From IMG/VR virus record IMGVR_UViG_3300028025_003102, positions 1-27,597 of that record: a stretch of DNA of 27,597 nt. One strand, written 5' to 3'. Both the position numbers and the translations under genes were made by a program. Numbering within the stretch: position 1 is the first letter of the stretch; each line of letters begins with the position of its first letter. The notes beneath the pieces were generated by a model that did no database searches, was not told where the DNA came from, and worked only from the letters and a program-made list of their open reading frames with translations. This document shows positions 1 through 27,597 of this stretch, piece by piece. The stretch comes from a virus.

Positions 1-2
1 TA

Positions 3-107
3 CTCGTGTCTGTAGTTGCTGTTGGAGCAGCAGTACAGGCAGCCGCAGGAGCAGCCACTAGTGCAGCAGCCGCTGCCGCTAGTTCAACATCTAGTAGAAA
101 GAACTAA
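3..107 (+). CDS. C-terminal end of an Ala-rich protein (partial)
   Basis: An open frame enters from the left edge and ends at TAA 105-107, one base before the next start codon. The 34 visible residues are almost all Ala, Val, Gly, Ser and Thr, with a run of six alanines and the basic end SSRKN. The tight spacing to the holin-like gene suggests the same operon. The composition could be a hydrophobic or low-complexity tail of a virion or membrane protein. The missing N-terminus prevents any functional call. Confidence 0.6.
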   Translation, partial: LVSVVAVGAAVQAAAGAATSAAAAAASSTSSRKN

Positions 108-108
108 C

Positions 109-276
109 ATGAAGAAATTCCTTAACGACATCATAGGTCAGATTTGGACCTTGCTTGGTATGTTCGTTGCTTGGATTGTTCTGGAAGGTACTGCTAAAGA
201 GGTAGTCGGTTGGGGAATTATTATCTCTTCCGTTATCTGGTTGGTTACTTTTCCACTGCGAAACAACGACGAATAA
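109..276 (+). CDS. Putative two-TM holin
   Basis: A 55-residue protein starting MKKFLNDIIG. Two hydrophobic stretches, about residues 9-27 and 33-49, are separated by a short charged turn (EGTAKE), and the end is hydrophilic (RNNDE). This is the layout of small two-TM holins, which make lesions in the inner membrane that release or activate the endolysin. ATG 109 is chosen because the upstream frame ends at 107 and the in-frame extension back to 16 would overlap that gene with an unnatural Gln/Leu/Pro-rich leader. A peptidoglycan peptidase follows 34 bases downstream, which supports a lysis role. No family was recognised by sequence, so the call rests on topology and context. Confidence 0.6.
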   Translation: MKKFLNDIIGQIWTLLGMFVAWIVLEGTAKEVVGWGIIISSVIWLVTFPLRNNDE

Positions 277-310
277 GCGACAATAGACATATACCCTCGA
301 AAGGATTAAC

Positions 311-844
311 ATGTCAGAAGAACTAAAGTATTACGAACCATTTCCAGCAAAGACTCGTGGAGATGAGCTAGGTAATCTAGCACCATACCGCAACGGACGT
401 CCACACCGTGGACAGGACTGGGCTCCTAAGGAGAACTCTCCTATCAAGGCAATCTGCGACGGAACTGTCGGTCTATCAGACTGGTCAGACGTTCTAGGCC
501 ACTTCATTGTTCACTCATCAAAAGATGGTAAGCACTGGATTCTTTACGCGCACTTGGCAAAGGAGTCGACCCTAAAGAAGGGTGACAAGGTTGTTGGTGG
601 CGAGACTGTACTAGGTCTAGTTGGTGGCGGAAGAAACACCCCGTCAGGTTCTGCATCAACTGGTGCTCACCTACACATGACTGTAGCAACAATGGGTAAG
701 AACTTCTCAGGAGTAGAAGCACACCTTCTACCATTTGAGCGTCTAGTTGACCCGCTAACCCTTTTCACAGCAGAGCCTAAGAAGTCTGTTGCAGCCAAGG
801 TTGTTACAGCAGTTAAAAAAGTAGTACCTACTAAAAAGGCCTAA
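311..844 (+). CDS. M23-family peptidoglycan endopeptidase (endolysin)
   Basis: A 177-residue protein with the LytM/M23 zinc-metallopeptidase signature: HRGQD (His32 and Asp36), YAH (His81) and AHLH (His120, His122). These fit the HxxxD and HxH zinc and catalytic motifs of enzymes that cut peptide cross-bridges in peptidoglycan. The domain covers about residues 15-150. The last 25 residues are a basic Lys/Ala/Val tail (AKVVTAVKKVVPTKK) that may bind membrane or wall. There is no signal peptide, so export would depend on the holin-like protein upstream. An AAAGGA ribosome site precedes ATG 311. There is no separate wall-binding domain. It is most likely the lysin, although M23 domains also occur in virion-associated hydrolases. 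Confidence 0.85.
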   Translation: MSEELKYYEPFPAKTRGDELGNLAPYRNGRPHRGQDWAPKENSPIKAICDGTVGLSDWSDVLGHFIVHSSKDGKHWILYAHLAKESTLKKGDKVVGGETVLGLVGGGRNTPSGSASTGAHLHMTVATMGKNFSGVEAHLLPFERLVDPLTLFTAEPKKSVAAKVVTAVKKVVPTKKA

Positions 845-1045
845 ATGATTCATCGAAAACCCGTGGTGCCAAATAACCGCTCAATCAAAACTTTGATGAG
901 TGAGTTTAATACACCACGGGTTTTTGCTAATCAAAATAGAAATGCTGGTAGACAACTTGCTAGCGTAAGAACAATTTCTGGTAGAGGACGGAGCATGGAC
1001 GGCTCTTCAGGTGGGCCAACCAGAGTAGGCAGAAAACGAGGATAA
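845..1045 (+). CDS. Small basic protein, unknown function
   Basis: A 66-residue Arg/Asn/Ser-rich protein ending GGPTRVGRKRG. ATG 845 directly abuts the stop of the peptidase gene, and the next gene starts one base after this stop, so translational coupling is likely. A second in-frame ATG at 896 (MSEFNTP) gives a more natural N-terminus. The region between the two starts lies in a large inverted repeat (856-924), so the first 17 codons may be untranslated structure rather than protein. No family was recognised. Confidence 0.5.
   Translation: MIHRKPVVPNNRSIKTLMSEFNTPRVFANQNRNAGRQLASVRTISGRGRSMDGSSGGPTRVGRKRG
856..924 (+). repeat. 13-bp inverted repeat with nested hairpin
   Basis: AAAACCCGTGGTG at 856-868 is perfectly complementary to CACCACGGGTTTT at 912-924, followed by one more T. 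The 43-base loop holds a second perfect pairing, ATCAAA 884-889 with TTTGAT 892-897, around the ATG at 896. The outer stem ends in a T run, like an intrinsic terminator, but the loop is unusually long. It lies directly after the lysin gene and could be an attenuator or a translation-control element. Confidence 0.55.
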
Positions 1046-1046
1046 T

Positions 1047-1391
1047 ATGGAGCAGGTTGTACTATATTGGGCTGCTGGCGTAATTACCGTCGGAACTGCG
1101 TTTGGAATGCTTTGGAGGCTTCTAAGGCCACTATGTGCCCGTTTACATACTCTTATGGATAATTGGGATACTTTTATGCGGGATTGGGATGGGGAACCCG
1201 CTGCACCTGGTCGTTCCGCCGTGCCAGGTGTCATGGAGCGCTTAAACCGTATTGACGGTGAGTTGAAGCGAAACGGCGGCTCTTCTATGAAAGATGCAAT
1301 TAATCGAGTTGAGAAGAAATTGTCTCAGATTGATGCTAGGCTCGACGATGGTAATAAACGATTCGATACAATTGAGGAGAAAATACTGTGA
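1047..1391 (+). CDS. Membrane-anchored coiled-coil protein, DUF2746-like
   Basis: A 114-residue protein with one N-terminal membrane segment (about residues 4-26), a Trp/Asp-rich linker (DNWDTFMRDWDGEPAAPG), a PGVMERLNRID segment, the motif NGGSSMKDAINRVEKKL, and a C-terminal coiled coil. This order matches a small membrane protein family common beside lysin genes in phages of Actinobacteria (known to me as DUF2746). Its role is not established; a holin accessory or spanin-like envelope role has been considered for such proteins. The neighbours are lysis genes. The stop overlaps the GTG start of the next gene by three bases (GTGA). Confidence 0.65.
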   Translation: MEQVVLYWAAGVITVGTAFGMLWRLLRPLCARLHTLMDNWDTFMRDWDGEPAAPGRSAVPGVMERLNRIDGELKRNGGSSMKDAINRVEKKLSQIDARLDDGNKRFDTIEEKIL

Positions 1392-1798
1392 TTACACCTA
1401 AATTTAATAAAGGCCGCCTAGGCAACTCTAACGCTATTGGTGATGCTATTAAAGCTATTGCGGGACCTATTGCAAAAAGAAAAGATAAGCAATCTGAGTT
1501 AAACCGTCAAGCGTACAATAAGCAAGTCAAAGAAGCTGAAAAAGTTGCTGCTAAGAAACAGAAGGCTGCAGATAAACAAGATGTGGCTGCTAAGACCTAC
1601 AAGCAAGACCCAATAAAAGGTAAAAAAGGAAAACCCCTAACACCTGCTGAGAAAAAGAAAAACATTGCTATAAGAAAGCAAAATGAGGCAGCAACTTCTT
1701 ACATGAGTTATTCTCCAGATAAAGTCTCTGTTAAGGCTACCTCTACTGGTAACTCTAAAGGCCGTCCCAACACAAACGCTTCTACAAAAAACAGCTAA
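1388..1798 (+). CDS. Lysine-rich protein, N-terminal part before a frame break
   Basis: GTG start at 1388 overlapping the previous stop. The 136 residues are dominated by Lys, Ala, Gln and Asn (for example KEAEKVAAKKQKAADKQD), mostly predicted helix. The frame ends at TAA 1796 just after a run of six A (1786-1791). Immediately beyond, the +1 frame carries Lys/Ala/Pro/Thr-rich sequence of the same character to 1952, so the gene probably encodes one protein of about 190 residues. No domain was recognised. The composition resembles the basic proteins at 19766-22557, and DNA- or membrane-binding is possible. Confidence 0.6.
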   Translation: MITPKFNKGRLGNSNAIGDAIKAIAGPIAKRKDKQSELNRQAYNKQVKEAEKVAAKKQKAADKQDVAAKTYKQDPIKGKKGKPLTPAEKKKNIAIRKQNEAATSYMSYSPDKVSVKATSTGNSKGRPNTNASTKNS

Positions 1799-1952
1799 GG
1801 TTAAACCACCTACAGCACCTAAACCAACAGTTAATAAGACTGGTGCAAGAAACGTGCGTAAAGCCACTAAGGTAACTAAGGTTGCTCCGGTAGCAAAGAC
1901 TAAAGCACCTGCCGCTCCAGGTAGACGTAAGAACGGTGCTCCAAAAATCTAA
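1788..1952 (+). CDS. Continuation of the lysine-rich protein in the +1 frame
   Basis: Reading from AAA 1788 gives 54 residues beginning KTAKVKPPTAPKPT and ending GRRKNGAPKI before TAA 1950-1952. There is no credible start codon or ribosome site, and the composition continues that of the upstream frame. A +1 slip of the P-site tRNA from AAA 1787-1789 to AAA 1788-1790 would join the two. A one-base overcall in the A run, or a true frameshift mutation, is equally compatible. The C-terminus resembles basic Pro/Ala/Lys nucleic-acid-binding tails. Confidence 0.55.
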   Translation, partial: KTAKVKPPTAPKPTVNKTGARNVRKATKVTKVAPVAKTKAPAAPGRRKNGAPKI

Positions 1953-1954
1953 TA

Positions 1955-1984
1955 TTGCGTTTATGCTTTAAATTTTTATAAAAT
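1955..1984 (+). promoter_or_regulatory. Candidate promoter upstream of the small zinc-protein gene
   Basis: TTGCGT (1955-1960) and TATAAA (1977-1982) are separated by 16 bases, close to a sigma-70-type layout. They lie in the AT-rich gap after the lysine-rich gene, 39 bases before the next start. TAAGGCA follows at 1984-1990, and the same 7-mer recurs in the gaps at 5953 and 8509. Pattern match only. Confidence 0.35.
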
Positions 1985-2020
1985 AAGGCAATCTTAATAT
2001 TAGAATTAAAGGAGTTTACT

Positions 2021-2257
2021 ATGGCTAATTGTGCTAACTGCAGTTCAGATGCTTTATATGTTTACCAGCTAACCGCTGAGTATGGTATTAACTATTGCCA
2101 ACGTCACCTCCCTTCGTTTCTATCCCGTGGTCCTCAGCCAAACCTATTTGCAGCTCCAGTAGAAGCTCCAGTAGTTGAGACACCTGCAAAAGGCAAGAAA
2201 AGCCAGGCAGTAGCTGAGCCTGAAGACGTGGTAGAAGACGATGCCCCTAATTCGTAA
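2021..2257 (+). CDS. Small zinc-binding-like protein
   Basis: A 78-residue protein preceded by a strong AAAGGAG site. Cys4, Cys7, Cys26 and His29 (CANC ... YCQRH) form a likely treble-clef or ribbon zinc site. The second half is a low-complexity tail, Ala/Pro/Val/Glu-rich with GKGKKSQ and an acidic end. Comparable short CxxC...CxxH proteins are common in actinobacterial phages, without known function. Its stop lies inside the next gene (17-base overlap), so the two are probably translated together. Confidence 0.7.
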   Translation: MANCANCSSDALYVYQLTAEYGINYCQRHLPSFLSRGPQPNLFAAPVEAPVVETPAKGKKSQAVAEPEDVVEDDAPNS

Positions 2258-2483
2258 GTTTGCCGTACAGGGACACGCTGTCCCCAACGGCTATAGCAGT
2301 CCCCGTGGACCGTTCCCGCCTGAGATTTTCGCGCAGAATCCTAGGGCGTATGACGAATCATTTCAATCCGACTCCTTACCCGAAGCATTTGATGGCATAC
2401 GTATGTTTAGGTGTAAATATTGCACTGACATACTCTACGAGGATGAATTAACTAACCATGATTGCAATCAGGAAGAAGAATAA
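2241..2483 (+). CDS. Small zinc-finger-like protein
   Basis: An 80-residue protein with a Pro/Gly-rich N-terminal half and a C-terminal metal site: Cys58, Cys61, His73, Cys75 (FRCKYCTDIL ... TNHDC), then an acidic QEEE end. ATG 2241 overlaps the preceding gene by 17 bases with no strong ribosome site, fitting translational coupling. The next gene starts two bases after its stop. It may act in nucleic acid or protein binding; no named family was recognised. Confidence 0.65.
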   Translation: MPLIRKFAVQGHAVPNGYSSPRGPFPPEIFAQNPRAYDESFQSDSLPEAFDGIRMFRCKYCTDILYEDELTNHDCNQEEE

Positions 2484-2485
2484 AA

Positions 2486-3139
2486 ATGGCAACAAATAAC
2501 AATGGAAACCTGCTGGATTCAGCAGGAAACATCGCTGTCGACTTTGTATGGGGTAACTTTCCTCTACAGCCAAACGACCAGCGTCCAGACACAGCAACAG
2601 GTCGTCTAGACTTTGCTCTAGATAACCACGTAATTGCTCAAACAGGTTGGAATGGCTACCCTGGATACGAGCCAAACACCGATGGTGAGTATGTCTCAGG
2701 CACACCGTTCATCGTTGTACCTAACGTTCTAGGTCTAACCACTGCTTTGGCTTTGGATGCACTTAAGGATGCTGGTTACGTAACAGCTAACATCACTACT
2801 GCATCTGCTGCAACCAACACAGCTGGTGTAGTAACAGCAGCTTCTCGTACAGCAGGTTCTGGTGTTACAACCATTACTGACTCATCACACGGATTCGTTA
2901 CAGGCAACAAGGTAACAATCACTAGCGTAGATGCTTCTGTAAACGGAGTTGGCTATGTTGTTACCAAGCTAACCGACAACACCTTTACAATCACAACTAC
3001 AGCTACCACAGCGTTGGCTCTTACAGGCTTGACTGGTGGAGTAGTTGCAGTAGCTGGAACTATCAAGTCTCAGACAGTTGCTGCTGGTGCAGACAGCATC
3101 GCACTTGGCACCACAATCAGCATTACTCCTTGGGCTTAA
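2486..3139 (+). CDS. PASTA-domain protein with an inserted beta module
   Basis: A 217-residue protein. Residues about 1-70 are unrecognised (Asn, Asp and Gly rich, with FVWGNFPLQPNDQRPDT). A PASTA domain begins at about residue 77 (VVPNVLGLTTALALDALKDA) and finishes at about 189-215 (IKSQTVAAGADS, GTTISIT). Between the halves sits a Thr/Val-rich module (about 116-188) with SHGFVTGNKVTITSV, VNGVGYVV and NTFTITT. PASTA domains bind peptidoglycan fragments or act as beta modules on virion surfaces, so this may be a virion or decoration protein that touches the cell wall. ATG 2486 is chosen over an in-frame ATG at 2462, which overlaps the upstream gene and has no clean leader. Confidence 0.7.
   Translation: MATNNNGNLLDSAGNIAVDFVWGNFPLQPNDQRPDTATGRLDFALDNHVIAQTGWNGYPGYEPNTDGEYVSGTPFIVVPNVLGLTTALALDALKDAGYVTANITTASAATNTAGVVTAASRTAGSGVTTITDSSHGFVTGNKVTITSVDASVNGVGYVVTKLTDNTFTITTTATTALALTGLTGGVVAVAGTIKSQTVAAGADSIALGTTISITPWA
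2831..3049 (+). repeat. Recurrent beta module, copy 1 (inside PASTA)
   Basis: It encodes TAASRTAGSG, then SHGFVTGNKVTITSVD, SVNGVGYVVTKL, NTFTITT and TATTALALTGLTG. It is closest to copy 2 (12127-12360), which shares TAASRTAGS, the HG..xGN.V.IT core, the VNG turn and TATTALA.TGLTG. Codons differ at many synonymous positions between the two copies, so this is not a recent duplication. Confidence 0.75.
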
Positions 3140-3156
3140 GTCTTAGGAAGTAACTA

Positions 3157-3798
3157 ATGCCTAATCTCGAGGGAGTGACGCCTGGCGGCTATGATGATGC
3201 CGCAGCGTCCTCCCTTGAGAAGGGTATGACAGCCGATGCTGAAGGCAATCTTTTTTATCAGCAATTTCCAAACTCTAGGTATGCAGGACAATATAACCCC
3301 GTAGAGTATGACGAAATTGAGGGTAACCCAGAAGAACCCGCTCCACTTACAGATGTACCTACATCATCAACAAATGTTAGGCGTCCCCGCACAGTAGCTG
3401 CTGGTTATGACGAGCAAAGAAAAGTTCTTACTGTAATGTTCCGTGATGGAACTCTTTTTAATTATTACGACGTTGACCCGGGTACGTGGAAAACATTCCA
3501 CAACTCTTATTCTAAAGGTCCTATGTTGAACCTTTACAGCAAAGGCACTTACAGCCCTGGAGCGCTTTTGATGTCTCCTCACACCTACGGTCCAGCAGAT
3601 GTGTCGAATGTAAGCCCTGAAGTTTTAGCAACTATTTACCGTGTTGCAAGAGCAAGCCAATTCCGCTATGCTTCTAATAAGGGTACAGTGTACCGCACTG
3701 CCCAAGGTAAAGGCTTTTCAGCTCCTAAATCAAAAGGTGGTAGAGCACCAAAAAACTCTCCGCCTGCTGCAAAGGCACACAGACCCCACAAACCATAG
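3157..3798 (+). CDS. KTSC-domain protein
   Basis: A 213-residue protein. The middle (about residues 75-135) reads VAAGYDEQRKVLTVMFRDG, then NYYDVDPGTWKTF, then SKGPMLNLY, matching the KTSC domain (a YD...L.V.F..G..Y.Y.DV pattern), a small fold of unclear function found in phage and bacterial proteins. The N-terminal 70 residues are acidic and disordered-looking. The C-terminal 45 are Lys/Pro/Gly rich (GGRAPKNSPPAAKAHRPHKP). The start is supported by AGGAAG upstream. It lies between a probable surface protein and the packaging genes. Role unknown; a minor virion or assembly protein is possible. Confidence 0.7.
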   Translation: MPNLEGVTPGGYDDAAASSLEKGMTADAEGNLFYQQFPNSRYAGQYNPVEYDEIEGNPEEPAPLTDVPTSSTNVRRPRTVAAGYDEQRKVLTVMFRDGTLFNYYDVDPGTWKTFHNSYSKGPMLNLYSKGTYSPGALLMSPHTYGPADVSNVSPEVLATIYRVARASQFRYASNKGTVYRTAQGKGFSAPKSKGGRAPKNSPPAAKAHRPHKP

Positions 3799-3804
3799 GA
3801 ACAC

Positions 3805-4131
3805 ATGCCCAAGGTACACAACATCGGAAAACAACACTTTTTTCAATATATGCGGTTCCCTGCTCAATGGGGGCGTAAGATTGCAGTTAAAGGCTACACT
3901 CAAGAAATAAGAGAGCCCTTTAGAACCTCAGAGCCATGGATTATTAGGATGCCGTTCTACAGAGCCCTTATACTTGGTAAATGGACTGGTACACAACCAG
4001 ATGAAGAATCGGCACTACAAAACGCACTAAGAGGACGGATATTAACTGATGAAGATTTTGACAAGGAAAAAGGGTGGACTCCAGCCAAGTACGAAGCTGG
4101 AGAAAAGGGTGTCTGGGATTGGGACGTCTGA
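3805..4131 (+). CDS. Hypothetical protein
   Basis: 108 residues, rich in aromatic residues (HFFQYMRFPAQWGRKI, EPWIIRMPFYRALILGKW), with a C-terminal segment LTDEDFDKEKGWTPAKYEAG and a WDWDV end. AGGA precedes ATG 3805, six bases after the previous stop. No family was recognised. Its position just before the terminase gene and its compact globular composition suggest a real protein. A small-terminase role would fit the position but nothing in the sequence shows the expected DNA-binding helices. Confidence 0.6.
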   Translation: MPKVHNIGKQHFFQYMRFPAQWGRKIAVKGYTQEIREPFRTSEPWIIRMPFYRALILGKWTGTQPDEESALQNALRGRILTDEDFDKEKGWTPAKYEAGEKGVWDWDV

Positions 4132-4138
4132 TTTAATT

Positions 4139-4294
4139 ATGTGGGCTGAAAACGCCCTGTTTGTTATTGGTAAAGAAGTTACCCATCATCAACGCAATAA
4201 AAGTATGGACTCTCTTCTAGAGGCAGAGCTTGGTGCAGAAGCCTTACTTGCTATTGTTCGTGAGTTAAAGAAACGTGCTGAAAATGAATGGTGA
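4139..4294 (+). CDS. Small helical protein upstream of terminase
   Basis: 51 residues from ATG 4139 (MWAENALFVIGKEV), probably all helical, ending LLAIVRELKKRAENEW. An in-frame start at 4049 would overlap the previous gene by 83 bases with an atypical leader, so the later start, eight bases after the previous stop, is preferred. It overlaps the terminase start. No family was recognised. Confidence 0.5.
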   Translation: MWAENALFVIGKEVTHHQRNKSMDSLLEAELGAEALLAIVRELKKRAENEW

Positions 4295-5942
4295 TTACGA
4301 AGAAGAATATCGTGATGACGATGAACAATACGAGGATAACCCCTGGGCCCTAGATGACGAGGACGAAGACGAACAATTTGAGGAGATTACTCCTGAAATG
4401 TACGCCGAGGAAAGCCTCGATGAGTTTGAAGAGCTAGACGAAGAAGACGACCTAGACGAGTTTTCTCAAGATTTTGTTGACCGATTAATTGACAAAATGA
4501 TGCAATTTATGGTTGTGTTGGTTGGACACGACCTACACCCATATCAGAAGCCTTTAGCTAGAAGAATGATGGAATCTATCATCATTAACGACGGTGAAGA
4601 AATTACAGCTCTTGCTGCCCGTCAGTCAGGTAAGTCAGAAACAATTGCTGACACAGTATCTACTCTCATGGTTCTGCTTCCAAGACTTGCTAATATATAC
4701 CCAGAGCTTCTAGGCAAATATAAAGATGGTTTGATGGTGGGTCTATTTGCTCCTACTGAATCACAGGCTGAAACACTATTCAGCAGAACTGTAACTCGAC
4801 TTAGCTCTGAGCGAGCCCTAGATGTATTGAGCGACCCAGAGATTGATGATGTTGCCGCTAAGGTAGGTGGCGTTACCAAAATGATTAGGCTAAAGAAGTC
4901 AGGCAGTAGCCTCACAATGATGACTGCTAACCCACGAGCAAAGATTGAGTCTAAGTCGTTCCACCTTATCGTTATTGACGAATGTCAAGAAGCAGATGAC
5001 TTTATTGTGAATAAGTCTATCTCTCCTATGCGTGCCTACTACGCGGGTACCATGGTAAAGACTGGAACACCTACCACTTCTAAGAATAACTTTTATCGCT
5101 CTATCCAGTTAAATAGGCGTAGACAAACAGGTAAACGAGCTAGACAGAACCACTTCCAGTGGGACTGGAGAGACGTATCAAAATATAACGATAACTATAA
5201 TCGGTTCATTAAAAAAGAAACGTTACGTATTGGAGAAGATTCAGATGAGTTTCAGATGTCGTACAACTGCAAATGGCTACTTGAACGAGGAATGTTTGTT
5301 ACGAGTTCCATTATGGATGACCTTGGTGACACATCTCAAGAACTCGTCAAAGTCTGGCATCAAACCCCTGTTGTGGTCGGAGTCGACCCAGCTAGAAAAA
5401 TGGACTCCACTGTTGTTACAGTTGTCTGGGTTGACTGGGACCGTCCCGATGAGTTTGGCTATTTTGACCATAGAATCCTTAACTGGCTCGAAATCCAAGG
5501 AGACGACTGGGAAGAACAATACTTCCAAATAGTTAACTTCCTATCTAATTACGACGTACTAGCCATCGGAGTTGACGCCAACGGTGTTGGTGACGTAGTA
5601 GCTCAGCGTTTAAAGGTTCTTATGCCTCGTGCAGAAGTTATCCCTCTAACATCTAGCCAATCAGAGCAGTCTGGTAGGTTTAAGCACTTGCAAGCTTTGA
5701 TTCAAAGAGAGATGCTTTCTTTCCCAGCTCACGCAAAGACTAGAAGACTTAACTTGTGGAAGCGTTTTTACCAGCAAATGATTGATGCTGAAATTCAATA
5801 TAAAGGTAATAACTTTACTGTTGCTGCTCCTAGAGAAGCTTATGCACACGATGACTTTGTCGACAGCTTAGCTATTGCTACTTCTCTTACAAAAGAGCTT
5901 GTAATGCCTACTGTAGAAATTGGAACAAATCCTTTTTATTAA
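4284..5942 (+). CDS. terL: Terminase large subunit
   Basis: A 552-residue packaging motor. The ATPase domain has Walker A ARQSGKSE (about 112-119), Walker B LIVIDE (about 228-233) and coupling motif TGTPTTSKN (about 260-268). The RNase H-like nuclease domain shows Asp368 in GVDPA, Asp431 in IGVDANGVGD and the HDDFVDS motif (about 522-528). The enzyme translocates DNA into the prohead through the portal and cuts the concatemer. The first 60 residues are extraordinarily acidic (33 Asp/Glu), which is not usual for the family. GTG 4275 is an alternative start three codons upstream; both overlap the previous gene. Confidence 0.95.
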   Translation: MNGDYEEEYRDDDEQYEDNPWALDDEDEDEQFEEITPEMYAEESLDEFEELDEEDDLDEFSQDFVDRLIDKMMQFMVVLVGHDLHPYQKPLARRMMESIIINDGEEITALAARQSGKSETIADTVSTLMVLLPRLANIYPELLGKYKDGLMVGLFAPTESQAETLFSRTVTRLSSERALDVLSDPEIDDVAAKVGGVTKMIRLKKSGSSLTMMTANPRAKIESKSFHLIVIDECQEADDFIVNKSISPMRAYYAGTMVKTGTPTTSKNNFYRSIQLNRRRQTGKRARQNHFQWDWRDVSKYNDNYNRFIKKETLRIGEDSDEFQMSYNCKWLLERGMFVTSSIMDDLGDTSQELVKVWHQTPVVVGVDPARKMDSTVVTVVWVDWDRPDEFGYFDHRILNWLEIQGDDWEEQYFQIVNFLSNYDVLAIGVDANGVGDVVAQRLKVLMPRAEVIPLTSSQSEQSGRFKHLQALIQREMLSFPAHAKTRRLNLWKRFYQQMIDAEIQYKGNNFTVAAPREAYAHDDFVDSLAIATSLTKELVMPTVEIGTNPFY

Positions 5943-5946
5943 AAGT

Positions 5947-5976
5947 TTGAGTTAAGGCAGAAAAATAACTAATAAA
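5947..5976 (+). promoter_or_regulatory. Repeated 13-base intergenic motif, candidate promoter
   Basis: The 93-base gap 5943-6035 holds TTGAGTTAAGGCA (5947-5959), identical to 8503-8515 in the gap after the portal gene. TAATAA (5970-5975) lies 17 bases after TTGAGT, so a sigma-70-like promoter is possible. The rest of the gap is AT-rich and ends in a strong TTTAAGGAG ribosome site. Confidence 0.4.
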
Positions 5977-6035
5977 GCCCCAAACTAGTAAAGGAAATAC
6001 TCGAGTTTTCCACAATCAAATTTAAGGAGTTCCCC

Positions 6036-6431
6036 ATGGGCCTAGCACCAAACCCAATGTTCCCAGAACGCGCACCACAGGGCTATGAAATGAAGATGGC
6101 AGGCAACGAAGAACGTCGCGGACCACTTCGCTTTGAAGAAGGTATCGCTACTGATACTGACGTACCTACCGACTTCCAGAAGGGCATCATGAACGGCTTT
6201 GCAGCTGCTCCTGGTCGTCCTAACCGCAACGCTCCAGTTTGGCAGAAGCCAGCTGCTGAAACCATGTCAGAACGTGCACACGTAGGTTCTGCATCATGGA
6301 CAGAAGCACCTACCTTCCTTGGTGAATTTGCTCACGGTTCTTACTCACAGAACGCAGAGCAGGTTATTGAAACTAAGGTTGTTTCAGGTGGCCGCGTACA
6401 GCGTCTAAACCCAACAGTCGTAAACGACTAA
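6036..6431 (+). CDS. Hypothetical protein, probably structural
   Basis: 131 residues after a strong TAAGGAG site, with a candidate promoter in the gap upstream. It is rich in Pro, Gly, Arg, Glu and Ala, with no membrane segment (start MGLAPNPMFPERAPQGYEM). Its codon use (GGC, CGT, GCA, AAC) resembles the capsid gene and suggests high expression. It lies between terminase and portal. No family was recognised. A minor capsid or packaging accessory protein is the natural guess from expression signals and position. Confidence 0.6.
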   Translation: MGLAPNPMFPERAPQGYEMKMAGNEERRGPLRFEEGIATDTDVPTDFQKGIMNGFAAAPGRPNRNAPVWQKPAAETMSERAHVGSASWTEAPTFLGEFAHGSYSQNAEQVIETKVVSGGRVQRLNPTVVND

Positions 6432-6447
6432 TTTAAGAGTTTAACAA

Positions 6448-6483
6448 CCTAGCCCCACTGTGCATTAGTAGAGTGGGGTTAGG
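6448..6483 (+). other. 12-bp hairpin between genes
   Basis: CCTAGCCCCACT (6448-6459) pairs with AGTGGGGTTAGG (6472-6483) through a 12-base loop, with one G-T wobble. No T run follows, so it does not look like a classic intrinsic terminator. It may stabilise the 3' end of the upstream mRNA or separate expression of the abundant upstream protein from the portal operon. Confidence 0.6.
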
Positions 6484-6506
6484 AATGTTAAGTCTTGAGG
6501 AGCAAA

Positions 6507-6752
6507 TTGTCTGACGTCCCAGTTAATGAAAAGCTTTATGCCATGGTAGTAACCCAGGCCAAAGCTAGATACCGTATTTATCCGAGCCCAGGTGCATCGC
6601 ACTGGGTGCATCGTAGATATCTGGAATTGGGTGGCAAGTATATTGACTCTGAAGAAATTGCAGAGCGCAAGAGAATTATGAGAGCCTGGCAAGAAAAGAA
6701 AGCTCAGGCTCGTGGTCACCGCGACGATGATGACAAGAAGGATAGTAAGTAA
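6507..6752 (+). CDS. Small conserved-type phage protein upstream of portal
   Basis: 81 residues from TTG 6507 (MSDVPVNEKLYAMV), four bases after GAGGAG. A TTG at 6495 is possible but lies before that ribosome site. The core ARYRIYPSPGASHWVHRRY followed by LGGKYI resembles a YPS..A..W....Y...GG pattern I know from small proteins of many phages. The C-terminal half is a charged helix (EEIAERKRIMRAWQEKK) ending in an acidic and lysine stretch. Its stop overlaps the portal start as TAATG. Function is unknown; the position suggests a head or packaging role. Confidence 0.65.
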   Translation: MSDVPVNEKLYAMVVTQAKARYRIYPSPGASHWVHRRYLELGGKYIDSEEIAERKRIMRAWQEKKAQARGHRDDDDKKDSK

Positions 6753-8482
6753 TGTCATTTCTTGATTTTTCCCCACCAAGCTATAGAGCTTCGTCATCTG
6801 ACCTTACCATCAGCATCTCCCCTCTGGGTCTTGTAGAACTTGCTGATGAAGAGTTTGAGGTCCACGGTCCTCGTCTAAACCGTTATTCCCTAAACTGGGC
6901 CATGTATCTTGGCCACCACTGGGGCTACCGTCGTGAACAAGGTGAAATGCAGATTTCCCTTAACTATTACCGTGCGTTCATCGACTACATCGATAGATTT
7001 ACTTTTGGTAACGGAGTTCACTTCCGTTCCCCTAAAGCTACTGAGGCTATTGTTCCTGCTCGTCTAGAGCGTGTTTGGACTATTGATAACGACAAAATGC
7101 ATGTCCTACTGGAGATGGCCCAGCTTGGTTCTATCACTGGCGACTGCTTTGTAAAGATTGCTTATGAAGAAGCTTGGGAAGATAGCGTCGGTCGTTTGCA
7201 CCCAGGACGTGTCCGTATCCTTCCTTTGAACTCTGCGTTTGCTTTTCCTGAGTTTCACCCACACGATAGAAGCCGTCTTCTTAGATTTAAGCACAAGTAT
7301 CGTTTCTGGGGAACATCCCTGGAAGGTACCCGTCAGGTATTCACCTACACCGAAATTCTTACTGATGATGTAATTGAAGAGTATGTAAACGACGAGCTAA
7401 TTGACTCAAGACCAAACCCACTTGGTGTAATTCCTGTAGTCCACATCGCAAACATCCCGGTATCCGGTTCTCCTTGGGGATTGTCAGATGCTCATGATAT
7501 TATTTCAATCAACCGTTCATATAATGAAATTGCTACTGACGTAGCTGACATCATTAACTACCACGCTGCGCCGGTAACAGTTATTGTTGGTGCGAAGCAG
7601 GGTAACCTTGAAAAGGGTGCAAAGAAAGTCTGGGGAGGTCTTCCTAAAGACGCTCAGGTATTTAACCTTGAAGGTGGTTCTGCTGGTCTGACTGGAGCTA
7701 TGCAGTACATGCAGATGCTAAAGCTGTCTATGCATGAAATGATGAACGTTCCTGAGTCTGCACTTGGACAGGCACAGCCTATCTCTAACACCTCTGGTGT
7801 TGCACTTTCTATTCAGTTCCAGCCTTTGATGAACCGTTACGCTCAGAAGTCATCTGTTTATGGTAGAGGACTTGAAAGAATCAACGAACTGGTTCTTATC
7901 AACCTTGCTATTAAAGAACCAGAAACTTTCATGCACAACCCAGAGACTGACGGCCCTATTTCAGCAGGTCAACTTGACCAGCTAGACCCTAATGACCCAC
8001 TTACTTATGTGACATACGCGCACTTCCCACCACCACTTCCTCTAGACAAGCTAGTTCTTCTTAACGAACTTCAGCAAAAAATGTCTATGGGTCTTGAGTC
8101 TAAAGAAGGTGCACTACGTGCTCTTGGTGAAGAGTTCCCACTTGAGAAGATTCAAGAAATTCGTTCTGAACTTATGGATGACGCTAAGGGTGAAGGTGCC
8201 CTTAACCTCATTAAGGCACAGGTTCAAAAACAACTTATGGATATTACCGGAATGATGGTAGGACCTGATGGTACTGCTACTCCTATGGACCCTATGATGA
8301 TGGGTAATGGAGACGTTATGGGTGACGGAGTACTAGGTGCTCCAGGTGAAAGTGCTGACCCACAGGCAGACGCAGCTATCTCGCAAGAGCAATTAGCAGC
8401 TGAAGACCAGATAAGACAGACTTTGATTAGCGAAGCTTATGGACAAAACATTCCATCAAGAAGTTCAGTTGACAGAGATTAA
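6752..8482 (+). CDS. Portal protein
   Basis: A 576-residue protein with hallmarks of SPP1 gp6-like portals: an N-terminal alpha/beta domain (LNRYSLNWAMYLGHHWGY), a stem and wing core, DAHDIISINRSYNEIATDVAD, and the conserved region MMNVPESALGQAQPISNTSG followed by a long helix. The C-terminus is Gly/Met/Asp rich and probably flexible. The dodecameric portal forms the DNA entry vertex, docks the terminase and nucleates the prohead. The ribosome site AAGGA and the TAATG junction couple it to the preceding gene. The scaffold and capsid genes follow. Confidence 0.9.
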   Translation: MSFLDFSPPSYRASSSDLTISISPLGLVELADEEFEVHGPRLNRYSLNWAMYLGHHWGYRREQGEMQISLNYYRAFIDYIDRFTFGNGVHFRSPKATEAIVPARLERVWTIDNDKMHVLLEMAQLGSITGDCFVKIAYEEAWEDSVGRLHPGRVRILPLNSAFAFPEFHPHDRSRLLRFKHKYRFWGTSLEGTRQVFTYTEILTDDVIEEYVNDELIDSRPNPLGVIPVVHIANIPVSGSPWGLSDAHDIISINRSYNEIATDVADIINYHAAPVTVIVGAKQGNLEKGAKKVWGGLPKDAQVFNLEGGSAGLTGAMQYMQMLKLSMHEMMNVPESALGQAQPISNTSGVALSIQFQPLMNRYAQKSSVYGRGLERINELVLINLAIKEPETFMHNPETDGPISAGQLDQLDPNDPLTYVTYAHFPPPLPLDKLVLLNELQQKMSMGLESKEGALRALGEEFPLEKIQEIRSELMDDAKGEGALNLIKAQVQKQLMDITGMMVGPDGTATPMDPMMMGNGDVMGDGVLGAPGESADPQADAAISQEQLAAEDQIRQTLISEAYGQNIPSRSSVDRD

Positions 8483-8502
8483 TGTTTTATTTTAAGACAT
8501 TA

Positions 8503-8553
8503 TTGAGTTAAGGCACAAAATAGTAATATTTTGCGTTTTACTTATCATATAAC
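8503..8553 (+). promoter_or_regulatory. Regulatory gap before the scaffold-capsid genes
   Basis: The 133-base gap 8483-8615 is AT-rich and contains TTGAGTTAAGGCA (8503-8515), identical to 5947-5959. It also contains TTGCGTTTT (8531-8539), sharing TTGCGTTT with the candidate promoter at 1955, and a possible -10 box TATAAC (8548-8553). The best -35/-10 pairing is unclear. A promoter here would serve the heavily needed scaffold and major capsid genes. Confidence 0.4.
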
Positions 8554-8615
8554 AGTTAAGGTCTAGTGGCATTAATTCGGAAAACGACCATCGAGAATGA
8601 AAAGAGGTTAGCCTT

Positions 8616-9383
8616 ATGGCTGATTTGGAAAACACCCCAGAAGTAGTTGAATCTACTATTTACACCCCTGAAGATGCATTTGCAGAGGAAACACTATTGC
8701 CAAACACTGACAAGGTAGCTGAAGCAATTCAGAAAGCCCGTGCTCAGGAAAAAGCAAAGCTATATCCTCAAGTAGAAAAGCTACAGGAAGAAATTGCTTC
8801 TCTCCGTTCAGAGAAGCATGAACGCGAAGCTAAGGACGCAGAACGTAAAGCACAGCGTGCAGCACGTGAAGCCCAAGCCGCAGTGGAGCGTAAGAAGCAA
8901 GAAGAATCAGAACTTGAAGTTCGTGACTTGCTTGCAAAGAAGGAAGAGGAGTGGGCTGAGAAGCTTAACTCTGAACGCCAAGAGCGTGAGAAGGCATTTG
9001 CCCTTCTAGAGCGCGAGCGTGAGTTCCAGGAGCTATCGGCATACCGCCAGCAGCGTCTTGAAGCAGAACGCGACAATATCATTCCAGAACTTGTTGACCT
9101 AATTTCTGGTAATACCCGCGATGAAATCGAGCAGAGCATCGCTGGTCTAAAAGAACGCTCTGCGAAAATCTTCGACTCTGTTGCGCAAGTTGCACAGCAA
9201 AGTCGCAAGGAAATGGTAGGAACTCGAATCACGAGCCCTGCCTCTGGACCCCTCGACAACGACTCGGACTCTCGTACGTACTCGCCTGATGACATTTCTA
9301 AAATGTCTTTGTCAGACTATGCGAAGAATCGTTCCAAGTTACTTGGAAACAGCAAAAACAGTGGACAGGGATTGTTCGGGTAA
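8616..9383 (+). CDS. Capsid assembly scaffolding protein
   Basis: A 255-residue, highly charged protein between portal and major capsid. An acidic N-terminal 35 residues are followed by a long Glu/Lys/Arg/Ala/Gln coiled coil (about residues 38-155) and a further helical segment to about 200. The C-terminus is Ser/Asp/Gly rich with a short helical motif (SPDDISKMSLSDYAKNRSKLL) that probably docks on the capsid protein. Long central helices, no catalytic motif and this gene order are typical of scaffolds, which template prohead assembly and then leave. No protease domain is visible, so exit rather than proteolysis is more likely, unless a protease lies outside the window. Confidence 0.8.
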   Translation: MADLENTPEVVESTIYTPEDAFAEETLLPNTDKVAEAIQKARAQEKAKLYPQVEKLQEEIASLRSEKHEREAKDAERKAQRAAREAQAAVERKKQEESELEVRDLLAKKEEEWAEKLNSERQEREKAFALLEREREFQELSAYRQQRLEAERDNIIPELVDLISGNTRDEIEQSIAGLKERSAKIFDSVAQVAQQSRKEMVGTRITSPASGPLDNDSDSRTYSPDDISKMSLSDYAKNRSKLLGNSKNSGQGLFG

Positions 9384-9427
9384 TTAAAAAAACCTAATCT
9401 AACGACCGCTTCTGAAAGGAGCAAAAA

Positions 9428-10609
9428 ATGGCAGGTTCTGCTGTTACAGGTACGGGAGCCCTAGCGGGCGCACCTACCGCATATTCAGGTTCAAATAGCC
9501 AGCTATCGCAGGCTATCCAAACTATCTGGTCGAAGGAAATTCTGTTCCAGGCGATGCCAATTCTTCGCTTTGAGCAGTTTGCAGTTAAGAAGACAGAACT
9601 AGGTGTTGCACCTGGTCTGCGCGTTAACTTCCTTCGTTACAAGAACTTCGCAGTGGACCCAACTCCACTTACCGAAGGTGTCCGTATGACAACCAACGCT
9701 CTAACCGCAGAGCAGATTGCTATCACCGTTGCTGAGCACGGCTATGCAGTTGCAGTTTCAGAACTGCTACTGAACGCTTCGTTCGACGACATCATGGCGT
9801 CTTCTTCACGTTTGCTTGGTCGCCACATGGCACAGTACCTAGACGTACAGGCACGTGATACACTGTCAGCTGCTACTTCAGCAACTTTCGGTTATGACCG
9901 TTCAGCGTTCGATGGTGCAACCAACTTCAACCTATACCAGGAAGGTGACGCTGCTACTGCTGTATCAGGTTCAAACACCTCTGTTGGTTCAGGTACAAAG
10001 GCTGGTAAGTACAAGCTAACTACTGGAGCTATCAAGGACTCAGCACTTGTGCTTGCGTCTAAGAACATTCCAAGACTAGGCGAGACCTACGTACAGTTCA
10101 TCCACCCTAAGCAGTCTCGTGACCTTCGCTCGAACCCAGAGTTCATCGAAGTAACCAAGTACGCTGCTCCAGGTAACTTCATGCTAGGTGAAATCGGCCG
10201 TCTATACGACGTCGTATTCATCGAGACCACTCAGGTCAAGAAGTATGGAGTTGGCTCAGCTGTTACTGACTACACCTCAAAGGTTGGCGCAGTAGCTGAC
10301 CAGTACAGTTACCCTGTAAAGGCTAACACTGGTCCTGGTCGCGGTGGTAACCCAGAGTTGACTCAGTTTGGAAATGGTGCTGGTGGTACTGGCTCAGCTT
10401 ACCCAACTGACACAACAACTCTAACTGCTGACGTATACGAGTCAATCATGATTGGTGACAACGCATTTGGTCACGCAATCTCTCTACCAGTTGAGCTTCG
10501 TGATGGTGGTGTTCTGGACTTCGGTCGTGAGCACGCACTAGCATGGTACGCTATCTGGGGTCTAGGTATCATCACAGACCAGGCTATCAACAAGGTTTAC
10601 ACCAACTAA
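9428..10609 (+). CDS. Major capsid protein, N4 gp56-like family
   Basis: 393 residues with the pattern of the N4_gp56 capsid family (HK97 fold). The N-terminal QAIQTIWSKEILFQAMPIL segment is followed by VNFLRYKNFAVDPTPLTEGV, ITVAEHGYAVAVSELLLNAS, a long helix about residues 120-145, and C-terminal beta strands including MIGDNAFGHAISLPVELRDG. It forms the icosahedral shell. GAAAGGAG lies upstream of ATG 9428. Codon use is strongly biased (GCA, GGT, AAC, CTA), as expected of the most abundant product. A strong hairpin follows the stop. Confidence 0.93.
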   Translation: MAGSAVTGTGALAGAPTAYSGSNSQLSQAIQTIWSKEILFQAMPILRFEQFAVKKTELGVAPGLRVNFLRYKNFAVDPTPLTEGVRMTTNALTAEQIAITVAEHGYAVAVSELLLNASFDDIMASSSRLLGRHMAQYLDVQARDTLSAATSATFGYDRSAFDGATNFNLYQEGDAATAVSGSNTSVGSGTKAGKYKLTTGAIKDSALVLASKNIPRLGETYVQFIHPKQSRDLRSNPEFIEVTKYAAPGNFMLGEIGRLYDVVFIETTQVKKYGVGSAVTDYTSKVGAVADQYSYPVKANTGPGRGGNPELTQFGNGAGGTGSAYPTDTTTLTADVYESIMIGDNAFGHAISLPVELRDGGVLDFGREHALAWYAIWGLGIITDQAINKVYTN

Positions 10610-10628
10610 TAGCCAACCCTTTCGTCGA

Positions 10629-10650
10629 GGGGGGCCCTTCGGGGTCCCCC
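10629..10650 (+). other. Stable TTCG-tetraloop hairpin after the capsid gene
   Basis: GGGGGGCCC (10629-10637) folds over a TTCG loop onto GGGTCCCCC (10642-10650), giving nine pairs with one G-T. The sequence after it, AACACAAACAAAATAAAC, has no T run. It is therefore more likely an mRNA-stabilising or rho-type pause element than a complete intrinsic terminator. It would favour high capsid mRNA levels while allowing reduced read-through. Confidence 0.75.
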
Positions 10651-10690
10651 AACACAAACAAAATAAACTAAAACAAGGAGAATAAATATC

Positions 10691-11074
10691 GTGGCAAATA
10701 AACCCACTAGTCCTCAGGACACAACAGGACGCGCAGTCGAAGAGGCTGCAAAGCGTAACGCAGCTGAACTAGCTGCACGCAAAGATGAAATCGCACTATC
10801 TCGTCAGGCAGAGGCTGAAAGCCTAGAAAATGACGTATTTGACCCAAGACAACCAGACGCCCCAATCTTGCTAGACGAAGTTGAAGAACTTGGTATCAAT
10901 GTTGCTGCTGATGAATTTGTTATCATTCGTACGATTTCAGACATTGAAGATATGACTTATGGTGTAGTAAACGGTGCTCCGCAGAACTTCACCTTTAAAG
11001 CCGGAGTTAAGTACAAGGTTCCAGTCGATTTGGCTTCATACCTTGCTCGTCTAGGTTATACCTGGAAAGCTTAA
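10691..11074 (+). CDS. Hypothetical protein after the capsid gene
   Basis: 127 residues from GTG 10691, nine bases after AAGGAG. The N-terminal half is a charged Ala/Glu/Arg helix (EEAAKRNAAELAARKDEIAL). The C-terminal half is compact: EFVIIRTISDIEDMTYGVV, NFTFKAGVKYKVP, SYLARLGYTWKA. The C-terminal pattern (F..G..Y.VP..LA..L...GY.W) recurs in proteins just downstream of capsid genes in several phages. A head-completion or decoration role is inferred. An intrinsic terminator follows. Confidence 0.6.
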   Translation: MANKPTSPQDTTGRAVEEAAKRNAAELAARKDEIALSRQAEAESLENDVFDPRQPDAPILLDEVEELGINVAADEFVIIRTISDIEDMTYGVVNGAPQNFTFKAGVKYKVPVDLASYLARLGYTWKA

Positions 11075-11087
11075 TTTCCTTTAAACT

Positions 11088-11135
11088 GTCCGTCCTGCTG
11101 GCCCCCGCCTCCTCGTCAGCAGGGCGGACTTTTTT
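11088..11135 (+). terminator. Intrinsic terminator
   Basis: GTCCGTCCTGCTG (11088-11100) pairs with CAGCAGGGCGGAC (11117-11129), 13 pairs with one G-T wobble, across a 16-base loop. Six T follow (11130-11135). It closes the scaffold-capsid transcription unit. The next gene starts 58 bases later behind AT-rich sequence with a possible -10 box TAGAAT (11175-11180) but no clear -35. Confidence 0.92.
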
Positions 11136-11193
11136 ACGCTGTATTATTCCGCAATATGCGAGAACATAAATATATAGAATTTTTGGAGGATTA

Positions 11194-12528
11194 ATGGCTA
11201 ACATCGACAGCCTAATCTCACGCGTTAGAGTAGAACTCGGCGACCTTGGTAAGAGTTTTGTTACCCAGTTTGTTGCTGATGGTTCAACCAACCGTTTTAA
11301 ATTACACTACGCTCCCTTAGACTCAACCACTGTAACTGTGCAGAGAAAGCTAATATCTAACGGAACTGTTTACGATATTACTAATAACGCCCATGTTGAG
11401 GAATCTACTGGCGTTCTCGTCCTTCTTCAAAATGATGGAGTAACTCCCCTAGTTCCTGCTGATGGCGACGAGCTTACTGTTGCTGGTAACTACTACAGAT
11501 ACTTTACTGGAGCTGAACTCACTCAGCTTATCAATGACGCTATATCTGAGCACTCGTCAAATGCTACCGATAGCACTGGTAGAAAAATAAACCTAGCCAC
11601 CCTTCCTAGTAGCGAAGAGTACCCAGTTACTGTTTATGCCACTACATTAGCCCTTTATACTTTGGCTACCGATGCTGCCTTTGATATTGATATTGCAGCC
11701 CCAGATGGTGTGACTATTCCTCGTACTCAGCGTTACCGTCAGCTGATGGAGATGGTTCAAACTCGCCATGCTCAATATAGAGAGCTTTGTGCCCTGTTGG
11801 GAGTCGGACTTTACCGCATTGAAGTCTTTGACTTAAACAGAATTTCTAAGATGACTAACCGACTTATCCCTAGGTACGTTCCTCAGGAAGTTGATGACAG
11901 GTCTTACCCAGAAAGAGTTAAGCTTTCAGAGCCTACTCTTGGCAATAAACCGCCTGCTTGGCCTACAGAGGCTGGTGAGCTCAGCTCTTACCAGGGACTA
12001 GACTTTAAAGAAACCCTTGTATTTAATGGAAATTACGCAGGTAAAACGTTTGTTGCCAAGGTACTAAACCAAAGAAGCTCAGTACTTGTAGTTCAAAACT
12101 TTACTTTAGAGGTTGCTACTACTGGAACTGATGTTATTACTGCTGCTTCTAGAACTGCAGGAAGTACGACAATTACTCTTACAACTAGTGTTGCACATGG
12201 GTTAACTGATGGTAATGTTGTTGCAATTACTGATGTAGACAGCACTGTTAATGGGATAGGCACTATTGCTACAATAGTTAATGCCACACAGTTTACAGTT
12301 ACTGGAACAGCGACTACCGCATTAGCCCGAACAGGACTTACAGGGCAGGTTGAAACTAGTGTGAATAAGAACTACACCTTCACCCTATCTCTCACACAAG
12401 ACCAAACTCTACGTACTGCAGAGAGAACTTACTGGTCTCTTTCTACTATTGATGCGTTCACAGGTGAGCAGGAAGAGATTAAGGGCGGTAAATTCTTCAC
12501 TGTAAGAGCTAGAACGACGGTACTATAA
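11194..12528 (+). CDS. Probable head-tail connector with beta-module insertion
   Basis: 444 residues. The N-terminus MANIDSLISRVRVELGD is typical of connector/adaptor proteins that bind the portal. Residues about 20-100 form a beta region (FVTQFVADGSTNRFKLHYAP) and about 105-205 a helical core with YRQLMEMVQTRHAQYRELCA. From about 270 a BppU-like beta domain begins (LDFKETLVFNGNYAGKTFVA) and resumes at 391-444 (NYTFTLSLTQDQTLRT, then GGKFFTVRARTTV). Between them lies the recurrent module (about 312-389). A TTGGAGGA site precedes the ATG. The connector role is inferred from gene order and the N-terminus. Confidence 0.65.
   Translation: MANIDSLISRVRVELGDLGKSFVTQFVADGSTNRFKLHYAPLDSTTVTVQRKLISNGTVYDITNNAHVEESTGVLVLLQNDGVTPLVPADGDELTVAGNYYRYFTGAELTQLINDAISEHSSNATDSTGRKINLATLPSSEEYPVTVYATTLALYTLATDAAFDIDIAAPDGVTIPRTQRYRQLMEMVQTRHAQYRELCALLGVGLYRIEVFDLNRISKMTNRLIPRYVPQEVDDRSYPERVKLSEPTLGNKPPAWPTEAGELSSYQGLDFKETLVFNGNYAGKTFVAKVLNQRSSVLVVQNFTLEVATTGTDVITAASRTAGSTTITLTTSVAHGLTDGNVVAITDVDSTVNGIGTIATIVNATQFTVTGTATTALARTGLTGQVETSVNKNYTFTLSLTQDQTLRTAERTYWSLSTIDAFTGEQEEIKGGKFFTVRARTTVL
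12127..12360 (+). repeat. Recurrent beta module, copy 2 (inside connector-like protein)
   Basis: It encodes ITAASRTAGSTTITLTTS, AHGLTDGNVVAITDVDS, TVNGIGTIATI, TQFTVTG and TATTALARTGLTG. It interrupts the beta domain of its host protein between FTLEVATTG and NKNYTFTLSLT. It is the closest match to copy 1. Confidence 0.75.
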
Positions 12529-12529
12529 A

Positions 12530-12655
12530 ATGCCAATATATCCAGAAAAGGACATATACTTATTAACAGAGGTTAATTCTGTACTTGATACCTCTTTGCT
12601 TAAACAACCTGATGAACAATACGATGACACTGACTTTGGAATAATTAATGGCTAG
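12530..12655 (+). CDS. Small acidic protein
   Basis: 41 residues, MPIYPEKDIYLLTEVNSVLD through QPDEQYDDTDFGIING, ending TAG. It starts one base after the previous stop and overlaps the next gene by eight bases, so it sits in a coupled chain. The coding-like composition and exact fit between two genes argue that it is real. Function unknown. Confidence 0.55.
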   Translation: MPIYPEKDIYLLTEVNSVLDTSLLKQPDEQYDDTDFGIING

Positions 12656-13613
12656 AAAAACACTGATACAAAATAGGCGAGATACTGCGTCTAACTGGAC
12701 AACTGTTAATCCCGTTCTTGCTGTGGGGGAGTTTGGTGTAGAAACCGATACAAACAAATTTAAAATTGGTGATGGCACTACTCTTTGGCAAGACCTTTCT
12801 TATCAAGGTGGTTCTGGCCTGCCTAGTGGTGGAGACGCTGACCAGATTCTAACAAAGCTATCATCTTCAGACTATGATGTTGCTTGGGTAGACGCTGCTG
12901 GGGTAACTACTTCTGCTTCAACTGTTAAGCATATTGTTAGAAACACAACAGGAGCAACGTTAACTAAAGGAACAGTTGTTTACACTTCTGGTGCTAACGG
13001 AACTAACATTCTGGTTGCAAAGGCCCTAGCAACCAACGACCAGCTTTCAGCCCAAACATTAGGATTTGTTGAAAACAATATTGCCAATAATGCTAATGGC
13101 TATGTAGTTACAAGCGGTATTGTTACTGGAGTAGACACCTCTTCTGCAAATGCTGGAGACCCTATTTGGCTATCTTCAGCCACAGCTGGTGGTGTGGTAT
13201 TTGGGCTTGGGAATAAACCTCAGGCACCGAGCCATTTAGTGTACATGGGTGTGGTTACCAAAAAGAGCTCAGATGGCGAAGTTTTTGTTCATATCTCTAA
13301 TGGATGGGAACTAGACGAGCTACACAACGTTAAGATTACATCTGTCCAAGATAATGATATTCTAGTCTATGACAGTACTACAGACCTTTGGCAAAACCAG
13401 CAGCTTAGTGCGACTACAGGAATTTCGTTTACAAGCTCACATTCTGGGTATGTGTGGAATGTTATTCATAACTTAGGTTATAGACCATCAGTTACTACTA
13501 CGGATAATGCTTTGACTCCAAATGTAATTGAGGGAACTGTAGTACATATTGATGCAAATTCTTTAACAGTAACATTTACAGCAAATATAGGTGGAACCGT
13601 CTACCTATCATAG
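12648..13613 (+). CDS. Tail/neck fibre-like protein
   Basis: 321 residues. The N-terminal module (about 5-50: LIQNRRDTASNWTTVNPVLA, VGEFGVETDT, FKIGDGTTLWQDL) is a widespread phage fibre N-terminus. The middle is beta-rich (LTKGTVVYTSGANGTNILVA, ITSGDPIW-like turns). The C-terminus ends with a tip-like domain (WNVIHNLGYRPSV, SLTVTFTANIGGTVYLS). Such proteins form trimeric appendages that bind host surfaces. It is the first of several fibre-like genes in series, which suggests a composite fibre or several appendages. Which virion site it occupies is not shown. Confidence 0.7.
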   Translation: MARKTLIQNRRDTASNWTTVNPVLAVGEFGVETDTNKFKIGDGTTLWQDLSYQGGSGLPSGGDADQILTKLSSSDYDVAWVDAAGVTTSASTVKHIVRNTTGATLTKGTVVYTSGANGTNILVAKALATNDQLSAQTLGFVENNIANNANGYVVTSGIVTGVDTSSANAGDPIWLSSATAGGVVFGLGNKPQAPSHLVYMGVVTKKSSDGEVFVHISNGWELDELHNVKITSVQDNDILVYDSTTDLWQNQQLSATTGISFTSSHSGYVWNVIHNLGYRPSVTTTDNALTPNVIEGTVVHIDANSLTVTFTANIGGTVYLS

Positions 13614-13625
13614 TAAGGAAATAAA

Positions 13626-15479
13626 ATGGCAAGACTCTTTTTGACTAATATTGATTTAAAAGGTAATCAATTAGTTAACGTAGTACTACACAACAATGCT
13701 AACGCGACGGGCCTTAGCACCAGCAATGGTTCTATGTACTATGACACGACTAGTAACAAGTACCAATTTAGACAAAACGGTGCTTGGGTAGGTTACCTCC
13801 TAGACACTACTAGACTTGACACAATTACCGCTCCTACGGGTAGCGTTAGCTTAAACAGCCAAAAAATTACTAACCTTCTAGACCCTACTTCTGCTCAAGA
13901 TGCTGCAACTAAGGCATATGTCGATGGTCTTGCTCAAGGACTTGACGTTAAAGCGTCTGTAAGAGCTGCGTCTACTGTTGCTGGTGGAAATATTACACTA
14001 GTAACTACTCAGACTATTGACGGTGTTTCACTATCTGCTGGTGACCGAGTTTTGGTTAAAAACCAAACTACAGGTTCAGAAAATGGTATTTGGGTTGTTG
14101 CTTCAGGAAACTGGGCTAGAGCTGATGACGCAGTACAGGGGAAACTAACTGCTGGAGCGTTCGTATTTGTTGAAGAAGGTACCGTAAACGCGGACTCTGG
14201 TTGGGTACTTACCAATAACGGTACTGTTACTGTTGGAACAACAGCTCTAACTTGGGACCAGTTCTCTGGTGCGGGTCAAATTACTGCAGGTAATGGTCTT
14301 ACTAAGTCTGGTAACACAATTAACTTTGTTGGAGCAACTCTTTCTGGTCTTACAATTAACGTAGACGATGTTGCAGTTAACCCAGCACAACTTTGGATTG
14401 GTACAAGCAACGTAGTACTAGCAACTACTGGTGCGGCTCAGGCACTTACTGGTATTACTTCTGTTACTGGTACTACTGCTGATATGTCAGTTCAACCAGC
14501 TACCAGAGCTTCAGGAACTGGGTATCACCAAAACATATCTGGTGGTCTTTCGTCTTCTGGTGCTGGTGGTCAACTTCGCCTATACGGTGGTAACGGAACT
14601 AGCGGTAATGGTGGAGCCGTACTTATTGATGGAGGTACAGGAACAGCCATTGGTACGGTTAGCATTGGTACAAGTTCATCAACAATTAATATTGGTCAAG
14701 CATCTGTATCTACTACTTCTATTACAGGAACTGTAAAGCTTTCTGCATTAACTACTAACGGTTTTGTAAAAACAATAAACTCTGATGGTACTCTTGCAAT
14801 TGATACTACTGTAGTAACTACCGCTAATAAAATAAGTGCTCTTTCAGCTACTACTTCGGCAGAACTTGCTGGTGTAATATCTGATGAAACTGGTTCTGGA
14901 GTTCTAGTATTTGGTACTGCTCCTACAATTACCCTTCCTAATATTAACAACGTTAGATTTGGGTACACTACTACTGTAACTTCTGGTACTACACAGGCAA
15001 TTGACGTAAACGCTAACTACAGACGTTACTACACTGGCTCAACTGCACAAACAATTACTCTTCCAGATGTAACAACTCTTACTTTGGGCCACTCTTACGA
15101 ATTCCACAACAACAGCACTGCTGTTCTAACTATCCAGTCTTCTGGTGCTAACCTAGTAGTTACTGTCCCACCACTAACAACGGTTCTTATTACCTGTATT
15201 CTTATTACTGGTACCACAGCTGCTTCGTGGGACTTTGACTTTACTGGAACTAACTCAGTTCCAGTTCGCAAGGTTGCTGGAACTGTAGCACTTACTGCGG
15301 CTACTCCTGCTGCAATTACTCACAACCTAGCTACTCGTGATGTAAACGTGCAGATGTGGGAAACCTCCTCAAGCTTACCTACACAGGTAGTTGAAATGGA
15401 TGTTACAAACACCAGCACAACCCAAGTCACAGTAACTTCATCACTAACAGGTACTTATTACTATGTAATTATGGGATAG
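13626..15479 (+). CDS. Tail fibre protein
   Basis: 617 residues with classical fibre modules. The N-terminal LTNIDLKGNQLVNV and GSMYYDTTSNKYQFRQNGAW lead to ITNLLDPTSAQDAATKAYVD. A domain at about 107-220 (TQTIDGVSLSAGDRVLVKNQ, then ENGIWVV, FVFVEEGTVNADSGWVLTN) recurs in many phage fibres. A Gly/Thr/Ser repeat shaft follows (about 230-440), then a C-terminal tip with ITHNLATRDVNVQMWETSS and VTVTSSLTGTYYYVIMG. It probably forms a homotrimeric receptor-binding fibre. TAAGGA lies before the ATG. Confidence 0.8.
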   Translation: MARLFLTNIDLKGNQLVNVVLHNNANATGLSTSNGSMYYDTTSNKYQFRQNGAWVGYLLDTTRLDTITAPTGSVSLNSQKITNLLDPTSAQDAATKAYVDGLAQGLDVKASVRAASTVAGGNITLVTTQTIDGVSLSAGDRVLVKNQTTGSENGIWVVASGNWARADDAVQGKLTAGAFVFVEEGTVNADSGWVLTNNGTVTVGTTALTWDQFSGAGQITAGNGLTKSGNTINFVGATLSGLTINVDDVAVNPAQLWIGTSNVVLATTGAAQALTGITSVTGTTADMSVQPATRASGTGYHQNISGGLSSSGAGGQLRLYGGNGTSGNGGAVLIDGGTGTAIGTVSIGTSSSTINIGQASVSTTSITGTVKLSALTTNGFVKTINSDGTLAIDTTVVTTANKISALSATTSAELAGVISDETGSGVLVFGTAPTITLPNINNVRFGYTTTVTSGTTQAIDVNANYRRYYTGSTAQTITLPDVTTLTLGHSYEFHNNSTAVLTIQSSGANLVVTVPPLTTVLITCILITGTTAASWDFDFTGTNSVPVRKVAGTVALTAATPAAITHNLATRDVNVQMWETSSSLPTQVVEMDVTNTSTTQVTVTSSLTGTYYYVIMG

Positions 15480-15488
15480 TATTAACCC

Positions 15489-17750
15489 ATGGCAAGAAAT
15501 ATAGTAGCGTCTTATGATTTTAAGACGTCAATCACGGTGCAAGCGTTAGCGACTTTTAACGCTAATATAAGCGCATTTGGAACATCAACTTTTTGGGCTA
15601 ACCAACAGCTCTCTCTTGCTGTCCGTAACGGTGTAAACGCTGTAACTAACCTCGTTGAGTACTCTGCTAACGGTGCAACAGTTTTAGGTGGTAGAACCAC
15701 TAATGGTCTTTTATGGGCTGGAACTACTTCTGCCCCAACACTAGGTCATGCTTACAATCTAACTTCAGCTGCGTATGTGTCAACGTCTCAGGCTACTTTT
15801 ACAGCAAGCACTACTAGGTCTACAAACCCTTACGCTGTTAACCAAAAGATTATTGTTTCTGGTGTTACTGGTGGAACATACAACGGGTCGTTTATTATTA
15901 CCGCTATTGGTGGTTCTTCTGGTGCTTGGACTGCAACAGTTACTTCCCCATCTGGAACAACACCATTCACAAACACTTCGGGTACTGGTGGAACAGGCTC
16001 TATTGAATCAGCCGCATTTATCAAATCATTAAGCGAAGGTTCTGCTCCACTGACACTACAGTTGGCGGGGGCTTCTGGTACCTCTACTGATTTCCTGAGA
16101 ATGTATGACGGTAGCAATAACTTAAGAACCTACTTTAGCGGTGCTGGAGATTTAGTTGTTCCTGCTATTTCTGCTACGTGGTCTATTACATCATCTGCTC
16201 AGGATGTATCCGTAAACGCCATGCGAACAAGAACGTCTCTTGCATCAGGCTATAGGGCAAACCTACAAACTTGGGAAAGTTCTTCTACTGTTCTTGCAGG
16301 TATGACTTCAGCAGGAAAGTTCTTTACTGGTTCTACCATAGGAATAAACAGTGCTGTTGGCGGAACTATTCAGTCTATTGCTACAGGTGCTAACCCACTC
16401 GTAACTATGGCTTCGGCACATGGGTTGGCTGTTGGAGACGTGGTTGTTTTAGCTGGTACCACAAGCGGAACGTATAACGGAACTTTCTTTGTTGCTACTA
16501 CTCCAGCAGCAACTACTTTCACTATTACTTCCGCGTTGACTGCTGGGCAGGCAGGGGCTGCTGGAACTGTGTCAGTGGGTGCACAGGTAGCTATTACTGC
16601 TCGTTCGGCGGGTATTATAGGTCTGATTGTGCGTGGTGTAGCAAGCCAATCGGCAGATTTACAACAATGGCAGAATTCTTCAGGAACAGCAACCAGTTCT
16701 ATTGCTGCGTCAGGACTTATTCAAACGTCTACTGGTTTATCCCTTACAGGAATCAACTCACCTATTGTTCTAAATAGTAGCATGGGGTCATCTGGTGATG
16801 TTCTAACGTCTAATGGAACAGCAAACACGCCTACTTGGCTCACTTCGACTGGTAGCGGAAACAATGTTAGGGCAACATCTCCAACATTTGCTACATCCAT
16901 AATTGGTTCTGCATCTATGGATGTGTTTAACACTGTAAGCACAACAATTAATGCTTTTGGTGCTGCTACAACAATGAATCTAGGAACTGCTGCAAACACA
17001 GTAACCATAGGACAATCAGGTACATTAGGAACTGGAACAAACACCTTTTCGTTGTTTACTGGCTCTTCTACCACTGGAACAACGCAAAACATTAACATTG
17101 GCACTGGGCAGTTTTCTCTAGCCACACAGAATATCAATATTGGCACTAACGCAACTAGTGGTTTAACTGCAACTCGCAATATTAATATTGGCACATCAGC
17201 ATCTACTGGTGCTACAACTACAACAACAATAAATGGAACCCTAGTTGCTTCACTAGGTAAAAAAGTTATTCAAACTGTTACTCTATCTGGAACTTCAGCT
17301 ATTTCCTTCACATCTATTCCTGCTGGTTATAGGGATTTAGAAATAAGAATTTTAGCAACTACAGCCGTCTCAACTAGCACAAGCTTAACTATGACTGTTA
17401 ATGGGTTAACTACAAACATCTATGCAACTGTTCATCAATATGTTAACGGTGTTAGCCCTTCGACAATTACTTATTCCCAGCAAACAGGTGCAACTTCAGC
17501 AAACTTATCGGCTCCTGTAACGTTTGGAGCTACGGCTAGCTCATCACTAACCTACACACTTAATGACTATAGAAGCGATTCTTTTAAAAACGGCACTGTT
17601 ACTTGGATGGGTGGACCTAGCTCTGGAACCTATTATCATGGCACTGGAGGAATATTTATAAAAAGTACCGCTGCTATTACTCAGATAGATATTGCTGTTG
17701 GTGGTACTGGTGGTATTACAGGTAGTGCTGTTTTGATAGGAGTTTATTAA
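15489..17750 (+). CDS. Long fibre-like protein with two beta modules
   Basis: 753 residues, the largest gene here. The shaft has about four copies of a 24-25 residue unit (L..W.NSS....A.....G.....G): about 54-78, 201-225, 258-281 and 390-414. Two recurrent beta modules sit between units (about 95-176 and 290-364). A NINIGT repeat shaft follows (about 533-570). The C-terminal domain (about 590-753: KKVIQTVTLSGTSAISFTSI, then YRDLEIRILATTAVS, GTYYHGTGGIFIKS) is compact and beta-rich, resembling a fibre tip. Likely a trimeric appendage. Its ribosome site is weak, so coupling to the upstream gene is possible. Confidence 0.75.
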   Translation: MARNIVASYDFKTSITVQALATFNANISAFGTSTFWANQQLSLAVRNGVNAVTNLVEYSANGATVLGGRTTNGLLWAGTTSAPTLGHAYNLTSAAYVSTSQATFTASTTRSTNPYAVNQKIIVSGVTGGTYNGSFIITAIGGSSGAWTATVTSPSGTTPFTNTSGTGGTGSIESAAFIKSLSEGSAPLTLQLAGASGTSTDFLRMYDGSNNLRTYFSGAGDLVVPAISATWSITSSAQDVSVNAMRTRTSLASGYRANLQTWESSSTVLAGMTSAGKFFTGSTIGINSAVGGTIQSIATGANPLVTMASAHGLAVGDVVVLAGTTSGTYNGTFFVATTPAATTFTITSALTAGQAGAAGTVSVGAQVAITARSAGIIGLIVRGVASQSADLQQWQNSSGTATSSIAASGLIQTSTGLSLTGINSPIVLNSSMGSSGDVLTSNGTANTPTWLTSTGSGNNVRATSPTFATSIIGSASMDVFNTVSTTINAFGAATTMNLGTAANTVTIGQSGTLGTGTNTFSLFTGSSTTGTTQNINIGTGQFSLATQNINIGTNATSGLTATRNINIGTSASTGATTTTTINGTLVASLGKKVIQTVTLSGTSAISFTSIPAGYRDLEIRILATTAVSTSTSLTMTVNGLTTNIYATVHQYVNGVSPSTITYSQQTGATSANLSAPVTFGATASSSLTYTLNDYRSDSFKNGTVTWMGGPSSGTYYHGTGGIFIKSTAAITQIDIAVGGTGGITGSAVLIGVY
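15771..16016 (+). repeat. Recurrent beta module, copy 3
   Basis: It encodes AYVSTSQATFTASTTRS, then NQKIIVSGVTGGTYNGSFII, SGAWTATVTSPSG and a Gly/Thr-rich exit. It keeps the GVTGGTYNGSF turn and the final strand but lacks the HGL motif, so it is the most divergent copy. It lies between shaft units of the fibre. Confidence 0.55.
16356..16580 (+). repeat. Recurrent beta module, copy 4
   Basis: It encodes GGTIQSIATGANPLVTMASA, HGLAVGDVVVLAGTTSGTYN, GTFFVATTPAATTFTITSAL and GAAGTVSVGA. It has the full HGLAVGDVV core and the YNGTF turn. It is flanked by shaft units at 258-281 and 390-414 of the fibre protein. Confidence 0.7.
17085..17195 (+). repeat. NINIGT shaft repeats
   Basis: Three copies of a 21-base unit encoding [QR]NINIGT start at 17085, 17127 and 17175, spaced 42 and 48 bases. 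Synonymous differences occur between copies. They form part of a Gly/Thr-rich beta shaft in the fibre and are coding, not a CRISPR array. Confidence 0.8.
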
Positions 17751-17962
17751 TGCCAAATATTACTGAAGTAAACTGTGAAACTGGTGAAGTTTTAGAACGT
17801 GAAATGACGCCAGAAGAGCAAGAACTACATGATTCCATGAGAGCAGACGGTGAGCAATTTGCCCAAGCAGCTGCTGAGGAAATGGCAAATAAAGCATCAG
17901 CATTAGCAAAGCTACAGGCACTAGGCCTGACAGAAGAAGAAGTTAAGGCTCTATTGGGCTAG
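17750..17962 (+). CDS. Small acidic helical protein after the fibre gene
   Basis: 70 residues. It starts at TAATG with the fibre stop. MPNITEVNCETGEVLEREMT is followed by a Glu/Gln/Ala helix and the end ALAKLQALGLTEEEVKALLG. This C-terminal pattern is frequent in small phage proteins encoded next to tail-fibre genes. A fibre-associated or chaperone role is inferred from position only. Confidence 0.65.
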   Translation: MPNITEVNCETGEVLEREMTPEEQELHDSMRADGEQFAQAAAEEMANKASALAKLQALGLTEEEVKALLG

Positions 17963-18003
17963 GTTAAGCCTTACAATTAAAGAAGATTAGATAAGGATTT
18001 ATT

Positions 18004-18936
18004 ATGCCTGCAAATACCGTACTTAAGCTTAGAGCTGGTACTGAAGCTGCCTGGGTGGCCACTGCTAAAAGCAAGACTGTTTCTAGCGCATCTGTTGTTG
18101 GAACAACTGACACAGTTGCTAGGTATGTTTCTACCGCACACGGGTTTGCTGTTGGAAACACAGTAACAATCACTGGGATTACCGTTGTAAGCGGAAACAA
18201 TCCTTACAATATTGCTGGTGGAGTAATCTCAGCTGTTGCTGCTGACTATTTTGATATTAAATTAACTGATGGAACTACTGGAGGTAGTACCAACTCAGGA
18301 GGCACTGCAGTTCTTGTGGTTCTTGCTAAGGGGGAAGCCGCTGTAGAAACGGATACTAACAGATTAAAAATTGGGGATGGCGAGACTACCTGGGGTAATC
18401 TTGATTACGTAAATAAGTCTTTATTTTATGTTTTAAATTCTGCTGAAAATATTGCAGGAACATCTAATGAGCAAAATTTATTTGATAATAAGTTTTCATT
18501 AAAAGAAAGTTCATCTTATTCATTTGAAATTCAAGCAATAATACTATGTGCTACAACTACTGCAAGAACTCTAAAGTTTGGCTTTGAGCAAACTGGAATG
18601 ACCGCGTGGGCAGATGTTAGATACCAGTGGACCTATGGTACTAGAGAAAACGGTACTACCCACTATGCTACTGAAGCAAAAACCATTACTGGAAATAGCC
18701 CTGCAGCTGATGGATTAATCCAGCTAGGACCTATTACTGATGGTACTGATGATGTTATTTTCTTTAATATAAAAGGAATAATTAGAACTAATGCGGGACA
18801 ATCTTTCTTTCAACCTAGAGTTCAGTTTAGTAACAGCCCTGGAACTGGCACCACGTTGCTTAGCGGTAGTTATGTAAGTATTGACCTTGTTGGTGATTCA
18901 CCATTTGTAAACCCCGTTTCTTGGGGAGCTAACTAA
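18004..18936 (+). CDS. Fibre-like protein whose N-terminal domain is split by a beta module
   Basis: 310 residues. LKLRAGTEAAWVATA (about 8-22) and VVLAKGEAAVETDTNRLKIG (about 105-124, then DGETTWGNL) are the two halves of the fibre N-terminal motif seen whole at 12648-13613. The recurrent module (about 25-105) separates them. Residues 135-310 are a compact beta domain (SYSFEIQAIILCATTTARTL, then RYQWTYGT, FFNIKGIIRTNAG, LLSGSYVSIDLVG) of virion surface type. AAGGA lies upstream of ATG 18004. Its stop overlaps the next start (TAATG). Confidence 0.7.
   Translation: MPANTVLKLRAGTEAAWVATAKSKTVSSASVVGTTDTVARYVSTAHGFAVGNTVTITGITVVSGNNPYNIAGGVISAVAADYFDIKLTDGTTGGSTNSGGTAVLVVLAKGEAAVETDTNRLKIGDGETTWGNLDYVNKSLFYVLNSAENIAGTSNEQNLFDNKFSLKESSSYSFEIQAIILCATTTARTLKFGFEQTGMTAWADVRYQWTYGTRENGTTHYATEAKTITGNSPAADGLIQLGPITDGTDDVIFFNIKGIIRTNAGQSFFQPRVQFSNSPGTGTTLLSGSYVSIDLVGDSPFVNPVSWGAN
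18076..18318 (+). repeat. Recurrent beta module, copy 5 (inside fibre N-terminus)
   Basis: It encodes TTDTVARYVSTAHGFAVGNT, VTITGITVVSGNNPYNIAGG, VISAVAADYFDIKL and a TGGSTNSGG exit. It interrupts the RAGTEAAW...VVLAKGE..ETDT fibre motif. Confidence 0.7.
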
Positions 18937-19538
18937 TGAGGGGTAACAAAATCCAGGGTAGGTTTGACCTAGATTATGAAACCCTGGCTCTTTACGAAGG
19001 TATCGCCGAAGATTTAGGCGGCACAGTAGGTGTTGACGTCGATTGGTGGCGTTGGCAGGATGGCTATTTCAGAGATAACTACACGACTATTACAGATGAC
19101 GTGTATGACGTAGGTAGTTCTTTAACTGGTGGTGGGCGTCGTTGGATGCTTCCATTTAACATGCCTGTAGTTATGGCACAGCTTATTCGTTCAACTAACG
19201 TTATGAACCAGCGTGGTTTTTATGTTACTGATACTTTGCGATTGGTAATTAGCGCAGGTGAAGCTGAACGACTTTTGCCTAGTCTACTGTCTAACCCTAG
19301 CAATCATATTAAAGACAGAATCATCTACCGTGGCCAGGTATTCGTTCCTACACGTGTTTTGCCTAGAGGTGCCTTTGGTTACAACTGGGCTGTAGTAACT
19401 GTTGATTGCAACCAGATGAACGCAGAAGAATTGGTCAATGACCCACAGTTCCTTAAATATGCTACACCTGCTCTAGCTGACGTTAGAACAATTGGTTATG
19501 GAAATGGAGCCTTTGGCTCAGATAAATATGGAGAGTAA
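18936..19538 (+). CDS. Probable neck or head-tail joining protein
   Basis: 200 residues. It begins MRGNKIQGRFDLDYETLALY. Distinct blocks are VDVDWWRWQDGYFRDNY, DDVYDVGSSLTGGGRRWMLP, VMNQRGFYVTDTLRLVISAG and RIIYRGQVFVPTRVLPRG. This is a compact alpha/beta protein with no membrane segment. I recall similar uncharacterised structural proteins in actinobacterial phages. GGGAG and a TAATG overlap place its translation with the fibre-like gene upstream. The neck role comes from gene order and is not proven. Confidence 0.55.
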   Translation: MRGNKIQGRFDLDYETLALYEGIAEDLGGTVGVDVDWWRWQDGYFRDNYTTITDDVYDVGSSLTGGGRRWMLPFNMPVVMAQLIRSTNVMNQRGFYVTDTLRLVISAGEAERLLPSLLSNPSNHIKDRIIYRGQVFVPTRVLPRGAFGYNWAVVTVDCNQMNAEELVNDPQFLKYATPALADVRTIGYGNGAFGSDKYGE

Positions 19539-19540
19539 AT

Positions 19541-19756
19541 ATGCCGTTAGTTAAACCTACAGTAGGACAGACCGCTTGGGGTACTTCTCTAAACACTGCC
19601 CTAGATTACCTAGATACTAAAGTGGGCCCATGGGTAGCAGTACCTGCAACGGCCACTTCTACTGGAGTTGCGGGCCAAGTAGCCTACGCCTCTGGATTTT
19701 TGTACGTATGTGTTGCAACCAACACTTGGAGAAGAACAGCTTTAACTAGCTGGTAA
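19541..19756 (+). CDS. Short fibre/virion beta protein
   Basis: 71 residues: MPLVKPTVGQTAWGTSLNTA, LDYLDTKVGPW, then GVAGQVAYASGFLYVCVATN and TWRRTALTSW. The first part is a typical anchor seen in phage fibre proteins, and the second is a small domain often found at fibre ends (G..GQ.AY....LYVC.ATN.W.R). Here both exist as a stand-alone minimal protein. It probably forms a short virion appendage or decoration. Confidence 0.6.
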   Translation: MPLVKPTVGQTAWGTSLNTALDYLDTKVGPWVAVPATATSTGVAGQVAYASGFLYVCVATNTWRRTALTSW

Positions 19757-19765
19757 AGGATAATA

Positions 19766-20074
19766 ATGACTACTCACAAGAAACATCACGCAAGTAAAAA
19801 AGACCCACGCCTAGCCCGTGCAGGCGTATCTGGGTACAACAAGCCTAAAGCAACTCCTGGAGCTAAGAAGTCACACGTAGTTGTGGCTAAAGAAGGCGAC
19901 CAGATTAAGACCATTCGCTTTGGTGAGCAGGGTGCCGAAACCGCGGGTAAGCCTAAGGCTGGAGAGTCTGCCAGAATGAAGGCTAAGCGTAAGAGCTTTA
20001 AGGCTCGTCACGGTAGGAACATCGCTAAGGGCAAGATGTCTGCAGCGTACTGGGCTGACAAGGTTAAATGGTAA
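19766..20074 (+). CDS. Basic protein, DUF6321-like
   Basis: 102 residues, strongly basic. RLARAGVSGYNKPKATPGAK, KSHVVVAKEGDQIKTIRFGE and KARHGRNIAKGKMSAAYWAD are hallmarks of a small family common in aquatic phages (I associate it with DUF6321; to be confirmed by profile search). Function is unknown. High charge and location in the head and neck region suggest DNA binding or packaging with DNA. AAGGA precedes ATG 19766. It begins an uninterrupted chain of overlapping small genes. Confidence 0.75.
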   Translation: MTTHKKHHASKKDPRLARAGVSGYNKPKATPGAKKSHVVVAKEGDQIKTIRFGEQGAETAGKPKAGESARMKAKRKSFKARHGRNIAKGKMSAAYWADKVKW

Positions 20075-20328
20075 TGACTAAGGTACGCACTAAAGATGGC
20101 GTAGGCCATGTCATTACTAAGAAAAAGTCTGATAAAGGCATTGGTAAAAAGGGCGATGTTATCGTTGACCACACCTCAAAGAAAAAAGGTAAATACGATA
20201 AAATGAACTTGACTGAAAAGTCTGGTGCTAAGACGGTTAAAGATGGTGTAAAGCACACCCGTGAATGGCACAAAAACAACCCAAAGAAGAAGGCTTCTAA
20301 TGGCGGCAAAAAAACCAACAAAAAGTAA
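20074..20328 (+). CDS. Small lysine-rich protein
   Basis: 84 residues from ATG 20074 (TAATG with the previous stop; ATG 20068 two codons earlier is an alternative). Lys dominates (KKKSDKGIGKKGDVIVDHTS, KKASNGGKKTNKK). There are several Gly-Lys and short beta-like stretches but no recognised domain. Its 3' end overlaps the next gene by 29 bases. Likely nucleic-acid-binding by charge only. Confidence 0.6.
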   Translation: MTKVRTKDGVGHVITKKKSDKGIGKKGDVIVDHTSKKKGKYDKMNLTEKSGAKTVKDGVKHTREWHKNNPKKKASNGGKKTNKK

Positions 20329-20497
20329 ATCTAAGGTTAATGAAGCAGGCAACTATACTAAGCCTGAGCTTCGTAAGTCATTGTTTAAAAAGATTAAGGC
20401 TGGCACTAAAGGTGGCGACCCAGGTGAATGGTCTGCCCGTAAAGCCCAACTTCTAGCGGCTGAATACAAGAAGGCTGGCGGAGGCTACAGGAACTAA
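20300..20497 (+). CDS. Small basic protein, 'WSARKAQ' family
   Basis: 65 residues from ATG 20300. The start at 20261 would overlap the upstream gene by 68 bases with a frame-shadow leader and is not used. KVNEAGNYTKPELRKSLFKK, IKAGTKGGDPGEWSARKAQL and YKKAGGGYRN match a small conserved protein type I know from cyanophages and other aquatic phages, with no assigned function. Two short helices and a Gly-rich end suggest a compact basic fold. TAATG with the next gene. Confidence 0.7.
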   Translation: MAAKKPTKSKSKVNEAGNYTKPELRKSLFKKIKAGTKGGDPGEWSARKAQLLAAEYKKAGGGYRN

Positions 20498-20808
20498 TGG
20501 CTAAATCAAAACCACAAAATGCTGTTAAAGGTGCGGCTAAAGCACTTGGGTATGAAACTGTGCGTGCTGGTAAAAGAATTGATAAAGCAGCAAAAGACAC
20601 AAGTAAACCTTCTGTTCTTCGTCAAGTAATTGTTGATAAAGAAGTAGAAGGACTTAAGCCAAGACATCAAGCATTGTTAAACGCTACTCAGTTTGCAAAA
20701 ACTGCTGGAGCTACTAAAGGACAGATGATTCGGGCTTACTACGGGGGATTAGTTCCTGGAGTTATTAAGGGATTAAAAGACAACATTTTGGATAAACGTA
20801 ATGGCTAA
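20497..20808 (+). CDS. Basic helical protein, unknown
   Basis: 103 residues, helix-rich (QNAVKGAAKALGYETVRAGK, then HQALLNATQFAKTAGATKGQ, IRAYYGGLVPGVIKGLKDN). It is less lysine-rich than its neighbours and has a hydrophobic C-terminal half. TAATG start. Overlaps the next gene by eight bases. No family was recognised. Confidence 0.6.
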   Translation: MAKSKPQNAVKGAAKALGYETVRAGKRIDKAAKDTSKPSVLRQVIVDKEVEGLKPRHQALLNATQFAKTAGATKGQMIRAYYGGLVPGVIKGLKDNILDKRNG

Positions 20809-21046
20809 AGCAAAGTCCCAGCATTCACTAGACAAGTGGACTAAGGAAGAGTGGGGAACCTCAGATGGTAAGCCGTCTAAGGGTAAAAAACGCTATCTTC
20901 CTAAGAAGGCTTGGGAAGACCTTACTCCTGCCGAAAAAAAGGCTACTAACAGAGCTAAGGCTAAAGGCAACAAGAAGGGTAAACAGTTTGTTGCTCAACC
21001 TAAGAAAATTGCTAAAAAGACAGCCAGACATAGAAGGAGCTCATAA
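20801..21046 (+). CDS. Small basic protein, 'RYLPKKAW' family
   Basis: 81 residues. SLDKWTKEEWGTSDGKPSKG, KKRYLPKKAWEDLTPAEKKA, TNRAKAKGNKKGKQFVAQPK and a KTARHRR end match a pattern seen in small proteins of cyanophages and large DNA viruses (SL..W....W.T..GK.S...RYLP..AW..L...EK..TN..K). Function is unknown. Charge and size suggest nucleic acid binding. TAATG with the next gene. Confidence 0.7.
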   Translation: MAKAKSQHSLDKWTKEEWGTSDGKPSKGKKRYLPKKAWEDLTPAEKKATNRAKAKGNKKGKQFVAQPKKIAKKTARHRRSS

Positions 21047-21180
21047 TGGCCCGCAAATCAGTTACTAACGAAAAGAACACTAGAGACCACATTGGTCGTG
21101 GTGGTAAGACCGTGCTTCCTAAGCACAAAGGAAAGCTACCTAAGCCTCCTAAGCACATGGGTACTCGTAAGGGTAGATAA
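21046..21180 (+). CDS. Very small basic protein
   Basis: 44 residues: MARKSVTNEKNTRDHIGRGG, then KTVLPKHKGKLPKPPKHMGT, ending RKGR. It starts by TAATG after the previous gene and ends by TAATG with the next. A GAAGGAG ribosome site lies just upstream (21033-21039). Lys/Arg/Pro/Gly-rich with no hydrophobic core, so probably unfolded unless bound to nucleic acid or protein. Confidence 0.65.
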   Translation: MARKSVTNEKNTRDHIGRGGKTVLPKHKGKLPKPPKHMGTRKGR

Positions 21181-21461
21181 TGGCAGAGACTAAAAGATTT
21201 GGCCCGTACAAGGGCTCAGCGGCCAATGGAGGCCGTCCAATCTATGTTTACAAGACTAAGGGCAAAGACGGCAAATGGCACACCACGAGCAAGAATAAGG
21301 CTCGTGCGGAGTATGAAGAGAAAAACGGCAAATTACCCCGTAATGTTGACGTAGACCATAAAAACAACAAACATGCTGATGACCGTAAGTCTAACCTTCG
21401 TCCTCTGAAGCATGGTAAGAACACCGCTAAAGAAAACAAGCGGAGAGCAGGAAAGAAGTAA
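21180..21461 (+). CDS. Small HNH-like endonuclease
   Basis: 93 residues. The C-terminal half carries an HNH signature: RNVDVDHKNNKHADDRKSNL with Asp59-His60, Asn72 (SNLRPL), then His78 and Asn81 in KHGKNTAKENKRR. The N-terminal half is a basic strand-rich segment (GGRPIYVYKTKGKDGKWHTT) that may bind DNA. HNH enzymes nick or cut DNA by a one-metal beta-beta-alpha site. It is embedded in the chain of basic genes, with TAATG on both sides, unlike a homing insertion. It may act on packaged or host DNA; whether it is active is unknown. Confidence 0.7.
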   Translation: MAETKRFGPYKGSAANGGRPIYVYKTKGKDGKWHTTSKNKARAEYEEKNGKLPRNVDVDHKNNKHADDRKSNLRPLKHGKNTAKENKRRAGKK

Positions 21462-21823
21462 TGGCAACTAAACCAAAAGCACTTCGAAAGAAGTTAAAAG
21501 GTGTTGACAAGCACTCCAGGGTAGAAAAAAAAGTTCAAGAAGCAAGTGATTTAACTGGCGGTATTTGGGGAGGCCTACCTTCTAATATGGCAACTTTTGA
21601 GCCTAAAGTTGTTACTAGACCTAAAAAAGGAAAAGTTAGTGGTAAAGGGAAAACTCACCTTGCAGCTGATGGTGGCACTACTCTAGATGGTAGAGAAACT
21701 ATTGTTAGAAGATTAAACATGCCTCAAGCTATGCACGCAGATGCAAAGTTTGAAAAGGTATCTAGAAAAGAAGAGTCTCTTTATAACCGACACTTAAATA
21801 AAACACAGTTTAGGAATCAATAA
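21461..21823 (+). CDS. Basic protein, unknown
   Basis: 120 residues. A lysine-rich N-terminus (KPKALRKKLKGVDKHSRVEK) is followed by a Gly/Trp segment (LTGGIWGGLPSNMATFEPKV), a Gly/Lys loop and a C-terminal helix region (SRKEESLYNRHLNKTQFRNQ). No family was recognised. TAATG at both ends. Confidence 0.6.
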   Translation: MATKPKALRKKLKGVDKHSRVEKKVQEASDLTGGIWGGLPSNMATFEPKVVTRPKKGKVSGKGKTHLAADGGTTLDGRETIVRRLNMPQAMHADAKFEKVSRKEESLYNRHLNKTQFRNQ

Positions 21824-21885
21824 TGAATGAATGTAAATGTGGCAACTGTGGTTGCGGAAAGAAGGAACCAAATGGCAGTAACTAA
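21823..21885 (+). CDS. Cysteine-rich microprotein
   Basis: 20 residues, MNECKCGNCGCGKKEPNGSN, starting by TAATG and ending 14 bases inside the next gene. The four cysteines form CxCxxCxC, suited to binding zinc or copper like a minimal metallothionein knuckle. It contains the GAAGGA ribosome site of the next gene, so it could also be a leader peptide. It keeps the unbroken overlap pattern of the cluster. Coding status rests on context and composition. Confidence 0.4.
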   Translation: MNECKCGNCGCGKKEPNGSN

Positions 21886-22183
21886 GAAGTGTGGCTGTGG
21901 CAAGTGTTCTGCGTGTAAGACCTCTATGAAGGGCAAGTACACAGAAAAGAAGGACAAGGTCAAGGATGCCAAGATGACTAAGGGCCTAACTGCTGCTGAA
22001 AAGCGAGAGTTTGAAAAGAAGGACAAGGCTCACGGAGCCAAAAAGAAGCCTAAGACTATGGCTGAAGACCGTAAGATTGATGCTAGAATTATCCGTGGTA
22101 TCAAGAAGCACTCTGCCCACGAAAAGCGTGAAGGCAAGGCTGGCGAGAAGCGTGAAAACGCTAAGAAGACAGGAAAGAAATAA
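21872..22183 (+). CDS. Lysine-rich protein with an N-terminal cysteine cluster
   Basis: 103 residues from ATG 21872, five bases after GAAGGA. An in-frame ATG at 21827 lies inside the microprotein gene and gives an unlikely leader. The N-terminus MAVTKKCGCGKCSACKTSMK has Cys7, 9, 12 and 15 (CxCxxCxxC), a probable metal knuckle. The rest is a Lys/Glu/Arg helix (AAEKREFEKKDKAHGAKKKP, EKREGKAGEKRENAKKTGKK). A metal knuckle plus basic helix suggests nucleic acid binding. TAATG with the next gene. Confidence 0.65.
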   Translation: MAVTKKCGCGKCSACKTSMKGKYTEKKDKVKDAKMTKGLTAAEKREFEKKDKAHGAKKKPKTMAEDRKIDARIIRGIKKHSAHEKREGKAGEKRENAKKTGKK

Positions 22184-22557
22184 TGGCTGCTAAACCTCCT
22201 ATCACACCTATGACTAGGAATAAAAAAGTCTACAACCCAGGAAAAGACGTTAAGGGTAAGGGTGCCAAAAAAGCTGTTAAAAAAGCGTATAAAACAATTG
22301 CAAAAACTGACGTTGACGTAGCTAGGAAAGAAAAGGTAGGAAGCCCTAAGTTTAATGCTGCAGAAAAGAAGGTTGACAAGGCTGAGGCAACCTTACATAA
22401 GTACAAAACTCCTGGCAGGGTTTATGGTAAAAAGATGGACAAAGCAGTAGCTGACCTACAAAAGGCTAGGGGCAAGAGAGTAAAGCCTAGGGGAATTACT
22501 GGACCTATACCAAGAGTTAACAGGAACAAGAGCAGGCGACTTCCTCCTGGTATCTAA
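22183..22557 (+). CDS. Basic protein ending the cluster
   Basis: 124 residues, Lys/Arg/Pro/Gly-rich (TRNKKVYNPGKDVKGKGAKK, then FNAAEKKVDKAEATLHKYKT, end RNKSRRLPPGI). The middle is a likely helix of alternating Lys, Ala and Asp. No recognised family. It is last in the chain and is followed 15 bases later by an intrinsic terminator. Confidence 0.6.
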   Translation: MAAKPPITPMTRNKKVYNPGKDVKGKGAKKAVKKAYKTIAKTDVDVARKEKVGSPKFNAAEKKVDKAEATLHKYKTPGRVYGKKMDKAVADLQKARGKRVKPRGITGPIPRVNRNKSRRLPPGI

Positions 22558-22571
22558 CCAACACAAACAAT

Positions 22572-22596
22572 CCCCTTGCATTGCAGGGGGTTTTTT
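22572..22596 (+). terminator. Intrinsic terminator after the basic gene cluster
   Basis: CCCCTTGC (22572-22579) pairs with GCAGGGG (22583-22589), with one bulged T and a short loop, followed by a G and six T (22591-22596). It marks the end of the transcription unit of small basic genes. The next start codon is 15 bases further on. Confidence 0.85.
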
Positions 22597-22611
22597 GTTA
22601 ATCTGGGGCTA

Positions 22612-22986
22612 ATGAAAAAGAAGAAGTCGCCTAGACATAAGCTATCTGAAATAGATGCAGACCTGATGCTAGCCTATTGCTCTGTATGTGAGACTTTGGT
22701 CAAGGTTCTTAAAGATAAGGTGCGGGATGGCATTCAGCATTATCGCTGCAAGAACCGTCATAGGGACACAGTAAATAAGAACAAAGCTCCCTATCGCCAG
22801 TTTAAAAAGACCTTCTGTGAAGAGCCTGAGTGTACGGCTACTATCTTGTATTCCTGCCAGTTAACTGTTGACCACATTGACGGAAACCGCCATAATAACG
22901 AGCTAGATAACCTTATGACTCTATGCCACAACTGCCATGCACTTAAGTCTTTCCGTAACAACGACTACGTAAATAAATACGATTAG
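22612..22986 (+). CDS. HNH homing-type endonuclease
   Basis: 124 residues. The HNH core is VDHIDGNRHNNELDNLMTLC then HNCHALK: His88, Asn100 and His109, with structural zinc cysteines Cys69/Cys74 (CEEPEC) and Cys105/Cys108. A second metal site is likely at the N-terminus (Cys23, Cys26, Cys46, His50). This architecture is common for free-standing phage HNH enzymes. An in-frame ATG at 22576 lies inside the terminator stem, so ATG 22612 is chosen. The gene stands alone between a terminator and a promoter-like gap, as expected of a mobile insertion. Confidence 0.85.
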   Translation: MKKKKSPRHKLSEIDADLMLAYCSVCETLVKVLKDKVRDGIQHYRCKNRHRDTVNKNKAPYRQFKKTFCEEPECTATILYSCQLTVDHIDGNRHNNELDNLMTLCHNCHALKSFRNNDYVNKYD

Positions 22987-23020
22987 CCTTTAATTTCTGC
23001 TAAAATTCCCTATTCTTAAC

Positions 23021-23049
23021 TTGTAGCTGTTCGTGCGAACAGTTATCTA
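23021..23049 (+). promoter_or_regulatory. Candidate promoter with internal operator-like dyad
   Basis: CTGTTCG (23027-23033) and CGAACAG (23036-23042) form a dyad separated by TG, extendable by TAG/TTA outside with one G-T. It fits between TTGTAG (23021-23026) and TTATCT (23043-23048), 16 bases apart. The 98-base gap lies between the HNH gene and the tail gene block, where a new start of transcription is expected. The dyad could equally act as an RNA hairpin with loop GTGC. Confidence 0.4.
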
Positions 23050-23084
23050 CTTTGTAGAACCTGCGCCTTTATAAGGATATGCGA

Positions 23085-23291
23085 ATGTCTGAAAAGAACT
23101 TCAACCCTTGGTGGAAACACGTAAACGATTATCTTCAGTTTGAAGACCGTGAAGAGTTCCTCCGTGGAGCGATGGGATATAGACCTAACAATAAGCAAGA
23201 AGCCATGCTTGGCCTCTTACTAGCAGGTTATACAAATCAGAAATTCGATATTCCTAAGTCGCTAGGTTCTAAAGATGATTCTAGACCCTGA
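23085..23291 (+). CDS. Hypothetical protein, start of the neck-tail block
   Basis: 68 residues from ATG 23085, seven bases after AAGGA; an ATG at 23079 is only one base from that site and is not used. FNPWWKHVNDYLQFEDREEF, LRGAMGYRPNNKQEAMLGLL and AGYTNQKFDIPKS suggest a small helical protein. It overlaps the next gene by 17 bases. No family was recognised. Neck or head-closure accessory is possible by position. Confidence 0.6.
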   Translation: MSEKNFNPWWKHVNDYLQFEDREEFLRGAMGYRPNNKQEAMLGLLLAGYTNQKFDIPKSLGSKDDSRP

Positions 23292-23580
23292 AGCTTATGA
23301 TAACGCTCTTCGTGACACTGCTGGAGATATGACAGCAGAGTTACGTAAAGATGCTATAACCCACGGTTGGCACAAAGATGTTGTAGACAACATGAGTGTC
23401 GAGTATGGTGACGAAGCAGGGTTCACAGTTAAAATCCACCCTGATTATCACGACCGTGCGTTTAAGCATGAATACGGCCAACCTGGTGTACAGCCTACCG
23501 CTGTTCTTAGGAAGTTTCGTAATAGAGACACCGAATCTGATAAAGCTTTTATTAACCACCTAGATAAGCACTCAGGGTAA
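23275..23580 (+). CDS. HK97 gp10-like neck/tail protein
   Basis: 101 residues. Features are an N-terminal helix (YDNALRDTAGDMTAELRKDA), a strand-rich middle (HKDVVDNMSVEYGDEAGFTV, KIHPDYHDRAFKHEYG) and a C-terminal part QPTAVLRKFRNR. The pattern of helix, beta hairpin and 'H.YG' is that of HK97 gp10-type proteins at the head-tail interface. It overlaps the preceding gene and lies just before the tail-terminator-like gene. No catalytic residues. Confidence 0.6.
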   Translation: MILDPEAYDNALRDTAGDMTAELRKDAITHGWHKDVVDNMSVEYGDEAGFTVKIHPDYHDRAFKHEYGQPGVQPTAVLRKFRNRDTESDKAFINHLDKHSG

Positions 23581-23582
23581 TC

Positions 23583-24248
23583 ATGACATTTTTACTTAGT
23601 GAAGACAAGGCCCTTAGGGAGAAACTCCAGGGCATAGTTGTGCATGACCAAAAATCCGATGCTACTAGCACTCCTCGTCAAGTAGGAGTCTTTTTTGGTC
23701 AGCCTGACCAAGAAATCCGAGCTCAGGTTTACCCTTATATCACAATAGATTTGATTGATATTAACAGAGATATGGAACGAGAAATGCGCGGTAAAACCGA
23801 CGCAAGCTATCTAGTTCCGGAAAATGTTACTATCAACGCTGGCGAGTCTTTTGAAACAGACTTACCAATTCCGGTTTCTCTTGATTACCAGATTACTGCT
23901 TACTCACGTAATCCTGTACACGATAGAACCCTTATGGCACAGCTTTTACAATCAAAGCTGCCTTTTAGATTTGGTTACTTAGAGATAGTGGAAAAGAGTG
24001 TGACGTCTAGCGGCACTACTACAAACACCAATACTCTACGTCGCCTAGATGTTATGGATGTCTCCAAACGCGATATGACTGAAGCGGGCAAGAGACTATT
24101 CATGAATGCTGTAACTGTTCGTGTCTCGAGTGAAATACCTCAAGAAACTTACAGGAAACTAATCGGAGTACAACAGGCAGTTATACGTGTTAAATCAACG
24201 CCTGACGGTCCATCTCAAATTACTGAGACCTTTACAATAACTGAATAA
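23583..24248 (+). CDS. Probable tail terminator protein
   Basis: 221 residues. The N-terminus FLLSEDKALREKLQGIVVHD leads to QPDQEIRAQVYPYITIDLID and DLPIPVSLDYQITAYSRNPV, then DRTLMAQLLQSKLPFRFGYL, the usual sequence of a tail-completion/terminator fold (PY.TIDLI ... D.Q..AYSR.P.. D..L...L...LP). It caps the tube and joins the tail to the neck. It lies directly before sheath and tube genes, the standard place. ATG follows the previous stop by two bases. The longer C-terminal beta part (about 160-221) is not assigned. Confidence 0.65.
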   Translation: MTFLLSEDKALREKLQGIVVHDQKSDATSTPRQVGVFFGQPDQEIRAQVYPYITIDLIDINRDMEREMRGKTDASYLVPENVTINAGESFETDLPIPVSLDYQITAYSRNPVHDRTLMAQLLQSKLPFRFGYLEIVEKSVTSSGTTTNTNTLRRLDVMDVSKRDMTEAGKRLFMNAVTVRVSSEIPQETYRKLIGVQQAVIRVKSTPDGPSQITETFTITE

Positions 24249-24289
24249 TCTGTAAACCCCCGAAAAAACTAACTAACCAAGGAGTCTAA

Positions 24290-25876
24290 ATGACTGTGTA
24301 TAACCACCCTGGAGTTTATATTAATGAACTCCCATTAGCGGTAACCACCAATGCATTCGGCTATTCAGCTGTTGCTTCCGGTGCTATCGTGGGCCAATTC
24401 TCAAAGGGCCCAACCACAATTACCCGAGTTACTTCCTACTCTCAGTTTGAAGATAAATTTGGTAGCCTAAATGGTAGCTTCCCTGCTACCTACAGCGTAA
24501 AGATGTTCTTCAACAATGGTGGAACAGACCTTTACGTTCGTCGTGTAGTTGCAGCAAACGCCCCTCAGGCAGCTGTTGATATTTACGACACTGCGTCAAC
24601 CCCTGTAAAAGTTGCTGCTATTCGTGCCAAGTACAAGGGTAATGACAGTATCAAGCTACGCGTTAAAATAGATAACAAAGTTACTATTAATGCAAAAGAC
24701 TACTACGATTTCCACGTGTACTTTGATGATGGCGACAGCGACTACGTTGGTGGCACATTCACTACAAGTAGAGCGTCTCTAAACACAGAAATTGAGCGTT
24801 TTAACGCAGTTAGCTTTGACCAGCCAGACTCTAGCAGCTACATTAAGACTGTACTTCAGTTGTCTTCAAATCAAGTTGAAGTCAATGGTGCTGTAACAGT
24901 TCCTACCGCAGCTGTTAACTCTGCTTACTACCCGCTAACAGGAACAGAAAGCACTACAGCACTTACTAAGTTTGACTACACTGGTGACTTGGCTAGTACC
25001 CCACTAGGTACTGTTGCGTCATACTCTGTATTTAACGATTACAATGTTGTAGACTGCCCTCTTGTATTCTTTGCTCCGGACGTAACAAAGTTCTTGAGTT
25101 CTTCAGATTCTCAGGCTGTGTTCAATGCTTTGATTGCATGGTCTGAAGTAAACACAAGTCGCTTTGTTGTCCTTGACACTCCAGTAGACTTGAGCGTTAC
25201 TTCTGCTGGAACATTTTCTAGCGGTTTAACTATTTCAAGCCGTGCAGCAGTGTACTACCCACACATCTTCATCAAGGACACCTCAATTAGCGGTAGCCCA
25301 CTTCGTAAGATTGGCCCAGCTGGTGCTGTTGCAGGTCTGTACTTGTTTAATGACCGTAAAGCCGGCCCTTACAAGACTCCTGCTGGTATTGGAGCTAAGA
25401 TTCAAGACGCTCTTGCTATTGAAAAATTGCTTACAAATGATGACCTAGACGCTCTAAACAACTCTACTTACCCATTGAACGCTATTCGTAACGTTCCTGG
25501 TGCAGGAATTGTTGTAATGGGTGGACGTACTCTAAAGCAGGATGGAACAGCAAACCGCTACATTGCGATGCGCCGTTCTCTAACCTACATCGAAAAGAGT
25601 TTGTCAGACCTTACTCAGTTTGCTGTATTTGAAAGCAACAGTGAAATTTTGTGGTCTCGTATCACAACTACTCTGTCTGCATTCTTGAACACATACCGCA
25701 ACCAGGGCGGTCTTCGTGGTGCAACACCACAGGACGCTTTCTTTGTAACTTGTGACGCAACTAACAACTCATCTCAGTCAATTGCTAACGGAATTGTTAA
25801 CGTTGATGTTGGTGTTGCTCTTGAGTACCCAGGTGAGTTTGTAATCATCAACCTAAGCCAAATCGTCGGCCAGTAA
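24290..25876 (+). CDS. Contractile tail sheath protein
   Basis: 528 residues. The N-terminus YNHPGVYINELPLAVTTNAF and IVGQFSKGPTTITRVTSYSQ, with FEDKFGS and FFNNGGTDLYVRRVV, is diagnostic of sheath proteins. The C-terminal core includes PAGIGAKIQDALAIEKLLTN, LNAIRNVPGAGIVVMGGRTL, RRSLTYIEKSLSDLTQFAVF and the end EYPGEFVIINLSQIVG. It polymerises around the tube and contracts at infection, so the virion is a myovirus. A strong AAGGAG precedes the ATG. Confidence 0.96.
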   Translation: MTVYNHPGVYINELPLAVTTNAFGYSAVASGAIVGQFSKGPTTITRVTSYSQFEDKFGSLNGSFPATYSVKMFFNNGGTDLYVRRVVAANAPQAAVDIYDTASTPVKVAAIRAKYKGNDSIKLRVKIDNKVTINAKDYYDFHVYFDDGDSDYVGGTFTTSRASLNTEIERFNAVSFDQPDSSSYIKTVLQLSSNQVEVNGAVTVPTAAVNSAYYPLTGTESTTALTKFDYTGDLASTPLGTVASYSVFNDYNVVDCPLVFFAPDVTKFLSSSDSQAVFNALIAWSEVNTSRFVVLDTPVDLSVTSAGTFSSGLTISSRAAVYYPHIFIKDTSISGSPLRKIGPAGAVAGLYLFNDRKAGPYKTPAGIGAKIQDALAIEKLLTNDDLDALNNSTYPLNAIRNVPGAGIVVMGGRTLKQDGTANRYIAMRRSLTYIEKSLSDLTQFAVFESNSEILWSRITTTLSAFLNTYRNQGGLRGATPQDAFFVTCDATNNSSQSIANGIVNVDVGVALEYPGEFVIINLSQIVGQ

Positions 25877-25893
25877 TCTAAGGAGAAAAAACT

Positions 25894-26523
25894 ATGGCTA
25901 CAGTAATAAACAACCGTTCCACACTTGAGACGGACCCAATCAGAAACTTTAGGTTTCTGGTTACCTTCAAGCCGCTAAACTCTGGCGATGCTACCTGGCT
26001 TCCAGGTGGTGCACAGAAAGTAACCGTTGGATTCACATCGGTATCGGGACTGGCAGTAACCACTGACTCAATCCCTTACCGTGAAGGTGGGTACAACACC
26101 ACTGTTCACCAGATTCCTGGACAGACAACCTTTGCCCCTATCTCACTACAGCGTGGTGTCGTTCTCGGCACTAAGCAGCACTGGGACTGGATGCGTCAGT
26201 TGTTTGCAACAGTACAGGGTGGCACAAACCGCGCAAACCAGGCAACTAACTTCCGTTGCGACGTTGAAATTGCAGTGCTATCGCACCCAATCGCTGGTTC
26301 AGGTGGAGGAAACACCGAGCTAACTGGTGCTAACTACACTGACCACGTCTCAATGCGTTTCCAGGTTTACAACGCTTGGCCAACCAACGTTGCATACTCT
26401 GACCTAAACGCAGGTGACAACGCTATCTTCGTAGAGCAGATGACTCTAGTACACGAAGGTTTCGACGTTAACTGGGCAACAGACCTAACAGCTAACGGTT
26501 CAGCAAAGCCATTTGCTAACTAA
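25894..26523 (+). CDS. Tail tube protein, T4 gp19-like
   Basis: 209 residues. DPIRNFRFLVTFKPL, VGFTSVSGLAVTTDSIPYRE, GGYNTTVHQIPGQTTFAPIS, LQRGVVLGTKQHWDWMRQL and the C-terminal VEQMTLVHEGFDVNW are typical of gp19/Hcp-like tube proteins that stack as hexamers inside the sheath. TAAGGAG lies before ATG 25894. Codon use is as biased as in the capsid gene. The sheath-tube pair is conserved in all contractile tails. Confidence 0.95.
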   Translation: MATVINNRSTLETDPIRNFRFLVTFKPLNSGDATWLPGGAQKVTVGFTSVSGLAVTTDSIPYREGGYNTTVHQIPGQTTFAPISLQRGVVLGTKQHWDWMRQLFATVQGGTNRANQATNFRCDVEIAVLSHPIAGSGGGNTELTGANYTDHVSMRFQVYNAWPTNVAYSDLNAGDNAIFVEQMTLVHEGFDVNWATDLTANGSAKPFAN

Positions 26524-26549
26524 TTAAAACTAAAACAGGAGAATAAATC

Positions 26550-27362
26550 GTGAATGAAAAAATAACAGCCGCTAACCCAGATTTGCTAAATCAACTTGCT
26601 AATCAGGCAATGGCGGAAGGTAAACAACAAGAAGTAGTCTTTTCGGAGATTACCTACCCATCAGAATCTTTGGTGCTCCTTCCTGGCGGACATGTAAATT
26701 CCGCTAGGGAGGTCATCAAGACTGCTGAGGTTCGTGAACTAACTGGAAAAGACGAAGAGTATATGGGTAAAGCACCTACTCTAGCTAAGGCTTTTAATGG
26801 CCTTTTAGAGAGAGCAGTTGTATCTTTGGGTGATGAACCAATTACCGCAGAGATTGTAGACCAGCTTCTTATTGGAGATAGGGACGCTTTACTTCTAGGT
26901 ATTTACAAAGTCACATTTGGTAATATAGCTGAGCTTCAAGGATTCTGTAATAGATGTGATTCTTATCAGGATGTAGAAATCGATGTAGATGAAGACATCA
27001 AGGTAGTCACTCTAAAGAATCCTATTGATGACCGTAGCTTTACTGTTCAGGGTAAAAACCACAAGTACCTTGTGGCATTGCCTACAGGAACTACACAAAA
27101 AACTTTGTTGAATAATTCCGATAAAACTGTTCCTGAGTTAACCACTCTACTTCTAGAACAAACAGTTCTTGAAATAGATGGTAATCCAGTTCTCAGCAAA
27201 ATTCAGGCACAAAACATTGGTCTAGCTGACCGCCGTAAAATTGGTGAAGAACTTGCCAAGCGTGCGCCTGGACCAAAGTTTGACAATATTGAAGTAGACT
27301 GCCCGGACTGTGAAGGAAAGGTAGTGGTCCCAATTAGTATTGGGGCTTTATTTCGCTTCTAA
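26550..27362 (+). CDS. T4 gp26/gp51-like tail assembly or baseplate factor
   Basis: 270 residues from GTG 26550 with AGGAG eight bases upstream. KTAEVRELTGKDEEYMGKAP, FNGLLERAVVSLGDEPITAE and VDQLLIGDRDALLLGIYKVT FG form the core of the T4_baseplate (gp26/51) family. Two CxxC pairs, Cys133/136 (FCNRCDSY) and Cys251/254 (CPDCEG), probably bind one zinc. T4 gp51 and gp26 aid baseplate hub assembly; in other myophages this gene occupies the tail-assembly-chaperone position between tube and tape measure, as here. The 3' end overlaps a +1-frame ORF with a GGGG slip site at 27342-27345. Confidence 0.8.
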   Translation: MNEKITAANPDLLNQLANQAMAEGKQQEVVFSEITYPSESLVLLPGGHVNSAREVIKTAEVRELTGKDEEYMGKAPTLAKAFNGLLERAVVSLGDEPITAEIVDQLLIGDRDALLLGIYKVTFGNIAELQGFCNRCDSYQDVEIDVDEDIKVVTLKNPIDDRSFTVQGKNHKYLVALPTGTTQKTLLNNSDKTVPELTTLLLEQTVLEIDGNPVLSKIQAQNIGLADRRKIGEELAKRAPGPKFDNIEVDCPDCEGKVVVPISIGALFRF

Positions 27363-27516
27363 AGTTTCTGGTTACAGAACACTACTAGAAGAATGGGCCC
27401 TTATATCTATCTCGTTCACTGGTTGGACATTAGACGAGATAAAAGGAATAAGCCCTAGAGAAAGAACAAACTGGTTAGAAATGGCCAGCTTTTTCGGAAA
27501 AGTAAACAGAAAGTAA
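27346..27516 (+). CDS. Overlapping +1-frame tail assembly ORF (frameshift partner)
   Basis: In the +1 frame an open stretch runs from after TAG 27322-27324 to TAA 27514-27516. From CTT 27346 it encodes 56 residues: LYFASKVSGYRTLLEEWALI, then SFTGWTLDEIKGISPRERTN and WLEMASFFGKVNRK. The W.L.EI..ISPRER..WLEM helices resemble small proteins encoded after gp26-like genes. The only in-frame start is TTG 27340, with purine-rich sequence too far upstream. A +1 slip on GGGG (27342-27345) would give a 321-residue fusion. Separate TTG initiation is the alternative. Confidence 0.65.
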   Translation, partial: LYFASKVSGYRTLLEEWALISISFTGWTLDEIKGISPRERTNWLEMASFFGKVNRK

Positions 27517-27520
27517 TTCC

Positions 27521-27597
27521 ATGGCAGACAAAGACCTTACCGGCAAAGACTTAGCCAAAAATCTCAGTTCCTCCAAGAGAGATGCTGCAGCTGTAGC
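27521..27597 (+). CDS. Start of the next tail gene (partial), possibly tape measure
   Basis: ATG 27521 lies four bases after the previous stop and the frame is open to the window edge: 25 residues, MADKDLTGKDLAKNLSSSKR then DAAAVA. The hydrophilic start, Ala-rich helix and position after the tube and chaperone genes fit a tape measure protein, but too little is visible to prove it. Confidence 0.55.
   Translation, partial: MADKDLTGKDLAKNLSSSKRDAAAV

Follow-up and report, generated by a model that had tools for sequence, protein, structure and literature searches.

In endosialidases, the barrel is inserted into the beta-propeller domain, and the FCCH domain of the ubiquitin-activating enzymes (E1) is likewise an insert, in the adenylation domain. 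Fraser et al. reportedly described Ig-like domains on phage virions in 2006. These accessory domains, which are scattered over virion proteins and exchanged between phages, are thought to touch surface carbohydrate weakly, according to the available part of a paper on sheath proteins (PMC9230969). Domain mosaicism, the shuffling of protein fragments, is described for receptor-binding and baseplate proteins in the accessible portion of PMC10684548, and End_beta_barrel and Mtd_N are listed among receptor-binding-protein domains in that of PMC9230537. The K1F endosialidase is described as binding polysialic acid at three sites, of which its barrel is one, and the barrel also as a hotspot of host discrimination, as far as the available sections of PMC12632334 go. 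Searches of the open-access literature on FCCH, Pfam family names, Ig-like domains, endosialidase, domain shuffling, and phi92 yielded no paper on phage modules of the kind reported here; FCCH, beta-barrel, endosialidase, and PASTA do not occur in the main text of PMC10684548 to the extent that it was available, and the accessible text of PMC13370021 contains no such module. PMC11603213 was discarded as a source on FCCH, the term being a fold-change symbol in the available part of that paper.

The window analyzed here is the whole stretch of 27,597 nt from an uncultured phage (positions 1 to 27,597 of IMG/VR record IMGVR_UViG_3300028025_003102). An initial annotation had proposed that one beta module, spread through four virion proteins, occurs in it five times. 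We think it reasonably probable, if far from settled, that the five segments are copies of one mobile barrel module that is inserted in loops, is exchanged as a cassette, and, by inference, retunes adhesion through weak contact with glycans. The limits of the copies given below were drawn from models and profile envelopes and are slightly wider than those first annotated; the reading frames of all five are unchanged.

2486..3139, + strand: P1, 217 aa from the ATG at 2486; PASTA domain split by copy 1 (Pfam PASTA, 3.1e-7)
2816..3061, + strand: copy 1; predicted six-stranded barrel nested in the PASTA domain of P1, aa 111-192
11194..12528, + strand: P2, 444 aa; neck/head-completion protein with an N-terminal gp13-like part and a C-terminal beta-sandwich
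12121..12363, + strand: copy 2; aa 310-390 of P2, predicted barrel nested within the C-terminal sandwich
12648..13613, + strand: Mtd_N paralogue; intact Mtd_N (2.1e-14, profile positions 1-37 uninterrupted), used for empty-site comparison
15489..17750, + strand: P5, 753 aa; fibre-like repeat protein with copies 3 and 4
15738..16016, + strand: copy 3, in P5; weakest copy, without HG (family profiles, E 0.036 and 0.085)
16341..16589, + strand: copy 4, in P5, between fibre repeat elements (profiles, E 1e-14 and 5e-13)
18004..18936, + strand: P6, 310 aa; copy 5 interrupts its Mtd_N domain
18064..18321, + strand: copy 5, nested in Mtd_N of P6 (profiles, E 2e-5 and 5e-5)

Homology among the five copies

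In BLOSUM62 local alignments, the scores of copies 1 and 2 (198), 1 and 4 (74), 2 and 4 (84), and 3 and 4 (81) were reached by none of 1000 shuffles, and those of copies 4 and 5 (75), 1 and 5 (67), and 2 and 5 (65) were reached by 2, 10, and 16, respectively. For each of these seven pairs, moreover, none of 458 comparisons with real 80-aa windows outside the modules, taken from eight proteins of the same phage, attained the score. Copy 3 remained at chance level against copies 1, 2, and 5 (122, 749, and 234 of 1000 shuffles reached the score). With filters off, an iterated profile from copy 4 found copies 1, 2, 4, 5, and 3 at E 2e-22, 4e-20, 1e-14, 2e-5, and 0.036, and one from copy 2 found them, in the same order, at E 1e-22, 5e-18, 5e-13, 5e-5, and 0.085. 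Because these profiles may have taken in window copies while iterating, the shuffles and the single-sequence search in which copy 2 matched copy 1 at E 1.1e-15 are the cleaner evidence. At E 1e-3, copies 3, 4, and 5 as single-sequence profiles reached none of the other copies in the window, and the iterated search from copy 5 did not leave its own set of five orthologous modules. When the profile was built from PASTA-site modules only, it recovered copy 2 at 7.7e-10 and copy 5 at no better than 0.023 (best domain), and it missed copies 3 and 4. Profile matches to the modules come with large composition-bias corrections.

At the level of sequence comparison, the proposal of a repeated module holds for copies 1, 2, 4, and 5, which are homologous above chance; the membership of copy 3, linked via copy 4, is marginal, and the initial annotation had rightly called this copy the weakest and noted that it lacks HG. 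Its inference of an old spread also stands: copies 1 and 2 share 58% amino acid but only 55% nucleotide identity over 78 codons, and the spread is therefore old. Copy 4 is 78% identical in amino acids to a module of the large fibre in one relative (L153). The modules are rich in Thr, Ala, Gly, and Val, with only G37 and N50 near-invariant, and these two positions may be structural in role.

It could be argued that the segments are native to their host proteins and alike only through convergence of Thr/Gly-rich beta sequence. The chance-level scores of copy 3 against copies 1, 2, and 5, the composition-bias corrections, and the failure of narrow profiles to find copies 3 and 4 would fit such an origin, but we regard it as hardly credible, given that none of the 458 non-module scores reaches any of the seven pair scores, that copies 1 and 2 have one shared fold in their models, and that empty sites, described below, contradict it for copies 1, 2, and 5.

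Fold and relation to endosialidase and FCCH barrels

A single fold for all five segments had been set as a test of the initial proposal. AlphaFold models give copies 1 and 2 the same six-stranded barrel with the same strand pattern (114-121, 127-132, 142-146, 154-161, 166-170, and 177-188 in model 1; 312-320, 326-331, 342-346, 354-361, 366-370, and 377-388 in model 2) and the same best PDB match, which meets the test for two of the five only. That match is the phi92 endosialidase 4hiz_C, at Z 11.9 and an rmsd of 1.7 Å for both copies (81 residues for copy 1; 80 residues, 30% identity, for copy 2). The K1F endosialidase barrel matches the two at Z 10.9-11.7, with phi92 and K1F together ranging over 1.7-1.9 Å, and the E1 FCCH fold of Uba6 (7sol_A) at Z 9.9 and 9.8 and 2.0 Å over 75 and 74 residues. 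Judging from these two models, the module is predicted to be a domain of ~80 residues with the endosialidase-barrel/E1-FCCH fold. The pTM of model 2 is 0.44, and its domain arrangement is therefore uncertain.

Profile comparisons point the same way. A profile of 45 of the 60 modules (A3) matches 4hiz at 1.6e-6, the "Tail protein gp15" 10lj at 4e-5, and the K1F endosialidase 1v0e at 2.7e-4. PF12195 (End_beta_barrel) is matched at E<0.1 by 9 of the 45 modules (best 9e-6) and by 10 of 50 P1 homologues (best 1.1e-4), and it was not among the matches of the window's own copy 1. PF16190 (E1_FCCH) is matched at E<0.1 by 11 of the 45 (best 5.7e-6); copy 1 reaches E 3.8e-5, with 24.1 bits in the whole protein and 26.7 alone, the best score elsewhere is 27.8 bits (L144), and all scores for which bits were given lie below the Pfam cut-off of 29.5. 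The likeness to FCCH suggested in the initial annotation is thus borne out as one of fold, but not as the closest, the endosialidase barrel being nearer both structurally and by sequence; no E1 family besides FCCH was found among the Pfam matches of the host proteins.

With the endosialidase barrel (PF12195; phi92 4hiz; K1F 1v0e, 3gvj, 3gvk, and 3ju4) the module shares its fold and detectable sequence homology. It differs in its hosts, which are PASTA, neck, Mtd_N, and fibre proteins, in its five copies in one phage, in its swapping at a fixed site, and in that no link to sialic acid has been shown. No propeller or endosialidase family was matched by the hosts in Pfam or PHROG, and therefore this is not an endosialidase; nor did these searches find a catalytic domain in the host proteins. 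K1F residues S460 and S468, named in the accessible part of PMC12632334, align with the T after V-x-I and with the near-invariant N50, but as this mapping was made by hand on the profile alignment with a deduced numbering offset of 244, it is a lead only.

The comparison to Ig-like domains drawn in the initial annotation is apt as an analogy of behavior, since the module likewise occurs in unrelated proteins and is absent from some homologues, but apparently not as one of fold. The Ig-like domain is a sandwich, whereas the module is predicted to be a barrel, is nested inside host domains, and is exchanged as a cassette at a fixed site at the DNA level. Its best structural matches are barrels, which speaks against an Ig fold, although the lack of an Ig-like entry is no proof. 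The module would be a second accessory fold, besides Ig-like domains, spreading over phage proteins.

Searching a viral structure library with the whole P1 model returned 26 matches at E<=0.001, including proteins named baseplate wedge, gp6, and endosialidase and, at lower rank, short tail fibre and sheath. They were set aside as candidate module copies, the aligned range being absent and some rmsd values large (wedge, 9.8 Å).

Insertion inside host domains

As first annotated, the module lies in proteins with different host domains (PASTA, connector, and fibres), taken here as PASTA, neck, Mtd_N, and fibre-like repeats. What the initial annotation did not contain is the nesting of the module within these domains and its exchange between phages. 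Computation shows that it is placed at loops inside the PASTA domain, Mtd_N, and the C-terminal sandwich of the neck protein. The P1 model aligns with PASTA 3m9g over 63 residues (rmsd 1.0 Å, Z 8.1) across a span of 74..217, and this span minus the 81 module residues equals the 63 aligned, so that PASTA aligns with the insert skipped. In P2, residues 1..203 of the model match 9lu4_A, a chain of the T4 gp13-gp14 neck complex and presumably gp13, judged by numbering, at Z 10.2; the model also matches KHP30 7wmp_m at Z 10.8. The C-terminal part (256..442) matches 8hqz_Q (Z 9.0, 104 residues, 3.6 Å) and 7qg9_J (Z 8.9, 103 residues, 3.5 Å), and as only 103-104 residues align across 256..442, the sandwich too matches with the insert skipped. 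The Pfam LtfC-like beta-sandwich is matched at E<0.1 by 11 of 51 P2 homologues, and a search of annotated phages with P2 found six Streptomyces phage records, covering about aa 1-241.

In P6, the only match to positions 14-37 of the Mtd_N profile falls at aa 105-128, and the initial half of this domain can be read at about aa 1-20; the same nested arrangement occurs in four relatives (L150, L002, L006, and L003), and no module was found in the Mtd_N paralogue of the window. Copies 3 and 4 are apparently nested in the fibre repeats of P5, a layout read by eye and common to L152 and L208; P5 has no Pfam match at E 1 and no PHROG match at E 0.1. The virion location of P1 has not been shown, and the initial count of four virion proteins falls short to that extent.

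Homologues or paralogues without the module exist for three host types (PASTA, neck, and Mtd_N). Relatives were compared as the best 80 of 170 and the best 80 of 322. Among complete neck homologues, 47 of 61 lack the module and 14 carry it, a count that includes L067 and L068, in which the match begins late (12 of 59 carry it without these two). At the PASTA site, by contrast, 87 of 89 homologues are occupied, so the insertion there is old, and a single one (L303) has an empty site; given the restriction to the best 80, module-free PASTA homologues may be under-represented. That the hosts do not always contain the segment supports the initial reading of a mobile domain, and it suggests that the module is dispensable for assembly. 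Other sites are used in orthologues (the N-terminal hairpin of the neck protein in L067 and L068, another loop in L017), and extra or tandem copies occur in L144, L146, L010, L012, and L015. The insertions reveal natural permissive sites in phage proteins. A tblastn search of annotated phages gave no hit for whole P1 or for copy 4 or copy 2 by itself; since the BLAST low-complexity filter probably masks these sequences, this does not argue for absence.

Cassette exchange and possible role

Computation also shows that, between phages nearly identical elsewhere, the module at the PASTA site is replaced in its entirety, as a cassette. In two contigs with 94.9% identity over 6.3 kb, most of the difference falls in the module; in other phages, the module is 93% identical and the host genes 60%. 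The pairs cited for exchange are L084/L112 and L119/L125. Nucleotide identity of host and module correlates at only 0.16 (1225 pairs), compared with 0.70 for the two halves of the host. Among 209 pairs with host identity of at least 0.80, module identity is <=0.55 in 116 and >=0.75 in 32; among 48 pairs with module identity of at least 0.80, host identity is <=0.65 in 16 and >=0.75 in 28. A base-by-base alignment, made for one pair, puts the breakpoints no more than about 20 bases from the ends of the module. The combination of nested insertion, empty sites, and a DNA-level cassette swap in near-identical phages makes this evidence unusually clear.

The correlation and pair counts are restricted to the 50 sequences of the P1 alignment A1 (the window and 49 of 73 homologues). 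The 24 excluded were L303 (empty site), the multi-module L144, L146, L010, L012, and L015, and 18 others selected manually, among them several whose modules are long or divergent. A second alignment, A2, holds the window and 50 of 57 sequences, without L017, L026, L038, L052, L055, L063, and L144. The 100% pair of L010 with L009 (2-259), probably a truncated P1, was left out of the transfer counts. Many loci lie on the same contigs, and only identical ORFs were merged before counting. The relatives in the exchange comparison are metagenomic contigs; chimeric assembly might mimic one swap but hardly 116 pairs, and the pairs are not independent. An AU test rejected a shared tree for host and module but also rejected a control split of the host, and was not used as proof for that reason. 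A diversity-generating retroelement acting on the Mtd_N proteins was dropped as a candidate without a retroelement search, as whole modules rather than single bases are replaced.

Flanks stay constant while distinct module types replace one another at the PASTA site. This would suit a variable surface epitope, with the exchange of alleles serving to escape a recogniser of host or environmental origin and not to bind a receptor. We know of no recogniser for phages in such a setting, and with direct evidence absent throughout the analysis, this explanation appears improbable.

A stronger competitor, though still a doubtful one, is a mechanical or spacer element that stabilizes or spaces virion proteins without a ligand, its alleles drifting or being swapped neutrally. 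In its favor are the bland composition and the structural look of the near-invariant positions; in addition, the K1F barrel was largely permissive to substitution in the scan reported in the accessible part of PMC12632334, and virion stability is one possible role of added domains in the available text of PMC9230969. Wholesale replacement of alleles in near-identical phages nevertheless exceeds what a neutral spacer needs, 47 of the 61 complete neck proteins do without the module, and its nearest relative of known function binds polysialic acid (PMC12632334, same portion).

The results suggest instead an interchangeable surface-contact module, and the role that we infer as most likely is that of a surface-exposed accessory domain with weak glycan binding, as in the K1F endosialidase barrel. 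The N and C termini of the module are inferred to lie close together, so that it could be accommodated in a turn and leave the host fold intact. Its spread between proteins would reflect old duplication or recombination, and replacement at the same site may proceed by homologous recombination in the conserved codons that flank it. Exposed loops would then contact cell-surface or environmental glycans weakly, no ligand having been shown, and swapping would retune adhesion with assembly unchanged. A more general form of this mobile-module reading, which we put forward only tentatively, is a plug-and-socket system in tailed phages: one barrel family occupying standard loops (sockets) in several virion proteins, its alleles traded as cassettes via conserved codons, adhesion retuned and assembly parts untouched, and many of its members hidden in larger, poorly annotated virion families. 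PHROG matches among the 45 modules comprise 16 to virion structural, 7 to major tail, and 5 to tail fibre proteins, and glycan contact is a functional hypothesis for stretches within several PHROG families.

Homology and predicted fold of the module

The initial annotation had described five segments of this DNA as copies of one beta module, and all five are present as described. Each is a module of about 80 residues, modelled as a beta-barrel in copies 1 and 2:

2816-3061: copy 1, in the PASTA protein P1 (2486..3139; virion status not shown)
12121-12363: copy 2, in the neck protein P2 (11194..12528)
15738-16016: copy 3, in the fibre-like repeat protein P5 (15489..17750)
16341-16589: copy 4, also in P5
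18064-18321: copy 5, in the Mtd_N protein P6 (18004..18936)

Pair scores, compared with those of shuffled sequences and of real windows lacking the module, support homology among copies 1, 2, 4, and 5; by the same tests, copy 3 is tied to the family only via copy 4. Iterated profiles run with filters off retrieved all five copies (copy 3 at an E value of 0.036 or 0.085), and a single-sequence search with copy 2 found copy 1 at 1.1e-15. Profiles built from copy 3, 4, or 5 alone matched no other copy in the window, iteration started from copy 5 stayed among copy 5 orthologues, and a profile of PASTA-site modules missed copies 3 and 4. Across 78 codons, protein identity between copies 1 and 2 is 58% and DNA identity is 55%.

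Only P1 and P2, with copies 1 and 2, were modelled with AlphaFold, the input alignments having 50 and 51 sequences, respectively. In the P1 model (pTM 0.68), ten-residue blocks of the module have pLDDT values of 88-96, with 76-96 from residue 71 onward and poor prediction of residues 1-70; in the P2 model (pTM 0.44), the module blocks have values of 85-93. Both modules are predicted to contain six strands of nearly equal length and spacing. The top solved structure for both is the beta-barrel of the phi92 endosialidase (Z 11.9, 1.7 A), aligned over 81 residues of copy 1 at 24% identity and 80 residues of copy 2 at 30% identity. Next come the K1F endosialidase (Z 10.9-11.7) and then the ubiquitin E1 FCCH domain (best Z 9.9 and 9.8). 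Endosialidases were also matched by sequence with a profile built on 45 modules, chosen from 60 listed; 11 of these modules individually matched PF16190 and 9 matched PF12195 (E<0.1). Weaker barrel matches to the P1 model were a phage head-to-tail interface protein (PDB 9jlf_E 16-97, Z 7.8) and a marine algal virus capsid protein (PDB 8rbs_K 427-533, Z 7.2), a likeness that may reflect no more than a common arrangement.

Insertion into unrelated domains

PASTA structure 3m9g aligns to the P1 model over 63 residues at 1.0 A, spanning residues 74..217, and this span less the 81 module residues is exactly 63 residues. Among related uncultured viruses, whose loci or contigs carry L-numbers here, L303 encodes a complete 146-residue P1 homologue with an unbroken PASTA domain and no module. 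Profiles detected the module in 87 of 89 non-redundant P1 homologues (from the best 80 of 170 and of 322 relatives), 5 of which have two or three; the other two are L303 and L266, which ends before the site. Tandem pairs occupy the PASTA site in the P1 orthologues of L010, L012, and L015, and those of L144 (ORF 9842-10951) and L146 (ORF 5130-6452) have extra modules in the N-terminal region plus one in PASTA.

In the P2 model, the C-terminal domain aligns to T5 and DT57C tail-tip or baseplate proteins over about 103 residues within the span 256..442. The module is absent from 47 of 61 complete neck homologues, which are 340-369 residues long, and the remaining 14 have one or two. In the neck proteins of L067 and L068 it lies instead in the N-terminal hairpin, and that of L017 has two modules starting in a different loop. 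Together with the C-terminal sandwich, these make three module sites in one protein family.

In P6, the Mtd_N profile matches only the second half, after the module, and the first half can be read ahead of it. Mtd_N is intact in the window protein at 12648 and is split in the same way as at copy 5 in L150, L002, L006, and L003. With repeats read by eye, copies 3 and 4 fall between fibre repeat elements, and the L208 module and the first L153 module break a G...QTADLQQW-type element. The fibre encoded by the L153 ORF (285-8630) is 2,782 residues long, has Mtd_N intact at its N-terminus, and carries six copies of the module.

Cassette exchange, spread, and possible role

We compared module and host DNA in 50 PASTA-protein genes (the window and 49 of 73 listed homologues; the multi-module L144, L146, L010, L012, and L015, the empty L303, and 18 hand-picked others were left out). 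Identity of module versus host correlated at 0.16, versus 0.70 between the two host halves. In 209 gene pairs with host parts at least 80% identical, modules were at most 55% identical in 116 and at least 75% in 32; among the 48 pairs whose modules were 80% identical or more, hosts were at most 65% identical in 16 and at least 75% in 28. Codon-shuffled modules give a baseline of 32%, and the pairs are not independent events. Across 6,257 aligned columns, the L084 and L112 contigs show 94.9% identity; of the 100-column blocks, only the three covering the module fall below 60. One further block, in the N-terminal region of the gene that carries the module, reaches 67, and all others are at least 84. 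Identity is perfect for more than 80 bases before the module and more than 100 after it. In L119 and L125, modules are 93% and host genes 60% identical, and the blastn match between the window and L073 stops at 2827 and restarts at 3032, a gap that is the module. A topology test rejected one shared tree for host and module, but it also rejected a control split of the host and was therefore set aside.

With one artefact excluded, the nearest modules across host-protein classes are 78 and 77% identical in amino acids, both between fibres, followed at 70% by the pair of L146 P1 with an L068 fibre and at 65% by that of L086 P1 with the L016 neck protein. At these distances, sequence comparison supports movement between proteins, though not as a recent event within this sample. 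The commonest PHROG match of the 45 modules is phrog_9998 (19/45; no named function); 16 matched one virion structural family, 7 a major tail protein family, and 5 tail fibres.

According to PMC12632334, the K1F endosialidase barrel is one of three polysialic-acid sites and largely tolerates substitution, with changes at S460, S468, and G504 discriminating host strains. Mapped by hand onto the module profile alignment, S460 corresponds to the T after V-x-I and S468 to N50, a correspondence that could be purely structural. Ig-like domains are credited with weak interaction with surface carbohydrates, as quoted in PMC9230969. By analogy with them, the module would most likely add a weak glycan contact, an inference without binding data. 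Promiscuous accessory domains on virions are already known as a kind; our searches of an open-access library gave no description of mobile phage FCCH-like or endosialidase-barrel modules, and what sets this case apart is its fold, its nesting within domains unrelated to one another, and its replacement as a cassette at one fixed position.

Gene content of the phage

The window, a virus record of 27,597 bases, has a gene set of the contractile-tailed phage type, with a tail sheath (PHROG 5e-44, Pfam 2.3e-8), a baseplate hub (database match), and a terminase, portal, and major capsid protein assigned from gene position and ORF reading only. Relatives of the window proteins are from uncultured IMG/VR contigs. 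The closest named records for P2 are Streptomyces phages (36-37% identity, about aa 1-241), in one of which the P2-like gene is the fourth after that for the major capsid protein. The repeat protein at 13626-15479, in which a module profile search found no module, matches a "head decoration" PHROG over residues 1-262 (9e-50). Between the fibre and tail genes, ORF reading alone gives a row of small, strongly Lys-rich proteins of unknown role (19766-22557), including an HNH-like protein at 21180-21461; adjoining them is an HNH endonuclease at 22576-22986 (PHROG 1.3e-7).

What the first reader, a model, noticed from the sequence alone, without database searches (positions are those of the whole stretch)
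27322..27516. Probable programmed +1 frameshift between tail tube and tape measure
The gp26/51-like gene ends at 27362, but the +1 frame is open from 27325 to 27516 with a conserved-looking helical product and no good start codon. GGG 27342-27344 can re-pair fully after a +1 slip to GGG 27343-27345, then CTT follows. Tail-assembly genes at this position commonly use frameshifts (lambda G/GT; Mu-like -2), and +1 is the rarer kind. A gp26-type fusion of this form would be notable.
Basis: partly seen in the sequence, partly recalled or inferred. Interest (0 to 1): 0.7.

Follow-up and report, generated by a model that had tools for sequence, protein, structure and literature searches.

The report
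Forward ribosome slip makes tail chaperone
In a large, mostly environmental family of contractile-tailed phages, ribosomes appear to be programmed to slip forward one base at a conserved UUU-C near the end of a tail-assembly gene, making a second, longer chaperone that existing phage annotations miss.

Summary
The gp26-like gene (26550-27362) is followed by an overlapping +1-frame ORF (27325-27516) just before the putative tape-measure start at 27521. Relatives show that it is coding: the +1 ORF is present in all 89 loci first collected, and substitutions switch from 0-frame to +1-frame wobble positions at one point.

The proposed slip site is wrong. GGGG occurs in 8 of 64 non-redundant loci. 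Six bases downstream of the GGG codon's end, 0-frame TTT followed by C (27351-27354) is invariant in 64/64. It has the lowest wobble variability of 250 codon columns, and is TTT even where every other Phe codon is TTC. UUU_CGN is the +1 shift site of influenza PA-X, and UUU_Y is shift-prone in bacteria. In 90 further loci, 71 keep UUU_C, 17 carry another +1-prone site (CUU_Y or UUU_U-stop) and two lack the extension.

Best explanation: P-site tRNA-Phe slips UUU to UUC, giving short (270 aa) and long (321 aa) tail-assembly chaperones, as in lambda gpG/gpGT but in the +1 direction. More distant family members use -1 at U_UUU_UUC; T4 has two paralogous genes, gp26 and gp51. The slip and the function are inferred, not measured.

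The parts
26550..27362 (+). 0-frame gene: short form of the putative tail-assembly chaperone, 270 aa, GTG start, TAA stop
   Evidence: PF12322 T4_baseplate E=8e-8; phrog_150 baseplate hub E=3e-6; AlphaFold2 model pLDDT 86; top PDB matches are the HK97 tail assembly chaperone 2ob9, prob 0.96 but E=0.16
27351..27354 (+). Shift site TTT_C: P-site UUU can re-pair as UUC after a +1 slip
   Evidence: TTT then C in 64 of 64 non-redundant loci; lowest third-base entropy of 250 codon columns; frame of selection switches here
27354..27356 (+). 0-frame A-site codon at the slip, CGC
   Evidence: CGN 45, CAR 18, CCG 1 among 64 loci; CGN is preferred in eukaryotic-virus UUU_C sites (PMC3498833)
27355..27516 (+). 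+1-frame extension read after the slip (53 codons and TAA); with the first 268 residues it makes the 321-aa long form
   Evidence: Homologous extension in all 89 loci; alignment A4; three-helix AlphaFold2 model, pLDDT 86; whole +1 open frame runs 27325-27516
27342..27345 (+).
   Evidence: 8 of 64 loci
27521..27597 (+). Start of the next gene, putative tape measure, cut by the contig end
   Evidence: ATG 4 nt after the +1 stop; a long ORF starts a median of 2 nt from the +1 stop in 63 loci; named by position, as annotated in SP-15 and Flavobacterium phage immuto
25894..26523 (+). Tail tube gene upstream (context)
   Evidence: PF06841 Phage_T4_gp19 E=3e-27
24290..25876 (+). Tail sheath gene upstream (context)
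   Evidence: PF17482 E=2e-8; phrog_23 E=5e-44

Best explanation
The gene encodes a phage tail-assembly chaperone in two forms. Most ribosomes stop at TAA 27360 and make the 270-residue short form. A minority slip forward one base at UUU_C (27351-27354): P-site tRNA-Phe leaves the weaker UUU pairing for UUC while the CGN/CAR codon waits in the A site. They read on in the +1 frame and make a 321-residue long form (...ISIGALF-ASKVSGYR...) with a small helical C-terminal domain. By analogy with lambda gpG/gpGT, the short form would coat the tape-measure protein and the rarer long form would recruit tube subunits. Shown by comparative sequence: the +1 ORF is coding, it has no conserved start codon, the TTT_C site is conserved, and the frame of selection changes there. 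Inferred: that the slip is ribosomal and at the P site, that it is a minority event, its efficiency, and the chaperone function.
For: Homologous +1 extension in 89/89 loci, then 88/90 further loci. Substitution periodicity switches frame at the site. TTT_C in 64/64 non-redundant loci; in the five GC-richest loci all 28 other Phe codons are TTC. Third base least variable of 250 codon columns. TTT_C depleted elsewhere in the gene, 8 against 43.7 expected, more than in other genes. Where TTT_C is lost, the +1-prone CTT_Y (13 loci) or TTT-stop (4 loci) replaces it. No ATG/GTG/TTG at all in 15 of 64 loci. UUU_Y is +1-prone in bacteria (PMC5009743) and UUU_CGU is proven +1 in influenza (PMC3498833). 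Position between tube and tape measure and PF12322 membership; HK97 chaperone is the top PDB fold match.
Against: No protein or ribosome-profiling data. No conserved downstream RNA structure above control windows and no close Shine-Dalgarno stimulator was found, so efficiency may be low or depend on something unseen. The UUU_C site was not invariant in the second, more divergent sample. The fold match to HK97 gp13 has E=0.16. The match of the extension to T4 gp51's C-terminus is not significant.
Confidence: 0.88

Rival explanations
1. +1 slip at GGGG 27342-27345.
For: Perfect re-pairing GGG to GGG is possible in this window.
Against: GGGG in only 8 of 64 loci. In 28 loci a +1-frame stop just upstream leaves only the last few codons for the shift. 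0-frame third positions remain the variable ones up to position -1.
Confidence: 0.02
2. The +1 ORF is a separate gene started internally by translational coupling to the 0-frame stop.
For: GiJojo, BRock and LuckySocke annotate a separate hypothetical gene there; TTG 27340 exists in this window.
Against: 15 of 64 loci have no ATG/GTG/TTG between -60 and the conserved Trp; the rest have no common position, and only 9 candidates have an SD-like 4-mer. It would not explain invariant TTT_C.
Confidence: 0.04
3. -2 slip into the same frame, as in phage Mu.
For: A -2 shift reaches the same frame, and Mu uses it for gpGT (PMC3498833).
Against: At the conserved site a -2 move puts tRNA-Phe on TGT, TAT or TCT according to the locus, with mismatches; the invariant C after TTT would have no role.
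Confidence: 0.03
4. Sequencing or assembly error, or polymerase slippage, splits one gene.
For: A G run in this window prompted the concern.
Against: The same layout in about 175 loci from many samples, with selection on the +1 frame and no long homopolymer at the site.
Confidence: 0.01

Closest known systems
Lambda gpG/gpGT and the tail-assembly-chaperone frameshift of long-tailed phages (Xu, Hendrix and Duda 2004, as cited in PMC5009743)
   Same: A gene between tail tube and tape measure yields a short and a frameshifted long product; [quoted passage not shown]
   Different: Lambda-type shifts are -1 on tandem slippery sites (Mu: -2); here the shift is +1 on a single P-site codon, and the protein belongs to the T4 gp26/gp51 Pfam family.
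T4 gp26 and gp51 (PF12322 T4_baseplate); T4-like TACs, Vladimirov et al. 2022, PMID 34826709 (title seen only)
   Same: Both T4 proteins are PF12322 members, as is the window protein; gp26 ends where the short form ends, gp51 has a C-terminal addition.
   Different: T4 uses two paralogous genes on opposite strands; here one gene plus a frameshift. Homology of the addition to the extension is not significant.
PF12322 genes of jumbo phages (121Q, GAP32, PA5oct, Atu_ph07, Phosso)
   Same: An overlapping out-of-frame extension follows the gene at the corresponding Phe position.
   Different: The extension lies in the -1 frame with a U_UUU_UUC heptamer.
Influenza A PA-X UUU_CGU +1 frameshift (PMC3498833) and plant amalgavirus UUU_CGN (PMC5052127)
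   Same: Same P-site slip UUU to UUC and mostly a CGN codon in the A site.
   Different: Eukaryotic RNA viruses, unrelated proteins, UCC rather than UUG/UUA/CUG before the site in influenza.
Bacterial UUU_Y +1 sites such as Yersinia YopN-TyeA (PMC5009743)
   Same: Same class of shift-prone tetranucleotide in bacteria.
   Different: Not a phage gene.
+1 frameshifts in phage tail genes: SPP1 gp17.1*, Listeria phage Tsh, HSTV-2 (PMC6316719, PMC3498833, PMC8211752)
   Same: +1 direction in a phage tail gene.
   Different: SPP1 gp17.1* uses CCC_UAA in the tube protein, and its chaperone gene has a putative -1 site. The HSTV-2 site could not be read here.

Membership tests
Phage tail-assembly chaperone (gpG/gpGT type) | Gene lies between tail tube and tape measure | tested here: met
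   Tube (PF06841) immediately upstream; next gene starts at 27521, annotated as tape measure in SP-15 and Flavobacterium phage relatives; the window itself ends before the tape measure can be recognised by sequence
Phage tail-assembly chaperone (gpG/gpGT type) | Short product plus a frameshifted long product sharing its N-terminus | tested here: met
   Met at the comparative-sequence level only: +1 extension conserved and under selection; the protein itself was not observed
Phage tail-assembly chaperone (gpG/gpGT type) | -1 shift on an X_XXY_YYZ heptamer | tested here: not met
   The extension is in the +1 frame in all 89 loci; it is -1 only in distant jumbo-phage relatives
Phage tail-assembly chaperone (gpG/gpGT type) | Fold of known chaperones (HK97 gp13) | tested here: inconclusive
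   2ob9 chains A and B are the two best PDB matches, prob 0.96, but E=0.16 and 0.26
Phage tail-assembly chaperone (gpG/gpGT type) | Binds tape measure and tube; absent from mature virion; set ratio of forms | not testable with these tools
   Needs biochemistry
PF12322 T4_baseplate (T4 gp26/gp51) | Match above Pfam's gathering score | tested here: met
   32.7 bits against a cut-off of 24.5; BFVD matches are T4-like baseplate hub assembly proteins, E down to 1e-19
UUU_C class of +1 programmed frameshift | UUU codon followed by C at the frame switch, conserved beyond coding need | tested here: met
   64/64 non-redundant loci, least variable wobble position
UUU_C class of +1 programmed frameshift | CGN in the A site | tested here: inconclusive
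   CGN in 45/64, CAR in 18/64, CCG in 1
UUU_C class of +1 programmed frameshift | Junction peptide or reporter shows a +1 slip at UUU_C | not testable with these tools
   Needs mass spectrometry or a reporter

The most novel reading that the evidence does not exclude
The PF12322 chaperone family carries one decoding hinge at a fixed Phe position that has kept a two-product output while changing mechanism: +1 at UUU_C, +1 at CUU_Y, +1 at UUU_U-stop, -1 at U_UUU_UUC, and, in T4, replacement by two paralogous genes (gp26 short, gp51 long). It would be a large natural set of interconverting programmed frameshifts and a well-populated class of DNA phages using the influenza PA-X type UUU_C site.
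Probability: 0.6. Interest if true: 0.68.

Novelty: new variant of a known kind. Interest (0 to 1): 0.57.

Why it matters
The tail-chaperone frameshifts found in the papers read here are nearly all -1, and +1 sites are hard to recognise; the predictor PRFect searches only runs of three or four identical bases for +1 shifts. Here is a +1 site with about 175 natural variants, including Streptomyces phages that can be grown, where the second product is unannotated or listed as a separate hypothetical protein. It gives a testable rule (TTT followed by C just before the stop of this family's gene), extends the UUU_C +1 class to DNA phages, and suggests why T4 has two related genes, gp26 and gp51.

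Tried and rejected
GGGG slip site: rejected, not conserved. Independent start codon for the +1 ORF: rejected. -2 slip: rejected on re-pairing. Slip at the stop codon (TTC_TAA): rejected, because the codon before the stop varies and mostly cannot re-pair. Downstream RNA structure as stimulator: no clear excess over control windows (mean z -0.87 against -0.55 for 60 nt). Upstream Shine-Dalgarno-type stimulator: a wobble-conserved RAG-GTN lies about 30 nt upstream, too far to act as the RF2 SD does; left unexplained. Homology of the extension to the gp51 C-terminus: aligned at the expected motif but not significant; the full-length profile comparison aligned only a Cys-rich stretch. The whole fusion could not be modelled because the structure tool does not accept this four-letter decoding step; the two halves were modelled separately. 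Fold search of the extension gave no significant match. A per-locus count of all re-pairing sites failed when its script stopped early and was not repeated. The T4 chaperone paper (PMID 34826709) was seen only as a citation and the HSTV-2 genome paper is not held, so an earlier mention of a +1 site in this family cannot be excluded.

Full report
What is there. The window is a 27,597-base IMG/VR virus contig. Its right end holds a contractile-tail module: sheath 24290-25876, tube 25894-26523, a T4 gp26/gp51-type gene 26550-27362 (PF12322, E=8e-8) and the first 77 bases of the next gene, the tape measure by position.

Is the +1 frame coding? Ten relatives were found with the protein as query, six Streptomyces phage records by tblastn, and 80 viral contigs plus 3 bacterial genome contigs with a profile. 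In all 89 loci whose junction could be read (window included) a +1 ORF continues past the 0-frame stop and encodes a homologous extension centred on G-W-[ST]-L-x-E-[IL]-K-x-[LM]-[ST]-x-R-E-R-x-x-W. Among 78 close pairs, substitutions fall at 0-frame codon positions 1/2/3 as 126/82/505 in the 90 nt upstream of 27351. From nine to 119 nt downstream they fall at +1-frame positions 1/2/3 as 448/190/818. The change is sharp: per-column entropies keep 0-frame periodicity up to position -1 and follow the +1 frame after the site.

Where is the shift? GGGG is present near the site in only 8 of 64 non-redundant loci. TTT_C, a few bases further on, is present in 64 of 64. In a codon alignment of the whole gene the third base of this TTT is the least variable of 250 scored columns, entropy zero. 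In the five GC-richest loci all 28 other Phe codons in the gene are TTC, while this one is TTT. The next codon is CGN (45), CAR (18) or CCG (1), so its first base C is kept while the amino acid is not. A caveat: if Phe were required in both frames, the third T could follow from that alone; the invariant C, and the replacement sites described below, are what point to slippage. TTT_C is under-represented elsewhere in this gene, 8 seen against 43.7 expected; in other genes of these phages avoidance is weaker, 99 against 209. Initiation codons are not conserved: 15 of 64 loci have none, and only 9 candidates have an SD-like sequence.

Further sample. Two more scans with divergent queries gave 90 new junctions. 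Of these 88 have the +1 extension; the two exceptions end elsewhere. Of the 88, 71 carry TTT_C. Thirteen carry CTT_Y instead (CUU is the P-site codon of the RF2 +1 site, PMC5009743) and four carry TTT directly before the stop codon (UUU_U). So TTT_C is not absolutely invariant in the wider family; where it is lost, another +1-prone P-site codon ending in UU takes its place.

Wider family. In more distant phages, +1 extensions with TTT_C occur in Flavobacterium phage immuto, Streptococcus phage GXN1, Bacillus phage SP-15 and a 484-kb uncultured phage; UUU_U occurs in Microcystis phage Mel-JY01 and Listeria phage LIS04. In Atu_ph07, Phosso, Vibrio 2.275, PA5oct, GAP32, 121Q and a 595-kb uncultured phage the extension is in the -1 frame, with U_UUU_UUC at the corresponding place. 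In T4 both gp26 and gp51 are PF12322 members. gp26 ends at the position of the short form, and gp51 has a C-terminal addition whose local alignment to the extension is at the expected motif but is not significant. Inference: T4 encodes by two genes what these phages encode by frameshifting.

Mechanism. UUU_Ynn is noted as especially +1-prone in bacteria and as the apparent site for Yersinia YopN-TyeA (PMC5009743). Protein analysis showed +1 slippage at UUU_CGU for influenza PA-X, explained by tRNA-Phe preferring UUC to UUU, and a broader UUU_C class was predicted there (PMC3498833). The same reasoning fits here. No downstream structure clearly exceeds control windows. The slip efficiency is unknown.

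Function. The gene order, the two-product layout, the PF12322 match and the fold point to a tail-assembly chaperone. In BFVD the 0-frame model matches T4-like baseplate hub assembly proteins. In the PDB the HK97 tail assembly chaperone ranks first and second of all chains, but with E=0.16 and 0.26. The extension is predicted as a three-helix domain. The roles of short and long forms are taken from lambda by analogy and are not shown.

Novelty. Annotated relatives list the extension as a separate hypothetical gene or not at all. The literature search found tail-chaperone frameshifts of -1 type, a likely +1 case in haloarchaeal HSTV-2, and +1 sites in structural tail proteins of SPP1 and Listeria phages, but no report of UUU_C in this family. 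Two key papers were not available. I therefore call it a new variant of a known kind.

Noticed in passing
27318-27323 (codons 257-258 of the gene at 26550): Wobble-conserved RAG-GTN about 30 nt upstream of the shift site: third base G in 63 of 64 loci, the second least variable wobble position in the gene. Purpose unknown.
   Followed up: partly
26706-26717 (codons 53-56): Wobble-conserved, SD-like GGG-GAG-GTN-NNC inside the gene with no start codon after it (AGG GAG GTC ATC in the window); third base G in 62/64 and 57/60 loci. Purpose unknown.
   Followed up: partly
27516-27521: The next long ORF starts a median of 2 nt from the stop of the +1 extension in 63 loci, often overlapping it, so its translation may be coupled to the frameshifted ribosomes.
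   Followed up: partly
all genes of the window and related loci: TTT followed by C in frame is under-represented about two-fold in other genes of these phages (99 seen, 209 expected), as if the shift-prone tetranucleotide is generally avoided.
   Followed up: partly
L096 (Streptomyces diastatochromogenes), L097 (Terracoccus), L098 (Proteobacteria MAG): Bacterial genome contigs carry the same gene, +1 extension and TTT_C; whether these are prophages, contractile injection systems or contaminating phage contigs was not checked.
   Followed up: no
L270 and L279: Two relatives without the extension; their 0-frame ORFs end at an atypical place, perhaps truncated or diverged genes.
   Followed up: no
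19766-22557: A run of small, very lysine-rich ORFs of unknown function between the virion modules.
   Followed up: no
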